Part shown: positions 1 through 64,000 of the stretch, in pieces | Position numbering within the stretch: the first letter of the stretch is position 1 | Layout of the letters: each line of letters opens with the position of its first letter | Origin: Dokdonella sp. | GTDB lineage: Bacteria > Pseudomonadota > Gammaproteobacteria > Xanthomonadales > Rhodanobacteraceae | Assembly (NCBI GenBank): GCA_019634795.1 | Contig: JAHCAR010000004.1 | Location: 184,617-248,616 of the forward strand | Direction: 5' to 3' | DNA: 64,000 nt | The notes under the pieces: generated by a model | Seen by the model: the letters and a program-made list of their open reading frames with translations, nothing else | Databases searched by the model: none | Told to the model about the DNA's origin: nothing | Made by a program: the position numbers and the translations under genes

Positions 1-744
1 GCGCGCGACGCCCTCAAGCAGACCCTGCTCGCCGCGCTGACCTACCCGCTGTTGCTGACCCTGGTCGCCCTGGCCGTCGTGGCCGGCCTGCTGACCTGGG
101 TCGTGCCGCAGATCATCGGGGTCTTCCAGAACATGCAGCAGACCCTGCCGCTGGCCACGCGCCTGCTGATGGGCCTTTCGGACTTCCTGCGCCACTGGGC
201 CTGGCTGCTGATCGCCCTGCTCGTGCTCGCGGTGCTCGCGGTCCGCCTGGCCCTGCGCCGCGAATCGGTGCGCTATCGCTGGCACGCCTTGTTGCTGCGC
301 CTGCCGCTGATCGGGCGCCTGACCCGCGCCGCCAATACCGCACGCGCCGCCCGCACCCTGGCCCTGCTCGCCGGCGCAGCCGTACCCCTGCTCGACGCGC
401 TGTCGATTGCCGCCCAGGTCGTGCCCAACCTGCCGATGCGCGAATCGCTGCGGCAGGCCGCGTTCAAGATCCGCGAAGGCAGCAGCTTCGCCCGCGCACT
501 TGCCGAGAGCCGGCAGTTTCCGCCGGTTGCGCTGCGCCTGATCGCCAGCGGCGAACGCTCGGGCGAACTGCCGCGCATGCTCAGCGAGGCGGCCGCCCAG
601 CAGCAGCGCGATCTCGATCGCTGGCTCGGCGTGCTCGCAGCGACCCTGGGCCCGGCCGTCATCCTGCTGGTCGGCGCGATGGTCCTGTTCATCGTGCTGG
701 CCATCCTGATGCCGATCTTCGACCTCAATCAGATGGTCAAGTAG
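1..744 (+). CDS. gspF: Type II secretion/type IV pilus inner-membrane protein GspF, 3' part
   Basis: This is the C-terminal 247 residues of a GspF/PilC-family polytopic inner-membrane protein. The reading frame is open from base 1, so the true start lies to the left of the window; the first internal ATG at 52 is not the start. The visible part has a first hydrophobic segment (LVALAVVAGLLTWVVPQI), a cytoplasmic GspF domain with the family-typical stretch LLAGAAVPLLDALSIAAQV and SGERSGELPRML, and a final transmembrane helix ending in PIFDLNQMVK. The family forms the platform on which the secretion ATPase acts to assemble pseudopili. No other secretion gene is visible downstream, so it is either the end of a gsp operon or a stand-alone gene. 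Confidence 0.9.
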   Translation, partial: ARDALKQTLLAALTYPLLLTLVALAVVAGLLTWVVPQIIGVFQNMQQTLPLATRLLMGLSDFLRHWAWLLIALLVLAVLAVRLALRRESVRYRWHALLLRLPLIGRLTRAANTARAARTLALLAGAAVPLLDALSIAAQVVPNLPMRESLRQAAFKIREGSSFARALAESRQFPPVALRLIASGERSGELPRMLSEAAAQQQRDLDRWLGVLAATLGPAVILLVGAMVLFIVLAILMPIFDLNQMVK

Positions 745-751
745 CCGGGCG

Positions 752-882
752 TGGGGAATGGAGAATAGGGAATTGAAAAAGCGTAGAAGCAGCAACTTCC
801 CTTCGCATCGGAAATTCCCGCATCGCGTCGCCTGGCTGCGCGTGCCGCTCTTGCCACTCCCCATTCCCCATTCCCCATTCCC
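752..882. repeat. GGGGAATGG-type intergenic repeat, inverted arms
   Basis: The gap between gspF and ftsE is bounded by a purine-rich arm (752-773, GGGGAATGGAGAATAGGGAA) and its approximate reverse complement (855-882, three CCCCATT units). This type of short G-A-T repeat is scattered between genes in Xanthomonadales genomes. It is probably a mobile or expanding repeat and not a promoter. A related GGGATTCG motif occurs at 45568-45659 and inside aceE. Confidence 0.6.
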
Positions 883-891
883 GTCCTCCCA

Positions 892-1566
892 ATGATCCAC
901 TTCGACAACGTCAGCAAACGCTATGCCGGTGGCCACGAGGCGCTGAACGGGCTCAGCTTCGATGTCGACGCCGGCGAAATGGTCTTCGTCACCGGGCATT
1001 CGGGAGCCGGCAAGACCACCCTGCTCAAGCTGCTCGGCATCATCGAACGGCCGTCGCGCGGCGAGATCGTGGTCAATGGCGCCGATCTGGGCCGCGTTCG
1101 CCAGCGCTCGATCCCGCAGCTGCGCCGCGGCATCGGCATGGTCTTCCAGAATCATCGCCTGCTCATGGATCGCTGCGTGTTCGACAATGTCGCCCTGCCG
1201 CTCGGCATCGCCGGTGCCGGCCGCGAGGAAACCGCCAAGCGTGTCCGCGCCGCGCTCGACAAGGTCGGGCTGCTCGACCGCGAACGCGCCGCACCGGCGA
1301 CGCTGTCGACCGGCGAACAACAACGCGTCGGCATCGCCCGCGCGCTGGTCGGCAAGCCGCCGCTGATCATCGCCGACGAACCGACCGGCAATCTCGACCC
1401 GCAACTCTCCGTGGAGATCATGAACCTGTTCGCCGAATTCCAGCAGGTCGGCACGACCGTGCTGATCGCCAGCCACGACCTGCACCTGATCCGCCACATG
1501 GGCAAGCGCGTCCTCGTGCTCGACCATGGCCAGCTGATCGACGACTTCCGTCCGCAGGTCGCATGA
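892..1566 (+). CDS. ftsE: Cell division ATP-binding protein FtsE
   Basis: A 224-aa ABC ATPase that pairs with FtsX at the septum; in the model system FtsEX controls periplasmic amidase activation and supports divisome assembly. Visible motifs are Walker A GHSGAGKTT (residues about 36-44), a signature loop reading LSTGEQQR in place of the usual LSGGEQ, Walker B LIIADEPTGNLD, and the switch histidine in IASHD. The length matches the family (about 222 aa). The stop overlaps the start of ftsX by 4 nt, the first of three such overlaps in this operon. Confidence 0.96.
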   Translation: MIHFDNVSKRYAGGHEALNGLSFDVDAGEMVFVTGHSGAGKTTLLKLLGIIERPSRGEIVVNGADLGRVRQRSIPQLRRGIGMVFQNHRLLMDRCVFDNVALPLGIAGAGREETAKRVRAALDKVGLLDRERAAPATLSTGEQQRVGIARALVGKPPLIIADEPTGNLDPQLSVEIMNLFAEFQQVGTTVLIASHDLHLIRHMGKRVLVLDHGQLIDDFRPQVA

Positions 1567-2570
1567 TGGCGAGAGCGCGCCCTCAGGCCAACCGGCTGCG
1601 CGAAGCACCGCCCGCGAACCAGAGCGTGCCGCGCCTGCGGCGCCCGCTGCGGGCGCGCTGGAGCGCCTGGACCCAGCAGCACCGGGAAAGCTTCCGCTCG
1701 AGCCTGCGCCGCCTGGTCGAGCGCCCCTGGGCATCGATCCTGACCGTGCTGGTCATGGGCATCGCATTGGCATTGCCGCTGCTGTTCTATGTGTTGCTCG
1801 ACAATGCCAGGGCACTTTCCGGCGGGCTGCGCGAGGCGCGTGAATTCACGGTTTTCCTGCACACCACCGAAACCACCGAAGCAGCGCAGCGCTTTGCCGC
1901 CGAACTCGGACAGCGCAAGGACGTCGCCGGGGTTGCCGTGCGGACGCCGGAGCAGGGTCTGGCCGAATTCCGCCAGCTTTCCGGATTCGCCGAGGCTCTC
2001 GATGTGCTGCAGGACAATCCCTTGCCCAACGTGCTCGTCGTTTCGCCGCAGACCGACAGCCGGGCCGGAAATCCGGTATTGCTCGAGGAACTGAAAGCCG
2101 ACCCGCGGGTCGACATGGTGCAGTACGATGCAACCTGGCGGCAGCGCCTTTCGGCCATCCTCGAGTTCGGTGCGCGCGCCATGCAGTCGTTGACGATCCT
2201 GCTGGGCTTGGCCACCCTGCTGGTCGTGGGCAATACCGTTCGCATGGATATCCAGGCGCGCGCCGAGGAGATTGCCGTCGTGCAACTCATGGGAGCAAGT
2301 GATGGTTATGTACGCCGACCGTTCCTGTACGCCGGCTTCTGGTACGGCCTGTTCGGCGGCACGCTCGCCGTGATCGCGGTCGGGCTGGTCGAACTGGCCG
2401 TGCGCGGGCCGCTGCTGGAGCTGCTGGCCAGCTATCAGAACCGTTTCGCCCTGCACGGCTTCGGCTGGCGCGAGCCGCTGTTGGTCGTGGCCGCCAGCTC
2501 CGTCCTTGGCTGGCTCGGTGCCTGGGTCGTCAGCACCCGCTACCTGATCGCCGGACGTCCGCAACGATGA
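1563..2570 (+). CDS. ftsX: Cell division permease-like protein FtsX
   Basis: A 335-aa inner-membrane partner of FtsE. An extended cytoplasmic N-terminus (about 55 residues, Arg/Pro rich) precedes the first transmembrane helix ([21 protein letters not shown]). A periplasmic domain follows (about 80-205), then three further helices, with the [20 protein letters not shown] helix and the family-typical [22 protein letters not shown] loop (two segments of the FtsX core). Translationally coupled to ftsE and, through another 4-nt overlap, to the following regulator. Confidence 0.95.
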
Positions 2571-3421
2571 GCCAGAAACCAAACCTGACCCGGCATCTGT
2601 CCTCCGAGGAGCCGCGCGTGCTCGTCGTCGACGGCTCGAAGGTCGTGCGCCGGCTGATCGAACAGATGCTCAAGACCAACCTCCCCGGCGTCATCGTGCT
2701 GGCCTGCGAAACCGGCGCCGAGGCGCTGGCCCAGCTCAGCGAGGGCGTCGTCGATTTCGTCACCACCGCGCTGCGTCTGCCGGACATGGACGGTCTCGAA
2801 CTGGCGAAACAGATCCGCCAGCACTCGCCACAGGCCTACATGCCGATCGTGGTGGTCTCGGGAGACGTGCAGGAGCGCCTCGTCGAACGCTCGCTGAGCG
2901 ACGACGTAACCGACTATTTCGACAAGTCGCTCGGCTTCCAGGCCCTGGCCGAGTTCATTCGCGGCTATGTGCGGCCGACCGAGATCACCTCCGGAGAGGT
3001 CCTCTATGTCGAGGACAGCCGCGTGGTCGCGCTGGCGACCCGGCGCATGCTCGAGAAACACGGCCTGACCGTGCTCCACGTCATTTCGGTCGAGGATGCA
3101 CTGGCCCTGCTCGAAACCGCACAGTCGATGGATCGGATCGGCGCCGACATCGTCCTCACCGATGTCAACCTGAAGGGCGAGCTTACCGGCGGCGACCTGC
3201 TCGAACGGATTCGCCACCAGCTCGGCTACGGCAAGGGTCATTTGCCGGTCATCGTCATGACCGGCGACGACAACCCGGACAACCAGGCCGTGTTGCTGCG
3301 CAATGGCGCCAACGACCTGGTCGAGAAACCGATCGACGAACGCCTGCTCGTGACCAAGCTGCTGTTCCAGCTGCGGGTCGGCCGCAACCTGCGCGCACGG
3401 GTCAGCCAAGCGACCGCATGA
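2567..3421 (+). CDS. Tandem two-receiver response regulator, no output domain
   Basis: A 284-aa protein made of two CheY-like receiver domains and nothing else. Receiver 1 (about 14-130) begins [13 protein letters not shown] and contains [11 protein letters not shown], where the residue five before the Pro, normally the phospho-accepting Asp, is Ala. It also has a single Asp where an acidic pair is usual. It therefore looks like a pseudo-receiver. Receiver 2 (about 142-265) begins [10 protein letters not shown] and keeps its acceptor Asp in VLTDVNLKG and the Lys in VEKPID. With no DNA-binding or enzymatic domain it probably acts by protein contact. The 4-nt overlaps with ftsX and ung place it in the ftsEX operon. 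Its partner kinase is not in view. Confidence 0.85.
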
Positions 3422-4107
3422 CCGAAAGCCGTATCCGCCTCGATCCGTCCTGGCGGCAGCGCGTGGGCGACGCGCTGGAAACCCCGCAGATGCGCGAGCT
3501 GGCAACCTTCCTGCGCAGCGAAAAGGCGGCCGGAAAGACGATCTATCCGCCCGGATCGCGGATCTTCGCGGCCCTCGATTCGACCCCGTTCGACGCGGTC
3601 AAGGTGGTCATTCTCGGCCAGGATCCCTACCACGGGCCCGGCCAGGCCCATGGCCTGTGCTTTTCGGTCAGCCCCGGCGTCGCCGTGCCGCCGTCCCTGC
3701 AGAACATCTTCAAGGAGATTTCGCGCGACCTCGACCTGCCGCGTCCGCGGCATGGTGACCTGAGCGCCTGGGCGCGCCAGGGCGTGCTGCTCCTGAACGC
3801 TGTCCTGACGGTCGAGCGCGGCCAGCCCGGATCGCACCAGGGCCTGGGCTGGGAGGGCTTCACCGATGCCTGCATCGAAGCTCTCAACCGTGAACGCGAA
3901 GGCCTCGTGTTCCTGCTCTGGGGCAGCCATGCCCAGGCCAAGGGCCGTCTGATCGATGGCCGCCGGCACCTGGTCCTGAAGGCGCCGCATCCATCGCCGC
4001 TGTCGGCCCACCGCGGATTTCTCGGCTGCGGCCATTTTTCGCGCGCCAATCGCTATCTCGAACAGAACGGGCAGGTCAGCATCGATTGGGGATTGCCGGG
4101 CGACTGA
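3418..4107 (+). CDS. ung: Uracil-DNA glycosylase, family 1
   Basis: A 229-aa base-excision-repair enzyme that removes uracil from DNA. The water-activating motif [18 protein letters not shown] is intact (residues about 63-80), and the second catalytic motif [18 protein letters not shown] carries the leucine-loop histidine. Length and motifs match bacterial Ung. It overlaps the upstream regulator by 4 nt, so it is the last gene of the ftsEX operon. Its 3' end overlaps, tail to tail, the last 55 nt of the converging secreted-protein gene. Confidence 0.96.
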
Positions 4108-4793
4108 GCCGGCGGTGGCCCGTCGAAGCCGCTGCGAAAGACCGTTTCGCTGATGGATACGCGCCAGTTGTCGGCGGTCAGCCGTCCCGTGTTGGTGTAG
4201 GCCTCCGTGGTCGCCATATAGGTCGCGCCCATGAGCAAGCCGAAGCGGATCACGCCGCCGTTGACGCTGAAGTCGGGCGGCCCGTCGTACAAGTCGAAAT
4301 CCTCGGCGGCCAGCTCGAAGGCGTAGGTTTGGGTCGGACCCGGCGTGATCAGCAAGCGGTAACCGGAGAGCGTTACCGAGTTATCCGGCTGGGTCTGGAA
4401 AATGACCAGGATCGGAAACATGCCGCCGAATCCCGAAGGTAGCGAACTGCTGCCCGAGGTCGCAGCATCGATCGACCAGACCACGGAGAACAGTCCGCCG
4501 CGGCTGGCCGGATCGAGCTGCACCGGCGCGCCGGCCGGATCAAGCAGCATCGCTGCCGACTCCGAACCGCCCACGGGCACGTTCCAGACCGCATCGACGA
4601 TTATCGCATTGGACCCCCCGACATCGCCGATCATCCCGCTGGCACTGGCGTTGGCGCTGACGACCGGGACCAGTTGATAGCCGGCAGGCAAGGAATCGAA
4701 ACTCTCGTCGATGAGTACCTGGGAGATCGCGGCACAGGGTGCCATGCCACTGCAAACGGTGACGACGAGGGCCAGGCGCGTAATCAGGTTCAT
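4053..4793 (-). CDS. Secreted protein with FRSGFDG C-terminal motif (module 1)
   Basis: A 246-aa protein of unknown function. I chose the ATG at 4793 because it is followed at once by a signal peptide ([20 protein letters not shown], cleavage near CAAISQ). An upstream in-frame ATG at 4907 would add an Arg-rich, unconvincing leader. The mature part is rich in Gly, Ser, Ala and beta-prone segments, as in carbohydrate-binding or jelly-roll surface proteins. Near its end it carries [11 protein letters not shown], the same tail motif as the secreted proteins at 10576 and 48129. Here about 20 residues follow the motif because the frame runs on into the antisense of ung. It lies divergent from an ECF sigma factor plus kinase, its likely regulators. 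Confidence 0.75.
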
Positions 4794-4848
4794 GAAGTGC
4801 CTCCAGGTTCTGTGGGAATACGAAGTCGGGGAAGTTCGCCGTATCGGT

Positions 4849-4905
4849 GCGCGCCGACCACCCGAAGGTCGGCGCGCGGATGTGGCGAGGAGGTCCTCCC
4901 TCGCC
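4849..4905. other. Two adjacent stem-loops upstream of module 1 secreted gene
   Basis: A perfect 11-bp inverted repeat (GCGCGCCGACC at 4849-4859, loop of 7, GGTCGGCGCGC at 4867-4877) is followed by a second palindrome (GGCGAGG at 4884-4890 with CCTCGCC at 4899-4905). They lie in the 229-bp gap between the divergent secreted-protein gene and the sigma-factor gene. They could be regulator-binding palindromes or folded leader RNA of the minus-strand transcript; the sequence alone does not decide this. Confidence 0.5.
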
Positions 4906-5022
4906 ATGCATTACGCAAGACGGCGCGATCGGGTCTCATCGCCAGCGCGAAGTTTTCCCGGCGCAGGTTGAAGTGCTATCGTCGGATCCGTGGTCGCCGC
5001 GCCGGCAGCGTTGACGAGGCCA

Positions 5023-5604
5023 ATGAGCGAATCCGACTCGAGCAGGGGAACCGCGCGCTCTGAAATCACCAGCCTGCTGGTGAATTGGCGAAACGGCGAA
5101 AGCGAGGCCCGCGACCGTCTGATTGCGCTGGTCTACGAGGATCTGAGACTCAGTGCCTCGCGCCAGCTTGGCGGCAGTCAGCCGAGCTCGCTGCGCCCGA
5201 CGGCGCTGGTTCATGAGGCGTTCCTCAAGCTCACCGACGGCACGACGGTGCCGTGGCAAAGCCGCGCACATTTCATGGCGGTCGCCGCCCGCGCAATGCG
5301 CCAGGTTGCGATCGACCATGCGCGGCGAAAGGCAGCCGCCAAACGCGACGGCGGCCTCAGGATCACCTTGCAGGATTGCAAGAACGAAACAGTCGCGGAA
5401 GATCTCGACGTGCTCGATCTGCACGTGGCCCTCGAGCGTCTCGCCGGAATCCACCCGGAAAAGGCGCGCATCGTCGAAATGCACTACTTCGGCGGCATGA
5501 GCAGCGAAGAGATCGCCGAAGTGACCGGCCGCGCGACGATCACGATCAAGCGCGGCTGGCGTACCGCGCGGGCCTGGCTGCACCAGCAGATGGTCGGCCC
5601 ATGA
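5023..5604 (+). CDS. ECF sigma factor, kinase-linked type (module 1)
   Basis: A 193-aa sigma-70 family factor of the ECF_sigma/TIGR02999 type, with region 2 (about 15-95) and region 4 (about 120-185, HTH in MSSEEIAEVTGRATITIKRGW). The start is the ATG at 5023 (MSESDSS); a GTG at 4990 is in frame but adds a weak leader. In region 2, where most ECF factors have an acidic DAED motif, it reads LRPTALVHEAFLKL with Thr60 at that place. In described kinase-controlled ECFs (EcfP/PknT of Vibrio, EcfK/PknS of Xanthomonas) the acidic motif is missing and a Thr is phosphorylated to allow core binding. No anti-sigma gene is present. The stop overlaps the kinase start by 4 nt, which supports the same mechanism here. 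Confidence 0.88.
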   Translation: MSESDSSRGTARSEITSLLVNWRNGESEARDRLIALVYEDLRLSASRQLGGSQPSSLRPTALVHEAFLKLTDGTTVPWQSRAHFMAVAARAMRQVAIDHARRKAAAKRDGGLRITLQDCKNETVAEDLDVLDLHVALERLAGIHPEKARIVEMHYFGGMSSEEIAEVTGRATITIKRGWRTARAWLHQQMVGP

Positions 5605-8153
5605 GCGCGCGGTGCGGAGACGATCTCCCGTTGGCATCCGGCGCGGCCACGCAGCTGGCCCGGCGCGCGCTCGACGTGTTCGAGCGTAGCCTCGACGTGG
5701 CGACCGTCGAGCGCCCGGCCTGGGTGCTCGCGGCCTGCGCCGATGACGCAGCGCTACTCGAAGCCGTGCGCAAGTTGCAGCATGCCGATGGCCATGTCGA
5801 TGGCTTCCTCGCCGGCGAGTTCTCGGGTCGTTCGCTGCTGGCGGCCATGGGCAACCGTATCGGCCCCTATCGCCTCGACTGGCTGATCGCGGAGGGCGGC
5901 ATGGGGGCGGTCTATCTTGCCCATCGCGACGACGGTGCCTACCGACAGGATGTCGCGATCAAGCTGATCCGTCCGCTGCTCCTCGATGCCGACCTGATCC
6001 GCCGATTCGAAAGCGAACGCCAGATTCTGGCCCAGCTCAAGCACCCGAACATCGCCCAAATGATCGATGGCGGAACGACGCCGGATGGCACGCCGTTCGT
6101 GGTCATGGAATACATCGAAGGCATGACCATCACCGACTACTGCACTCGACTGCATTTGGGCCTGCGCGCGCGCCTGGACTTGTTTCGCGGCGTCTGTGCG
6201 GCCGTGCAGGCGGCGCATCGGAACCTGATCGTCCACCGCGACCTGAAACCCGGCAACATCCTGGTAACCGCCGACGGCATACCCAAACTGCTCGACTTCG
6301 GCATTGCCAAGATCCTGCAGGCTGGCGATCGCGTCGAGGCCGCGCAGGCCACGGCGCTGGCGTTGACCCCGGAATACGCCAGTCCAGAGCAATTCCAGAA
6401 GCTCGGCGTGACCACGTCCAGCGACGTTTACTCGCTGGGCGTCCTGCTCTACGAGTTGCTCAGTGGGGTCAGACCGTACGCGCTGGAAAACCTGACCCCT
6501 ATGCAGGCTGAGCGCCTGATCTGCCGTGAAGTGCCTGATCCGCCCAGCGCCGCCGTCTTGCAGCGTTCGAGCAGCAGCGAATCGAGGAAGACAGGGCGTG
6601 CCCTGCGCGGCGACCTCGACACGATCACCCTGATGGCCCTGCGCAAGGAGCCCGAACGGCGCTACGGTTCGGTACAGGAATTGTCCGACGACCTTCACCG
6701 CTACCTGCGCGGACTGCCGATCAATGCACGCCGCGACAGCATGCTCTACCGGCTGGGTCGCTTTGGCAGTCGGTATCGATGGGGCTTGGCGGCGGCGTGC
6801 CTTTTGCTCGTGTCGATGCTCGCCGGCATTACTGCGACCAGTTGGCAGGCGCGCCGTGCTCAGGCGCAGGCAGCGCGCGCCGAGACCGAACAGGCCAAGG
6901 CGGAAAACCTCAGCGCGTTTTTCGAGAACATCCTGATGTCGCCGAGCACGCAATGGTTGTCGAAGATCGGCAAGGGGCCGCAGGTGACCATGGCCGAAGT
7001 GCTCGAGATCGCCAGCCAGCGCGCCGACGCCGAGCTGGCCAGTCAACCGGAAACGCATGCCGAAGTGCTCGACACGATCGGCCAGTCCCTGCAAGGCATG
7101 GGCTTGTACGACCAGGCGCGCGACAATGCGGCGCGCGCCGTCGCCATCGCCGACGCTAAATTGCCGAGCACGCATCACTTGCGCGCGGACGCCTACTACC
7201 ACCTGGCTCAGGCGCATCATCTGAAGGGCGAATTCGCGCCCGCGGAACAGGCCTATCGCCATGCCATTGCCGTCGGTGCGGAAATTCTTCCGGCCCGGGG
7301 CGAGACGCTCGCGCTCATGCACAACGATCTCTCGGTCCTGCTCGGCACCACCGCCCGCTTCGCCGAGGCCGAAATCGAGCAGACCGAGGCAATTCGCCTG
7401 CAGCGGCTGCGCATGGGCAGTGAAATCAATCCGCCGATCGCCATCGGTACCGGCAACCTCGGTGCGTTGCGCATGTACCAGGGGGATCTGGAGGGGGCCC
7501 TGTCCGCATTCGATGAAGCATTGGGGATGTTCGCCACCCTGCCCGGCGAAACCTATGTCGAATCGACTTTCGCCCTGCTCAATCGCAGCATCCTGCATTC
7601 GATCCGTGGCAAATTCGAGGAAGCCGGCCGCGATGCCGACAAGGCCCTGGAGATCGGCCGCGAACGCTATGGCGAGGAGCATCCGTTCTATGCACTACTG
7701 ATCCTGCGCGGGGTGGAATCCGGCATTGCCCTGGACCGCATGGCCCAGCTCGATCAGCAGCTCGCTGCGGCCCGGCGCATCTTCGAACAACGGCTCGATC
7801 CCATGCACCCCTACCAGGCTCGACTCCGCCTGGCCGCGGCATCGCTGCACCTGGCCAAGGCCGAGTACGCCGACGCGCGCGACGCGCTGCGCGAAGCCTT
7901 GCGCATCCTCGAGGCGCAAGCCCTGTTCGGCGCACATCCCGACCGCATCCATGCCCGCGTCCTCGCCGAGATGGGCAAGGCCGAACTGCGCCTGGGCCAT
8001 CACGATGTCGCCCGCCCGTTGCTCGAGAAGAGCCTGGAACTCGAGCAGGCCCTGTTCGGTCCCGACGTCGACGAATCGCGGCGCGTGCAAGAACTCCTGC
8101 AGCAAGCCGGTCCATCGGACGGCGCGATGGTTCCTGCTTCGACACGGGAATAA
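5601..8153 (+). CDS. Transmembrane Ser/Thr protein kinase with TPR sensor (module 1)
   Basis: An 850-aa Hanks-type kinase. The ATG at 5601 overlaps the sigma-factor stop (ATGA); the open frame extends further upstream but only as an overlap with the sigma gene. Order of parts: N-terminal helical region often found in ECF-linked kinases (ALDVFERSLDVA...), kinase domain about 85-375 with glycine loop EGGMGAVY, VAIK lysine, catalytic HRDLKPGN, DFG and TPEYASPEQF activation segment, one transmembrane helix (about 394-415, LAAACLLLVSMLAGITA), then a long TPR region (about 480-845) that should be periplasmic. All catalytic residues are present, so it should be active and may phosphorylate the adjacent sigma factor. 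Confidence 0.92.
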   Translation: MSARCGDDLPLASGAATQLARRALDVFERSLDVATVERPAWVLAACADDAALLEAVRKLQHADGHVDGFLAGEFSGRSLLAAMGNRIGPYRLDWLIAEGGMGAVYLAHRDDGAYRQDVAIKLIRPLLLDADLIRRFESERQILAQLKHPNIAQMIDGGTTPDGTPFVVMEYIEGMTITDYCTRLHLGLRARLDLFRGVCAAVQAAHRNLIVHRDLKPGNILVTADGIPKLLDFGIAKILQAGDRVEAAQATALALTPEYASPEQFQKLGVTTSSDVYSLGVLLYELLSGVRPYALENLTPMQAERLICREVPDPPSAAVLQRSSSSESRKTGRALRGDLDTITLMALRKEPERRYGSVQELSDDLHRYLRGLPINARRDSMLYRLGRFGSRYRWGLAAACLLLVSMLAGITATSWQARRAQAQAARAETEQAKAENLSAFFENILMSPSTQWLSKIGKGPQVTMAEVLEIASQRADAELASQPETHAEVLDTIGQSLQGMGLYDQARDNAARAVAIADAKLPSTHHLRADAYYHLAQAHHLKGEFAPAEQAYRHAIAVGAEILPARGETLALMHNDLSVLLGTTARFAEAEIEQTEAIRLQRLRMGSEINPPIAIGTGNLGALRMYQGDLEGALSAFDEALGMFATLPGETYVESTFALLNRSILHSIRGKFEEAGRDADKALEIGRERYGEEHPFYALLILRGVESGIALDRMAQLDQQLAAARRIFEQRLDPMHPYQARLRLAAASLHLAKAEYADARDALREALRILEAQALFGAHPDRIHARVLAEMGKAELRLGHHDVARPLLEKSLELEQALFGPDVDESRRVQELLQQAGPSDGAMVPASTRE

Positions 8154-8384
8154 TCGCGGCGCGTCGAAGAGGCCCGGGAAATCCCAGGTGACAGGCGGCC
8201 GGCGCGGCTATCTCGTGCCCAGCCCGCGATGGCACGGTCACCGCAGCCCCTCCTGCCCTTCGCCGTCGATTATTCACAGGAGCAGCGCAATCTGGTTACA
8301 GCTCGTTAACGCAAAAGGCGCTACTATACCGGTCAGTTCAGTTTTTGCTGCCGCCCGGCCCGAGGCCGGGAACTCCCGCCAGCT

Positions 8385-8411
8385 TTAGCACTCAAAGGAC
8401 CCGAGTGCTAA
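8385..8411. promoter_or_regulatory. CIRCE operator (HrcA site) upstream of rpoH
   Basis: TTAGCACTC, a 9-nt spacer, then GAGTGCTAA: a perfect match to the CIRCE element bound by the heat-shock repressor HrcA. It lies 28 nt before the rpoH ATG, downstream of a possible promoter -10 region (TACTATACC at 8322-8330) and of a GC-rich hairpin (CCCGGCC/GGCCGGG, 8354-8370), so it would sit in the 5' leader. CIRCE normally precedes groESL or hrcA-grpE-dnaK. Here it would put the heat-shock sigma factor itself under HrcA. I could not identify a convincing -35 box. Confidence 0.93.
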
Positions 8412-8439
8412 AATGCGCCGCATGAATGAGGACACCTGC

Positions 8440-9303
<864 letters not shown>

Positions 9304-9326
9304 TCCGACCGCGCAACACGGCAACG

Positions 9327-9361
9327 AAGAAGGCCCCGCATGCGGGGCCTTCTTGCTTTTT
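9327..9361 (+). terminator. Rho-independent terminator after rpoH
   Basis: A 28-nt perfect palindrome (9327-9354; arms AAGAAGGCCCCGCA and its complement), then GC and a run of five T. It lies 23 nt after the rpoH stop. Confidence 0.93.
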
Positions 9362-9425
9362 ACCTGTTCGACACGCACCGCGGCACGGTATGCTTGGCGA
9401 CACCGTACGCCTTCGAGGATCAAGG

Positions 9426-9881
9426 ATGAAACGCACGCTTGCCCGCTCCCTGTGCCTTCTTGCCCTGTGCGCGCTTTGCGCCTGCTCGCACATGAGCTCA
9501 TTCGAGTCGCCGCAGGCCGGCACGCGCCTGCTGGTCAAGAACGACGCCATGACCCTGCCGGCGACCCGCGATCTGCGCGGCACGAGCTTCGGCAATTACG
9601 AGTTCGAGGCACGCGAGGGCGACGGCGACGCGTTCTACGGAATCCTTCCGCTCAAGTTCAAGGGTGGCCATCTGGCCGCCGACATCATCCTGTTCGCCCC
9701 GGCCGCGTTCTTCAACCTGCGCTCGGTGTTTCCGTTCTACCAGGTCGACGTGGCGGCAGGCGTCATCCGCTACAAGGAAAAGCGCTCCGATCCATGGACC
9801 GAATACCGGCCCAAGCCCGAAGAGGCCCAGCGCGCCCGCGAGTTCTACTCGGATTCGGAGCATTCGGCATCGCCAGACTGA
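9426..9881 (+). CDS. Putative lipoprotein of unknown function
   Basis: A 151-aa protein with a type II signal peptide: MKRTLARSLCLLALCALCAC, lipobox LCAC/CACS with Cys about residue 19-20. An upstream ATG at 9390 is in frame but would bury the signal. The mature part has no family I recognise; it includes a short hydrophobic stretch (ADIILFAPAAFFNL) and ends in a charged tail (KEKRSDPWTEYRPKPEEAQR). The last third of the gene (9765-9848) is repeated almost exactly at 19106-19189 next to priA, so a second copy once existed or was brought in. Confidence 0.75.
   Translation: MKRTLARSLCLLALCALCACSHMSSFESPQAGTRLLVKNDAMTLPATRDLRGTSFGNYEFEAREGDGDAFYGILPLKFKGGHLAADIILFAPAAFFNLRSVFPFYQVDVAAGVIRYKEKRSDPWTEYRPKPEEAQRAREFYSDSEHSASPD
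9765..9848 (+). repeat. 84-bp repeat, copy 1 (lipoprotein 3' end)
   Basis: Direct repeat of 19106-19189, 84 bp with two mismatches by eye. It codes for the charged tail of the lipoprotein. The match starts and stops abruptly inside coding sequence. Confidence 0.9.
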
Positions 9882-9943
9882 GCGGAGCGCTCGCGCCGCG
9901 CCTCCAACCACAGCCCTCCGCCAGAATCGACCCGGTGCCAAGC

Positions 9944-10579
9944 CTACCAACAGCCGAGATAGTAGACGCCGTCGTAGTGCTCAGTGCACACGTCCGCTCG
10001 CATTCCGTCGAGGATCGCCATGTTCGTCTCATGCATGGCGCGGCTGGCCGCGCTGGCGGCGGCCCAGTCCACCGCATCCGGGGCGCCCGCTCCGGAGAGA
10101 ACGCGCTGTGCGTGCCGGATCAATACCCTGGCAATCGCATCCGCATGCGGCCAGCGATAGACCTCGTCCGGCAGGACGCGCACGCGTTTTACCTGACCGT
10201 CTGCGGAAAACACGTACTGGCCAGAGACGTTGAGGCCGTAGCGAAATACGACGTGACCATCTGCGGCCAGGTCGCCGAAATACGCGACAACCCCTTCCGG
10301 ATGGAAGTAGCTGACGCGGCCATCGCGATCCAGGTAGTACAGCGTGCCTTCGGACCCGTCGAACGGACCACTGACGCCCGCCGTCGGATCCACCGCCGGC
10401 AAGCCAGCCGCGCGAGCCCGGGCAACCGTGTTCGCGCGAGGTATCAGTTGCGTGCCGCTCGACCCCGACCTGGACTCGGGCACAGCCGACGCGCCATCGC
10501 GGCCCGCTGCGTCTGCCACGGCGAACACCAGCATCGTTGAGAGAAGGATCTTGGCGCCGATCTTCCCGCTCTCGTTCAT
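9944..10579 (-). CDS. Secreted protein of unknown function (module 2)
   Basis: A 211-aa protein with an N-terminal signal peptide (MNESGKIGAKILLSTMLVFA, cleavage near ADAAG). I do not recognise a family. The mature part has a low-complexity linker and then a segment with two strand-loop repeats reading YYLDRDGRVSYFHPEG and FSADGQVKRVRVLPDE, resembling short beta-propeller or YD-like strands, and a C-terminal part with two Cys (DVCTEHYDGVYYLGCW). It starts inside the end of the 1082-aa secreted protein gene (4-nt overlap) and so shares its transcript and probable sigma-54-like promoter. Confidence 0.7.
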   Translation of the reverse strand: MNESGKIGAKILLSTMLVFAVADAAGRDGASAVPESRSGSSGTQLIPRANTVARARAAGLPAVDPTAGVSGPFDGSEGTLYYLDRDGRVSYFHPEGVVAYFGDLAADGHVVFRYGLNVSGQYVFSADGQVKRVRVLPDEVYRWPHADAIARVLIRHAQRVLSGAGAPDAVDWAAASAASRAMHETNMAILDGMRADVCTEHYDGVYYLGCW

Positions 10580-13500
10580 CGAGACTTCTCCTGCCCGTTC
10601 GACGACGAGTCGAAGCCGTTGCGGAAAATGATGTCGTTGGGATCCGGGGGCGGCGTGAGTGGGAAGGAAATCGGTGCCCCGTTGTCTTCGTCGAAGGCCG
10701 TCGCGTCGCGGTAGGCCTGAACGATGACGTCACCGGGCGCACCGCTGCCCGTCCATGTTGCGGTGAGAAGGGCCGTATACGGCGTGCGAAGCGGCAACAT
10801 GCCGTTGCCATGCGTGAGCGTGATCCGGTTGTCGGCGCTGCTCGTGAAGGCGGCATCACACGGCAGGTTTCCGCGGCGGCAGCCTACCTGGCTGATCTGC
10901 ATGCCGACCGGCAACGTGATGTCGGCCGTGAATCCGTTCGACTGGCTCGGTCCGAGATTGCTGATGTCGACCTCGAGTGAGAGCTCGTTGCCCTGCCAGC
11001 GTTGCCTTTGCGCGGTTGCCCGGATGTGGGTGATGCGCAGGACGGGCATCTGCAACTGCACGCTGTCGTTGTCCGGATTATTGTCGCGTGTTCCGCCGAT
11101 GGCGGCGGGGACGCTGCTGCGTCCGTTGACGACCAGGGTCCCGTCGCCAGCGAGCTCGGTCAGGGTTCCGGTCGCGAAGAAGGTCGCCGTTCCGCCGACG
11201 GGAAGGCTCAGGCCCGCGTCGATCTCGCTGCCGAGGCACGCGCCGAAGCAACCGATCGCGGGCGTGCAACTTCCGCCTGCCGTCGTGCTGCATCCCCACG
11301 CCGGGTTTTCGATCGCATCGGTCAGTCCGGTCGGGAGGCTGGCCCGGAATCGTCCGTTGCCGGTCGCCGACGGCCCATTGTTGGTCACCGTCCACGTGAT
11401 GTTCACGCCGTCTCCGCCGACGGCCTCGCCGGTGCCGCCGACCAGCGGGTTGGTCGATTGACCGCTGACTGCGACCGAAAGATCAGATACTCCCGGCACG
11501 GTCGCACTGCAGTCGAGGTCGAGCGACCAGTCGAGCAAATGACCGCTGTCACCGCTGGCCAGATCTTCGATCTTCAGCGTCCACAGCCCGCTGGAATCGA
11601 TGCCATCGTTTCCGGTCGTGCGCCGGCCGAGCAACGCGGACAACGGATGGGCCGGAATGATGTCGCCGGACAATGCCGGCAGATCGACCGGCACGCGGCA
11701 GCTGGTCTGCGCGTCGATCGCGGCACCATCATCGAAGCTGGCAACGATGTCCCGCCCGGTACAACTGCCGATGCCTGCACCTGCGGACGCTGCGGGCCGG
11801 TCGAGCAGGGTCACGATGCCCTCGCTTCCCCCGACGAACACCTGGCCATTCGGATCGGTCAACGTGATACGCAGGTCTCCGATGTAGGTATGCTCGATGT
11901 CGACGCCGACACGGATGGCATCCACGTAATTGCAGCTGCCCGCATTGACGAAGTTGATGCTGCTGCTGACCGAGCCCTGGTCCGGAATCGGCGCCGTGCA
12001 ATGGCTGTTGAGGCCGCCTTCGCTGCAGCGCGCGCCAGGCAACGCCGGCCGGTTGGCACTGACGACGAAGTCGGCACGCTTGCGTGCGCCGAGCGAGTCC
12101 CAACTGTTGTGTGCGCGAATGCCGCCGACGAACAGCGAAGCGGTGGCATCGGCACCGGTGCTCGTCGGTGCCGCGACACGCAGTTGCAGCCAATCTCCGT
12201 TCTTGACCCAGCGCGGGCGATCGGACCACGGTTCAAAGCCAACCCGCATCTGCCCACCGAGCACGTAAGCCGGCACGCTCAGCCCGGCATCCAGGCCGCT
12301 GATCTGGCGAAACTCCGACTCGGCAAGGGCATTGGGTCGCGCGCTCGCCGCAGGAAAGCTCAAGGCGTCGGGGTCGGTGTCCCAGGGAGACGTGCCGAAG
12401 GTATCGCCGACGAACTGGGTCAGCATCGGGTAGGTGGCGTGATGGCTCGGGGCACCCGATGGGGGCGAATCGATGTAGCTTCCGAGCACGACGATCCGAC
12501 CGTTTCGCTGCACCATCACGTCCTCGGCCTCGAAGACGGAAGGCTCGATGCAGTCGGGACTCGGCGTCAGCGAGACCGGTTCCCAGTCAAACTGTCCGTC
12601 GCCGTCGAATCCGGTATCCGCCTGCAAGGTGCCGGCCGTCGTGCGCACAAGGTGCAGGCGACGCTGGGCGTGCGGGCTGCCGAGGCTCGCGCTGCAGGCT
12701 CCGCCGTATTCGCGTTGGACGCTGAGAACCAGACTCTTGCCATCCGGCGCGAGGGTTGATGCGCCCACGCCGAGGTCGAACAAGGGGCCGCGGGCTGGCA
12801 GGAACGTCGTCTCAAGACCGGTGCTGCCGTCCACGTTGCGGTTCCACGCCGTCACTCCGAAGCGACCGTTCTGGTCGGTCGTCCGTGTGAGTCCGAGGCG
12901 TATCCTGCCGGTCGGATCGATATCGATCTGGTCGGCTGCACGCGGAAAGCCGTCAACGTCATTCTGATCGATGCTGTGCGGAATCAGCTTCGGCGCACCG
13001 AAGGTCTGATCAAACTGCCCTTCCGGCGTCAGGGCCACCAGCCACAGCACACTCGGATGAAGGTTCTCGGTACCGGCATCACCGAGATAGGCGCCGACCA
13101 TCACGACGATGCCGAGCCCCGGCTGCTCGGCGACGGCCGTGGCCCGGGTCGGCTCGTATTCAACCGGACCCCATGCGTCGAGCAGCACTTCGTTCAGCGA
13201 CTGGCCATCCGCATCGAGAAACTTCGCGACCGGCTTGCTGAGGTAGCCTCCATCGAGAGTCGAGCCGACCATTACGGTCCGACCATCCCCGAGCAGCTCG
13301 AGGGCATAGCAGTGGCTCGGTCCGTAGCTCTGGATGCCCGAGCCACTGCCCCAGTTCGGATCGAGCACCCCGTCCGCGTCCACCCGAGCCGCGACACCCT
13401 GCGGTCCGGCATCGGTATAGCGATCACCGCAGATCAGGGCGCTACCATCGGGAAGCGCGACCAGGTCATTGATCGCCATGCGCAGGTCACCGAGTGTGGA

Positions 13501-13824
13501 CGCACCGGTTCCCTGCCCGCCGTAGCTCGCAACCGGTTGCCCGGTGACGGCCGAGACGCGACCGATCAGGGCTCTTGGATGCTTGATGGGAGACCACTCC
13601 GGCTCGTTCCAGTCGGTACCGGCTACGAGCAGCGTAGCGCCGGGGGAAGGCGCGACCTGACGCAAGACCCGCGCATACTCCGCATCGCCTTGCGCGGGAA
13701 AAATCGGTGCCAGTTCGCCATCGCTATCAAATGCGACGTCGAACTGGGTGGATTGGGCATGGACGCCGAGAACGGCGCTCATCATTGACAACGACAGCAA
13801 GAAGCGCGGAAGTGAGCGAATCAT
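10576..13824 (-). CDS. Large secreted multidomain protein with FRNGFD tail (module 2)
   Basis: A 1082-aa secreted protein. The start used is the ATG at 13824 (MIRSLPRFLLSLSMMSAVLG, a signal peptide ending at HAQ). ATGs at 13875 and 13851 lie at or upstream of the predicted transcription start. Parts in order: delta-60-type repeats (units such as DADGVLDPNWGSG and TPEGQFDQTFG) over about the first 480 residues, a linker, a proprotein-convertase P-type beta-sandwich (about 640-790, DLRITLTDPNGQ and SGLWTLKIED), two DUF11-like repeats, and the tail IIFRNGFDSSSNGQEKSR. It is probably exported to the surface or medium. It is divergent from an FHA-domain activator that is its likely regulator. Confidence 0.85.
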   Translation of the reverse strand: MIRSLPRFLLSLSMMSAVLGVHAQSTQFDVAFDSDGELAPIFPAQGDAEYARVLRQVAPSPGATLLVAGTDWNEPEWSPIKHPRALIGRVSAVTGQPVASYGGQGTGASTLGDLRMAINDLVALPDGSALICGDRYTDAGPQGVAARVDADGVLDPNWGSGSGIQSYGPSHCYALELLGDGRTVMVGSTLDGGYLSKPVAKFLDADGQSLNEVLLDAWGPVEYEPTRATAVAEQPGLGIVVMVGAYLGDAGTENLHPSVLWLVALTPEGQFDQTFGAPKLIPHSIDQNDVDGFPRAADQIDIDPTGRIRLGLTRTTDQNGRFGVTAWNRNVDGSTGLETTFLPARGPLFDLGVGASTLAPDGKSLVLSVQREYGGACSASLGSPHAQRRLHLVRTTAGTLQADTGFDGDGQFDWEPVSLTPSPDCIEPSVFEAEDVMVQRNGRIVVLGSYIDSPPSGAPSHHATYPMLTQFVGDTFGTSPWDTDPDALSFPAASARPNALAESEFRQISGLDAGLSVPAYVLGGQMRVGFEPWSDRPRWVKNGDWLQLRVAAPTSTGADATASLFVGGIRAHNSWDSLGARKRADFVVSANRPALPGARCSEGGLNSHCTAPIPDQGSVSSSINFVNAGSCNYVDAIRVGVDIEHTYIGDLRITLTDPNGQVFVGGSEGIVTLLDRPAASAGAGIGSCTGRDIVASFDDGAAIDAQTSCRVPVDLPALSGDIIPAHPLSALLGRRTTGNDGIDSSGLWTLKIEDLASGDSGHLLDWSLDLDCSATVPGVSDLSVAVSGQSTNPLVGGTGEAVGGDGVNITWTVTNNGPSATGNGRFRASLPTGLTDAIENPAWGCSTTAGGSCTPAIGCFGACLGSEIDAGLSLPVGGTATFFATGTLTELAGDGTLVVNGRSSVPAAIGGTRDNNPDNDSVQLQMPVLRITHIRATAQRQRWQGNELSLEVDISNLGPSQSNGFTADITLPVGMQISQVGCRRGNLPCDAAFTSSADNRITLTHGNGMLPLRTPYTALLTATWTGSGAPGDVIVQAYRDATAFDEDNGAPISFPLTPPPDPNDIIFRNGFDSSSNGQEKSR

Positions 13825-13857
13825 GGGGAGCATCGACGTATTGAGGTACATGGTGTA

Positions 13858-13875
13858 TTCCAAGACCCGTGCCAA
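13858..13875 (-). promoter_or_regulatory. Sigma-54 (-24/-12) type promoter for the module 2 secreted operon
   Basis: Read on the minus strand: TTGGCACG, four bases, TTGGAA. This matches the sigma-54 consensus TTGGCACG-N4-TTGC at every position but the last (G for C in the -12 GC). The predicted transcription start is near 13848, 24 nt before the ATG at 13824. The adjacent divergent gene codes for a sigma-54-type activator, and two palindromes lie at the usual upstream distance. Confidence 0.78.
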
Positions 13876-13914
13876 GACGAAACCCGTTTATTATCAGTGT
13901 GCTATGTTCAATCG

Positions 13915-13930
13915 GTTCGCAAATGCGAAC
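13915..13930. promoter_or_regulatory. Palindromic activator site, proximal copy
   Basis: GTTCGCAAATGCGAAC, a 16-bp near-perfect palindrome (6-bp arms GTTCGC/GCGAAC). Its centre is about 75 bp upstream of the predicted sigma-54 start and it is repeated 44 bp further on, as expected for tandem enhancer sites of an enhancer-binding protein. Confidence 0.75.
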
Positions 13931-13958
13931 GCGGCATCATCCAGTCTGGGTCATTCGG

Positions 13959-13974
13959 GTTCGCAAACGCGAAC
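13959..13974. promoter_or_regulatory. Palindromic activator site, distal copy
   Basis: GTTCGCAAACGCGAAC, differing at one position from the copy at 13915. Centre-to-centre spacing is 44 bp, close to four helical turns, so dimers would bind the same DNA face. It lies 25 bp before the GTG start of the activator gene, so it could also mediate autoregulation. Confidence 0.75.
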
Positions 13975-13998
13975 CGAGACGCTAGGCTGGAGCCCCGA

Positions 13999-15741
13999 GT
14001 GAACTGGGTTGTAGGCATGGAGCGGATTCGCGTTCATCTGGAAGTCCTCGAGCCGGACGGCATCGAGTTGTCGCGACGGCAACTGGACGTGGGCCGCTAC
14101 CGGCTGGGACGAGGCGCGGAGTGCGAGATCCGCGTCCAGCTGAACGGCCTCTCGCGCGAGCACGTGCTGCTCGAAGTCCTGCCTTCGGGCGGTATCGTTG
14201 TCGAGGATCTCGGCTCCACCAATGGCACCCTCATTGACGGCCTCGCCGTTGCAAAGTCTGCAATCAGGCACGAAGCAGCGCTGAAGGCCGGCCCGCTGCT
14301 GCTGCGAATCTGCGAAGCCGACACCCGGCTCGATGGGCTGGCTTACCGTACGGGAGAGGAGATCCACGCCTCGCCCCTCCCGGCAATCGCCGACGAGCGA
14401 ACGCAATCGCAATCCCTCCGCGAACGGCTGCGCGAATCGTTGTGGGGACCGGCGGCATCGTGGGAGAGCGCCTTGGCCAGGCGTATTCCGGCCCTCTGCG
14501 ACGTGCTCGGCATCAATGCCTTGCAACTGGTCCGAGTCGGACACGCGGATTCCGCGATCGTCGTTGCATCTGCGGGGGCACCGGCTGACGCGCCAGAGAC
14601 GCTCGCCGAGGACGGGCGTTATGCGCTGCAGGCACCAGCAGGCACCTCGCAACGCCAGGTCGGCCTGCGCGAGCATGCGCTCGTCTGGCTTTCGTGGCTG
14701 CCGAATCCCGTGCCGACGCAGGCATCCGATCCTGCAAACCAGGTCGCACGACCAGCCCTGGCGGGTGTCGCGACGGCCGATCCGGTATTGCGACGACAGA
14801 TGGATGCGCTGGCACGCGTCGCGCGCAGTCGCGTTGCCGTCCTGCTGCTCGGCGAAACCGGAGTCGGCAAGGACGTGGTGGCGCGCTGGATCCACGCGTG
14901 CTCGCCGCGCGCCAGCGGTCCCTTCGTCGCGATCAACTGCGCGGCACTGCCCAGGGATCTGCTCGAAGCCGAACTGTTCGGCGTCGAAAAGGGCGCCGCG
15001 ACCGGTGTCAGCGAACGACCGGGGGTATTCGAACGCGCTGACGGAGGGACGCTCTTTCTCGACGAACTGGGCGACATGCCGCCCGAGACCCAGGTTCGCC
15101 TGCTGCGTGCTCTCGAAGACGGTCGCATCCATCGGCTCGGTGGACGCTCACTGATCGACGTCGACGTGCGTCTGGTCAGTGCCACCCATCGCGATCTCCA
15201 GGACGCCGTGGAAGTCGGCTCCTTCCGCCTCGACTTGTTCCATCGACTTGCCGGATTCGAGGCGCGGCTTCCGCCGTTGCGCGAACGTCGCATCGACATC
15301 TCGCCGCTCGCCATCCATTTCTTCCACGAAGCCTTGTCGGAAACGGGCGTGCGCAGTCCCGGCATGACCGCAGCGGCATTGTGCGACCTGCAGGCGGCAG
15401 ACTGGCCTGGAAACGTGCGCGAACTGCGTCAGGTCATGCACGGCGCGACGGCGCTGCTGAGCAATGGTGATGCCCTGGATCGACAGCACCTGCCTCGGCG
15501 CCTGCGCGGCGCCGGGAGCGCGAATCCGCCGGATGCCTGCGAGATCGGCCGATTCGAACCGACCCCGCTGGCCGAGGCGATCGCGCGGGCCGAACGTCGC
15601 ACCATCGAACAAGCCATCGAAGCGACCGGAGGTGACGCCGAGCGGGCCTGGTCCCTGCTCGGCATAGGCAAGACGACGTTCTATAAGAAGCTCAAGGAAC
15701 ATGGGATCGGACGGGCGGAAGGCGGGGCCAGCGGACAGTGA
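13999..15741 (+). CDS. FHA-domain sigma-54-type enhancer-binding protein (module 2)
   Basis: A 580-aa regulator from the GTG at 13999 (GGAG lies 7 nt upstream); an ATG at 14017 (MERIRVHLEV) is an alternative start. Domains: FHA (about 7-100) with the phospho-Thr-binding signatures GRGAECEI, LSREH and LGSTNGT; a linker with a short GAF-like portion; an AAA+ domain (about 255-490) with Walker A GETGVGKD, Walker B GGTLFLDELGDM and arginine-finger region; a C-terminal Fis-type HTH (AWSLLGIGKTTFYKKLKEHG). The sigma-54-contacting GAFTGA loop reads GAATGV (about 332-337), lacking the usual Phe. The FHA domain suggests control by a Ser/Thr kinase; the next gene, overlapping by 4 nt, encodes one. Confidence 0.9.
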   Translation: MNWVVGMERIRVHLEVLEPDGIELSRRQLDVGRYRLGRGAECEIRVQLNGLSREHVLLEVLPSGGIVVEDLGSTNGTLIDGLAVAKSAIRHEAALKAGPLLLRICEADTRLDGLAYRTGEEIHASPLPAIADERTQSQSLRERLRESLWGPAASWESALARRIPALCDVLGINALQLVRVGHADSAIVVASAGAPADAPETLAEDGRYALQAPAGTSQRQVGLREHALVWLSWLPNPVPTQASDPANQVARPALAGVATADPVLRRQMDALARVARSRVAVLLLGETGVGKDVVARWIHACSPRASGPFVAINCAALPRDLLEAELFGVEKGAATGVSERPGVFERADGGTLFLDELGDMPPETQVRLLRALEDGRIHRLGGRSLIDVDVRLVSATHRDLQDAVEVGSFRLDLFHRLAGFEARLPPLRERRIDISPLAIHFFHEALSETGVRSPGMTAAALCDLQAADWPGNVRELRQVMHGATALLSNGDALDRQHLPRRLRGAGSANPPDACEIGRFEPTPLAEAIARAERRTIEQAIEATGGDAERAWSLLGIGKTTFYKKLKEHGIGRAEGGASGQ

Positions 15742-18425
15742 ATCCGACGCCTCCGGACAATGAGCTCGCCACCGGGCTGGCGGACCTGACCGAAACGCTG
15801 ACGGCCTCCCTGACGACGCGTTCCGAAGATCTGGTCGGTCGCCGATTCGGACGCTTTCGCCTGCTTCGGGAACTCGGACAGGGCGGCATGGGACGGGTAT
15901 ATCTGGCGGAGCAGTCTGGTCCGGTCACGCGGTTGGTCGCGATCAAGCTGCTGACCGGTCGTCGCCTGGATTCCGAGGCGCGACACCGTTTCGATATCGA
16001 GCGCGCAATCCTCGCGCGAATGCGGCATCCCGCCATCGCTCGCCTGATCGAAGCGGGTACGACCTCGGACGGCATGCCGTTCTTCGCGATGGACTACATC
16101 GACGGTCCGCCGCTGGATCGCTACCTGCGTGACCGACATCCGGATATCGATACCCGCGTGTCGCTGCTGATTGAGGTTGCGCGCGCGGTCGCGCATGCGC
16201 ATCGCCAGGGCCTGGTGCATTGCGACCTGAAGCCTGGCAACGTCCTCGTCCAGTGCATCGACGAAACCTGGCAACCTCGGTTGATCGATTTCGGTATCGC
16301 CCGCAGCATCGATGCCGCCGACCAGGGCGAGCTGAGTGGCACGCCGGGCTACATGAGCCCGGAGCAGGCCACGCCCGGCGCCTGCGTCGACATGCGCACC
16401 GACGTCCACGCGTTGGGTGCGCTGCTTTTCGAAGCCACGAATGCCCAGCGTCTGCGCGACCCGCTCGAGATCAACGGGAAACCAGCCGAGGAAATCCGGC
16501 ATCGCATTCGCGAAGGCTGGCGTACGCGGTGGCCCGGCTGCCCACCCGAAGGCGTCGCAATGGGGCGGTTCCGTTGGCGCGAACTCGGTCGGATCGTCGA
16601 CATGGCCCTCGCCGACGATCCCGGATCGCGCTATCCGAGTGCCGATGCGTTTGCCGACGATTTGTCGCGGTGGCGGCACGGCGAAGCGCTGACCGCGATG
16701 CCGGCCCAGCGCGGCTATCGCATTCGATGCTGGCTGCGGCGCCACCGTGCAGTGGCTGCGCTGTCGATGGTCTTGCTGCTGGCGGTCGTCACTGGATGGT
16801 GGTCCACACTCACGGCTCTGCAGCGCATGCGCGAACAGCGCGACGAGGTTGTGCGCCGCGAGCGCGCCCTCGCACAGACCGTGCACTATCAACGCGAATT
16901 GCTCGAAGGCATCGATTTGCGTCGATTTGCATCGCAGCTGGTCGTGGGACTGGTCGAGAAGCAGGCCCGATCGGACGTGGAAACGGGTCGGAACGATGCG
17001 ACGTTGCTCGGCAGGCAATTGCAGGCGCTGGCGCCGGTGGACGTGGCGCGCTCGCTACTTGGTTCGCAATGGCTGGACCCGGCCGCCTCGCTCCTTGATG
17101 GCGGCGACGCCGACCCCAAGGTGCTAGCCGACATGCACCTGCTGCTGGCGCGAATCAATCGCCGCCTGAGTCGCCTGGAGGAAGCCACGATCGAGATCGG
17201 GCGTGCCCGCGAGGCCTATGGCCAGGTCGCCGATGCGGAAAGCATGATGGCCGCGGATCTCGAGGCGGCCCGCATCGTCCAATCGCAGGGCAACGCCAGC
17301 GATGCACTGGCACGACTGGAATCGGTGCTGACCGACATCCGTGCGCGCCTGCACGAGTTGTCGCCGTTGCGGCTGGAAGCCGAAGAAGCCTACGGCACCG
17401 CTCTGGTCAACCAAGGGCGATACGCCGATGCACTGGCCGTATTCGGCCCGATCATTTCTGCCGGAAGGGAGGCCGGTCGAAACGACGCGGCGTTTCGAGG
17501 GTTGGTGGCTCTGGAGGAGCGCACACGCCTCTATGCAGCCGGGCTGTGCGATACCGATCTGCTTGCACGCTTGCAGCAAACACGTGATGAATGGGAAGGC
17601 CTGGATGACCCGGGTGCGCGGGCGGGGAGTCACTACAATCTCGGTAGCTGCCTGTTCTGGAGAGGCGAATACCGGGCGGCGCTCGCCGAATTCGAGCGCT
17701 CCGTTTCACTGTTTCGACAGTTTGGCGGCGATTACCATCCCTTGCTCGCATCACTGCGTTCCATGCGCAACCTTTCGGCCTTGGGTGCAGGCGAACTCGG
17801 GGGACTCGAACCCGCCTTGTCGCTTGCGGTTGCCGATGCGATACGGTCGAGCGGAGCAGGCAGCGTGGCAGCGTTGACCGCTCGCCAGACGCTGGCGGAA
17901 CTCTGGTCGCGACAGGGCCGCGCCGAACAGGCGCTCGGGGCGTATCGACAACTGCTGCGGGATGGCGAACGCCTGGCGCAGGCCAATCCCTCGCTGCTCA
18001 ATTCCTGGCGCACCTTTTACGGTCAGGCCCTGCGGCGCGCAGGCCGAGTCGAGGAAGCGAGAACCGTTCTGGCTGCAGCCGAACGCGAATGCGCTCGCTT
18101 GCAGGGAAGCGACCAGGCCGATTGCCTGTCGCTGCAGATCGACCTGCTGAATCTGCCGCGGAATACGGGAACGAAGGCGCCGGATACGATTGCCGACCTG
18201 TGCGCTCGCGTCGATTCGATCGCGACGTCCGACGCACTGTTGCGCAGCCGCTGCACGGCCCTTTGGCTAAAGACCCTGGCATCCTCGGGAGCGCCGTCGA
18301 CGAAAGTCGATGCGTTGCGCAGCAAACGACTCGGCTGGCTCGACGTCTCGCGACTCAACCGCTACGGCGACGAGGACGCAGCGGAATTGAGTCCTTGGGT
18401 CGCGGCGCGCCACGTCGAGCGCTGA
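15738..18425 (+). CDS. Transmembrane Ser/Thr protein kinase with periplasmic helical repeats (module 2)
   Basis: An 895-aa kinase starting with GTG at 15738, overlapping the activator stop by 4 nt. The kinase domain (about 35-320) has the glycine loop LGQGGMGRVY, VAIKLL lysine, DFG (LIDFGIARS) and activation segment GTPGYMSPEQA. The catalytic loop reads HCDLKPGN in place of HRDLKPGN, so it is a non-RD kinase. A transmembrane helix follows (about 338-360, ALSMVLLLAVVTGWW), then a long TPR-like region to the C-terminus. Unlike the kinases of modules 1 and 3 it lacks the N-terminal helical segment. Its likely partner is the FHA-domain activator. Confidence 0.9.
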   Translation: MNPTPPDNELATGLADLTETLTASLTTRSEDLVGRRFGRFRLLRELGQGGMGRVYLAEQSGPVTRLVAIKLLTGRRLDSEARHRFDIERAILARMRHPAIARLIEAGTTSDGMPFFAMDYIDGPPLDRYLRDRHPDIDTRVSLLIEVARAVAHAHRQGLVHCDLKPGNVLVQCIDETWQPRLIDFGIARSIDAADQGELSGTPGYMSPEQATPGACVDMRTDVHALGALLFEATNAQRLRDPLEINGKPAEEIRHRIREGWRTRWPGCPPEGVAMGRFRWRELGRIVDMALADDPGSRYPSADAFADDLSRWRHGEALTAMPAQRGYRIRCWLRRHRAVAALSMVLLLAVVTGWWSTLTALQRMREQRDEVVRRERALAQTVHYQRELLEGIDLRRFASQLVVGLVEKQARSDVETGRNDATLLGRQLQALAPVDVARSLLGSQWLDPAASLLDGGDADPKVLADMHLLLARINRRLSRLEEATIEIGRAREAYGQVADAESMMAADLEAARIVQSQGNASDALARLESVLTDIRARLHELSPLRLEAEEAYGTALVNQGRYADALAVFGPIISAGREAGRNDAAFRGLVALEERTRLYAAGLCDTDLLARLQQTRDEWEGLDDPGARAGSHYNLGSCLFWRGEYRAALAEFERSVSLFRQFGGDYHPLLASLRSMRNLSALGAGELGGLEPALSLAVADAIRSSGAGSVAALTARQTLAELWSRQGRAEQALGAYRQLLRDGERLAQANPSLLNSWRTFYGQALRRAGRVEEARTVLAAAERECARLQGSDQADCLSLQIDLLNLPRNTGTKAPDTIADLCARVDSIATSDALLRSRCTALWLKTLASSGAPSTKVDALRSKRLGWLDVSRLNRYGDEDAAELSPWVAARHVER

Positions 18426-18593
18426 GCGGCGCGCCTGAACCAGTCCCGACATACCGGAAACGTGATTGCCGGCAGCCGCGCTCCGAGCCATACGATGAGG
18501 AATCCGAATACGGCCCGACGCCCGATCCGTTCAGCATGCGCGCCCTGATGCAATGTTGCCTTCATTCATGCTCTACCGGCCGAATCGTATCGC

Positions 18594-19105
18594 TCACCCC
18601 ATCTCGACCGGGTCGACGTCGATCGACCAGCGAACGCGCCGAGCTTCGGGGAGCGGACGCACGGAATCAAGCCACGGCTTGAGGGAGGCCTGCATCGCCT
18701 GTCGCTCTGGTGATTCGATCAACACCTGGGCACGTACATGACCGGCCCTGCGCGGCATCGGTGCCGGTAGCGGACCGTGTACGCTGACCGGATCGGCCAG
18801 ATCGCGGGCGCGCGCGACCGCGGCCTCGAGGAAGCGGCTCACGTATTCGCCACGGGCGGCCTCCGCACGCAACAACGCCATAGAGCCGAATGGTGGCAGT
18901 CCGGCTGCGCGGCGCTCACCGAGCAGGCTACGCGCGAGCTCCCTGTAGCCCCCGCCGATGAGCGTATGCAGCAGCGGATGATCGGGATGGTGGGTCTGCA
19001 GGATGACGGCGCCGGCCCGCTCGGCGCGTCCGGCGCGCCCGGCGACCTGCACGATGAGCTGCCCGAGTCGCTCACTGCTGCGGAAATCGACACTGTGCAG
19101 GCCCT
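18594..19105 (-). pseudogene. Truncated second copy of priA (3' end only)
   Basis: The minus strand encodes the last 170 or so residues of a PriA helicase, from GLHSVDFRSSERLGQ to DPVEMG and a stop, with no internal stop codon. It aligns with the C-terminus of the intact PriA next door (for example VAGRAGRAERAGAVILQTH against VAGRAGRADRAGAVILQTH) but differs at many positions, so it is a diverged homologue and not a recent duplicate. The 5' part is missing; at about 19105 the sequence switches abruptly to an 84-bp copy of the lipoprotein gene end. Confidence 0.88.
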
Positions 19106-19189
19106 ATCCGCCACAAGGAAAAGCGCTCCGATCCATGGACCGAATACCGGCCCAAGCCCGAAGAGGCCCAGCGCGCGCGCGAGTTCTAC
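19106..19189 (+). repeat. 84-bp repeat, copy 2
   Basis: Direct repeat of 9765-9848 with two mismatches by eye. Its left edge is the breakpoint with the truncated priA copy. Confidence 0.9.
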
Positions 19190-19216
19190 AGCGGGCGCCC
19201 GTCGGCGCCGCATTAG
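19106..19216 (+). pseudogene. Fragment of a lipoprotein gene 3' end
   Basis: The plus strand encodes 36 residues and a stop, matching the tail of the lipoprotein at 9426-9881 (KEKRSDPWTEYRPKPEEAQR identical) but ending SGRPSAPH in place of SDSEHSASPD. The first 84 nt are the repeat shared with 9765-9848. There is no start codon or upstream part. It ends 49 nt before the intact priA stop, so in the source genome this lipoprotein and priA probably converged. Confidence 0.85.
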
Positions 19217-19264
19217 CGCGGCCTGGATAGCTACCCTTACGCCTGAAGGCCCAGCCCTGCCGGC

Positions 19265-21448
<2,184 letters not shown>

Positions 21449-22299
21449 CAAGGGTGTTCTGAACAAGTGGCGCGATCGTCATGGCGATCAGAGGGCTCGT
21501 CACAACTGCTGCGTGGCAAAGTGAAGGCGGCTTGTCCTGACGAGCTGCGCGGTGCCCTTGGCGTGCCTTCTGGACGCGAGCCTTTTCCAATGAGAGCCGT
21601 CTGCCGGGCGACGCCTGTCCGCCCGCAACTCCCCGTTGCGCCGACTTGAAAGACGACCAGTCTCTCTGCGTCGGCGCGCCGCGATTCGCACGCAGGCAGG
21701 CGTCGTGACGGTTGTGCCACTGGTTCAGGGCCTCCTGAAGTGCGGGATCGATCGGGCGAGCGCGCAGTCTAACGCCAGCCAATCCGTTCGCGGCATGCGC
21801 ACGCTCGCTCCCACTTGCAACCCATTCTTGAGAAAAGGGTGAGGAAAATTCCCCAAGTCGCTGGTCCAACAAGGGAATCTTCCTTATCCACAGCGCCTGT
21901 GGATAAGTTTGTGGATGAGGGCGGGATTTGCCCCATGCAGGCCCGTCGCGGCGCGCTCGCTGTCATCTTGGTGAAACTTTGACCAGTGAGATTTATCCAT
22001 TGTAATTCAATGCCTTGAAGAACGTCAGTCGGCAGGTTCGGGGGCCTCGGGAGGCCGACTGGGGGCGCCATGTCAAGCCGCGGCAACTGTGCAAAACAGT
22101 CTTGACAGCACCGAAAAAACCCGAATTTCAGGCGGAATGCCGGCTGGCCGCCTGAGCAGCGGCAGCGCAAGCCGAATTCGCCCCGATTCCTGGCCCATCA
22201 AGGCTCGATTCCGGGTCCGCTTTGCAGGCAAGCGGTTCGCGCCGCGGTACTTCGAGCCCGCCAGGCGGGAGGGGGCGTTATGCGCCGGCTGCGCCTCGC
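21449..22299. other. 851-bp non-coding region with DnaA boxes and hairpins
   Basis: No credible gene: the open frames here have no recognisable protein features and change frame between Arg-rich stretches. The right half is less GC-rich than the surroundings and holds a DnaA-box cluster (separate entry). Further right are a palindrome (CAGTCGGC at 22026-22033 with GCCGACTG at 22054-22061) and a nested hairpin (TGTCAAG 22071-22077 with CTTGACA 22101-22107, inner ACTGT/ACAGT). The transcripts of priA and the DUF3667 gene both run leftward here, so the region includes the priA upstream region and the DUF3667 3' end. Confidence 0.7.
21884..22001. other. DnaA-box cluster
   Basis: Two perfect DnaA boxes face each other: TTATCCACA (21884-21892), 5-nt spacer, TGTGGATAA (21898-21906). 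A one-mismatch box TGTGGATGA follows at 21910-21918 and a weaker TTATCCATT at 21993-22001. This may be a DnaA-titrating or replication-control site, or part of an origin. No dnaA, dnaN, rpmH or parAB gene is near, which argues against the main oriC. Confidence 0.65.
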
Positions 22300-23514
22300 T
22301 CAGGTCAGGGCGAGACTGATCAGCCCGGCGGCGACCAGGGCGAGGGTCAGGAAGATCGAGTAGCACCAGCCGATCACGCAGTACTTGAGGATGGTCATGA
22401 ACCAGCCCTGGCGATACACGCGCTTCTGCATCAACAGCAGGTACACGAACAGCCAGGTCCAGGCCGCGGCGAGGAGCCATCCGAGCAGGGCCTCGAGCCA
22501 GCCGATGTCGGTCGAGAGACCGCGCAGGAACTGGATCAGCAGTATCACCAGTACCGACATGAAAATGAAGGCGTGGCTGTGCAGGGCGACGAGCAGATGC
22601 TCCATGTAGAGCCGGCGCTTGAACAGGTAGAAGAACTTGAGCAGCACGGCAAACAGTGGCATGACCACGAACAGCGTCTGCGGCAACACCGAGAACCAGC
22701 CGGCAACCAGCCGCGATGGGTCCTTCTTGAAATTCAAGACGTTCTCGCGCATGTGCTCGACGGTGTTGTTGAGGCGCGCGTTCAAGCCATCGGACAGCCA
22801 GTCGACATGGACCGGGTTGGACTTGAAGTCCCAGGGTTTGCCGTCGACCTCGAACATCGTCACGGTCGGCTCCTTCTTTTCGTCGGGCGGCTCCTTGCCG
22901 GCGGCGACAGCCGCGGCATGGGCTTCGATCTCCTTGATCCGCTCGGCTCCGCGTTCGCGCACGGAGGCGATGCGATCATCGAGCTTGCGGATCGTCTTGT
23001 CGTTGACTCCGGTGGCCGCCTTCTCCGTCTCCAGTCCCTCGACGGCACGATCGACCTGCTGCTTGACTGCTTCCGCTGTGGTCGCAGTCGCAATACTGTC
23101 GTTGTTGCCGATCTGGATGTCGTTCGCGTCAATTGACGCTTGTATGGCAAAGAACGCGATGATCGAGAGAAAGAAGAAAAGGCGGAATGGGGTGACGTAC
23201 CGGGCGCGGCGCCCAGCCAGGTATTCCGTGGTCAGGTAGCCGGGGCGGAAATAGAGGTCCCCGAGCGAACGGAAAATCCGCGAATCGACATTGAAGACGA
23301 TGTCGGCGAGATCGACCATGACCTCGGAAAGGTGGCGAATCATGCCCTTTTCCGATTGCCCGCAGGCATAGCAGAACGGTCCGTGCGCGGGTGCGCCGCA
23401 ATTCGGACAGGTGCGTGCCGGGCGCTCGTCGGCTGACCGCGGGAATTCGGCGTCGGCCAGCTCGGTCGAGGGCAGCGGTGGCGGTGGTGGCGGCAGTTCG
23501 ATTCCGGTGTTCAT
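22300..23514 (-). CDS. DUF3667-type membrane protein with N-terminal zinc ribbon
   Basis: A 404-aa protein, start at ATG 23514 (MNTGIELPPPP), which overlaps the stop of the epimerase gene by 4 nt. After a Pro-rich leader comes a zinc-ribbon-like CPNCGAP...CYACGQ motif, then the RPGYLTTEYLAGRRARYV segment typical of DUF3667. A helix (FFLSIIAFFAI), a long charged coiled region (about 150-240) and three to four C-terminal transmembrane helices follow. The function of this family is unknown to me. The frame is open further upstream, but only antisense or overlapping the epimerase. Confidence 0.85.
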   Translation of the reverse strand: MNTGIELPPPPPPLPSTELADAEFPRSADERPARTCPNCGAPAHGPFCYACGQSEKGMIRHLSEVMVDLADIVFNVDSRIFRSLGDLYFRPGYLTTEYLAGRRARYVTPFRLFFFLSIIAFFAIQASIDANDIQIGNNDSIATATTAEAVKQQVDRAVEGLETEKAATGVNDKTIRKLDDRIASVRERGAERIKEIEAHAAAVAAGKEPPDEKKEPTVTMFEVDGKPWDFKSNPVHVDWLSDGLNARLNNTVEHMRENVLNFKKDPSRLVAGWFSVLPQTLFVVMPLFAVLLKFFYLFKRRLYMEHLLVALHSHAFIFMSVLVILLIQFLRGLSTDIGWLEALLGWLLAAAWTWLFVYLLLMQKRVYRQGWFMTILKYCVIGWCYSIFLTLALVAAGLISLALT

Positions 23515-24497
23515 CGCGGCAGCAGCATTCCCTGTTCGCGCAACCACTCGCAGGTGTCGTGCACGAGGGTCGGCAGCGGCGTGGTGCGGTAGCCCAGTTC
23601 GAGCACCGCTTTCGAGGAATCGACACGCAAGTCGTGGCAGGTGAAGGAGACCGCCTGCGGAGTCAGGCCCGGCTCGCGCCCGGTGACCCGGCTGATCGCA
23701 TCGAGAACGCGCGCATAACCGCGCAGGAAGCTGGCCGGCATCGGCTTGGCTGGTGCGCTGCGGCCCAGCTCGGCCGCGATCGTCTGGATCAGTTCGAGGA
23801 AACTCGCATGCGCGCCGCCGAGCAGGAACTGCTCGCCATGGGCCGGCCGGCGCCAGGCCGCCAGCGCGGCGGTGGCGACTTCGCGCACGTCGGCGAACGC
23901 ACCCGAACCGGGCGGTGCCCCGGGCAGCTTGCCCTGGTCGATGAGCAGGAACATGCGTGCCCAGTTGTGGGTATCGCCGGGACCCAGAATGTGCGCCGGG
24001 TTGAGGACGACCGCCTCGATGCGGCCGGCTGCGTCGGCTTCGAGGACGAGTTCCTCGGCCATGGCCTTGGTCCGCTCGTAGTTGATCCAGGAGTCCTTGC
24101 CGAGGCGCGGCGAGGCCTCGGTCAGGATCTCTTCCTGCTGGCCGAAGGCGGAGACCGACGAGACATGCACGAGGCGACGCACGCCGGCAGCTTCGGCCGC
24201 TTCGATGACGTTGCGCGTGCCCTCGACATTGGTCCGGGTCTGACGATCGATGTGGCCGCGCCACTGGCTGGTATCGGCGGCAACATGGAAGACCGTATCC
24301 ACCGGCTCGGCCAGGGCGTTGCGCAGCGAGGCCGGATCCTCGATCGAGCCGATAACGGGGTCGACCCCCGAGGTCCTGAGCCGGTCGCCGGCATCGGCGG
24401 AACGGACCAGGGCGGTGATCGCGACCGACTGCGCGCGCAACTGCGCGAGCAGGTGCCCGCCGAGGAATCCGGTGGCTCCGGTCAGCATCACGCGCAT
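23511..24497 (-). CDS. NAD(P)-dependent epimerase/3-beta-HSD-type extended SDR
   Basis: A 328-aa extended short-chain dehydrogenase. The Rossmann motif is GATGFLGGHLL at the N-terminus (residues 7-17), and the active-site pair is Y-x-x-x-K in NYERTK with the upstream Ser in HVSSVSAFGQ. The family includes dihydroflavonol reductases, sterol dehydrogenases and sugar-nucleotide epimerases; the substrate cannot be told here. It is the first gene of a two-gene leftward unit with the DUF3667 protein and is divergent from the MATE transporter. Confidence 0.85.
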   Translation of the reverse strand: MRVMLTGATGFLGGHLLAQLRAQSVAITALVRSADAGDRLRTSGVDPVIGSIEDPASLRNALAEPVDTVFHVAADTSQWRGHIDRQTRTNVEGTRNVIEAAEAAGVRRLVHVSSVSAFGQQEEILTEASPRLGKDSWINYERTKAMAEELVLEADAAGRIEAVVLNPAHILGPGDTHNWARMFLLIDQGKLPGAPPGSGAFADVREVATAALAAWRRPAHGEQFLLGGAHASFLELIQTIAAELGRSAPAKPMPASFLRGYARVLDAISRVTGREPGLTPQAVSFTCHDLRVDSSKAVLELGYRTTPLPTLVHDTCEWLREQGMLLPR

Positions 24498-24627
24498 CAG
24501 CTGTACTCCGTGCAGATCGATTCGGAAAGTCGTCGCGGCGCGGCCCTTGGCCCTGCCGCGAGCGCTGGCGCGTTCGGCGCCGGAGCCGGGGCACCGTTAT
24601 ACTCCGCGGCCGCAGGAAGCTCCTCCC

Positions 24628-25995
24628 ATGACCGCCATTCTATCCATCGACCGGCCCCGGTTGGCCAGCGAACTCGACGCGACCCTGCGCCTGGCCCTGC
24701 CCCTGGTCCTCGGGCAGCTCTCGACGATCGGCATGAACCTGATCGATACCGTGCTGGCCGGCCATCTCAACGCGCATACGCTCGGCGCGGTCGCCCTCGG
24801 CAGCAATGTCTGGGTGCTCTCGATCATCATCATCATCGGCATGATGATGTCGCTGCAGCCCTCGATCGCCCAGTTGCGTGGCGCCGGCCGCGAAAACGAG
24901 ATCGGTCCGCTGTTCCGCCAGGCGTTGTGGCTCGCGTTGCCACTCGGTATCGGCCTGGGGCTGGCGACGGCCTTCCTGGCTCCGGGCCTGTTCGGCCTGA
25001 TCGGCGTCGACGCGAGCCTCGTGGCCGATGCCGGCGCTTTCCTGCGTGCCATTGCCTGGGGAGCGCCCGCGCTGTCGGTCTTTTTCGTGCTGCGCGGCCT
25101 CAGTGAAGGCATGGGCCTGACCCGGCCAACCATGTACTTCAGCCTGCTCGGACTGGCCCTGCTCGGCCCGATCGGCTACACCCTGATGTACGGCGCGCTC
25201 GGCGTGCCCTCGCTCGGCGCGCGCGGTTGCGGCCTGGCCACGGCGATCGTGCTCTGGCTGCAATGCCTGGCTTTCGCAGTCTATCTGGCACGGCGCCGGC
25301 GCTATCGTGAACTCCGCCTGCTCGAGCGATTCGACGCACCGCACTGGCGCACGATCGGCGAGCTGATGCACATCGGCATGCCGATCGCGGTCACCCTGCT
25401 GATGGAAGCGGGCCTGTTCGTCGCCGTCGCCCTGGCCATCGGCAAGCTCGGTACCGACGTCATCGCCGGGCACCAGATCGCGATCAACATCGCCTCGGTG
25501 GCATTCATGGTGCCGCTCGGCATCGCCATGGCGACAACCGTGCGAGTCGGCCATGCACGCGGTCGCGGCGACGCCCATGGCGTGCGCCAGGCCGGCGCTG
25601 TCGGCCTGATCCTGACCCTCGGCGTGCAGCTCATTTCGGCGACCCTGCTGTTCACGATCCCGGCACGCATCGCCTCGATGTATACCGACGATGCGGCAGT
25701 GATTGCGCTGGCCGCGCAACTGCTGACCCTGGCCGCGATCTTCCAGCTCTCCGACGGCATCCAGGCCGCCTCGAACGGCGCCCTGCGCGGACTCAAGGAC
25801 ACCCGCCTACCGATGCTGATCACCGGATTCGCCTACTGGGGCGTTGGCATGCCGGTCGGCTGGTGGCTCGCCTTCCCGGCCGAACTCGGCGCGCGCGGGA
25901 TGTGGATGGGCCTGATCGCCGGGCTCACCGTTGCCGCCGTGCTGCTGACCGTGCGATTCTGGGCAATCGCCAACCGGAACGCGGCCGCGGCCTGA
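24628..25995 (+). CDS. MATE family multidrug/cation efflux transporter
   Basis: A 455-aa NorM-type antiporter with about 12 transmembrane helices in two homologous halves. The start is the ATG at 24628 (MTAILSIDRPRLASELDATL), preceded by CAGGAAGC as a ribosome site; the open frame extends upstream only as an overlap with the divergent epimerase. Recognisable family sequence includes ALPLVLGQLSTIGMNLIDTV, AGHLNAHTLGAVALGSNVW and GHQIAINIASVAFMVPLGIA. It exports organic cations or other toxic compounds using an ion gradient. A possible -10 element TTATACT lies at 24597-24603. Confidence 0.93.
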   Translation: MTAILSIDRPRLASELDATLRLALPLVLGQLSTIGMNLIDTVLAGHLNAHTLGAVALGSNVWVLSIIIIIGMMMSLQPSIAQLRGAGRENEIGPLFRQALWLALPLGIGLGLATAFLAPGLFGLIGVDASLVADAGAFLRAIAWGAPALSVFFVLRGLSEGMGLTRPTMYFSLLGLALLGPIGYTLMYGALGVPSLGARGCGLATAIVLWLQCLAFAVYLARRRRYRELRLLERFDAPHWRTIGELMHIGMPIAVTLLMEAGLFVAVALAIGKLGTDVIAGHQIAINIASVAFMVPLGIAMATTVRVGHARGRGDAHGVRQAGAVGLILTLGVQLISATLLFTIPARIASMYTDDAAVIALAAQLLTLAAIFQLSDGIQAASNGALRGLKDTRLPMLITGFAYWGVGMPVGWWLAFPAELGARGMWMGLIAGLTVAAVLLTVRFWAIANRNAAAA

Positions 25996-26100
25996 ACGAG
26001 TTGCCGACCGACCATGGCGTCCGGGCCATGCCCCCGGCCCGATGTTCCGCTAACCTGCATCCTTCACCGTCGGACCCCGGGTCCGCGCCGGAGTCGCACC

Positions 26101-27951
26101 ATGTCGCAAAACAAGCCGGGCCTGATCGTTCGCCTGATCCGAGGCATCTGGAACACCCTGAATTTCACCCGCCGGCTGATCTTCAACGCGGTCTTCGTGA
26201 TCCTCCTGTTCATGCTGTTCGCCGCGTTCTTCCGTTCCGCCCCGATCATCGGCGAACACACGGCGCTCGTGCTCGATCCGGAAGGCCTGATCGTCGAGCA
26301 GTACAGCACCGACCCGAGCGAACGCGCGCTCGGCAACCTGTCCGGCGACAGCACCCACGAAGTCCAGCTGCGCGACCTGCTGCGCGTCATCGAGGCCGCC
26401 GCCGCGGACCGCCGTATCGACCGCATCGTGCTGATCCCCGACCAGTTCAGCGCCGGCATTTCGACCCTGCGCGAACTCGGCCAGGCCCTCGATCGCTTCC
26501 GCAAGCACGGCAAGGACGTGGTCGTGTTTTCCGAAGGCATGGGCCAGGGCCAGTACTACCTGGCCGCGCATGCCGACGAGATCCTGCTCGACCCGGATGG
26601 CGCGGTCCTGCTCGAAGGATTCTCCAGTTACCGCAGTTACTACCGCGACGCTCTCGACAAGCTCGGCGTCGACGTGCACCTGATCAAGGTCGGCGAGTAC
26701 AAGTCGGCTGCCGAACCGTTCATCCTCAATCACGCCTCCGACGCCTCGAAGGAGGCCGACCTGTTCTGGATGGGCGGCATCTGGAACGAATTCCTCGACG
26801 AGATCGCCGCGATGCGCAAGCTCGATGCCAGCGAAATCGCCGACGACATCGCCCATCTCGACACCCTCGTGCCGCAATTCGATGGTGATCTCGCCAAGCT
26901 GGCCCTCGACCGCGGCCTGGTCGATCAGCTGGCGACGCGGGAACAGGCGCGTGAACTGCTCAAGAACAAGGGCGTGGCGGACGACGACGGCGAATCGTTC
27001 CGCCAGGTCGGCTGGCAGCGCTATCTCGGCATGCAGCTGCGCGACGACCTGCCCGACCTGCGCCCGCAGATCGGCGTGGTCGTGGCCCAGGGCGAGATCG
27101 TCCAGGGCGAACAGGCCCAGGGATCGGTCGGCGCCACGACCACCGTGCAACTGCTGCGCCACGCCCGCGAGGACGAGCAGATCAAGGCCGTCGTCCTGCG
27201 CGTCGATTCACCGGGCGGCGACGCCTATGCCTCGGAAATGATCCGTCGCGAAATCGAGCTGATCCAGGGTGCCGGCAAGCCGGTCGTGGTTTCGATGGGC
27301 GACGTCGCGGCCAGCGGCGGCTACTGGATATCGATGAATGCCAACGAGATCTGGGCGCAACCGACCACGATCACCGGATCGATCGGCATCTTCGGTCTGT
27401 TCGTCACGATTCCGGACACGCTCGAGAAGCTCGGCGTGCATACCGACGGCGTGGCGACGACGCCGATCGCCGGCGCCTTCGACATCCGGCGCCCGTTCAA
27501 CCCGAAAATCGAGACCATCATCACCAGTGTGATCGAAAAGGGCTATCAGGATTTCATCGGCAAGGTCGCCGAGGCGCGCGGCAAGACGCCCGAGCAGATA
27601 GACGCGATTGCACGTGGCCGGGTGTGGAGCGGCTCGCAGGCCAAGGAGCGCGGCCTCGTCGACAAGCTTGGCGGTCTGCAGGAAGCGATCGCCTCGGCCG
27701 CTGCACGCGCCGACATCGCCGCGGATTTCCGTGTTCGCTACGTCGAACACGAGCTCAGCGCATGGGAGCGCTTCGCCCTGACCCTGAGCAACAGCGAAGC
27801 GGCGGTCAGCCTCGGTCGCTGGTCGGGCCTGTCGGCATTGCCGCGCCACCTGCTCGGCAACGCTGAACTCGAACGCACGCTGGCCCTGCTGCGCAACCTC
27901 GGCGGCAATCGCTACGGCGTCGTCGCTCACTGCTTCTGCAGCCTGCAGTAG
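26101..27951 (+). CDS. sppA: Signal peptide peptidase SppA, 67K type
   Basis: A 616-aa tandem-domain SppA that degrades cleaved signal peptides at the inner membrane. An N-terminal membrane anchor (LIFNAVFVILLFMLFAAFF) is followed by two peptidase S49 domains. The catalytic Lys is in KVGEYKSAAEPF (first domain) and the Ser in GDVAASGGYWIS (second domain), the arrangement of the long enterobacterial type. Start ATG at 26101 (MSQNKPGL). Length agrees with the family (about 618 aa). Confidence 0.95.
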   Translation: MSQNKPGLIVRLIRGIWNTLNFTRRLIFNAVFVILLFMLFAAFFRSAPIIGEHTALVLDPEGLIVEQYSTDPSERALGNLSGDSTHEVQLRDLLRVIEAAAADRRIDRIVLIPDQFSAGISTLRELGQALDRFRKHGKDVVVFSEGMGQGQYYLAAHADEILLDPDGAVLLEGFSSYRSYYRDALDKLGVDVHLIKVGEYKSAAEPFILNHASDASKEADLFWMGGIWNEFLDEIAAMRKLDASEIADDIAHLDTLVPQFDGDLAKLALDRGLVDQLATREQARELLKNKGVADDDGESFRQVGWQRYLGMQLRDDLPDLRPQIGVVVAQGEIVQGEQAQGSVGATTTVQLLRHAREDEQIKAVVLRVDSPGGDAYASEMIRREIELIQGAGKPVVVSMGDVAASGGYWISMNANEIWAQPTTITGSIGIFGLFVTIPDTLEKLGVHTDGVATTPIAGAFDIRRPFNPKIETIITSVIEKGYQDFIGKVAEARGKTPEQIDAIARGRVWSGSQAKERGLVDKLGGLQEAIASAAARADIAADFRVRYVEHELSAWERFALTLSNSEAAVSLGRWSGLSALPRHLLGNAELERTLALLRNLGGNRYGVVAHCFCSLQ

Positions 27952-27996
27952 GGGCCGGATGGCGTGATCGGAATTCGGTAGCTGCGCGGCTGACGT

Positions 27997-28251
27997 TCAG
28001 CCGCCGGCATCCTCGATCGCCTTGTCGCGGTCGGCCTGTTCCTGTTTCAGCGTCGCCTCGACCGACTTCGCCTTGTCGAGGGCCTTGAGCTGATCGTCGA
28101 GGACGGTAGGCGGACGCTTTGCCGGTTGTTCGGCAGCGTCGGCGGACGGCTCGGACCGCGCTCCGTCCGCATCGGGCGCCGATGACGAACAGGCCGCGAG
28201 CAGGCCGAGTGCGGCCACGGTTGCAGCGACCCGCAGGGATTGTCGTAACAT
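27997..28251 (-). CDS. Small putative lipoprotein
   Basis: An 84-aa protein from the ATG at 28251. The signal peptide [21 protein letters not shown] ends in a lipobox (LLAAC, Cys at 21). The mature chain is a Pro/Ala/Glu linker and a short charged helix ([20 protein letters not shown]). No family recognised. It resembles the coiled-coil small lipoproteins often found in Xanthomonadales; another occurs at 31937. Confidence 0.75.
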
Positions 28252-28326
28252 GGTTTCCTCGCACGGCAACGGAACGGCTGCAGTCTGCACCGCGATCCGG
28301 CCGCGGACAAGCTGGAACTCCGAACG

Positions 28327-29103
28327 ATGAATCCGTCCCGCTGGCGACTCGATGGACAGACTGCCCTGGTCACCGGCGCCAGCCGTGGCATTGGCCTGGC
28401 GACCGTGCGCGAGTTGGCCACGCTCGGCGCCGACGTGGTCATGGTGGCCCGCGACGAGGATCATCTCGAGGCGATCCGCAGTGAACTGGCCGAGGAATTT
28501 CCCGACGCCGTGCTACGCGCCTTCGCCGCCGATGTCGGCGAACACGAACAACGCCTCGAAGTGTTCGACTTCATCGCCGACCTCGAACTCGAGCTTTCGC
28601 TGCTGGTCAACAATGTCGGCACGAACACGCGCAAGGCGACCCTCGACTACGGCGAGGACGAAGTCCTCGAACTGATCGACATCAACCTCGTATCGGCATT
28701 CGAGATGTGCCGCCTCGCCCATCCGCACCTGGTCCAGCACGCGAATGCCGCGATCGTGAACGTCGGCTCGGTCTCCGGAAGCACGGCGGTGCGGACCGGT
28801 TCGCCTTACGGCATGACCAAGGCTGCGCTGCACCAGTTGACCCGCAACCTGAGCTGCGAATGGGCCGAGGACGGCATCCGCGTCAATGCGGTCGCGCCGT
28901 GGTACATCCGCACCCAGCGCACCGAGCCAGTGCTGGCCGACCCGGAGTATCTCGAGGAAGTGCTCGAGCGCACGCCGATGCGGCGCATCGGCGAACCGGT
29001 CGAGGTCGCCGCCGCGATCGCCTTTCTGTGTCTGCCCGCGGCCTCGTATGTCACCGGCGAATGCATCGCCGTCGACGGTGGCTTCCTGCGCTACGGATTC
29101 TAG
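28327..29103 (+). CDS. SDR family oxidoreductase, tropinone-reductase-like
   Basis: A 258-aa classical short-chain dehydrogenase. NAD(P)-binding motif TGASRGIG (about 17-24), NNVGT (NNAG-like), catalytic Ser in VGSVSGS, Tyr and Lys in PYGMTKAA, and C-terminal [14 protein letters not shown]. The sequence style resembles the tropinone reductase-like SDR group, whose bacterial substrates are mostly unknown. Divergent from the small lipoprotein with a 75-bp gap. Confidence 0.9.
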
Positions 29104-29193
29104 CTCGACCCTCGGATCCGGTTTTTCGGCGAAGCGCATTGATGGCCGAATATGGCGAGTCTGCGCTGCCGATCGCGCTAGCATGGGCCCATC

Positions 29194-30657
29194 ATGCAAA
29201 CCGAAACCACCAGCAATACGCTAGACCCCGCCATCTGCGAACAGGCGCGGCTGACCCGTGATGTTCGTTTCGATGGCCTGTTCTTCACGGCCGTGAAGAC
29301 GACCGGCATCTACTGCCGTCCGGTCTGCCCGGCGCCGACGCCGAAGGCCCGCAACATTGTCTACTACGCGAGCGCTGCCGCAGCCGCGGCAGCCGGTTTC
29401 CGGCCCTGCCTGCGCTGTCGTCCCGAGGCGGCGCCCGGCTCACCGCTGCACCACGCCAGCAGCGCGCTCGTGACCGGCGCGCTGCGCCTGATCGAACAGG
29501 GCGCGCTCGACGAACGCCCGGTCAGCGCCCTGGCTCGACGCGTCGGTGTCGGCGAACGCCATTTGCGCCGCCTGTTCGACCAGGAACTCGGCGCCAGTCC
29601 GCTCGAAGTCGCAGCGACCCGACGCCTGCTCTTCGCCAAGCAATTGCTCAGCGAGACCGACCTTCCGGTCACGAGTGTCGCTGGCGCCGCCGGCTACGCC
29701 AGCCTGCGCCGTTTCAACTCGGCCTTCCTCGAAGCCTACGGCAAACCGCCACGCGAGTTCCGCCGCGGCCGTACGTCGACGAGCACAAGCGACGCGATCG
29801 ACCTGCGCCTGCCGTACCGCGAACCCTACGACTTCGAAGCCTTGCTGGCCTTCTACGAGCGCCGCGCCATTCCCGGCGTCGAGTGCATCGACGCCGGCGG
29901 CTACCGGCGCAGCATCGTCGTCGACGACGAACCGGGCTGGATCGACGTGTCGCGCGCGAGCAACGATTCCGCCCTGCGTTTGCGCGTGCACGGAATGCGT
30001 CCGGCCCGACTCGGACAGGTCGTATCGCGCGTTCGCCGCATGTTCGACGTCGATGCCGATCCGACCGCGATCAGCGGCGCACTGCAACGCGAGCGACGCC
30101 TGCGCGCGATCGCCCGGCGTTGGCCCGGGCAGCGTCTGCCCGGTGCCTGGGACGGCTTCGAACTCGCCGTGCGCGCGGTCCTCGGTCAACAGGTCTCGGT
30201 GGCTGCGGCGCGCACGCTTGCGGCACGCATCGTCGAGCGCCATGGCTCGCCGCACGAAGCGGCGCGGCCGCTCGGACTCGGCGCGCATTTTCCGCGGCCG
30301 GCCGATCTGGCCGATGCCCCGCTCGAAGCGATCGGCCTGCCGCGCGCCCGCGCATCGACGATCCGTGGGCTGGCCCAGGCCTGCCTCGATGGTCGCATCG
30401 ACTTCGCCGCGCACCAGCCACTGGAACCGTTCGTCGAACGCCTCGTCGCCCTGCCCGGTATCGGCGCATGGACCGCGCACTACGTCGCCATGCGCGCGCT
30501 GTCGCAGCCGGATGCGTTTCCAGCCGGTGACCTCGTGCTGCGCAAGCTCGCCGGCGACGGCATGCCGATCAGCGAGCGCGCGATGGAGACGATCGCCGAA
30601 GCCTGGCGCCCTTGGCGCGCCTATGCCGTCATGCTGCTCTGGCGCAGCGCAAACTGA
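29194..30657 (+). CDS. Ada/AlkA fusion: DNA methylphosphotriester sensor plus 3-methyladenine glycosylase
   Basis: A 487-aa fusion. Residues about 10-85 are the Ada zinc domain, with the four metal cysteines in GIYCRPVCPAP and FRPCLRCRPE, one of which takes the methyl from phosphotriesters. An AraC-type HTH follows (about 95-190, VGVGERHLRRLFDQELGASP and ASLRRFNSAFLEAYGKPPRE), then an AlkA-type glycosylase (about 200-485) with helix-hairpin-helix LPGIGAWTAHY and catalytic Asp in FPAGDLVL. It should sense alkylation, activate transcription and excise alkylated bases. The methyltransferase half of classic Ada is a separate gene 14 nt downstream. Confidence 0.93.
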   Translation: MQTETTSNTLDPAICEQARLTRDVRFDGLFFTAVKTTGIYCRPVCPAPTPKARNIVYYASAAAAAAAGFRPCLRCRPEAAPGSPLHHASSALVTGALRLIEQGALDERPVSALARRVGVGERHLRRLFDQELGASPLEVAATRRLLFAKQLLSETDLPVTSVAGAAGYASLRRFNSAFLEAYGKPPREFRRGRTSTSTSDAIDLRLPYREPYDFEALLAFYERRAIPGVECIDAGGYRRSIVVDDEPGWIDVSRASNDSALRLRVHGMRPARLGQVVSRVRRMFDVDADPTAISGALQRERRLRAIARRWPGQRLPGAWDGFELAVRAVLGQQVSVAAARTLAARIVERHGSPHEAARPLGLGAHFPRPADLADAPLEAIGLPRARASTIRGLAQACLDGRIDFAAHQPLEPFVERLVALPGIGAWTAHYVAMRALSQPDAFPAGDLVLRKLAGDGMPISERAMETIAEAWRPWRAYAVMLLWRSAN

Positions 30658-30671
30658 AGGGAATACTGCCC

Positions 30672-31172
30672 ATGTACTACGACATCATTGATACGCCGAT
30701 CGGCCGCGTCTTGCTCGTCGGCAACGGTGAAGCGCTGATTCGGGTCGGCCTGCCCGATGCACGCCATCCGCTTCCGGTTGCGCCCGAGTGGCGACGCGAT
30801 CGCACGGCCCTGGCCGAAGCGCGGGCTCAGTTCGAAGCCTACTTTGACGGCGTGCGGATCGATTTCGACCTGCGGCTCGCGCCCGAAGGCAGCGCGTTCC
30901 AACGCCGCGTATGGGATGCGCTCTGCGACATTCCCTATGCGAGCACGATCAGCTACGCCGAACTGGCGCGCCGGATCGGCAATCCCAAAGCCAGTCGTGC
31001 GGTTGGTCTCGCCAACGGCGCCAATCCGCTCGCGATCGTGGTGCCCTGCCATCGCGTGATCGGTGCCGACGGCAGCCTGACCGGCTACGGCGGCGGACTT
31101 CCCGCCAAGCGCTTCCTGCTCGACCTGGAACGCCGGCACGCGCCGGTCAGACCATTCGCGCTGACGTCCTGA
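30672..31172 (+). CDS. ogt: Methylated-DNA-protein-cysteine methyltransferase
   Basis: A 166-aa O6-methylguanine repair protein. The acceptor Cys is in IVVPCHRVIGADG near the C-terminus, with the DNA-binding helix region ISYAELARRIGNPKASRAVG before it. Start at ATG 30672 (MYYDIIDTPIG), close behind the Ada-AlkA fusion, so the two form an alkylation-repair operon likely activated by the Ada domain. Confidence 0.95.
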   Translation: MYYDIIDTPIGRVLLVGNGEALIRVGLPDARHPLPVAPEWRRDRTALAEARAQFEAYFDGVRIDFDLRLAPEGSAFQRRVWDALCDIPYASTISYAELARRIGNPKASRAVGLANGANPLAIVVPCHRVIGADGSLTGYGGGLPAKRFLLDLERRHAPVRPFALTS

Positions 31173-31187
31173 GGACGGCGCGGCGAC

Positions 31188-31868
31188 TCAGTCTCTGCAT
31201 GGCGCCGCGCGCAGGTGCCACGCCTCCAACTCGGCACGGATGGCCGGCGCCTCATCGCTGAAGGCCAGGCGAAGACGTCGTTGCACGGCATCGATGCGCT
31301 CCGCGTAGAACGCGCAAAGCGCGCTTCCGGACTGCGGTCGGCAAGGATCCTCGACCCATATGTAGAGCGCCCCGGGCGAGCCGCGTGCCGCGCGTTCATG
31401 AGGAATTTCACGCAGGCCCGGCGCGGAAACCCCGATCCCGTCGTGTCCGTCGTAGGCATCGGCCAGTGTTCCCGAAGGGATACCGAGCATGCCGAGCGGA
31501 ACCGCACGCCGCTCGCCACGTCCATTCTCACTCAAGTAGCGGCTGCCATCCTCGCGGACGCAGATGGATGCCGCAGGCACGGAGGGAACGGGCGGCGCCG
31601 GATCCTCACGCGGCGGAGGCGGCTCGGCGGCCGCGGCCGCTGGCGGTTCCTCGACCTCGGCTTCGCGCATGCTGCCGGCATGCGGATCATCAGGCAGGCG
31701 GACGAGGGTCGACGTTTCACCTTCGGCGCAGGGTCGGTCCTGGAACGCGACCCGACCATCGGCGCCCACGCATTTGTGCACTTCCAGCGCCCATAGCGGT
31801 GCAGGCCCGGCCACCAGCACCGCCAGGCCAAGAAAAACGTGTGCCGTCGCCTTCCCGTTCGACACCAC
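31188..31868 (-). CDS. DUF4124-domain secreted protein
   Basis: A 226-aa protein that starts with GTG at 31868. Signal peptide (KATAHVFLGLAVLVAGPAPL, cleavage near ALE), then the DUF4124 motif VHKCVGADGRVAFQDRPCAE with its two Cys, a Pro/Ala-rich linker (about 80-100), and a second Cys-containing region. The function of DUF4124 proteins is unknown; they are common periplasmic or envelope proteins in gammaproteobacteria. It converges on ogt, 15 bp away. Confidence 0.82.
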   Translation of the reverse strand: MVSNGKATAHVFLGLAVLVAGPAPLWALEVHKCVGADGRVAFQDRPCAEGETSTLVRLPDDPHAGSMREAEVEEPPAAAAAEPPPPREDPAPPVPSVPAASICVREDGSRYLSENGRGERRAVPLGMLGIPSGTLADAYDGHDGIGVSAPGLREIPHERAARGSPGALYIWVEDPCRPQSGSALCAFYAERIDAVQRRLRLAFSDEAPAIRAELEAWHLRAAPCRD

Positions 31869-31936
31869 GCACGCATCTCCAGGAACGGGGGCGATCGGTA
31901 TCGCCCCCGTTGATTACCCTATCACTGAACTGCCTA

Positions 31937-32470
31937 TCAGCGCTTGGCATCCTCGGCGGCCGCCTGCGCATCGTCGAGCGCACGCTTGGCGTTCTGCTTG
32001 GCGATGTCGTGGGCGGCGTTCGCCTGGTCCTTGCACGCACCGACCTTTTCCGAGTCCATGGTCTCGCAGCGTTCGAGGGCGACCTTGAGATCGGCATCGG
32101 CCTTGGCCACGGCCAGGTCATAGTCGGCCTTGGCCTGGGTGTTGATCGTGTCGGCCTCGACCTCGGCCACATCGCTGCGCGCATCCTTCGCTGCATCGAG
32201 CGCCTCACCGGTCGCCGAATTGATCTTCTCGTTGGCCTCGGTGTCGGCCTTGGCCACATCGGCGCGCGCCTCTTCACGGGCCACATCGAGCTTGCGTTGT
32301 GCTTCGGCTGTTTGGGCGCTGGCTTCCTGCTGGGCCTTGGCCAGGTCCTCGGCCGCCTGCTGGCGGGCCTGTTCGACATCGCGTTGCGCCTCGACCGCCG
32401 AATCCTGCTGGCTGCAGGCACCCAGGCCGAGGGTCAGGGCGATCATTGATACGAGCATCAGGTTCTTCAT
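31937..32470 (-). CDS. Alanine-rich coiled-coil lipoprotein
   Basis: A 177-aa lipoprotein: signal MKNLMLVSMIALTLGLGAC with Cys at 19, then an almost uninterrupted Ala/Glu/Asp/Lys helix (residues about 25-177) in irregular 11-residue repeats of the apolipoprotein or LEA-like kind. Two Cys lie in ERCETMDSEKVGACKDQAN. It probably forms an envelope coiled coil. No catalytic function is visible. Confidence 0.8.
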   Translation of the reverse strand: MKNLMLVSMIALTLGLGACSQQDSAVEAQRDVEQARQQAAEDLAKAQQEASAQTAEAQRKLDVAREEARADVAKADTEANEKINSATGEALDAAKDARSDVAEVEADTINTQAKADYDLAVAKADADLKVALERCETMDSEKVGACKDQANAAHDIAKQNAKRALDDAQAAAEDAKR

Positions 32471-32627
32471 CTATTTGTCTCCAGTTGGTCGGCGGCTCGC
32501 CCGGTGCCGGTTCGCAACGATCCGGACGCCACGCGGCGCATTGGAACTGGAGCAACGTGAACCCCCCGTAATCCGCTCGAAAACCATTCAGCGCGCGGAC
32601 ACGTTCATGTTTAGCCCGCTGCCCGTC

Positions 32628-33272
32628 TCAGCCCCCTTGGCGGGCGCGCACCACTGCGCTGGGCAGTGCCGCGATGCGCGCGTACTCGCCGCGCCTGAAG
32701 ACTTCCGGGTCGGCCAGGGCCGCCTCGATCATCGGCGTCGCGTCATTGCCCCAGAACAGCTGATCGCCGAGACGCAGGGTCGGCACGCCGAACACGCCGC
32801 AGCCGATCGCCTCTTCGGTGTTCGCACGCAGTTGTTCCTTGACCGCGGCCGCGCTGATCGCCGATTCGATGTCGGCGATGCCGAGGCGCCGGGCCAGTGC
32901 TTCGAGAGCGGCAGCCGTATCACCGGCGTGGCCATGCTTCCAGAGATGATCGAATATTTCGCCGATGCTCTCCCAACGCGTGCCGCAGGCGATCGACAGG
33001 CGCAATGCGGCCAGCGGGTTGAACGGATGCGCCGGCGGGAAGTGCAGTTCGAGGCCCTGCGCATCGGCACTCCACTGGACCATGCGGTAGGTGAATTCGC
33101 GCTTGCCTGGGATCTCGGCGGGACCGAGCTGACCGTGATGGGCGAGCACGGCGCCGAATACGATCGGGCGCGGCCTGATCGGCCATTTCGCGGCGAGCGC
33201 GCGCATGCGTGCGAACTGCAGGTAGGCGAACGGCGAAATGAAGTCGAAGTACCAGATGGCCTCGTCCGTCAT
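32628..33272 (-). CDS. 2-hydroxychromene-2-carboxylate isomerase family (DsbA-like) protein
   Basis: A 214-aa thioredoxin-fold protein of the DsbA/HCCA isomerase group: WYFDFISPFAYLQFARM at the N-terminus, with Ser at the glutathione-contacting place, and VFGVPTLRLGDQLFWGND near the C-terminus. Members are kappa-class glutathione transferase-like isomerases; the physiological substrate is not known. The ATG overlaps the fadE stop by one base (TGATG), so it is co-translated with fadE and may act in degradation of organic acids. Confidence 0.88.
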   Translation of the reverse strand: MTDEAIWYFDFISPFAYLQFARMRALAAKWPIRPRPIVFGAVLAHHGQLGPAEIPGKREFTYRMVQWSADAQGLELHFPPAHPFNPLAALRLSIACGTRWESIGEIFDHLWKHGHAGDTAAALEALARRLGIADIESAISAAAVKEQLRANTEEAIGCGVFGVPTLRLGDQLFWGNDATPMIEAALADPEVFRRGEYARIAALPSAVVRARQGG

Positions 33273-35686
33273 CAGCGCAGGCTCCGGAACTGTTCCGGGC
33301 TGAAGGCGTCGACCTGGATCACCTCGTCGCGCAGGTCACGAGCCTCGTTGAGCCGGTCGTACTCCTCGCGGGTGATGATGCCGGCGGCCAGGCCGGTATC
33401 GTCGAGCATGTGGCCCGGGGCGCGATCGAGCTTGCCGGCGCGCACCGCATCGCGCAGCTTGGTTTCGATCGGCAACGCCGCGACGGCCTTGTCGAGCGCC
33501 GCCTCGAGCCGGCCCAGCCCGGGCTGGTCGCCGGCCGGCACGAACACGTCCTCGGTCAGCGTCTTGCGCGCTTCGCGATCCTCGAGGATGTCGCGCGCGA
33601 CGCGCGCGCCGATGCGGTCCGCCGGCGGCCGGAAGCGCGCGCCGAGCGGAAAGATCAGCAGGTCGAGGAACCAGGCCGCGCTGCGGTTCGGCAGGTTTTC
33701 GAGCACGCCGAGCAGGGCTTCCTGGATCCTGTACAGGCACAGATCCACCGACCAGCGCACGAGTCCGAAGTTGGCCGTGGTCTTGCCCTCGTCGTGATAG
33801 CGCTTGAGCGCAGCCGAGGCGAGGTACAGGTAGGCCAGCGCGTCGGCCAGGCGACCGGAGATCTTTTCGCGGCGCTTGAGCGTGCCGCCGAGGGTGCCCA
33901 TCGCCGTGTCCGAGACGATCGTGAATGCCGCCGAAAAGCGCGACAGATGCTGGTAGTAGCGTGCCGTGTCCTCGGTCTGCGGCGCCCCGGCGAAACGCGA
34001 GCCCGACAGGGCCAGCAAGGTGGCCCTCACGGCACGCGTGAAGAGCAGGTTGACGTGGCCGAAGATGGCCTGGTCGAAGGCCTTGAGGTCGCCCTTGGCG
34101 ACCGACTCGATTTCCCGGTGCACGAACGGGTGGCAGCGAATCGCGCCCTGGCCATAGACGATCATCGAACGGGTCAGGATGTTCGCACCCTCGACCGTGA
34201 TGCCGATCGGCACCGCATCCCAGGAGCGCGACAGCATGTTGCGCGGGCCGCGCTGGATCGCGCTGCCGGCGCGGATGTCCATGGCATCGATGATGACCTG
34301 GCGCATGCCTTCGGTCAGGTAGGCCTTGGCGATCGAACCGATCACCGCCGGTTTCTCGCCGGCATCGAGCGCGCCGCAGGTCAGGGTCCGCGTCGCCGTC
34401 ATCAGGTAGGTCATGCCGGCGATGCGCGCGAGCGGTTCCTCGATGCCCTCGAAGCGCCCGATCGGCGTATCGAACTGCTCGCGCACGGTCGCATAGGCGC
34501 CACAGATGCGCGTCGCCATCTGTGCAGCGCCGATGCTCAGCGCCGGCAGCGAAATCGAGCGCCCGGCGGCGAGCGATTCCATCAGCATGCGCCAGCCATG
34601 GCCGACGCCTTCGCGCTCGCCGATGATCGCGTCGATCGGCACCCAGACATCGCGGCCGATCGTCGGGCCGTTGTGGAACGGCACGCCCATCGGGTCATGG
34701 CGCATGCCGATCTCGACACCCGGGGTATCGCGCGGTATCAGCGCGCAGGTGATGCCGCGATCGACTTCGTCGCCGAGCAGATGGTCGGGATCCTTGAGGC
34801 GGAAGGCGAGGCCGATCAGGGTCGCCACCGGAGCGAGGGTGATGTAGCGCTTCATCCAGTTCAGGCGCAGGCCGAGCACTTCGCGGCCATCGATCGAGCG
34901 CTTCTCGACGATGCCCTCGGACTGGGTCGCCGCCGCATCCGATCCCGCTTCGGGTCCGGTCAGGGCGAAACACGGAATTTCCTCGCCGTCGGCGAGGCGT
35001 TTCAGATAGCGGTCCTTCTGCGCCTGGGTGCCGTAATGCATCAGCAGCTCGCCGGGCCCGAGCGAGTTCGGCACCATCACGGTCACCGCGGCAGTCACCG
35101 AACGGCTCGAAATGCGTGTGACGATGCGCGACTGGGCCAGCGCGGAAAAACCGTGGCCGCCGTATTCCTTCGGGATGATCAGGCCGAACAGCCGGTGCTT
35201 GCGGATCAGCGCCCAGACTTCGGGCGGCAGGTCGCGGTCCTGATAGACCTGCCAGTCATCGATCGCCGCGCACAGTTCATTGACTGGGCCGTCGAGGAAG
35301 GCCTGCTCGTCATCGCTGAGCGGGCGCGCCTCGAAATCGAGCAGCTTCTGCCAGTCCGGCATGCCGGAGAACAGGTCGGCATCCCACCACACGGTCCCGG
35401 CCTCGAGGGCCACGCGCTCGGTGTCGCCGAGCCGCGGCAGCACCTTGGCGAAGACCGGCATGACAAAGCGCGATATCAGGGCCCGGCGCAGCGGCGGCAG
35501 GCCGAACACGAGCGCGAGCAGGATCAGGCCCGTGGTCACTGCCATGAACAGCGACGGCGAAGCGACGCCCTGTACGCGCCAGCCGAGCAGCAGGATCGCT
35601 GCAGCGCCGGTCCAGGCAAGGAAACCAAATCCGCGGAAAGCGAGGACGAGTATCGCAATGATTGCCAGTGCGAATGCAATCCACAT
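33272..35686 (-). CDS. fadE: Acyl-CoA dehydrogenase FadE
   Basis: An 804-aa acyl-CoA dehydrogenase of the long enterobacterial FadE type (about 814 aa), the first step of fatty-acid beta-oxidation. Two N-terminal hydrophobic segments (FALAIIAILVLAFRGFGFLA and a second) anchor it to the membrane. The FAD-dehydrogenase core spans about 120-480 (CFALTGPEAGSDAA), and the C-terminal DUF1974 region runs about 480-780. Followed by the isomerase gene with a one-base overlap. Confidence 0.94.
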   Translation of the reverse strand: MWIAFALAIIAILVLAFRGFGFLAWTGAAAILLLGWRVQGVASPSLFMAVTTGLILLALVFGLPPLRRALISRFVMPVFAKVLPRLGDTERVALEAGTVWWDADLFSGMPDWQKLLDFEARPLSDDEQAFLDGPVNELCAAIDDWQVYQDRDLPPEVWALIRKHRLFGLIIPKEYGGHGFSALAQSRIVTRISSRSVTAAVTVMVPNSLGPGELLMHYGTQAQKDRYLKRLADGEEIPCFALTGPEAGSDAAATQSEGIVEKRSIDGREVLGLRLNWMKRYITLAPVATLIGLAFRLKDPDHLLGDEVDRGITCALIPRDTPGVEIGMRHDPMGVPFHNGPTIGRDVWVPIDAIIGEREGVGHGWRMLMESLAAGRSISLPALSIGAAQMATRICGAYATVREQFDTPIGRFEGIEEPLARIAGMTYLMTATRTLTCGALDAGEKPAVIGSIAKAYLTEGMRQVIIDAMDIRAGSAIQRGPRNMLSRSWDAVPIGITVEGANILTRSMIVYGQGAIRCHPFVHREIESVAKGDLKAFDQAIFGHVNLLFTRAVRATLLALSGSRFAGAPQTEDTARYYQHLSRFSAAFTIVSDTAMGTLGGTLKRREKISGRLADALAYLYLASAALKRYHDEGKTTANFGLVRWSVDLCLYRIQEALLGVLENLPNRSAAWFLDLLIFPLGARFRPPADRIGARVARDILEDREARKTLTEDVFVPAGDQPGLGRLEAALDKAVAALPIETKLRDAVRAGKLDRAPGHMLDDTGLAAGIITREEYDRLNEARDLRDEVIQVDAFSPEQFRSLR

Positions 35687-35847
35687 GAGCGGTGCTCCTC
35701 GGGAAGACCACTCGATTATGCGCCAGGCGCACGTTGCGGCGCCAAGATCGCACGGCCCAGCGCGAACCGGCGTTCAGCCGTATCGGCCATGGCGAAGCGC
35801 GGCATTGCAAGGTGCACTGCCACGCGCCGGCCCGGCGCAAGCCGGCC

Positions 35848-37386
35848 TCAGGGCTGGTCGCCCGCGGCGCGCAGAAACAGGCGATAGGCCGGGTTCGCGC
35901 TTTCGTCGCTGTGCGGATAGCCGAGCTTGCCGAGGAACGCACGAAAGTCCTTCATGTCCGACTGCGGCACCTGGATGCCGACCAGGATGCGACCGTAGTC
36001 CGCGCCCTCGTTGCGATAATGGAACAGTGAAATGTTCCAACCGGGATTCATCGCCGAGAGAAAACGCAGCAGTGCACCGGGACGCTCCGGGAACTCGAAG
36101 CGGTAGAGAAGCTCGTCGTGGGCACTGGCCGAACGACCGCCGATCATGTGACGCAGGTGCTGCTTGGCCAGTTCGTCGTTGCTCAGGTCGAGGGTGGCGA
36201 AGCCTTCGGCCCGCAGGGCCCGGATCATCCGCGTGCGGTCGCCCGCGCCGGCGACCTGCAGGCCGACGAACAGGTTGGCCTGGGCGGCGTCGGCCATGCG
36301 GTAGTTGAACTCGGTGATGCTGTGGCCCTCGAGCACGGTGCAGAAGCGGCGAAACGAACCACGCTGCTCGGGAATCGTCACCGCCAGCACCGATTCGCGC
36401 GCCTCGCCGACTTCGGCGCGTTCGGCGACGAAGCGCAGACGGTCGAAGTTCATGTTGGCCCCGCAAGCGACGGCGACCACGGTCCTGCCGCGCACGGCAT
36501 GCTGGGAAGTCCAGGCTTTCATGCCGGCCACGGCCAGCGCGCCGGCCGGTTCGAGGATGCTGCGCGTGTCCTGGAAAACGTCCTTGATCGCGGCGCAGAC
36601 CGCATCGGCATCGACCCGTACGATTTCGTCGACGAGTTCGCGGCAGATGCGGAATGTCTCCTTGCCGACCTGTTTGACCGCGGTACCGTCGCAGAACAGG
36701 CCGACGTCCTTGAGCCTGACCCGCCGACCCGCCTCGATCGAGCGGGCCATGGCGTCGGAATCGAGCGCCTGCACGCCGACGATGCGGATCTCGGGCCGGA
36801 TCGCCTTCACGTACGCGGCAATGCCCGAGATCAACCCGCCGCCACCGATGGCGACGAAGATGGCCTCGAGCGGGTCCGGATGCTGGCGCAGGATTTCCAT
36901 GCCGATCGTGCCCTGCCCGGCAATCACGTCGGGATCGTCGAACGGATGCACGAAGACGAGCCGGCGGCGTTCGCCCAGCGCATCGGCGTGGGCCTTGGCA
37001 TCCGAATAGGATTCGCCGCGCAGGACGATCTCGATGCGCTCGCCGCCGATCGCATGCACCGCGTCGATCTTGACCTGCGGCGTGGTTACCGGCATCACGA
37101 TCACGGCACGGCAATCGAGCCTGGCTGCGGCCAGGGCGACGCCCTGGGCATGGTTGCCGGCCGAGGCGGCGATCACGCCACGCTTGAGCTCGGCCCGGCT
37201 CAGCGTAGCCATCTTGTTGTAGGCGCCGCGCAGCTTGAACGAAAACACCGGCTGGTTGTCCTCGCGCTTGAGCAGCACCGTGCAGCCAGTGCGCGCTGAC
37301 AAGCCCGGCGCGACTTCGAGTTCGCTTTCCCGGGCCACGTCGTAGACGCGCGAGGTGAGGATTCGTTTCAGATAGTCGACGGGCAT
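35848..37386 (-). CDS. ilvA: Threonine ammonia-lyase, biosynthetic
   Basis: A 512-aa PLP enzyme converting threonine to 2-oxobutanoate, the first step of isoleucine synthesis. The PLP lysine is in SFKLRGAYNKM (residues about 50-60), with SAGNHAQGVA and the glycine-rich GGGGLISG loop. Two C-terminal ACT-like domains (about 335-510) are the allosteric part. Length fits the E. coli enzyme (514 aa). Start ATG at 37386 (MPVDYLKRIL). No leader peptide or attenuator is evident. Confidence 0.95.
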   Translation of the reverse strand: MPVDYLKRILTSRVYDVARESELEVAPGLSARTGCTVLLKREDNQPVFSFKLRGAYNKMATLSRAELKRGVIAASAGNHAQGVALAAARLDCRAVIVMPVTTPQVKIDAVHAIGGERIEIVLRGESYSDAKAHADALGERRRLVFVHPFDDPDVIAGQGTIGMEILRQHPDPLEAIFVAIGGGGLISGIAAYVKAIRPEIRIVGVQALDSDAMARSIEAGRRVRLKDVGLFCDGTAVKQVGKETFRICRELVDEIVRVDADAVCAAIKDVFQDTRSILEPAGALAVAGMKAWTSQHAVRGRTVVAVACGANMNFDRLRFVAERAEVGEARESVLAVTIPEQRGSFRRFCTVLEGHSITEFNYRMADAAQANLFVGLQVAGAGDRTRMIRALRAEGFATLDLSNDELAKQHLRHMIGGRSASAHDELLYRFEFPERPGALLRFLSAMNPGWNISLFHYRNEGADYGRILVGIQVPQSDMKDFRAFLGKLGYPHSDESANPAYRLFLRAAGDQP

Positions 37387-37473
37387 CGCAGGGTCCGGCA
37401 GCGGACCTGCAGCCTAACCAGCCGCGCCGGAACCCACAATTGCCGCGATCGCGGGCCAGCCGACCGAGCGGGG

Positions 37474-37809
37474 CTATTCGGCCTTCTTGAGGTCTTCCAT
37501 GCTCCAGATGAACTCGATCGAGATCACGCTGGCCGTATTGCCGTCGATGCGCGCCTTGCACTTGAGCATCTGGGTGAATTCGGATGCCAGGCCCCGATCG
37601 AAAATGATCGGGCCCGAAACCTGGTAGGTGTCCGGAGCATCGGCCTGGACGGCGCTCGCCAACAGCTTGTCGGCATCGATTTCATAGGTCTTGCCGGTCA
37701 GGCGCTGATCGGCTTCCCTGATGCAGGCATCGGCCACCAGCTTTTTCGGCCCTCCGCCTGCGCACGCGCTCAAGAGGAGGCAAGAAACGACGGCGGCAGC
37801 TGCACGCAT
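37474..37809 (-). CDS. Small putative lipoprotein
   Basis: A 111-aa protein with lipoprotein signal MRAAAAVVSCLLLSAC (Cys at 16, lipobox LSAC). The mature part has two Cys (ACIREADQR and MLKCKARIDG) and is probably a small beta protein. No family recognised. A long imperfect inverted repeat lies just upstream of its start. Confidence 0.7.
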   Translation of the reverse strand: MRAAAAVVSCLLLSACAGGGPKKLVADACIREADQRLTGKTYEIDADKLLASAVQADAPDTYQVSGPIIFDRGLASEFTQMLKCKARIDGNTASVISIEFIWSMEDLKKAE

Positions 37810-37815
37810 TGGCTT

Positions 37816-37883
37816 ACTCCTGCATCAGTGTGCTCGAGGTCGCACGGCGTGACGCAGTGCACAGCATCACGCTGATCAGGAGT
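37816..37883. promoter_or_regulatory. Imperfect inverted repeat upstream of small lipoprotein gene
   Basis: ACTCCTGCATCAGTGTG (37816-37832) faces CACGCTGATCAGGAGT (37868-37883) across a 35-nt gap, 7 bp upstream of the minus-strand lipoprotein start. A TATACT -10-like element on the minus strand overlaps the outer arm. It could be a looped operator or a leader-RNA stem. Confidence 0.45.
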
Positions 37884-37937
37884 ATAGGTGCAGCCTCCGA
37901 ATAACCCATGCTGCGATGCAACGAACCTGCTCGTAGA

Positions 37938-38861
37938 TCAGTACGCCGGCACACTCGAATCGATTTCGCGCGACCAGGCGTCGATGCCGCCTTCGATGTT
38001 GTGCAGCGAGCGGAATCCGTGCTCGCGAAAATGCTCGGCGGCGCGTCGGCTGGAGTTGCCGTAGTGGCACAGGAACGCCAGCGGCGTGTCGACCGGAAGC
38101 TTGACCAGGCGCGCATGCGATTCGGCGTCGAGCACTTCGGCACCGGCGAATGGCGCGCGCGCGCGCTCATCGGCCGGGCGCACGTCGATCACGGTGACGC
38201 GGCCTTCGTCGAGGAGATTTTTCAGTGCGTGCACGTCGAGCGCATGCACCTTCGGCGGCGCGGCCGGAAGGTCGATCGAGAGGCCCTCGCCCTGGGCGGT
38301 CTCGGCCCAGCCGATGCGCGCACCGCGCGCGCGCTGTGCGCTGGCCGGATCGAAGTGGACGTCGATGCCGTTCGCGCGGGTCCGGATCTCGCCACCCTGG
38401 ATCTCGCGCAGCTGGAACTGCGGGTGGTAGCGACCGTCGATGGCGAGGAACAGGCCCATGCCTTCGGCGTCGGCCAGGGCGGCGCGGATCTGGCTGGCCG
38501 CCTCGTCGCTGATGCTGATCTCCGGTGGCGTGCGGTCGGGCTCGGGCACGCCGAGCAGCTTGTGCAGCTCGCCACTGGCCGCCATACCTTGGACGATGTC
38601 GGCGCCGCCGACCAGCTCGCCGTCGACATAGAGCTGGGGAATGGTCGGCCAGTTGCCGTATTCCTTGATGCCCTGGCGGATCGCCTCGTCGGCGAGCACG
38701 TCGACCGTGACGTAGTCGTCGAGCAGGTCGTTGAGAACGCCCGAGGTAGCGGCCGAGAATCCGCAGCTGGGCGCATCGCGCGTGCCCTTCATGAACAGGA
38801 CGACACGGTTGCTGGCCAGCATCGACTCGATGCGCTGGCGGACGGGTTCTTGGCTGGTCAT
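37938..38861 (-). CDS. Monothiol glutaredoxin-HesB-like-rhodanese fusion
   Basis: A 307-aa three-domain protein from the ATG at 38861. Domain 1 (about 5-105) is a Grx4-type monothiol glutaredoxin with SCGFS and WPTIPQLYVDGELVGGAD. Domain 2 (about 115-205) resembles an A-type iron-sulfur carrier (ISISDEAASQIRAALADAEG) but contains none of the three cluster cysteines. Domain 3 (about 210-305) is a rhodanese with the active-site loop LCHYGNSSRRA. Grx4 proteins bind glutathione-ligated iron-sulfur clusters; the fusion suggests cluster or sulfane-sulfur handling. Confidence 0.92.
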   Translation of the reverse strand: MTSQEPVRQRIESMLASNRVVLFMKGTRDAPSCGFSAATSGVLNDLLDDYVTVDVLADEAIRQGIKEYGNWPTIPQLYVDGELVGGADIVQGMAASGELHKLLGVPEPDRTPPEISISDEAASQIRAALADAEGMGLFLAIDGRYHPQFQLREIQGGEIRTRANGIDVHFDPASAQRARGARIGWAETAQGEGLSIDLPAAPPKVHALDVHALKNLLDEGRVTVIDVRPADERARAPFAGAEVLDAESHARLVKLPVDTPLAFLCHYGNSSRRAAEHFREHGFRSLHNIEGGIDAWSREIDSSVPAY

Positions 38862-39031
38862 GACATTTCCTCGGAACAGGTTCAATGGGGCGGGCGCAAC
38901 CTCGGCGGCGAGGCCGGCCCTGGGCAATGGATGGATGTGGGTGCGCAGGCGCCGATGCACAAGGCCTGGCGTGGCGCGCCGCCGGCTGCGCCCGCCGGCA
39001 CCCGAGCACGCGGTTGGCGCCGCGCAAACGT

Positions 39032-39060
39032 TTGGCCGCGCCGGGAAAATACAGGATAAT
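39032..39060 (+). promoter_or_regulatory. Sigma-70-like promoter of the OmpA-like gene
   Basis: TTGGCC (39032-39037), 17-nt spacer, GATAAT (39055-39060), about 40 bp before the ATG at 39100. The -10 and the spacing are good; the -35 is moderate. Confidence 0.55.
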
Positions 39061-39099
39061 TGAAGGTTCAGGGGACCAGCCAACGTCAGGGGAAATGAC

Positions 39100-41112
39100 A
39101 TGATCCGCAAGTTGCCGCTTTGCATCGCCTTCGCACTCGCTGCCTCGGCGAACGCGCAACCGAACTCCGAACAGGCGGCAGGAGACGCCGCGGTCCCGCT
39201 GACCTATGTCGGATCGAACGCCCGCGTGTCACTGGGCATCAACGACGACGGCGACGTCCTCGGCGAAATCCTCGCCATCCTCGGCAAGACCGACAGCTCG
39301 GCCTGGCTGGCCGAACTGTGGCTTGGCCAGGGTGGATCGGGCGGACTGCAGCTCGGCTATAACCGTCTGTCCGGCGACCCGCAGAGCAGCAGCGCGACGG
39401 TCTGGAAGTTCTTCGGCGCCGGCGATCAGAATGCGTTCAAGGACCGCAAGGCGACACTGGGTCTCGGCTGGGAGCGCGACGACCTGTTCTTCAGCGGCTA
39501 CTTCAGCCACGCCACCTCAGGCACGCGCCTGGTCGATGCACAGCTGGTCAGCGACACGACCACGCTGAGCGGTACCGACGCGACCGGCGCCTATACCCAG
39601 ACCCAGACCATCGAAACCCTGACCCGCTTCTTCGAGCATCCTTACGAGAACGGTGCAGGTCTGCGCTTCGGTGCCTATTTCGACGAACCCCTGATGCGCG
39701 TGCGCGCCGGCTTCGACTACGAAAAGGGCAAGTACAGCTCGGACCAGACGACCTTCTCGGTCGGGCTCGACAAGCTGTTCCGCAACAGTCCGTTCAGTCT
39801 GTCGCTGCAGGGCGAATTCGCGCGCAAGTCCGGCGATTTCGAGACCGACAAGTCCGACACGCGCGGCTGGCTGCTGGCCCGCTACGATTTCGGCCAGAAC
39901 TACCGCGCCCGCGAACCGTTCCGGCTGGTCGAAGTGAAGACGCCGGCCGCACCGGCAACGACGCCTGCCGAAGCGCAGGTGATCCGCAATGACGTGCGCC
40001 TCGATGGCGACGCCTTCTTCAGCTTCGATCACGCCGACCTGCGCCCCGATGCGATCGCCGCGCTCGACGAACTCGTCGCCAAGCTCAATTCGACGAGCCG
40101 GGTCAGCCGGGTCAGCGTCGTCGGCCACACCGATTCGATCGGCACCGAAGCCTACAACCAGGGCCTGTCCGAGCGCCGCGCCGAGAGCGCCAAGGCGCAT
40201 CTGGTCAGCCGCGGCATCCCGGCCGACCAGATCGACACGCGCGGAGACGGCGAGCGCAACCCGAGCTACCCGAACGATACGGCCGAGAACCGGCAGAAGA
40301 ACCGCCGCGTCGACGTCGAGTTTCTGACCATCGAGGAAACCGTGGTTCCGGCAGCCAAGCCGGCGCCAGCCCCCGAAAAGGTCGAGTGGGTGCGCGAGCC
40401 GGTCAAGGCCAACCCGGCCTGGATCGAGCGCGCGCTGCGCAATCCGGCCGAGCACAAGCGCACGGTCGATGTGTACAAGTTCGAGGAACAGACCTCGACT
40501 ACGACGCTGGGACCGCGCGTGTACCTCAACGGCGCACCGCTGGCCGCCGACGACGCGCTCACGGTCGACTTCGAATCCGCAGCCACCGTGATCGACGTGC
40601 TCGCCAACGACAGTGACCCGGACAACGATGCGCTGACGATCACCGCCGTCTCCACGCCGATGCACGGCACCGCCGTGATCGGCGCCGGCGGCGTCAGCTA
40701 CACGCCGGCCGCGGGTTACTCGGGCAGCGACAGTTTCACCTACACGATCAGCGATGGCCGCGGCGGCACGGCCACGGCCAGCGTCAACGTGACCGTGAAT
40801 CCGGCTTCGGCGTCGAACCAGGCGCCGGTCGCCGTCGATGACGATGGTGGCGTGCTCAAGGGTTACGAGACCGACATCGACGTGCTCGCCAACGACAGCG
40901 ATCCGGATGGCGATCCACTGACCGTTCTCTCGGTCGAGCACACCGGGCCGGGCAACGCGACCATCACGATCAACCCGGACAATACCGTGCACTACGAGTC
41001 GATCCACGGCTTCTCGGGAGACGATTTCTTCGAGTACACGATTTCCGACGGCCGCGGCGGCACGGCCACGGCGACGGTCACGGTGGTCGTCTACGAACTC
41101 GTCGGCGGCTGA
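39100..41112 (+). CDS. Outer-membrane OmpA-family protein with C-terminal Ig-like repeats
   Basis: A 670-aa protein with signal peptide MIRKLPLCIAFALAASANAQ. Residues about 25-275 have alternating amphipathic strands typical of an outer-membrane barrel. An OmpA peptidoglycan-binding domain follows (about 295-410) with VVGHTDSIG and LSERRAESAKAHLVSRGI. After a linker come two cadherin/Ig-like repeats of about 90 residues (about 480-570 and 575-665), each with NDSDPD and FxYTISDGRGGTAT motifs. Having adhesin-like repeats after the periplasmic OmpA domain is unusual. The gene is divergent from the glutaredoxin fusion. Confidence 0.85.
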   Translation: MIRKLPLCIAFALAASANAQPNSEQAAGDAAVPLTYVGSNARVSLGINDDGDVLGEILAILGKTDSSAWLAELWLGQGGSGGLQLGYNRLSGDPQSSSATVWKFFGAGDQNAFKDRKATLGLGWERDDLFFSGYFSHATSGTRLVDAQLVSDTTTLSGTDATGAYTQTQTIETLTRFFEHPYENGAGLRFGAYFDEPLMRVRAGFDYEKGKYSSDQTTFSVGLDKLFRNSPFSLSLQGEFARKSGDFETDKSDTRGWLLARYDFGQNYRAREPFRLVEVKTPAAPATTPAEAQVIRNDVRLDGDAFFSFDHADLRPDAIAALDELVAKLNSTSRVSRVSVVGHTDSIGTEAYNQGLSERRAESAKAHLVSRGIPADQIDTRGDGERNPSYPNDTAENRQKNRRVDVEFLTIEETVVPAAKPAPAPEKVEWVREPVKANPAWIERALRNPAEHKRTVDVYKFEEQTSTTTLGPRVYLNGAPLAADDALTVDFESAATVIDVLANDSDPDNDALTITAVSTPMHGTAVIGAGGVSYTPAAGYSGSDSFTYTISDGRGGTATASVNVTVNPASASNQAPVAVDDDGGVLKGYETDIDVLANDSDPDGDPLTVLSVEHTGPGNATITINPDNTVHYESIHGFSGDDFFEYTISDGRGGTATATVTVVVYELVGG

Positions 41113-41170
41113 TCGCTCGCGCGACGGCGCCCCGCCGGGGTGCCGTCGATGCGCTCGCCATTGACCGCGA

Positions 41171-41806
41171 TCAGGTCTCGCGCGCGGCGAGGATCGCTGC
41201 CGCCACAGGCAGCACGCGATCGACCCACAAGGCGTACTGGGCGGCCGAGGGATGCAGGCCGTCCTCGACCAGCAGGCTGCGACCGGCCTCGCGCGATGGC
41301 CCGGTGACGTCGACCCAGTGCGCGCCGCGGCTTGCGGCCTGTTCGCGGTTGATCGCATTGAAGCGGTCGATGGCGGCGGAGACCGCAGCCCGGTCGGTGC
41401 CGCGTTCGGCGGCGAACGGGGTGACGCCCCAATCCGGTATCGACAGCACGATGACGCGCCGGGCCTCGCCATCGGCCATGCCGATGGCCCGCTCGAGCAG
41501 GACCGCGAATTCCTCGCCGTAGTTTTCCGGCGAACGGCCGCGGTACTGGTTGTTGACCCCGATCAGCAGACTGACCAGGGCATACGGCGGCTTCGGCCCG
41601 GCCGCCTCGATGCCTGCCAGCAGCTCATCCGTGGTCCAGCCCGTGGTCGCGATGATCTCGGCGGCTCCGATGGCCATGCCGGCCTCGTGCAATCGCGCGA
41701 CCAGCTGGTCCGGCCAGCGCGAACCCGCGGCGACGCCCTCGCCGATCGTGTAGGAGTCGCCGATGGCGAGAAACCGCGCCGGCCTGGCGGACGCCGATTG
41801 GGGCAT
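41171..41806 (-). CDS. SGNH/GDSL-family hydrolase
   Basis: A 211-aa GDSL-type esterase/lipase from the ATG at 41806. Block I is AIGDSYTIGEG with the nucleophile Ser, block III is LLIGVNNQYRG with the oxyanion Asn, and block V is DGLHPSAAQY with the catalytic Asp and His. It has no signal peptide, so it is probably cytoplasmic. Substrate not inferable. It follows the aminotransferase gene by 17 bp and probably shares its transcript. Confidence 0.9.
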   Translation of the reverse strand: MPQSASARPARFLAIGDSYTIGEGVAAGSRWPDQLVARLHEAGMAIGAAEIIATTGWTTDELLAGIEAAGPKPPYALVSLLIGVNNQYRGRSPENYGEEFAVLLERAIGMADGEARRVIVLSIPDWGVTPFAAERGTDRAAVSAAIDRFNAINREQAASRGAHWVDVTGPSREAGRSLLVEDGLHPSAAQYALWVDRVLPVAAAILAARET

Positions 41807-41823
41807 GGGTGTCGGTGTGCGCC

Positions 41824-43071
41824 TCAGGCGACCTGGCGTGCCGCCCGCCGCCCTTCGGCCATGCCGAGCAGCGCGCGTTCGATGCGCTCGAAGACGTCGG
41901 CGATCACCTCGGCCTGCGGCAGCAGGGTGATCCTGAAATGATTGCGATAGGCGACGTTGAAACTCGAGCCCGGAACGATCAGCACGTCTTCGGTTTCGAG
42001 CAGGTGCAGGGCGAAGGCTTCGTCGTCGAAATCCGGAATCAATGTCGTGTCGACGCCGGGAAATGCGTACAGCGCGCCGGCCGGTGCGACCACGCCGAGG
42101 AAGCGGCTGCGCTCGACCGCTTCGAGCACGGCCTGGCGTGAGGCATGCAGGCGCCCATCCGGGGCAGTCAGCGCGGAAATCGTATCGGGCCCCTGCAGGG
42201 CCGGCTCGATCGCCCATTGGCCCGGCACGTTGCCGCAGAGACGCAACGCGGCGAGCAGATCGAAGGCATGCAGCATGTCGGCAACGCGTGCCAGCGAACC
42301 GGAGACGCTGAACCAGCCGACCCGGTAGCCGCAGGCGCGATGGACCTTGCTGAGACCGCCGAAGCTCAGGCAGGGCACCTCGCCGGCCAGCGCGGCGAGC
42401 GGCTCGAAACGCGCCCCGTCGTAGAGGATACCGTCGTAGATCTCGTCGGCCAGCAGGACCAGCCGGTGGCGCTCGGCCAGGGCGACGATGGCGCTGAGCA
42501 GCTCGCGCGGATAGTTCGCGCCGGTCGGATTGTTCGGATTGATCAGCACGATCGCACGTGTGCGCGGCGTGATCAGGGCGGCCATTTCGTCGACATCGGG
42601 GAGGTGGCCACGACCGGCCGGACAGGGATAGTGCACCGCCTTGCCGCCATTGAGGATGGTCGCAGCCGTCCACAACGGGTAGTCAGGCGCCGGCACCAGC
42701 ACTTCGTCACCCGCTTCGAGAAGGGCGCGCAGGGCGAGGTCGATCAGCTCGCTCACGCCATTGCCGATGAACACGCGCTCGGCGTCGACCGTGAGCGAGC
42801 CGCGCCCGCGCTGCTGCGCGGCGATCGCTGCGCGCGCCAGCGGCAATCCCTGCTGCTGGCAGTAGGCCTCGCTGTTCGGCAGTGAACGCGTCACCGATTC
42901 GCGGATATGGGTCGGCGCCTCGAAACCGAAGGCGCCGGGATTGCCGATATTGAGGCGCACGATTTGGCGCCCTTCGGCCTCGAGGTCGCGTGCGCGATGG
43001 CTCAGCGTTCCACGGATTTCATAACGGACTTCAGCGAGTCGCGAGCTGGTCGGCACAGGGCGATGGGGCAT
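41824..43071 (-). CDS. Alanine/aspartate-type aminotransferase, AlaA-like
   Basis: A 415-aa class I/II PLP aminotransferase. It closely resembles E. coli AlaA over most of its length: LNIGNPGAFGFEAP, FIGNGVSELIDLALRALLEA, LVPAPDYPLWTAA, INPNNPTGANYPRELL and the PLP lysine in FGGLSKVHRACGYR. It should interconvert pyruvate and alanine with glutamate as amino donor. I give no gene symbol because substrate range differs within the group. Confidence 0.9.
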   Translation of the reverse strand: MPHRPVPTSSRLAEVRYEIRGTLSHRARDLEAEGRQIVRLNIGNPGAFGFEAPTHIRESVTRSLPNSEAYCQQQGLPLARAAIAAQQRGRGSLTVDAERVFIGNGVSELIDLALRALLEAGDEVLVPAPDYPLWTAATILNGGKAVHYPCPAGRGHLPDVDEMAALITPRTRAIVLINPNNPTGANYPRELLSAIVALAERHRLVLLADEIYDGILYDGARFEPLAALAGEVPCLSFGGLSKVHRACGYRVGWFSVSGSLARVADMLHAFDLLAALRLCGNVPGQWAIEPALQGPDTISALTAPDGRLHASRQAVLEAVERSRFLGVVAPAGALYAFPGVDTTLIPDFDDEAFALHLLETEDVLIVPGSSFNVAYRNHFRITLLPQAEVIADVFERIERALLGMAEGRRAARQVA

Positions 43072-43256
43072 GGAATGACACGCGCGGCAGATGTTCGCGG
43101 CATCTTAGCAACATCCCATGCTGCACTGCACACAATCGGGTCGCGGCGCAACCTATTCCGCCCGGACCGCATCTCAGATCGGCAACACCAACACCCGATA
43201 CCTTCGGCAGGCGCGGCCACGGCTCCGATCACCGAGACTCGCCGCCCGCCCGACCC

Positions 43257-43284
43257 TTGACACGACGAGTTTTGGTGTTATAGT
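43257..43284 (+). promoter_or_regulatory. Strong sigma-70 promoter with overlapping inverted repeat
   Basis: TTGACA (43257-43262), 16-nt spacer, TATAGT (43279-43284), about 30 bp before the adaptor gene ATG. The -10 is enclosed by a short inverted repeat (GTGTT at 43276 and AACAC about 12 nt on), of the kind bound by TetR or MarR repressors. No repressor gene is adjacent. Confidence 0.75.
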
Positions 43285-43315
43285 TACCTACAACACTACT
43301 TGAGAAATCACCGCA

Positions 43316-44440
43316 ATGTCCCGCCTGATCCCGCTGTTGCCCCTGTCCCTGGCCCTGATGCTCGCCCTCGCTGGCTGCTCGGGCGGCTCTGCGCCAGCCC
43401 CGAAGGCTGCGGCCAGCACCGAAAAGGCCGCCACGGAAGAGGCTCAACCGGTCGAGACGGCCCGGGTCGAGCAGGGCGAACTGACCGCGCGCTATGCGGC
43501 GACCGCTACCCTGCAGGCCGAACACGAGGCCAAGGTCGTCAGCGAAGTGCCCGGCACGGTGCTCGAACTGCTGGTCGAGGAAGGCGACAGCGTGCGCAAG
43601 GGTCAGCTGCTGGCCCGGGTCGATGCGACGCATAGCCGCCTGCAGCTGCGCGAGGCCGAGGCCGACCTGCAGCGCCGCAAGAATGATGTCGACCGCGGCG
43701 AGAAGCTGCTGGCCCGCAAGCTCATCGCGGCAACCAGCCATGATCAGGCCGAATCCGAGTATGCCGTGCGTCGCGCCGAAGTGGCGCTGGCCCGCGTGGT
43801 CGTCGCCAAGAGCGAAATCCGCGCCCCGTTCGACGGCGTGGTCACCCGGCGCTGGATCAAGCAGGGCCAGCTGCTGGCCGTCAACGACCCGGTTTTCGAC
43901 GTCGCCGACTTTTCCGACCTGCGCGCCGACCTGCGCGTGCCCGAGCGCGATGCCGTCGCCCTGGCCGCCGGACAGCCGGTCGATTTCACCGTCGATGCGC
44001 TCGGCAATCGCCATTTCGATGCACGCATCGAGCGCGTCGCCCCGGTGGTCGATCGCGAGAGCGGCACGGTCAAGGTGACCGTGCGCGTCGACAACCGCGA
44101 CCGCAGCCTGCGACCGGGCCTGTTCACACGCATGGACATCGCCTTCCTGCACCTGGCCAATGCCGTGCTGATGCCGAAGGCCGCCGTGCTCGGCAGTCGT
44201 GACGCGGAAATCGCCTACGTCATCGTCGATGGCAAGGCACAGCGCACGCCGATCCGCACCGGCTACGAAAGCGGCAAGCGCATCCAGGTCCTCGACGGCC
44301 TCAGTGCCGGTGCCGAAGTGGTCGTGACCGGCCATGCCGCGCTCACCGATGGCGCCCTGGTCCAGGTGATCAACGCCGAGCACGATGCCAAGATCGCCCA
44401 GGCGCGCGCCCTAGCCGCGACCGCCAGCAACGGCAGCTGA
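43316..44440 (+). CDS. RND efflux periplasmic adaptor (membrane fusion protein), orphan
   Basis: A 374-aa MFP of the HlyD/AcrA family. Lipoprotein-type signal (MSRLIPLLPLSLALMLALAG then CSGGS). Then a biotinyl-lipoyl-like hairpin (VVSEVPGTVLELLVEEGDSV), a coiled coil (about 100-150), RAPFDGVVTRRWIKQGQL, and beta-barrel and membrane-proximal parts ending in GLSAGAEVVVTGHAAL. Such adaptors bridge an inner-membrane pump and an outer-membrane channel. No pump or channel gene is adjacent; rsgA follows. It probably serves a pump encoded elsewhere. Confidence 0.9.
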   Translation: MSRLIPLLPLSLALMLALAGCSGGSAPAPKAAASTEKAATEEAQPVETARVEQGELTARYAATATLQAEHEAKVVSEVPGTVLELLVEEGDSVRKGQLLARVDATHSRLQLREAEADLQRRKNDVDRGEKLLARKLIAATSHDQAESEYAVRRAEVALARVVVAKSEIRAPFDGVVTRRWIKQGQLLAVNDPVFDVADFSDLRADLRVPERDAVALAAGQPVDFTVDALGNRHFDARIERVAPVVDRESGTVKVTVRVDNRDRSLRPGLFTRMDIAFLHLANAVLMPKAAVLGSRDAEIAYVIVDGKAQRTPIRTGYESGKRIQVLDGLSAGAEVVVTGHAALTDGALVQVINAEHDAKIAQARALAATASNGS

Positions 44441-44484
44441 GCGAATCCAGCGCTCGAATGGCAATCGCCGGTAGAATCCCGGCG

Positions 44485-45561
44485 ATGGCCGACCCCACCG
44501 AATCCCCACTCACCCGCATCGGCTGGCATGGCGACCTGCCGCCGCCGGATGATGACGCCGAAGACACGCGCATTGCCCGCGTCATCGCCCAGCATCGGGC
44601 CGGCTACGAGCTGCACGACGGCGTCTCGGCATTCAATGCGCAGCCGGCGCCGCGTTTCCTCAAGCCCTCACTGGACCCGACCGAGCGTCCGGCCGTCGGC
44701 GACTTCGTCCGCGTCAATCGCGGCAAGCCTCTCTCGATCGAGCAGATCCTGCCGCGCCGCAGCGTGCTGGCCCGCGCCGCCGCCGGCGAGCGCCATCAGC
44801 GCCAGCTGATCGCGACCAACATCGACACGGTGATGGTGATCAGTGGCCTCGACGGCGACTTCAATCCGGCGCGCATCGAGCGCTACCTGATGTTGGTCGA
44901 GGGCAGCGGCGCGCGCGCGGTGGTGGTCCTGACCAAGGCCGATACCGCCGAGGACGTCGATGCGGCCATGGCCGAACTGCGCGGGCGCGTGCCCGTGCAG
45001 ACCGCGATCCACGCTGTCAACGCGAAATCCGCCGACAGCGTTTCGGTGCTGCTGCCCCTGCTCGGTCCCGGCACGTCGACCGTGCTGGTCGGCTCGTCCG
45101 GGGTCGGCAAATCGACCCTGACCAACACCCTGCTCGGCGAATCACGCCAGGCCACCAATGCAGTGCGCGAGACCGACAGCCGCGGCCGCCACACGACCAC
45201 CTACCGGGCCCTGATCCAGCTGCCCAGCGGTGGCTGCCTGATCGACACCCCGGGCATGCGCGAGATCAAGCTGACCGGCGAGGAATCGCTCGACGGCAGC
45301 CAGTTCGGCGATATCGAGGAACTCGCCCAGGACTGCCGCTTCGGCGACTGCAGCCACCTCAGCGAACCGGGCTGCGCCGTGCGCGCCGCGCTCGAGGACG
45401 GCCGCCTCGATAACGACCGCTGGCACAACTACCTGAAGCTGCGCGACGAACTCGCCGCCGCCGCCGACAGCCTCGAGACGCAACTGCGCCGCAAGAGCGA
45501 GGCGCGCGTGATGACCAAGGCGCTGGGGCGCCGGCTCGACGAGAAGTACGGCAGGCATTGA
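44485..45561 (+). CDS. rsgA: Ribosome small-subunit-dependent GTPase RsgA
   Basis: A 358-aa circularly permuted GTPase that matures the 30S subunit. OB-fold N-terminus, then G4 (LTKAD), G1 (GSSGVGKSTL), G3 (DTPGMREI) in permuted order, and the C-terminal zinc site CRFGDCSHLSEPGCAV. I prefer the ATG at 44485 (MADPTESPL); an ATG at 44458 is in frame nine codons upstream. Confidence 0.95.
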   Translation: MADPTESPLTRIGWHGDLPPPDDDAEDTRIARVIAQHRAGYELHDGVSAFNAQPAPRFLKPSLDPTERPAVGDFVRVNRGKPLSIEQILPRRSVLARAAAGERHQRQLIATNIDTVMVISGLDGDFNPARIERYLMLVEGSGARAVVVLTKADTAEDVDAAMAELRGRVPVQTAIHAVNAKSADSVSVLLPLLGPGTSTVLVGSSGVGKSTLTNTLLGESRQATNAVRETDSRGRHTTTYRALIQLPSGGCLIDTPGMREIKLTGEESLDGSQFGDIEELAQDCRFGDCSHLSEPGCAVRAALEDGRLDNDRWHNYLKLRDELAAAADSLETQLRRKSEARVMTKALGRRLDEKYGRH

Positions 45562-45567
45562 GGGCCC

Positions 45568-45659
45568 GGGATTCGGACTGTGGAGACAGGATGTCGGAAC
45601 GAACAGCGAAGCTGGCCCGCAGGGCAAGCCGCAGGATGCGGCGTGTCATTCGGGATTCG
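45568..45659. repeat. GGGATTCG-motif intergenic repeat
   Basis: The 174-bp gap between convergent rsgA and the next gene holds two GGGATTCG units (45568-45575 and 45652-45659) and GC-rich inverted segments around GGCCCGCAGGGC and GCCGCAGGATGCGGC. The motif also occurs inside aceE (58257-58285) and resembles the arms at 752-882. No gene is visible. Confidence 0.5.
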
Positions 45660-45735
45660 AAGCGTGAGATGCCGCGTGTGGGAATGCCCTGGCGAGCCCG
45701 GGACGAATGCGATACCGCGGTCGGTTTCGCGGCGG

Positions 45736-46644
45736 CTAATAGGCGCCGTCGTGGGCGAACTGCGCGAGCTTGACCAATAGCTCGCGCTCGGCCGGGCTCG
45801 GTTCGGCGCCGGGAATCCAGCTGAACTCGAAGTGCTTGGCGCCCTTGAGATAGCGCACCATTGCCCGCGCATTGCCCTGCGCGCAGGCGTAGCCGATGCT
45901 GCCTTGCGCGCCGAGCGCCGGCAGCGGCGTGGACTTGCAGTCGCCGCTGGCGGCCATGGTTTGGGCCAGTGCCGGGCTGACATTGTCGACGATGGCCAGC
46001 ATCAGCACGCGCGTGCCGGCGTTGGCGATGCAGCTGTTGGCGCCGTAGACCTGCTGCGAAAACGCCGCGCCCTTGAACAGCTCCTTCAACAGGTCCTGGT
46101 CGAAGTAGGCACAACGCGTCGCCGCGGCGAGGCTTTCGCTGTCGCCGGCCAGATCGAAGGCGCGACGGCTCAGCGCCAGGAAGGCTTCGCGCGTATCCCC
46201 GGTGACCTCGCCGGGCACGGTCAGCGAACCCATCGCAACCACGCGGCCCTCATGGCCGACCAGGAACAGAGAGCTGCGCGCGTCGGCGCCGGCCGTGTCC
46301 TTCGGCCGATAACTGAAACCGCGCCGCCCCATTCCTGCAACCGGCTCGACCACGTAGTCCGCACCGAGATTCTTGCGCAGGCTGGCGACGAAATCTTCGG
46401 CCTTGGCCGGCGACTCCTCGACGCGCTGGGTCAGGCTCAGGATCGCCGCCCCGCGCGGCGTGCGTCCGAGGAACTGGCAGGCACCGACCTTGCCGCCCGC
46501 CATGGTCTGCCAGGGCTTGAAGTCGGGCAGCGCGCGCCCGACCTGCGCAACCGGCAGCCACTGGCAGGATTCGACGGCCAGCGCCTGCATCGGCATCGTC
46601 AGCAGTGCAAGGCATGTCGCCAGCATCGGCACTCGGATACGCAT
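45736..46644 (-). CDS. Secreted protein of unknown function
   Basis: A 302-aa protein from the ATG at 46644 with signal peptide (MLATCLALLTMPMQALA region). The mature part has six or so Cys (ESCQWLP, VGACQFLG, TRCAYFD, NSCIANAG, GDCKSTP, YACAQGN), suggesting disulfide bonds in the periplasm, and no family I recognise. It is divergent from the QEGLA-motif gene and converges on rsgA. Confidence 0.78.
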   Translation of the reverse strand: MRIRVPMLATCLALLTMPMQALAVESCQWLPVAQVGRALPDFKPWQTMAGGKVGACQFLGRTPRGAAILSLTQRVEESPAKAEDFVASLRKNLGADYVVEPVAGMGRRGFSYRPKDTAGADARSSLFLVGHEGRVVAMGSLTVPGEVTGDTREAFLALSRRAFDLAGDSESLAAATRCAYFDQDLLKELFKGAAFSQQVYGANSCIANAGTRVLMLAIVDNVSPALAQTMAASGDCKSTPLPALGAQGSIGYACAQGNARAMVRYLKGAKHFEFSWIPGAEPSPAERELLVKLAQFAHDGAY

Positions 46645-46787
46645 GACGGGAGTCTCCGCGATCGACGTGCCGGCATTCTGCCGCGCCATCGCGCCAGGCG
46701 CCAATCGCAGGCGCTGGCAGCGACCTCGCACCCGCCCTGGCAGCGTCGATCCGCGCCTGCCGGACTGGGCTATATTGGCAAGCACCC

Positions 46788-48050
46788 ATGTCGACAACGA
46801 CCCACAGCCTCGAACACCTGGCCGAACTCGACCGGCGGCTGGTCGCCGCGGTGCGCAACATGCGCCTGCTCGGTTCGGTCAGCTGGCCGGCCTCGGCGCA
46901 AAGACGCTTCCTCGAAGGCTGGCACCAGGGCAATCCGCAGTTGCCCGCACCCGAATATGCCAGGCCCGACTATTCCGCCGCGCGCAGCGAGATTCTTGCG
47001 ATCCACGCCAGCGCCGACCCCGCCCATCCGGTCGGTGACTACATCCGCCGCAATGCCGAATCCTGGCGCATCGCCACCGAACTGCTCGACGCAGTCGGCA
47101 GCCCGGCGTTCACCGGGCACTCCATCCAGTTGTACGGCCGGCCCGGCTCGCGGGTTCCCGGCAGCAGCCTGAGCAATGTCGACGCGGCCCGGCATTTCAT
47201 CAGTCTGGCCGACGAACTCGACAACGAAGTGCTGACCAGCGAGGCCGACTACTGCATCCCGGCCCATGTCCTGCGCGATGAGCTGCAGGGCCAGCTCGAT
47301 GCATTCTTCGGCCAGGGCACGGTGCGCGTCGAGGTCGACGACCAGCTGATCTCGAAGGCCGCTGCCGGGGCCACCCGGATCCGCCTGAAGTCGGCCACCT
47401 GCTTCAGCGAATACGACCGCAATCAGCTGCTCGAGCATGAGGCGTTCGTGCACACGCTGACCGCTCTGAATGGACGACGCCAGCCGAACCTGAGCTCGTT
47501 CGCGCGCAGTTCGCCACGCATCACGGCGACCCAGGAAGGCCTCGCCGTATTCGCCGAACTGATGACCGGCTCGCTCGACATCGAACGCTTCAAGCGCATC
47601 AGCCTGCGCATCCTCGCCATCGACATGGCCCTCAACGGCGCGGATTTCATCGAGGTGTTCCGCTTCTTCCTCGATGCCGGCCAGACCGAGGCCGACAGTT
47701 TCTCGTCGGCGCAGCGCGTATTCCGCGGCTCGCCGACCCGCGGCGGCTGCGCGTTTACCAAGGACACGGTCTACCTGCACGGCCTGCTCTCGGTGCACAC
47801 CTTCTTCCGCTGGGCACTGAAGAACCGCAAGCTGAAGCTGTGCCGCAACCTGTTCGCCGGCAAGATGAGCCTGCACGACGTGGTCTCGCTCGAAAGCCAG
47901 TTCGACTCCGGCTACATCGCCGCGCCGAACTGGCTGCCGCGCTGGATCCAGCATGCCAACGGCCTCGCCGCGATGCTCGCCTTCTCGCTGTTCGCCAACC
48001 AGATCCGTCTCGATCGCGTCGAGGCCGAAGACATCGTACTGGCGCTGTGA
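46788..48050 (+). CDS. QEGLA-motif (DUF1704) putative metalloprotease
   Basis: A 420-aa protein of the DUF1704/TIGR02421 family, named in databases as flavohemoglobin expression-modulating QEGLA motif protein. The metal site reads HEAFVHTLTALNG (HExxxH) with TQEGLAVFAELMTG, which holds the QEGLA motif and a Glu ligand downstream. The family is related to tyrosine carboxypeptidase-like metalloproteases. The role in bacteria is poorly defined. No flavohaemoglobin gene is adjacent, although a haemoglobin-like lipoprotein lies 12 kb away. Confidence 0.9.
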   Translation: MSTTTHSLEHLAELDRRLVAAVRNMRLLGSVSWPASAQRRFLEGWHQGNPQLPAPEYARPDYSAARSEILAIHASADPAHPVGDYIRRNAESWRIATELLDAVGSPAFTGHSIQLYGRPGSRVPGSSLSNVDAARHFISLADELDNEVLTSEADYCIPAHVLRDELQGQLDAFFGQGTVRVEVDDQLISKAAAGATRIRLKSATCFSEYDRNQLLEHEAFVHTLTALNGRRQPNLSSFARSSPRITATQEGLAVFAELMTGSLDIERFKRISLRILAIDMALNGADFIEVFRFFLDAGQTEADSFSSAQRVFRGSPTRGGCAFTKDTVYLHGLLSVHTFFRWALKNRKLKLCRNLFAGKMSLHDVVSLESQFDSGYIAAPNWLPRWIQHANGLAAMLAFSLFANQIRLDRVEAEDIVLAL

Positions 48051-48128
48051 CTGCCGGGATGGCCGCAGTGCGACGCTGCCATCCCCGAGGAAACGCAAGC
48101 ATGCCTGCTCATTCAAACCCACAGCCGT

Positions 48129-50138
48129 TCAGGGGCCGTCGAAGCCATCCGCAAAGATCGTGTCGGAGATGCCGAACGCCATCGGTGGCGAAAATTCGGA
48201 AGTGCTGCCGATGCCGCCGCCGTCGGTCGCGGTCATGACAAGATGACCTCCCGTCGTGCCGATCGGCAGGTTGAACGACTTGAGGGTCGCGACATTGGGA
48301 GCGATGGCGAAGTCGGATCCGATGTACGTGGCACCCTCGCCGCTGCCCTCGCTGTCGGCAAGGTAGAAATCGGCATAGATTGCGTATGCGGAGTTGGACG
48401 TCGCGGAATCGATGGTCCACTCCAGGGCCAGTTGCGGCGGGATCGCTGCGGGATTGAACGTGGCGGCAAGAACTACCGGATAGTTCTGCAGCTTGTTGGG
48501 CCCAACATCCGCGTCTCCTGAATCGTTGGGTGTCGGGCCATCACCGAGCAGGTCGATGCCGATGCCGACATTGGAGAAGATGGAATTGGAGTAGATGGCG
48601 CTGCCGTTTCCGCTGTCCACCAGGACCACCCCGTTGCCGCCATTGAAGGCGATCGAGTTGGCGACGACGCTCGCCGCGGACCCGATGCCTAAGATGGCGA
48701 CACCGTCGAGGTCGTTGCCGATGTTGCGACCGTCCGCTGTCACGCCGATGAAGTTGCCGGTAATACCGCTGCCATTGCCCTCCACACGGATTCCGTCACC
48801 GCCGGAAAAGCCGATCGAGTTGCCCGCGCCACCGAATCCTATGGCGCTGTTTGATGAGTGCACATGAATTCCGCTTCCATCGTTTCCGAAATTCGTTATT
48901 CCACCCACCGCAAAGTCGAGAAAACCGATCGTATTCGAGGTCACCTCGGTTGAATCACCACCGACATCGATGCCGTCCGCGCCGCTGTTTAGTACCTGAT
49001 TGGAGGTGACGACATTGTTGCTGCCACCTGCGATGCGTATGCCATCGCCGGCATTTCCCTGCGAAAAGGCGGCGACACCAACCCGGTTCCCGGCGATCTC
49101 GTTGCCATCGCCGTCGATTGCAATGCCAACGGTGTTGTTGGCAACTTCGTTGTAACCATTGGTGTCGGTGGAGCCGACAGTATTGCCGTCACCGATGAGT
49201 GTGATACCGATGCCGGCGTTTCCCCTCGCCGACCCATTGACGGCAATGCCAATCGAATTCGCGACGATCCGGTTGCCGGACCCGGCAATCCGGATCGCGT
49301 CACCGCTGTTTCCGGAAATCACGTTGCCATAGTCGTTGGCGGAGTTGAACGTGCCGATGACGTTGTTGTTGGCGGCAAATCCAAGAATGCCTACGCCGTT
49401 GCCCCGCGCGCCGATGCCAGCGGGTGTGGTGCCAATGCGGTTGCCGGCAATGACGTTGTTTGTGGCCACACCCAGGGATATGCCGCTGTCGATGTTCGCC
49501 GAGATGACATTGCCGAAGAATCCGCTGGCAAAGCGGCCGATGAAGTTGCTGTCGGAGCCGATGAATATGCCCTGACCGTTGCCGGCCGCGCTGCCATCGG
49601 CCAGAACACCAACGTAGCACGAGTCGACGAGGAGCGAATTGACGCCGGTACCGATACTGATTCCGGTTCCGAATCGGACCACTCCGATCGCCCTGACCCC
49701 GCTGCCGGACGCAGCATTGCCAACGAATCTGAGGCCGCGCGCGCTGCCGCCTGCCCCGCCAACGAACTGGCCGTTGAGATACACCTTCGGCGGTGCATTC
49801 TCGAGCTGGATGCTGGGGCCGACGTAACCCGGCGCAGTCGTGCCATCGATGTCGAGGGGACCGGTGATCGCAGGAAGCTCGCCCTGCGAAGCGGAAAGCG
49901 TGAGAGTCCCCGCGATGCCGAACTGGATGCTGTCCAGACCTGGATGCGCATTCGCCTCCTCGACCGCGGCGCGCAGGCTGCAGTCGCCGAACGCGGTGGC
50001 GCAGACCCCATTTCCGGGGTTCACGTCGTGGTCGTCGAACGTGTTATCGATAGAGAACGTCGCGGCTGTGGCGGCGGTCGGAAGCAATACCGGTGCGAGC
50101 AGTATCAAGAGTATCGTTGCGAGGATTCCAGGGCTCAT
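48129..50138 (-). CDS. Secreted beta-helix protein with CSLREC domain and FADGFDGP tail (module 3)
   Basis: A 669-aa secreted protein; start ATG at 50138 (MSPGILATILLILLAPVLLP signal peptide). A CSLREC domain lies near the N-terminus (NGVCATAFGDCSLRAAVEEA). A right-handed parallel beta-helix follows, built of Asn/Gly-rich repeats such as NVISGNSGDAIRIAGSGNRI from about residue 120 to 560, and then a beta-sandwich-like part. It ends exactly at TIFADGFDGP, the tail motif shared with the secreted proteins of modules 1 and 2. It is divergent from an ECF sigma and kinase pair, its likely regulators. Confidence 0.88.
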   Translation of the reverse strand: MSPGILATILLILLAPVLLPTAATAATFSIDNTFDDHDVNPGNGVCATAFGDCSLRAAVEEANAHPGLDSIQFGIAGTLTLSASQGELPAITGPLDIDGTTAPGYVGPSIQLENAPPKVYLNGQFVGGAGGSARGLRFVGNAASGSGVRAIGVVRFGTGISIGTGVNSLLVDSCYVGVLADGSAAGNGQGIFIGSDSNFIGRFASGFFGNVISANIDSGISLGVATNNVIAGNRIGTTPAGIGARGNGVGILGFAANNNVIGTFNSANDYGNVISGNSGDAIRIAGSGNRIVANSIGIAVNGSARGNAGIGITLIGDGNTVGSTDTNGYNEVANNTVGIAIDGDGNEIAGNRVGVAAFSQGNAGDGIRIAGGSNNVVTSNQVLNSGADGIDVGGDSTEVTSNTIGFLDFAVGGITNFGNDGSGIHVHSSNSAIGFGGAGNSIGFSGGDGIRVEGNGSGITGNFIGVTADGRNIGNDLDGVAILGIGSAASVVANSIAFNGGNGVVLVDSGNGSAIYSNSIFSNVGIGIDLLGDGPTPNDSGDADVGPNKLQNYPVVLAATFNPAAIPPQLALEWTIDSATSNSAYAIYADFYLADSEGSGEGATYIGSDFAIAPNVATLKSFNLPIGTTGGHLVMTATDGGGIGSTSEFSPPMAFGISDTIFADGFDGP

Positions 50139-50209
50139 GAGAGGTGTCCGTGGCCGAAAGGGGCTTCCAGCGGCAGTACCGCAGGCCCTCCATTCATCGC
50201 AATCCGGCA

Positions 50210-50860
50210 ATGAATCGGGACAGCTCCTGGTCGAATGTCGAGTCGGCTGCGGGTCTACAATCGGGATCAACCTCATCCGCAGGGATCGGGCAAGGCGCCT
50301 TGGACGAGATCACGCTACTGCTTCAGCGCGCGCGCAACGGCGAGCCCGAGCAGCTTGACCGCGTCTTCGCCGCGCTCTACATGGAACTGCGGCGAGTCGC
50401 CGAATCGCGCCTCGGTAGCGGTTGCCAGACGCTGACGCCCACCGCACTCGTGCACGAAGTGTTTCTCACGTTGCGCGGCAACGAGAGCCTGAACCTGAAC
50501 GACCGCCGGCACTTCTTCGCCTGCGCGGCGCGCTCCATGCGCTGCATCGTTGTCGACCATGCGCGCCGGCGCAGCGCGGACCGCCGTGGGGGCGGCGCCA
50601 CGCCAGTGACCCTCCAGGAAGGACTGCTCGGCGGCACCGACAACCCCGACAGCAACTTGATCAGCCTGGATCAGGCACTCGATCGCCTCGACCGCTTCGA
50701 TCCGCGCCAGCGCCAGATCGTCGAGCTGCATTTCTTTGCCGGGCTCACCTTCGCCGAAATCGGCGCATTGCTCGAATGCTCCGATCGCACGGCCAAGCGC
50801 GACTGGGAGCGCGCCCGGGTATTCCTGCACGCGGAGCTCGAGCAGGATCGGACTCAATGA
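50210..50860 (+). CDS. ECF sigma factor, kinase-linked type (module 3)
   Basis: About 216 aa from the ATG at 50210; a TTG at 50300 would give a shorter form starting at LDEITLLLQRARNG, closer to the module 1 factor, and a GTG at 50144 a longer one. Regions 2 and 4 are of the ECF_sigma/TIGR02999 type (region 4 HTH in LTFAEIGALLECSDRTAKRDW). The acidic motif of region 2 is again replaced by LTPTALVHEVFLTL. The stop overlaps the kinase start by 4 nt (ATGA). No anti-sigma factor is present. Confidence 0.85.
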   Translation: MNRDSSWSNVESAAGLQSGSTSSAGIGQGALDEITLLLQRARNGEPEQLDRVFAALYMELRRVAESRLGSGCQTLTPTALVHEVFLTLRGNESLNLNDRRHFFACAARSMRCIVVDHARRRSADRRGGGATPVTLQEGLLGGTDNPDSNLISLDQALDRLDRFDPRQRQIVELHFFAGLTFAEIGALLECSDRTAKRDWERARVFLHAELEQDRTQ

Positions 50861-53502
50861 ACCAGGACGAGACCGCTCTTGTTCGCCGCGCAGCCGAGCT
50901 CTTTGATCACCTGCTCGACCTGCCGGATGACGAGCGCGACGGAGCCATCGATCGCCTGGCCGACACCCCCGCGTTGGGTCGCCGCCTGCGGCGACTGCTG
51001 AAACTGCACCGGGAACCCGGCATCCTCGACAGCGCCGCGCTGCACACGGCGGCGGTGCCGACCCGAATCGGCAGCTGGACCATCCTCGGTGAAATCGGCC
51101 GCGGCGGAATGGCCGTCGTCTATCGTGCCGAACGGTCACTTGGCGAATCCACCCAGGTCGCGGCACTCAAGGTCCTGACAGTCGGAGCCCTGGCCGCCAA
51201 TGGTCGCGAAGGGTTCTTGCGCGAGCAGGCGATCCTGGCCCGCCTGGATCACCCGCACATCGTCGGCCTGCTGGATGCCGGGGTCCTCGACGACGGGACA
51301 CCGTGGCTGGCGATGGCTCTGGTCGATGGCGAACGCATCGACACCTGGTGCGACCAGCGGGCGCGTGATACCCGCGAAATCGTCACGCGCTTTCTCGACA
51401 TCTGTTCGGCGGTCGCCTATGCGCATCGGAACCTGGTCGTGCACCGGGACCTGAAACCATCCAACATCCTGGTCGACAGCGAGCGCCGAGTGCGTCTCCT
51501 CGATTTCGGAATCGCGAGACTGCTCGAGGACAGCGGCGACGACGCTACCGCGACCGCCTTCCGCGCCCTGACGCCGCGCTACGCGGCGCCGGAACAGTTC
51601 GGCAGCGAGCCGACGACCACGCTGACGGACATATTCGGTCTCGGCGCGGTCCTCTATGCCCTATTGGCAGGCCGGCCACCACGCGACACCGCCTCGAGTC
51701 CGCAACAAGCCATCGGCTGGCCATCTCGCTCGGCGCGGGCCAATGATCAATGGCCGCCAGCCCAGCGCCGCCAGCGCGCCCGCGAACTCCACGGCGATCT
51801 GGACACCATCGTATTGAAGGCACTGGCGCCGGAACCGAACCGACGCTACCCCACGGTGGAGGCACTCGCCGCCGACCTGCGGGCATGGCTCGAGCATCTT
51901 CCGATTTCGGCGCGGCCTGCCTCGGCGTGGTATCTCGCCAGCCGCTTCGTGCGCCGAAACCGGCTTGTCGTCGCAACCGCGGTGGCAGCGCTCGCCCTGA
52001 GCACGCTATCGGTATGGCAGGTGGTGCTTGAACGCAATCGCGCCGAGGCGCAGGCAAAGCGCGCGACCGAAGTGCGGGATTTTCTCGCTGAAGTGTTTTC
52101 CTCTGCCGAGCCATCGAAGGGCCCGATTCCGAGCCTGCTCGATGTGCTCGACGAGGGCTCGCGGCGTGCCCGCGAGGAATTGTTGCTGACGGCACCGCTG
52201 GCTGCGGCAGATGTACTGACGATCACCGGCGGCACCTATCTGGATTCGGGCGTTCTGGAAAAATCCGCGACCGACCTGGCCGAGGCGCGCGACATCCTCG
52301 AAGAAACACAGCCGAGGCCGGCAGCCGAACTGTCCCGCGTATACACCACGCTCGGCATGCTTGCCCGGCGCCGCGGTGACAACGAACGTTCCCTCGATGA
52401 TTTCGGAAAGGGGCTGTCCTATGCGAAGCAGTCCGGCGCACCGGCGCAGGCCATCCTGCGCATTGAAGTTTCGATGTCGGCAACCGAGAACAACGCAGGG
52501 AGGCCGGCCGAGGCAGAAGTCACCTTGCGCAAATTGCTCCGCGAAATCAGGGCGCATGAACTCTCCGATACCCCCCTGCACCTGGACGCTCTCAATGCCC
52601 TCGGAACGTCGCTTGCGCTGCAAAAGCGCGCCTATCCGGAGCAGGCGGCTCTGCACGAGCAGCGCCTGGCCGTGACTCGCGCGCTCTACGGCACCGAAAA
52701 CGGCTGGTACGCGTACGCGCTGGCCGATGCCGTGCCGACGTTTCGCAAGGCCGGCCAGATTGCGCGCGCGGAAAGCCTGGCTCGCGAGTCGACGGCCATT
52801 GCGGACCGGCTCTATTCCGCACCGCACATCTTTGCGTCCGTCGCCTACTGCAATCTGGCCGCCCTGCTCCAGCACGAGGGCAAATTGGCCGAGGCGCTCG
52901 CGGCCAGCAATCGCAATATCGGCATGGACGAAGCGATGAAGCGCGCCGACCCCCACGCCGAATCGTGTCGGCGCAGTCGCGCCTACCTGCGCGCCGCACT
53001 CTCGGATTACCCGGCCGCACTGTCGGATCTGGCTGTCGACCGTTCCCTGCTGGAGCAACTCGGCAAGCAGCATTCGACGTTGTGGATGGCGAATTGCGGC
53101 CTGGAAGCTTCGATATGGGTCCGCAGCAACGAGGTATCCCGGGCAGAGGAACATCTCTCGCGCTGCTCGGGCGGACATTCGCCGAATCCGTCCGCAAAGG
53201 TCGATGAGTTCGATCTGGCGCGCGTGGAGATTGCCCTGGCCAGAAACGACGGGCGCGAGGCCGAAGAATGGCTCACTGGCTTGCGCGACCGCCTGCCACC
53301 CGATCCTTCTTCGCGCGCCTGGCTCAGGCCCTGGCTATTGTCCGTGCTGGCAGCAGATGCCGCGGACGACCGGAAACTTCACGAGCGCCTGGTATCGGCC
53401 ATCCGATCGATTCGACCGGTACCCGGCATGGCGGATCTGTCCGTCATCGAACCCTGCCTTGCCGACCGGGCCGATGTCGCATCCTGCATGATATTGCCGT
53501 GA
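50857..53502 (+). CDS. Transmembrane Ser/Thr protein kinase with TPR sensor (module 3)
   Basis: An 881-aa kinase from the ATG at 50857. N-terminal helical segment (ELFDHLLDLPDDERDGAIDR), kinase domain about 70-345 with IGRGGMAVVY, AALK lysine, HRDLKPSN, DFG and TPRYAAPEQF. Transmembrane helix about 369-390 (VVATAVAALALSTLSVW), then TPR-like repeats to the end with several Cys near the C-terminus. All catalytic residues are present. Its architecture and gene order copy module 1. Confidence 0.92.
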   Translation: MNQDETALVRRAAELFDHLLDLPDDERDGAIDRLADTPALGRRLRRLLKLHREPGILDSAALHTAAVPTRIGSWTILGEIGRGGMAVVYRAERSLGESTQVAALKVLTVGALAANGREGFLREQAILARLDHPHIVGLLDAGVLDDGTPWLAMALVDGERIDTWCDQRARDTREIVTRFLDICSAVAYAHRNLVVHRDLKPSNILVDSERRVRLLDFGIARLLEDSGDDATATAFRALTPRYAAPEQFGSEPTTTLTDIFGLGAVLYALLAGRPPRDTASSPQQAIGWPSRSARANDQWPPAQRRQRARELHGDLDTIVLKALAPEPNRRYPTVEALAADLRAWLEHLPISARPASAWYLASRFVRRNRLVVATAVAALALSTLSVWQVVLERNRAEAQAKRATEVRDFLAEVFSSAEPSKGPIPSLLDVLDEGSRRAREELLLTAPLAAADVLTITGGTYLDSGVLEKSATDLAEARDILEETQPRPAAELSRVYTTLGMLARRRGDNERSLDDFGKGLSYAKQSGAPAQAILRIEVSMSATENNAGRPAEAEVTLRKLLREIRAHELSDTPLHLDALNALGTSLALQKRAYPEQAALHEQRLAVTRALYGTENGWYAYALADAVPTFRKAGQIARAESLARESTAIADRLYSAPHIFASVAYCNLAALLQHEGKLAEALAASNRNIGMDEAMKRADPHAESCRRSRAYLRAALSDYPAALSDLAVDRSLLEQLGKQHSTLWMANCGLEASIWVRSNEVSRAEEHLSRCSGGHSPNPSAKVDEFDLARVEIALARNDGREAEEWLTGLRDRLPPDPSSRAWLRPWLLSVLAADAADDRKLHERLVSAIRSIRPVPGMADLSVIEPCLADRADVASCMILP

Positions 53503-53650
53503 TCGAGCGCCGAGAGCGCTGCGGAATCCTCGACCGGCCTTCGCTGCCCGGAACTTGCGCCGATGCGACGCGCGCCGGAGGCTGCGCCAGGCTGCGTGAT
53601 ATAGTCGAAAACCCAATGAAGTCGCCAACTTGAAGGGCCTCGTCCACGCC

Positions 53651-55948
53651 ATGTCCAGCGATTCCGATCTTCTCAAGCAAGCTGCGCTCGACTACCACCG
53701 GCGTGCACCAGCCGGCAAGATCAAGGTCGTGCCGACCAAGTCGGTGGTGACCCAGCGCGAGCTCTCGCTGGCCTACTCGCCCGGCGTCGCCTACGCCTGC
53801 GAGGAGATCGTCCGCGACCCGACCACGGCCGCCGAGATGACCTCGCGCGGCAACCTCGTCGCGGTCATCACCAACGGTACCGCCGTGCTCGGCCTCGGCA
53901 ACATCGGCCCGCTGGCGGCCAAACCGGTCATGGAAGGCAAGGGCATGCTGTTCCAGAAGTTCGCCGGCATCGACGTCTTCGACATCGAGATCAACGAGTC
54001 GGATCCGCAAAAGCTGATCGACATCATCGCCAGCCTCGAGCCGAGCTTCGGCGGCATCAACCTCGAGGACATCAAGGCCCCGGAATGCTTCATCGTCGAG
54101 CGCACCCTGCGCGAGCGCATGAAGATTCCGGTCTTCCACGACGACCAGCACGGCACCGCGATCATCCTCGGCGCCGCCTTCATCAATGCGCTCTCGGTGA
54201 TCGGCAAGAAGGCCGACGAGGTCAAGATCGTGCATACCGGTGCCGGCGCCGCCGGCATCTCGTGCATGGACATGCTCGTCCACCTCGGTGTGCCGAAGGA
54301 GAACATCTGGGTCGCCGACCGCCACGGCGTCATCCATACCGGGCGCGACGACCTCGACGAGAACAAGCGCCGCTACGCGCGCGACACCGAGGCACGCACG
54401 CTCGACGACATCATCGACGGCGCCGACATGTTCGTCGGTCTGTCCGGACCCGGCGCCCTGACCCAGGACATGGTCAAACGCATGGTCGAACGCCCGATCA
54501 TCTTCGCCCTGGCCAACCCGACCCCCGAGATCCTGCCCGAGCTGGTCAGGGAGGTCCGCCCCGAGGCGATCGTCGCGACCGGACGTTCGGACTATCCGAA
54601 CCAGGTCAACAACGCCCTGTGTTTCCCCTATCTGTTCCGCGGCGCCCTCGATGTCGGCGCCACGGTGATCAACGAGGCGATGAAGATCGCCTGCGTCAAG
54701 GCCATCGCCGACCTCGCCCGGCGCGAGATGTCCGACGTCGCCGCGCGCGCCTACGGCGGCCAGACCCGCTCGTTCGGCCCCGAGTACCTGATCCCGCAGC
54801 CGTTCGACCCGCGCCTGCTGATCGAGCTGTCCTCGGCGGTCGCCGTCGCGGCGATGGAATCGGGTGTGGCGACGCGCCCGATCGCCGACATCGAAGCCTA
54901 TCGCGAGCGCCTCAACACCTTCGTGTTCCGCACCGGTCTGGTCATGAAGCCGGTGTTCGACCGCGCGCGCAGCGACCTCAAGCGCGTCGTCTACGCCGAA
55001 GGCGAAGAGGAGACCGTGCTGCGCGCAATCCAGCACATCGCCGACGATCACCTGGCCTGGCCGATCCTGATCGGCCGACCGGGAGTGATCGAGGCGCGCA
55101 TCAAGCGCATGAACCTGCGCCTCAAGGCCGGCGAACACTTCGAGATCTGCAACATCGAGAACGATCCGCGCTTCAAGGAATACTGGACGCTCTACCACAG
55201 CCTGCTCGAACGCCGCGGGGTCACCCCCGACAGCGCCAAGGCCATCGTGCGTTCGCGCGCCTCGGTCATCGCCGCGCTGATGGTCCACCGGGGCGAGGCC
55301 GACGCGATGCTGACCGGCCTGGTCGGTCGTTACCACAAGAAGCTGCGCTACATCCTCGACATCCTGCCGCTCGATCCCGGCGTGCAGGCCGCCTCGGCAA
55401 TGACCGGCGTGCTCAACAACAACGGCATCTTTTTCTTCCTCGATACCCACGTCAAGCTCGACCCGAGCGCCGAGCAGATCGCCGAAGCCACGTTGCAGGG
55501 CGCGATCCGCCTGCGCCTGTTCGGGGTCGAACCGAAGATCGCCCTGCTCTCGCATTCGAACTTCGGCAGCCACGAGGACGCCTCGGCAGCGAAGATGCGC
55601 CGCGCCCTCGAGATCATCCGCGAGCGCGCGCCGGATCTCGAAGTCGAAGGCGAGATGCACGCCGACACCGCGTTCAATGAAGAGGTCCGCGACCGGCTGT
55701 TTCCCAATTCCCGCCTCAAGGGCCGGGCCAACCTCTACGTCTGCCCGAATCTCGACGCCGCCAACATCGGCTACAACATCACCCGCGTCATGACCGAAGG
55801 CGTCGCCCTCGGCCCGATCCTGATGGGCGTGTCGAAGCCGGCGCATATCCTGACTCCCGCCGCGACCGTGCGCCGGGTCGTCAACATGACCGCGATCGCC
55901 GCCGTCGAGGCGCAAATCCGCGCCGCGCAACTGCCGACGCCGCGCTGA
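53651..55948 (+). CDS. maeB: NADP-dependent malic enzyme with phosphotransacetylase-like domain
   Basis: A 765-aa MaeB-type enzyme, malate to pyruvate plus CO2 and NADPH. The start is probably the ATG at 53651 (MSSDSDLLKQAALDYH); a TTG at 53630 is in frame. The malic-enzyme part (about 1-430) has VTQRELSLAYSPGVAYACEE, the metal site VFHDDQHGTA, and a GAGAAG nucleotide site. The C-terminal part (about 435-765) is a phosphate acetyl/butyryltransferase-like domain thought to be regulatory. Confidence 0.95.
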   Translation: MSSDSDLLKQAALDYHRRAPAGKIKVVPTKSVVTQRELSLAYSPGVAYACEEIVRDPTTAAEMTSRGNLVAVITNGTAVLGLGNIGPLAAKPVMEGKGMLFQKFAGIDVFDIEINESDPQKLIDIIASLEPSFGGINLEDIKAPECFIVERTLRERMKIPVFHDDQHGTAIILGAAFINALSVIGKKADEVKIVHTGAGAAGISCMDMLVHLGVPKENIWVADRHGVIHTGRDDLDENKRRYARDTEARTLDDIIDGADMFVGLSGPGALTQDMVKRMVERPIIFALANPTPEILPELVREVRPEAIVATGRSDYPNQVNNALCFPYLFRGALDVGATVINEAMKIACVKAIADLARREMSDVAARAYGGQTRSFGPEYLIPQPFDPRLLIELSSAVAVAAMESGVATRPIADIEAYRERLNTFVFRTGLVMKPVFDRARSDLKRVVYAEGEEETVLRAIQHIADDHLAWPILIGRPGVIEARIKRMNLRLKAGEHFEICNIENDPRFKEYWTLYHSLLERRGVTPDSAKAIVRSRASVIAALMVHRGEADAMLTGLVGRYHKKLRYILDILPLDPGVQAASAMTGVLNNNGIFFFLDTHVKLDPSAEQIAEATLQGAIRLRLFGVEPKIALLSHSNFGSHEDASAAKMRRALEIIRERAPDLEVEGEMHADTAFNEEVRDRLFPNSRLKGRANLYVCPNLDAANIGYNITRVMTEGVALGPILMGVSKPAHILTPAATVRRVVNMTAIAAVEAQIRAAQLPTPR

Positions 55949-56030
55949 CGGCGCCCCCTGCGGCCGCAATATCCCGCGGGCTCCACGCATGCAGGAAGGC
56001 GGCCGGACAGCTAAACTGCCAGGTCTCACG

Positions 56031-56055
56031 GGACGACGCCTTCGGTGCGTCGTCC
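56031..56055 (+). other. Stable hairpin with TTCG loop upstream of aceE
   Basis: GGACGACGC, loop CTTCGGT, GCGTCGTCC: a perfect 9-bp stem closed by a C(TTCG)G-type loop. It lies 41 bp before the aceE ATG and 82 bp after maeB. No T-run follows on either strand, so it may be a transcription pause or mRNA-stability element more than a terminator. Confidence 0.55.
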
Positions 56056-56095
56056 GTCATCCGAATCAGAGTGCTCGCCACGCCGAGGTAACTGC

Positions 56096-58825
56096 ATGAA
56101 CCAGCTCAACGACATCCTCGACCAGGACCTCGACCCGGTCGAAACCCGGGAATGGACCGAATCGCTGCAGGCGATCATCCAGTCCGACGGCCCCGAGCGC
56201 GCGCATTACCTGCTCGAGCGCATGGTCGAGGAGACCCGGCGCGCCGGCGGCCACCTGCCGTTCCAGCCGACCACCGAGTACATCAACACGATTCCGCCGC
56301 ACATGGAGGCGAAGTCGCCGGGCGATCCGGCCATGGAATGGCGGATCCGTTCGCTGGTGCGCTGGAACGCGATGGCCATGGTCATCCGCGCCAACCGCAA
56401 GCCGGGCGATCTCGGCGGCCATATCGCCAGTTTCGCCTCGAGCGCGACCCTCTACGACGTCGGCTTCAACCACTTCTGGCGCGCCCCGACCGACCAGCAC
56501 CCCGGCGACCTGATCTTCCACCAGGGCCATTCGAGTCCGGGCGTGTATGCCCGTTCGTTCCTCGAGGGTCGCATCAGCGCCGAACAGCTCGATCACTTCC
56601 GCATGGAAGTCCAGGGCAAGGGCAAAGGCCTGTCCTCGTATCCGCATCCGTGGCTGATGCCCGACTACTGGCAGGTGCCGACCGTCTCGATGGGCCTTGG
56701 GCCGCTGCAGGCGATTTACCAGGCCCAGTTCATGAAGTACCTCGAGCACCGTGGCCTGATCGAGCCGAGTGACCGCAAGGTCTGGTGCTTCATCGGCGAC
56801 GGCGAATCCGACGAACCGGAGACGCTCGGCGCGATTTCGCTGGCCGGGCGCGAAGGCCTCGACAACCTGATCTTCGTGGTCAACTGCAATTTGCAGCGCC
56901 TCGACGGCCCGGTCCGCGGCAACGGCAAGATCATCCAGGAACTCGAAGGCGTGTTCCGCGGCGCCGGCTGGAACGCGATCAAGCTGTGCTGGGGCAGCTA
57001 CTGGGACCCGCTCCTCGCCCGCGACACCAAGGGCATGCTGCGCAAGCTGATGATGGAAACGGTCGACGGCGAATACCAGAACTGCAAGGCCTTCGGCGGC
57101 AAGTACACGCGCGAACATTTCTTCGGCAAGTACCCGGAAACGGCCCAGCTCGTCGCCAACCTGTCCGACGACGACATCTGGCGCCTGAACCGCGGCGGCC
57201 ACGATCCGCACAAGGTCTATGCGGCCTACCACGAGGCCGTCAACACCAAGGGCATGCCGACCGTGATCCTGGCCAAGACGGTCAAGGGCTACGGCATGGG
57301 CAGCGCCGGCGAGTCGCAGAACATCACCCATCAGCAGAAGAAGATGGACGATGCCGCCGTGCGCGCCTTCCGCGACCGCTTCAACATCCCGATTTCCGAC
57401 GAAGACCTGCCAAGCGTGCCGTATTACCACCCCGGCAAGGATTCGCCGGAAGTTCAGTACATGCTCGAACGGCGCAAGGCGCTCGGCGGCTTCCTGCCGC
57501 AGCGGCGGATGAAGTCCGAATCGCTGGCCACGCCCGAACTGTCCGCGCTCGAACAGCTGACCAAGGGCACCGGCGAGCGCGAAATCTCGACGACCATGGC
57601 CTTCGTGCGCGGCATGAACCTGCTCCTGCGCGACAAGGTGATCGGCCCGCGCATCGTGCCGATCGTCGCCGACGAGGCGCGCACCTTCGGCATGGAAGGC
57701 ATGTTCCGCCAGATCGGCATCTACGCGCCATTCGGCCAGAAGTACAAGCCGATGGACGCCGACCAGCTCATGTACTACCGCGAGGACGAATCGGGACAGG
57801 TGCTGCAGCAGGGCATCAGCGAACCGGGTGCATTCTCCTCATGGATGGCCGCGGCGACGAGCTACTCGATCAGCAACGTGCCGATGCTGCCGTTCTACAT
57901 CTACTACTCGATGTTCGGCTTCCAGCGCATCGGCGACCTCGCCTGGGCCGCTGGCGACATGCGCGCACGCGGCTTCCTGCTCGGCGGCACGGCCGGGCGC
58001 ACGACCTTGAATGGCGAGGGCCTGCAGCACGAAGACGGCCATTCGCACCTGCTCGCCGGGGCCATCCCGAACTGCCGCAGCTACGACCCGACCTTCTCGT
58101 TCGAGGTCGCGGTGATCCTGCAGGACGGCGTGCGCCGCATGCTGACCGAGCAGGAGGACACCTACTACTACATCACCCTGATGAACGAGAACTACGCGCA
58201 TCCCGATATGCCAGAAGGTGCCGAGGCCGGCATCGTCAAGGGCATGTATTTGTTGCGGGATTCGGGATTCGGAAATGGGGATTCGTCAAAGAAGAACGGC
58301 AAGAGCAAGGCGAAGAACGTGCCGCAGGTGCAGCTGATGGGCAGTGGCACGATCCTGCGCGAGGTGATCGCTGCGGCGGAACTGCTGGAAGAAGAGTTCG
58401 GCGTTGCCAGCACGATCTGGTCGTGCCCGGGCTTCAACGAGCTGCGCCGCGACGGCTTCGACGTCGAGCGCTGGAATCGCCTGCACCCTATGAGCAAGAA
58501 GCCGCGCAAATCGTGGGTAGCCGAATGCCTGGAAGGCCATGCCGGACCGGTGGTCGCGGCGACCGACTACGTGCGTGCCTATGCCGACCAGATCCGCGCC
58601 TTCATTCCGGACGGCCGCAAGTTCATCGCCCTCGGGACCGACGGCTACGGCCGCAGCGATTCACGCGAGGCCCTGCGCGGCTTCTTCGAGGTCGACCGCT
58701 ACTGGATTGCGCATGCGGCGATTGCCGCCCTTGCCGAGGAAGGCAAGATGAATCCGGAGGACGTGGCGCGCGCGATCAGGCAATGGAAGCTCGATCCGGA
58801 GAAACCGAATCCGACCACGGTCTGA
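56096..58825 (+). CDS. aceE: Pyruvate dehydrogenase E1 component, homodimeric type
   Basis: A 909-aa thiamine-diphosphate enzyme, the E1 of the pyruvate dehydrogenase complex. Start ATG at 56096 (MNQLNDILDQDLDPVETREW). The ThDP motif is GDGESDEPETLGAIS...NCNLQ and the dimer and C-terminal domains match the family. Length is a little above that of E. coli AceE (887 aa). Part of the excess is a low-complexity Ser/Gly/Lys insert after GMYLLRDSG (about residue 720), created by a GGGATTCG repeat. The aceF and lpd genes do not follow; tspO converges on it. Confidence 0.96.
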   Translation: MNQLNDILDQDLDPVETREWTESLQAIIQSDGPERAHYLLERMVEETRRAGGHLPFQPTTEYINTIPPHMEAKSPGDPAMEWRIRSLVRWNAMAMVIRANRKPGDLGGHIASFASSATLYDVGFNHFWRAPTDQHPGDLIFHQGHSSPGVYARSFLEGRISAEQLDHFRMEVQGKGKGLSSYPHPWLMPDYWQVPTVSMGLGPLQAIYQAQFMKYLEHRGLIEPSDRKVWCFIGDGESDEPETLGAISLAGREGLDNLIFVVNCNLQRLDGPVRGNGKIIQELEGVFRGAGWNAIKLCWGSYWDPLLARDTKGMLRKLMMETVDGEYQNCKAFGGKYTREHFFGKYPETAQLVANLSDDDIWRLNRGGHDPHKVYAAYHEAVNTKGMPTVILAKTVKGYGMGSAGESQNITHQQKKMDDAAVRAFRDRFNIPISDEDLPSVPYYHPGKDSPEVQYMLERRKALGGFLPQRRMKSESLATPELSALEQLTKGTGEREISTTMAFVRGMNLLLRDKVIGPRIVPIVADEARTFGMEGMFRQIGIYAPFGQKYKPMDADQLMYYREDESGQVLQQGISEPGAFSSWMAAATSYSISNVPMLPFYIYYSMFGFQRIGDLAWAAGDMRARGFLLGGTAGRTTLNGEGLQHEDGHSHLLAGAIPNCRSYDPTFSFEVAVILQDGVRRMLTEQEDTYYYITLMNENYAHPDMPEGAEAGIVKGMYLLRDSGFGNGDSSKKNGKSKAKNVPQVQLMGSGTILREVIAAAELLEEEFGVASTIWSCPGFNELRRDGFDVERWNRLHPMSKKPRKSWVAECLEGHAGPVVAATDYVRAYADQIRAFIPDGRKFIALGTDGYGRSDSREALRGFFEVDRYWIAHAAIAALAEEGKMNPEDVARAIRQWKLDPEKPNPTTV
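58257..58285 (+). repeat. GGGATTCG repeat inside aceE coding sequence
   Basis: Three near-tandem units (GGGATTCGGGATTCGG, then GGAAATGGGGATTCG) encode part of an in-frame RDSGFGNGDSSKKNGKSK insert. Orthologous E1 proteins have a short loop of about ten residues here before VQLLGSG. It is a coding occurrence of the intergenic motif seen at 752-882 and 45568-45659. Confidence 0.7.
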
Positions 58826-58869
58826 GCATGCTGGAAGTCGGCGCCGCGGCGCCGGCTCGACGGCACCCG

Positions 58870-58892
58870 GCGACCTGCATCGCGCAGGTCGC
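58870..58892. terminator. Possible bidirectional terminator between aceE and tspO
   Basis: GCGACCTGC and GCAGGTCGC form a perfect 9-bp stem with a 5-nt loop, in the 114-bp gap between convergent genes. There is no good T-run. Confidence 0.5.
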
Positions 58893-58939
58893 GCTGGCGA
58901 ATGCCCCTGACCGGCGCGCCGGAGCCGGACTTGCAGTAA

Positions 58940-59395
58940 TCACATCGGGTTGAGCTTCAGGATGCTCGCGTTGAGCACGGTCGCGAAGGCGATCCAGGCC
59001 AGATAGGGCAGCATGAGCGCGGCAGCGACGCGGTCGCGACGCCAGAACAGGACGATCGTGGCCAGCACGAGCACATCGAGGACAAGGATGTCGAGCAGAG
59101 CCAGGTCGATCCGGTGCATGCCGAAGAACAGCGGCGTCCATGCCGCGTTGACGGCCAGTTGGGCGAGCCAGGCGCCGACGGCAATTTCGAATCCCCGCTT
59201 GCGGTAGACACGCCACGCGGCCACGGCCATCAGGATGTAGAGCATCGTCCAGACCGGCCCGAACAGCCAGCCCGGAGGATTGAACGACGGTTTCTCGAGC
59301 GCGGCGAACCAGGCATCGGGAGCACTGGTTGCGCCGGCGAATGCCGCGGCTGCGACCAGCAGCAGGAATACGATCAGGCTTTTCCATCCGCGCAT
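58940..59395 (-). CDS. TspO/MBR family tryptophan-rich sensory protein
   Basis: A 151-aa membrane protein from the ATG at 59395 (MRGWKSLIVFLLLVAAAAFA). Five helices; family sequence ALEKPSFNPPGWLFGPVWTMLYILMAVAAW is present in two segments (WFAALEKPSFNPPGW and FGPVWTMLYILMA), and LNAAWTPLFFG appears as VNAAWTPLFFG. TspO proteins bind porphyrins and other hydrophobic ligands. An upstream ATG at 59509 would add a charged, unlikely leader. Confidence 0.92.
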   Translation of the reverse strand: MRGWKSLIVFLLLVAAAAFAGATSAPDAWFAALEKPSFNPPGWLFGPVWTMLYILMAVAAWRVYRKRGFEIAVGAWLAQLAVNAAWTPLFFGMHRIDLALLDILVLDVLVLATIVLFWRRDRVAAALMLPYLAWIAFATVLNASILKLNPM

Positions 59396-59518
59396 GCCGG
59401 CTTGCTCCGAAATCAACAATGCCGCCAAGCTACACGATTCGCGGGCGCCGAGGATTAACCGCGCCCGAGCGCCATCCCGGCCAGGCCACTGCCGCGTCGC
59501 GCACTTCACGGACTCCGC

Positions 59519-60430
59519 TCAGGCGTTCAGGATCCAGTACCAGGCCGGCAGCGTCACCATCGAGCACAGGGTACCGTAACCAATCAGCGCCGCGGCCAGT
59601 TGCGGCGCAAGTCCGGCGCTCGAAAGCAAGGCGCCCGAGGTCATCATCGGCGGCATCGCGGTCAGGTAGACGGCAACCTCGGTCAGCTCGGCCGACAGTC
59701 CGAAGACATGGCATAGCCCCCAGGCGAGCGCCGGCATCAGCAGCAGCCGGGCGACCAGGCCGAAGGCCAGCGGCAGCAGGTGGTGGGCTGGAAGCCGCAG
59801 TCGCAGTTGCATGCCGAGGGCGAGCACGACGATCGGCAACAGCGCATCGGCCAGCAGGCGCAGGCCGTGGGCGATGACCTGCGGCGGATCGGTCGGCATC
59901 ACGGTCAGGGCCACGACCAGTGCAATGAACGGCGGAAAGACCAGCACCCTGCGGGCTATGGTCGACACGCCCGGGCGCGAACCGCCGCCGTACAGGGCGA
60001 CCACGAACAATCCCCAGCTGGCAAGGATCAGGAACGAACCGAGCTGGTCGTAGACGACGGCGTAGCGCAGGGCATCGGCACCGACCAGGACCGGAATCAG
60101 CGCATAGCCGATGAAGGAGGTATTGCCCAGCGGAATCTGCAGCAACAGGTTGGCCGTGATGTCGCGCTGAAGCGGCAGCCACTTCGCGAGGGGCAGGACC
60201 AGCATGATCGACGCCAGCAGGAGGATCCACGGTACCGCGACCAGACTGATCAGTTCGCGCTCGAAGGCGAGGCGCGGTGCGTACAGGAGGATGGCCGCCG
60301 GCAGGCAAACATGCAGCACGACGAGGTTGAGCACATCGGCGGCATTGCCGGGTACCCAGCCGCGCCAGTGCAGGACGCGACCGATGGCGATCAGGACCAG
60401 GATCAGGGCAAAAGTCGAAACGACCGGCAT
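59519..60430 (-). CDS. AEC family transporter (auxin efflux carrier type)
   Basis: A 303-aa integral membrane protein with about ten helices of the AEC/malonate-carrier family (for example VLNLVVLHVCLPAAILLYA and IPLGNTSFIGYALIPVLVG). Related bacterial members move dicarboxylates or similar organic acids. The substrate is unknown. Start ATG at 60430, divergent from the haemoglobin-like lipoprotein. Confidence 0.88.
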   Translation of the reverse strand: MPVVSTFALILVLIAIGRVLHWRGWVPGNAADVLNLVVLHVCLPAAILLYAPRLAFERELISLVAVPWILLLASIMLVLPLAKWLPLQRDITANLLLQIPLGNTSFIGYALIPVLVGADALRYAVVYDQLGSFLILASWGLFVVALYGGGSRPGVSTIARRVLVFPPFIALVVALTVMPTDPPQVIAHGLRLLADALLPIVVLALGMQLRLRLPAHHLLPLAFGLVARLLLMPALAWGLCHVFGLSAELTEVAVYLTAMPPMMTSGALLSSAGLAPQLAAALIGYGTLCSMVTLPAWYWILNA

Positions 60431-60588
60431 CGCTTGTCCTCATCAGCACGCTGGAACGTCCATAACTATAGAGGACGGCTCCGGTCGCGGAACCGACGGA
60501 GCCGGCGCTGTTGGCAAACGTCGCAGGATTCGACGATAGTGCACACCATCGGCGCGCCGGTCCGTCGCGCCCCGCGCGGGAGGGTTAC

Positions 60589-61023
60589 GTGAATCGCCTT
60601 CTATTGATGATGCTGGCCGGCGTCCTCTGCGGATGTGCCTCGGCACCGCCGGCGCCGCCGCCACCCTCCGATGCCCTGTACCGGTCGCTCGGAGCTACCC
60701 AGGGAATCGAGCGTCTCGTCGACGCGAGCCTGGCCAGGGTCCATGCCGACCTGCGCATCAACCTGTTCTTCGAGAATACCGACCTGGCCGACTTGCGCCG
60801 CCTGCTGATCGAACAGATCTGCGCCGCGAGCGGCGGGCCCTGCGTCTACACCGGCCGCAGCATGGAGGAGGCGCACTCGGGCATGAACCTCAGCGACGAG
60901 GACTTCGACGCCTTCGTCGAGGATCTCGTTGCGGCGATGGACGAGGTCGCGCTCGCCGCTTCGACGCAGCAACAGGTGCTCGGCCTGTTCGGCCCGATGA
61001 GACCCGAAATCGTCGGCCAGTAG
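60589..61023 (+). CDS. Group 1 truncated-haemoglobin-like lipoprotein
   Basis: A 144-aa protein starting with GTG at 60589, with GGAGGG a few bases upstream. Lipoprotein signal (NRLLLMMLAGVLCGC, lipobox LCGC), short Pro linker, then a 2-on-2 globin: LYRSLGATQGIERLVDAS, FFENTDLADLRR, GGPCVYTGRSMEEAHSGM, where the His of HSGM fits the proximal haem ligand. The family binds oxygen or nitric oxide. Anchoring in the envelope as a lipoprotein is unusual but known in some gammaproteobacteria. An alternative in-frame start at 60511 would disrupt the signal. Confidence 0.88.
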   Translation: MNRLLLMMLAGVLCGCASAPPAPPPPSDALYRSLGATQGIERLVDASLARVHADLRINLFFENTDLADLRRLLIEQICAASGGPCVYTGRSMEEAHSGMNLSDEDFDAFVEDLVAAMDEVALAASTQQQVLGLFGPMRPEIVGQ

Positions 61024-61143
61024 TCGCTCGCGCAAACGCGACGGTTTTGGCGCAAGGCCTCGCCCGAGGCTGTGAGGCTCGGCCGCCTCGACGATACAGC
61101 GCCCGTATACTTGTCGCCGGTTCCTGCCAGATGACGCGAAACG

Positions 61144-62142
61144 ATGGACAGCCCCGATACCGCGAACGCGCAACAATTTTCGACCATCATCGTCGGCAGC
61201 TACGTGCATGACCATGTCTGGCTGACCGACCGGTTTCCGGAAACCGGCGAGACACGCCGCGCCCTCGGATTCAGTACCGGCCCCGGCGGCAAGGGCTTCA
61301 ACCAGGCCGTGGCCTGCCGTCGCCAGGGCGGCGAGGTCGTCTTCATCGGCGCACTCGGCGACGATGGACTGGCCCAGGCCGCGCGCGCCTTTGCCGAACA
61401 GGAGGACCTGACCTGCCGCTGGCAGACCTGCGCCGGATCGCCGACGGCTGCTGCCAGTATCGTCGTCGACCGCGATGGCGCCAATCGTATCCTCGTCAAC
61501 CTGGCAGCCAACGAACTGCTAAGCGTCGACTTCCTGAGTGCCCATGCGTCCCTGTTTTCAGGCGCCCGCGTCCTGCTCGCACAACTCGAAAACGCCATCG
61601 ATACGGTGCGTGCCGCGTTGACCCTCGGCCGGCAGCACGGCCTGATCACCGTGCTCAATCCGGCCCCGGTGCACGCCGACATCGACGCCGGCCTGCTCGC
61701 GCTGTGCGACCTGATCACGCCCAACGAACTCGAATTTGCTCTCTTGCTCGAGCGCATCGGCGGTGAAACGATCGACCACCGCGAACTCGCCGCCCAGAAC
61801 GACGATCGGCTGCATGCTTTGTGCCGTCGGCTCGATGTCGGCAGCGTCGTGATCACGCTCGGCGCGGCTGGATGTTTCGTCTCGCACGGCAGCGGGGCCC
61901 GCTTCGAAGCCGGCCGCCACTACCGGATTGCGGCCGAAAAGGTGCGCACGATCGATACCGTCGGTGCCGGCGATGCGTTCAACGGCGCGCTCGCCGCCGC
62001 ACTTGCAGACTCCGGTGCCGAAAGCTTTCGCGATGCGGTGGTCCGGGCCAACCAGGTTGCTGCCCTCAGCACCGAAAAAGTCGGCGCCTCGCTGGCCATG
62101 CCGAGCCGCGCCGAGGTGCGCGAGCGGTTCGGTACGGATTGA
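61144..62142 (+). CDS. Ribokinase/PfkB-family sugar kinase
   Basis: A 332-aa PfkB-family kinase. Substrate-binding GGKGFNQAVACRRQGG near the N-terminus, the PfkB signature with catalytic Asp in DTVGAGDAFNGALAAAL, and NPAPVHADID in between, as in ribokinases. It probably phosphorylates ribose or a related sugar or nucleoside. No sugar transporter or regulator is adjacent. Confidence 0.9.
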   Translation: MDSPDTANAQQFSTIIVGSYVHDHVWLTDRFPETGETRRALGFSTGPGGKGFNQAVACRRQGGEVVFIGALGDDGLAQAARAFAEQEDLTCRWQTCAGSPTAAASIVVDRDGANRILVNLAANELLSVDFLSAHASLFSGARVLLAQLENAIDTVRAALTLGRQHGLITVLNPAPVHADIDAGLLALCDLITPNELEFALLLERIGGETIDHRELAAQNDDRLHALCRRLDVGSVVITLGAAGCFVSHGSGARFEAGRHYRIAAEKVRTIDTVGAGDAFNGALAAALADSGAESFRDAVVRANQVAALSTEKVGASLAMPSRAEVRERFGTD

Positions 62143-62155
62143 ACGGCCGCGCCGC

Positions 62156-62818
62156 TCAGGGCGGCGAAGGTCGCGCTCGACGGCGCCGGCGCTCGCGGAT
62201 GTGCATGAGCGTGCGCATGCGTGCCGAACGCCGCCAGAAATAGCGCACGATCAGGGCGACCACGAGCAGTGCGCCAATCAGCAGGATGACCTTGCCGCGG
62301 CCGAGCCAGGTCAGCAGCCATTCGTGGTTCTGCGCGCCGTAGTTTCCGAGGTAGACCCAGATCGGCACGCTGATCAGGGCGGCAAAGCCGTCGAGCAGGA
62401 TGAAGCGCAGGAACGAGACGCGACGGGTCATGCCGGCGGTCAGGAAGATCGGCGAACGCAGGCCGGGCAGGAAGCGCGCGACGAACATCAGGCGGTTGCC
62501 GAAGCGACTGAACTTGGCCTGGACCAGGGCGTAACGGCGAGGGGTCAGCAGGTAGGCGACCCAGCGCAGACGCAGGGCGCGCTCGCCGAAGACGCGGCCG
62601 ATCATGAACATGATCGCATCCCCGGCGAGAACGCCGGTGATACCCACCACGACCATGACATGTACGTTCGCGTAGCCGAGCCCGGCGATTACCCCACCGG
62701 CGACCAGGGTGATGTCCTCCGGAATCGGCAGGCCGAATCCGCAGATCATCAGCACGACAAGGACGGCGAGGTAGCCGTTCTCGGTGAAGATGCCGATCAG
62801 GGTGTTGAGCAATTCCAT
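62156..62818 (-). CDS. DedA/SNARE-associated (VTT domain) membrane protein
   Basis: A 220-aa inner-membrane protein from the ATG at 62818 (MELLNTLIGIFTENGYLAVL). DedA-family features: GFGLPIPEDITLVAGGVIAG with the conserved acidic residue, the FSRFGNRLMFVARFLPGLRS motif with its two Arg, and a charged C-terminus. Members take part in lipid-carrier recycling across the membrane. An ATG at 62911 in the same frame would add a non-helical leader. Confidence 0.92.
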   Translation of the reverse strand: MELLNTLIGIFTENGYLAVLVVLMICGFGLPIPEDITLVAGGVIAGLGYANVHVMVVVGITGVLAGDAIMFMIGRVFGERALRLRWVAYLLTPRRYALVQAKFSRFGNRLMFVARFLPGLRSPIFLTAGMTRRVSFLRFILLDGFAALISVPIWVYLGNYGAQNHEWLLTWLGRGKVILLIGALLVVALIVRYFWRRSARMRTLMHIRERRRRRARPSPP

Positions 62819-63297
62819 CAGCTGACCCGCTGCGACGGGCGCCGGCGACAGGTTCCTGGATTTCGGCGCGAATTCGGATTCAAGCGGTTCGGGAACGGCA
62901 GCGGGGGCCACCGAAGTTTAGCAGGCGCCCCCGTCCCGCAACCCCCGTGGCCGATTGCCGCGTGGCGGGGAGTTCAACTCCCGTGGGTCTATCGGCGCCA
63001 AATTCCGCTCAGGCGCCCCTGAACGGACCGCAAGTCCGCGATGTCGAGGGTTCTGCTGGAAATAGGCCGCTGGAGCTTGAGACCATCTAGCAGAGTCCGC
63101 TGTCCCCCAGCGGCAATAGCCGAGCCTCAAGCTGCATCCCGAGGCCGCCAAGTCCGGCAAGGATCCAGGTCGATACAAGCTTTCCTCGGCAGATGGTGCA
63201 TTATTGCGGATGCGCCTGACTGGAATGAGATCCGGGCTGCGCCTGGACTTCAGTATGGATCGAGCCGGGGCACCGAGGCTACGGGAATGGAAAGGAC
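62819..63297. other. 479-bp non-coding junction with two structured segments
   Basis: No recognisable gene; an 86-codon frame at 63041-63301 ends on the start of the next gene but looks like chance or decayed sequence. Segment 1 (62950-62996): GCCGAT pairs with ATCGGC around two small hairpins (CCGC/GCGG and GGAG/CTCC). Segment 2 (63074-63133): AGCTTGAG pairs with CTCAAGCT around a perfect CCGCTG/CAGCGG hairpin. They lie between the core gene dedA and a restriction-type gene. Confidence 0.55.
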
Positions 63298-64000
63298 ATG
63301 AGCAATCAGTTTTTTGAGAAGCCCATTCTCAACTCTCCCTACGAATATCCAACACGCCACTGGGAGCTCGACGACTCAGGCCAGCCCACTCAGCGAATCC
63401 AGGCCACTCGACGCCAGGCAGATTTCATCACGCCAATCCCGAAGCCGCGAAAGCGAAAGGGCAGTGCCGGAGAGCAAGTTTCGCTGGTTTTCGATGAAGG
63501 CAAAGGGCTTTCTACAGAAGATCAGCAATACAGTCATACGGCGGTCATCAATGGCGTTCGTCAGGAGGTTGATGCCTGGCGGCGCCTCCCACAGGCGCAA
63601 TGGCGTGTGACGGCGGAGTCAGCCCGGCTGCTGAACCACTGGCGCAGCCACCCCTTTTCCAGTATCCGCCCGTTCTTCTGCCAGCTGGAGGCAGTCGAAA
63701 CCGCAATCTGGCTGACCGAAGTTGCGCCTGAGATGGGCAAGTCGGGGCAGCGCTTCCTGGAACATCTGAAGCAAGCCAACGCCGATGCCAATCCGGAGCT
63801 GATGCGGCTGGCGCTGAAGTTGGCCACGGGCGCCGGCAAGACCACGGTCATGGCCATGCTGATCGCCTGGCAAACGGTCAACGCTGTACGCCACCCGGGA
63901 AGCAAGAAGTTCAGTCGCGGCTTTCTGGTTGTCGCTCCCGGCCTGACCATCAAAGACCGCCTCCGCGTTCTGCAGCCGAGCGATCCAGACAGCTACTACG
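63298..64000 (+). CDS. Type III-like restriction enzyme/helicase, 5' part
   Basis: The first 234 codons of a large gene that leaves the window. Start ATG at 63298 (MSNQFFEKPILNSPYEYPTR) with AAAGGA a few bases upstream. It resembles the BPTD_3080 family of restriction endonuclease/DEAD-box helicase proteins, with LATGAGKTTVMAML as Walker A at about residue 180 and GFLVVAPGLTIKDRL after it. Members are large defence proteins usually next to a methyltransferase. Codon use is less GC-biased than that of the preceding genes, which suggests acquired DNA. Confidence 0.87.
   Translation, partial: MSNQFFEKPILNSPYEYPTRHWELDDSGQPTQRIQATRRQADFITPIPKPRKRKGSAGEQVSLVFDEGKGLSTEDQQYSHTAVINGVRQEVDAWRRLPQAQWRVTAESARLLNHWRSHPFSSIRPFFCQLEAVETAIWLTEVAPEMGKSGQRFLEHLKQANADANPELMRLALKLATGAGKTTVMAMLIAWQTVNAVRHPGSKKFSRGFLVVAPGLTIKDRLRVLQPSDPDSYY

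What the first reader, a model, noticed from the sequence alone, without database searches (positions are those of the whole stretch)
4053..53502. Three copies of one divergent plan: secreted GFD-tail protein facing a regulator plus TPR-kinase
Seen directly: at 4053-8153, 9944-18425 and 48129-53502, a minus-strand gene for a signal-peptide protein ending in F-x-x-GFD faces a plus-strand pair whose members overlap by 4 nt, a transcription regulator then a Ser/Thr kinase with one transmembrane helix and a TPR region. Regulators are ECF sigma (two loci) and FHA-type activator (one). Known: ECF sigma factors controlled by a neighbouring Ser/Thr kinase (EcfP/PknT, EcfK/PknS). Inferred: each kinase senses something in the periplasm and switches on its own secreted protein, and the shared tail gives these proteins a common export or anchoring route. 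I do not recall a description linking these modules to a common tail.
Basis: partly seen in the sequence, partly recalled or inferred. Interest (0 to 1): 0.88.

Follow-up and report, generated by a model that had tools for sequence, protein, structure and literature searches.

The report
Kinase switches beside tail-tagged secreted proteins
In one order of bacteria, a short tag near the end of secreted proteins keeps turning up next to a kinase-controlled gene switch, which suggests that each switch looks after the tagged protein beside it and that the tag may be an unrecognised delivery label.

Summary
Three minus-strand genes for secreted proteins with F-x-x-GFD near the C-terminus each face a regulator plus TPR-kinase pair overlapping by 4 nt (two ECF43-like sigma factors, one FHA-sigma54 activator).

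The association is general in this order (unnamed; Lysobacterales inferred). With a tail model that allows dialects (GFD/E, DFE, GFQ, DRFE), 37 of 67 ECF-kinase pairs in five relatives have a tail gene within two genes; nearby genes carry the tail in 48 of 259 cases against 22 of 567 elsewhere in the same stretches (OR 5.6). The strict motif alone gives 15 of 67 (OR 2.8). In the window's genome 12 of 16 regulator-kinase pairs have one. Across 121 genomes tail and ECF counts correlate (Spearman 0.79). Four of five FHA-kinase loci fetched from relatives also have a tail gene within two genes.

Weaker points: 'facing' is only the commonest layout, and a promoter-sharing test was negative, so control of the neighbour is inferred. 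The tail resembles a sorting or secretion tag but has no membrane helix; sortase, exosortase and over-cut-off rhombosortase were not found in this genome or two tail-rich relatives. The scanned Pfam and NCBIfam hits do not cover the window's tails.

The parts
4053..4793 (-). Locus 1 secreted protein with tail FRSGFD, 22 residues before the stop (ORF listed as 4053-4907; likely start at 4793, [11 protein letters not shown]...)
   Evidence: no Pfam or NCBIfam hit
4122..4139 (-). Tail motif FRSGFD of locus 1
   Evidence: position worked out
4990..5604 (+). Locus 1 ECF sigma factor, ECF43-like; sigma2.2 reads LRPTALVHE with the Thr before Ala kept
   Evidence: PF07638 and TIGR02999; motif read from the sequence
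5601..8153 (+). Locus 1 membrane Ser/Thr kinase with TPR region
   Evidence: Pkinase and TPR_12; hydrophobic stretch read from the sequence
9944..10579 (-). Small protein with a signal-peptide-like start, overlapping the end of the locus 2 tail gene by 4 nt; no tail
   Evidence: no Pfam hit
10576..13875 (-). Locus 2 secreted protein (delta-60, P-domain, DUF11 regions) with tail FRNGFD, 10 residues before the stop
10609..10626 (-). Tail motif FRNGFD of locus 2
   Evidence: position worked out
13897..15741 (+). Locus 2 regulator: FHA domain, sigma54 activator AAA domain, HTH_8
   Evidence: 53% identical relatives in G037 and G014
15738..18425 (+). Locus 2 membrane Ser/Thr kinase with TPR region
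48129..50138 (-). Locus 3 secreted CSLREA/beta-helix-like protein with tail FADGFD, 2 residues before the stop (ORF listed as 48129-50276)
   Evidence: CSLREA_Nterm and para_beta_helix hits are below their cut-offs
48138..48155 (-). Tail motif FADGFD of locus 3
   Evidence: position worked out
50144..50860 (+). Locus 3 ECF sigma factor, ECF43-like; sigma2.2 reads LTPTALVHE (start codon uncertain)
   Evidence: PF07638 and TIGR02999
50857..53502 (+). Locus 3 membrane Ser/Thr kinase with TPR region
   Evidence: Pkinase and TPR_12

Best explanation
These are three copies of a recurrent regulatory module. A membrane Ser/Thr kinase with a periplasmic TPR sensor activates the regulator encoded with it: an ECF43-like sigma factor by phosphorylating the conserved sigma2.2 Thr, or an FHA-sigma54 activator that can read phospho-Thr. 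The activated regulator controls, among other targets, the neighbouring gene for a secreted, mostly beta-rich protein. That protein carries a C-terminal tag, consensus D-x-[IL]-F-x-[DN]-G-F-[DE] with genus dialects, which marks it for a late step of secretion or surface delivery shared with dozens of other tagged proteins of the genome. Shown here: module anatomy, tail, enrichment of tail genes beside the modules, genome-level co-occurrence, and the same plan in relatives for both module types. Taken from published work on relatives: kinase-to-sigma phosphorylation. Inferred: control of the neighbour, and the sorting role of the tail.
For: Own genome: 12 of 16 regulator-TPR-kinase pairs have a tail gene within two genes, 10 of them with the strict motif; the other 11 kinases examined have none. 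Relatives: 37 of 67 pairs; 48/259 near genes against 22/567 elsewhere, OR 5.6, p 2e-11; among genes with a signal-peptide-like start 32/101 against 12/146. Independent control stretches of G031: 13/302 against 18/75, p 9e-7. Divergent slots are richer than convergent ones (14/32 against 4/35). On a tree of 81 sigma factors the tail-neighbour label is scattered (24 changes against 26 in shuffles), and one supported group keeps it in 6 of 6 members over four genera. FHA type: tail gene within two genes at 4 of 5 loci fetched. 121 genomes: Spearman 0.79 between tail and ECF counts; 60 have both, 47 neither. Tail as tag: follows unrelated architectures; 20-119 copies in many genomes and none in others of the same family. 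Kinase-sigma phosphorylation and a periplasmic TPR in X. citri PknS: passages of PMC8999054 and PMC13147305.
Against: No direct evidence of regulation: in divergent ECF-tail intergenic regions (n=13) the two sides share no more sequence than in other divergent regions (n=203; 13.5 against 14.1, p 0.79). The strict motif alone gives a weak signal in relatives: 31 matches against 22.2 expected within about 8 kb, p 0.045; 16/259 against 13/567, OR 2.8, p 0.006. G002 (2 of 9 pairs) and G036 (1 of 5) show little even with the tolerant model. Four of 16 own pairs lack a tail gene. Some genomes have ECFs without tails (6 of 121, for example G053, G007) or tails with few ECFs (8 of 121, for example G098, G117). 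The tail is also found internally or just after the signal peptide in a few proteins.
Confidence: 0.5

Rival explanations
1. Genomic co-residence only: tail-tagged secreted proteins and ECF-kinase pairs are both lineage-specific expansions that accumulate in the same variable regions and become neighbours without a regulatory link.
For: Both families expand together across genomes; layouts are varied, convergent ones included; no shared promoter signal; genes with signal-peptide-like starts in general are enriched near pairs (101/259 against 146/567).
Against: Tails are enriched near pairs even among genes with signal-peptide-like starts (32/101 against 12/146; 13/33 against 6/74 in control stretches); divergent slots exceed convergent ones; the exact window plan of the FHA locus is kept in two other families.
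Confidence: 0.25
2. The TPR domain of the kinase itself reads the aromatic-acidic tail of its neighbour in the periplasm, so the module senses export of its own tagged protein.
For: The closest solved structures by sequence for two of the kinases' TPR regions are kinesin light chains, whose TPRs bind aromatic-acidic peptides, in one case through the free C-terminal carboxylate (passages of PMC6214655).
Against: In the one kinase aligned, read by eye, the peptide-holding Asn pairs of three KLC helices keep 1 of 6 Asn, and the carboxylate-binding Lys is not kept. In many tagged proteins residues follow the motif, so it is not the free end. A published relative, PknS, works beside a type VI secretion region rather than a tail gene.
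Confidence: 0.1
3. The tail is a structural end piece or the remnant of a longer domain, not a sorting tag.
For: Two acidobacterial proteins (L193, L239) carry a longer form with GFESGTT..WS, which recalls the start of jelly-roll domains (recalled, not tested). The motif also occurs internally before linkers and after signal peptides.
Against: In this order it mostly stops within a few residues of the C-terminus (18 of 30 unselected matches within 11 residues of a stop), behind unrelated architectures, in bulk or not at all per genome.
Confidence: 0.15

Closest known systems
ECF43 sigma factor + Hanks-type kinase pairs (EcfP/PknT of Vibrio parahaemolyticus, EcfK/PknS of Xanthomonas citri)
   Same: Sigma factor and Ser/Thr kinase encoded together; sigma2.2 acidic motif replaced, with the Thr before Ala kept; kinase domain, one TM, periplasmic TPR as in PknS (passages).
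   Different: Described targets are polymyxin resistance and a type VI secretion system; no tail-tagged neighbour is mentioned in the passages seen. Here there are 10 to more than 20 such sigma factors per genome in many genomes.
FHA-domain sigma54 activators
   Same: FHA, sigma54 AAA domain and HTH_8.
   Different: Encoded with a TPR-kinase and a tail gene, a plan kept in G037 and G014. That FHA domains bind phospho-Thr is recalled knowledge.
C-terminal sorting signals (LPXTG, PEP-CTERM, GlyGly-CTERM, MYXO-CTERM)
   Same: Short shared C-terminal piece on many unrelated exported proteins; many copies per genome in some genomes, none in others.
   Different: No transmembrane helix and basic cluster after the motif; sortase, exosortase and over-cut-off rhombosortase not found in G000, G031 or G110.
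Choice-of-anchor Q domain proteins (NF041518)
   Same: In one tail protein (L082) the domain ends about where the tail begins; that such domains precede sorting signals elsewhere is recalled.
   Different: Of nine tail proteins scanned only one passes the cut-off; two others match near the C-terminus below it.

Membership tests
ECF43 sigma factors with a kinase partner | ECF sigma factor encoded next to a Ser/Thr kinase | tested here: met
   Loci 1 and 3, 4-nt overlap
ECF43 sigma factors with a kinase partner | sigma2.2 acidic residues replaced, phospho-acceptor Thr kept | tested here: met
   LRPTALVHE and LTPTALVHE, read against the motif given
ECF43 sigma factors with a kinase partner | Placement in group ECF43 by the ECF classification | not tested
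   Only PF07638 and TIGR02999 were run
ECF43 sigma factors with a kinase partner | Kinase phosphorylates the sigma factor | not testable with these tools
   Needs biochemistry
Known C-terminal sorting signals (sortase, exosortase, rhombosortase types) | Motif followed by TM helix and basic cluster | tested here: not met
   0-22 residues follow the motif in the window and unselected own tails; none hydrophobic enough for a helix, read
Known C-terminal sorting signals (sortase, exosortase, rhombosortase types) | Cognate enzyme present wherever the signal is | tested here: not met
   PF09721, PF04203 and over-cut-off TIGR03902 not found in tail-rich G000, G031, G110
Known C-terminal sorting signals (sortase, exosortase, rhombosortase types) | Many copies in some genomes, none in related ones | tested here: met
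   121 genomes
Kinesin-light-chain-like TPR peptide readers | TPR sequence similarity | tested here: met
   KLC1 and KLC2 are the top matches, E 7e-8 (locus 1) and 0.001 (locus 3); locus 2 not searched
Kinesin-light-chain-like TPR peptide readers | Groove residues that hold an aromatic-acidic peptide | tested here: inconclusive
   Mostly not kept in the one kinase aligned, by eye

The most novel reading that the evidence does not exclude
This order of bacteria (and, in a longer form, perhaps some Acidobacteria) runs an undescribed C-terminal tag system without membrane anchor (D-x-I-F-x-D-G-F-E and dialects), with its own machinery for delivering dozens of beta-rich proteins outside the cell. 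Kinase-regulator pairs act as per-protein governors of it, each sensing the envelope state or the export of its own tagged neighbour and setting its expression.
Probability: 0.25. Interest if true: 0.9.

Novelty: new variant of a known kind. Interest (0 to 1): 0.7.

Why it matters
ECF-kinase pairs of this kind number 10 to more than 20 per genome in many of these bacteria, and few targets are known; the finding gives them a concrete predicted target class. It also defines a C-terminal tag, absent from the models scanned, whose presence-absence profile over genomes can be used to look for its machinery. Both claims are directly testable in culturable relatives.

Tried and rejected
Strict motif only: weak association in relatives. 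Reading the neighbours' ends showed dialects; the tolerant model recovered the association. That model was trained on 56 strict tails of the same genomes, near-pair ones included, and its threshold came from shuffled C-termini (about 3 false hits expected), so it is not a blind test. The control stretches were not used in training.

Gene calling: my first two callers were misled by antisense ORFs and under-called tail genes in relatives, giving weaker results; the caller was retrained on kinase and sigma genes plus 14 window genes. It still misses the locus 1 tail gene, which overlaps its neighbour; I set that one by hand for the tree and in the 12-of-16 count.

Idea that near-pair tails are more variable than others: dropped, because 8 of 13 tails in control stretches are variants too, two of them with low scores.

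Promoter sharing: looked positive for divergent loci, but there the two sequences are each other's reverse complement; a matched null removed it. In the same test ECF regions without a tail neighbour (n=21) scored above the null (15.9 against 14.1, p 0.007), unexplained.

TPR reads tail: groove residues mostly not kept in the kinase aligned. Known sorting enzymes: do not fit. Literature: searches for the tail letters listed only unrelated papers in the rows shown (3, 15 and 15 of 3, 787 and 74); wider searches listed nothing linking such a tail to these modules. The library lacks most subscription papers. Papers were seen as search listings, plus passages of PMC8999054, PMC13147305, PMC6214655 and PMC3237569. 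Organism names: the one named scan may leave out the window's own species. No structure prediction was run.
Full report
What is in the window. The window holds just three ORFs with F..GF[DE] within 60 residues of the stop, and each faces a regulator-kinase pair overlapping by 4 nt. Outside the tail the three secreted proteins hit different families: locus 1 none, locus 2 delta-60, P-domain and DUF11 regions, locus 3 CSLREA and beta-helix models below their cut-offs. The kinases keep HRD (HCD at locus 2) and DFG motifs, one hydrophobic stretch and a TPR region (read from the sequence; domains).

How common the tail is in this genome. F..GF[DE] has 144 DNA matches against 21 for the reversed pattern. 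The first 30 matches in contig order came as loci; 18 of them are C-terminal tails within 11 residues of a stop. By extrapolation that is some 80-90 tail genes, so the tail is not private to these modules.

Own-genome test. I fetched stretches round 27 of the 28 kinase hits (three of them in the window; the one on a 3-kb contig was left out) and 14 control stretches of 20 kb. The first caller found 28 strict tail genes among 603 genes, 3 of them in the control stretches. Counting the FHA locus, and the C11 locus where tail genes lie between kinase and sigma factor, there are 16 regulator-TPR-kinase pairs. Ten have a strict tail gene within two genes and two more a variant tail (FCDGFG at C17, FCTPFE at C2): 12 of 16. 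The four without are at C17:15.2k, C49, C50 and C8. The other 11 kinases have none within two genes, strict or tolerant. The automatic count, which leaves out the FHA and C11 loci and misses the locus 1 tail gene, is 9 of 14.

Relatives. Stretches round PF07638 hits of G031 (same genus), G110 and G012 (same family), G002 and G036 (other families) were fetched, taken from the listed hits and not by their neighbours; not every listed hit was fetched. With the strict motif the signal was weak: 31 matches against 22.2 expected from genome density; 15 of 67 pairs, and 16/259 near genes against 13/567, OR 2.8, p 0.006. Reading the neighbours showed dialects of the same tail such as DDFE, DRFE, GFQ and GLE. 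A 10-position model with a threshold from shuffled C-termini found 103 tail genes among 1599 genes, about 3 expected false. With it, pairs with a tail gene within two genes are: own 9/14, G031 14/20, G110 13/17, G012 7/16, G002 2/9, G036 1/5. Pooled relatives: 37/67 pairs; 48/259 near genes against 22/567, OR 5.6, p 2e-11; among genes with a signal-peptide-like start 32/101 against 12/146. Kinases without an ECF partner in these stretches: 3 of 11 have a tail gene within two. Twenty control stretches of G031 gave 13/302 against 18/75. These Fisher tests treat genes as independent, which they are not fully.

Layout and recurrence. Over 75 same-strand pairs, tail genes fill 14 of 32 adjacent divergent slots, 10 of 38 adjacent downstream same-strand slots, 9 of 43 upstream same-strand slots and 4 of 35 convergent slots; 31 of 73 adjacent pairs overlap by 4 nt. 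On a quick tree of 81 sigma factors the label needs 24 changes (26 in shuffles; at least 10 forced by well-supported branches), so it is scattered. One supported group keeps it in six of six members over four genera; in five of the six the tail protein has a similar FDxIxLE-type end.

FHA type. Of 24 listed matches to the window's FHA activator in ten genomes, I fetched the five that span most of the query. The two closest, 53% identical, in G037 and G014 of two other families, have the window's plan exactly: tail gene on minus, FHA activator then kinase on plus. Two more distant ones have a tail gene within two genes in other layouts; the fifth, in G002, has none, but its kinase lies at the contig end: 4 of 5.

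Genome level. Over 121 genomes of the order the tolerant tail pattern gives 2061 matches against 21 for the reversed pattern by my addition, with 20-119 copies in many genomes and 0-2 in others. Tail and ECF counts correlate with Spearman 0.79 over 121 genomes and 0.79 over 56 genera; 60 genomes have both, 47 neither, 8 tails only, 6 ECFs only, at cut-offs of 5 and 4 that I chose afterwards. With the strict pattern the values are 0.68 and 0.80. In G037 the strict motif counts 0 but the tolerant one 53, and its tails read IFxxRFE.

Named genomes. In the 80 best ECF loci, strict tail ORFs lie beside the ECF in two of five loci named as Lysobacterales, Lysobacteraceae or Xanthomonadales (L203, L214), and a longer form within about 5 kb of it in two acidobacterial loci (L193, L239) of the 75 others. 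Five further strict-pattern ORFs were a second copy in L214 and four that look unrelated.

What the tail may be. It follows unrelated architectures. In one protein it comes directly after a choice-of-anchor Q domain, a place where, as I recall, other bacteria put sorting signals. It lacks a TM helix and basic cluster. Exosortase (E 1e-8) and sortase (E 1e-6) were not found in the tail-rich G000, G031 and G110, and rhombosortase only below its cut-off. It is not always terminal: a few proteins have it internally or just after the signal peptide, which I cannot explain.

Mechanism. Passages of PMC8999054 and PMC13147305 say that EcfP and EcfK are activated by phosphorylation by PknT and PknS, and that PknS has a cytoplasmic kinase domain, one TM helix and periplasmic TPRs. 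Both window sigma factors keep the Thr of the motif. I infer that these modules do likewise and that the neighbouring tail gene is among the targets. The promoter test gave no support, so this step is unproven. A sensor in which the TPR reads the tail is attractive because the closest solved TPRs are kinesin light chains, but the groove residues are mostly not kept in the one kinase aligned.

Verdict. The tail deserves a family model and a profiling search for its machinery.

Noticed in passing
window 18592-19189 and 19263-19771; 9756-9848: A degenerate partial copy of the 3' part of a priA-like gene (name recalled) lies beside that gene (pieces of 138 and 246 nt, 74% identical), and a 93-nt piece 95% identical to the end of the small gene 9390-9881 sits at its edge.
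   Followed up: partly
L082 3159-5861 (-), own contig C4: A protein ends in an IPTL-CTERM-like tail with TM helix and basic end (label recalled), although no exosortase was found in this genome at E 1e-8.
   Followed up: no
own C1:111390-112832 (in L073) and L022: The tail-like motif stands just after the signal peptide instead of at the C-terminus.
   Followed up: no
window 53630-55948 and L128 8745-11057: A malic-enzyme-like gene (name recalled) adjoins the ECF-kinase/tail locus both in the window (locus 3) and in G110, in a different order.
   Followed up: no
L193 4969-7209 (-) and L239 15146-17797 (-): Acidobacterial proteins near ECF loci end in a longer form, IFEDGFESGTTGNWS and LFADGFESGTTSAWS, perhaps the ancestral shape of the tail.
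   Followed up: partly
G012 and G037 loci (L146-L164, L285-L290, L303, L305): Genus dialects of the tail: GFQ endings in G012, RFE/RFQ endings in G037.
   Followed up: partly
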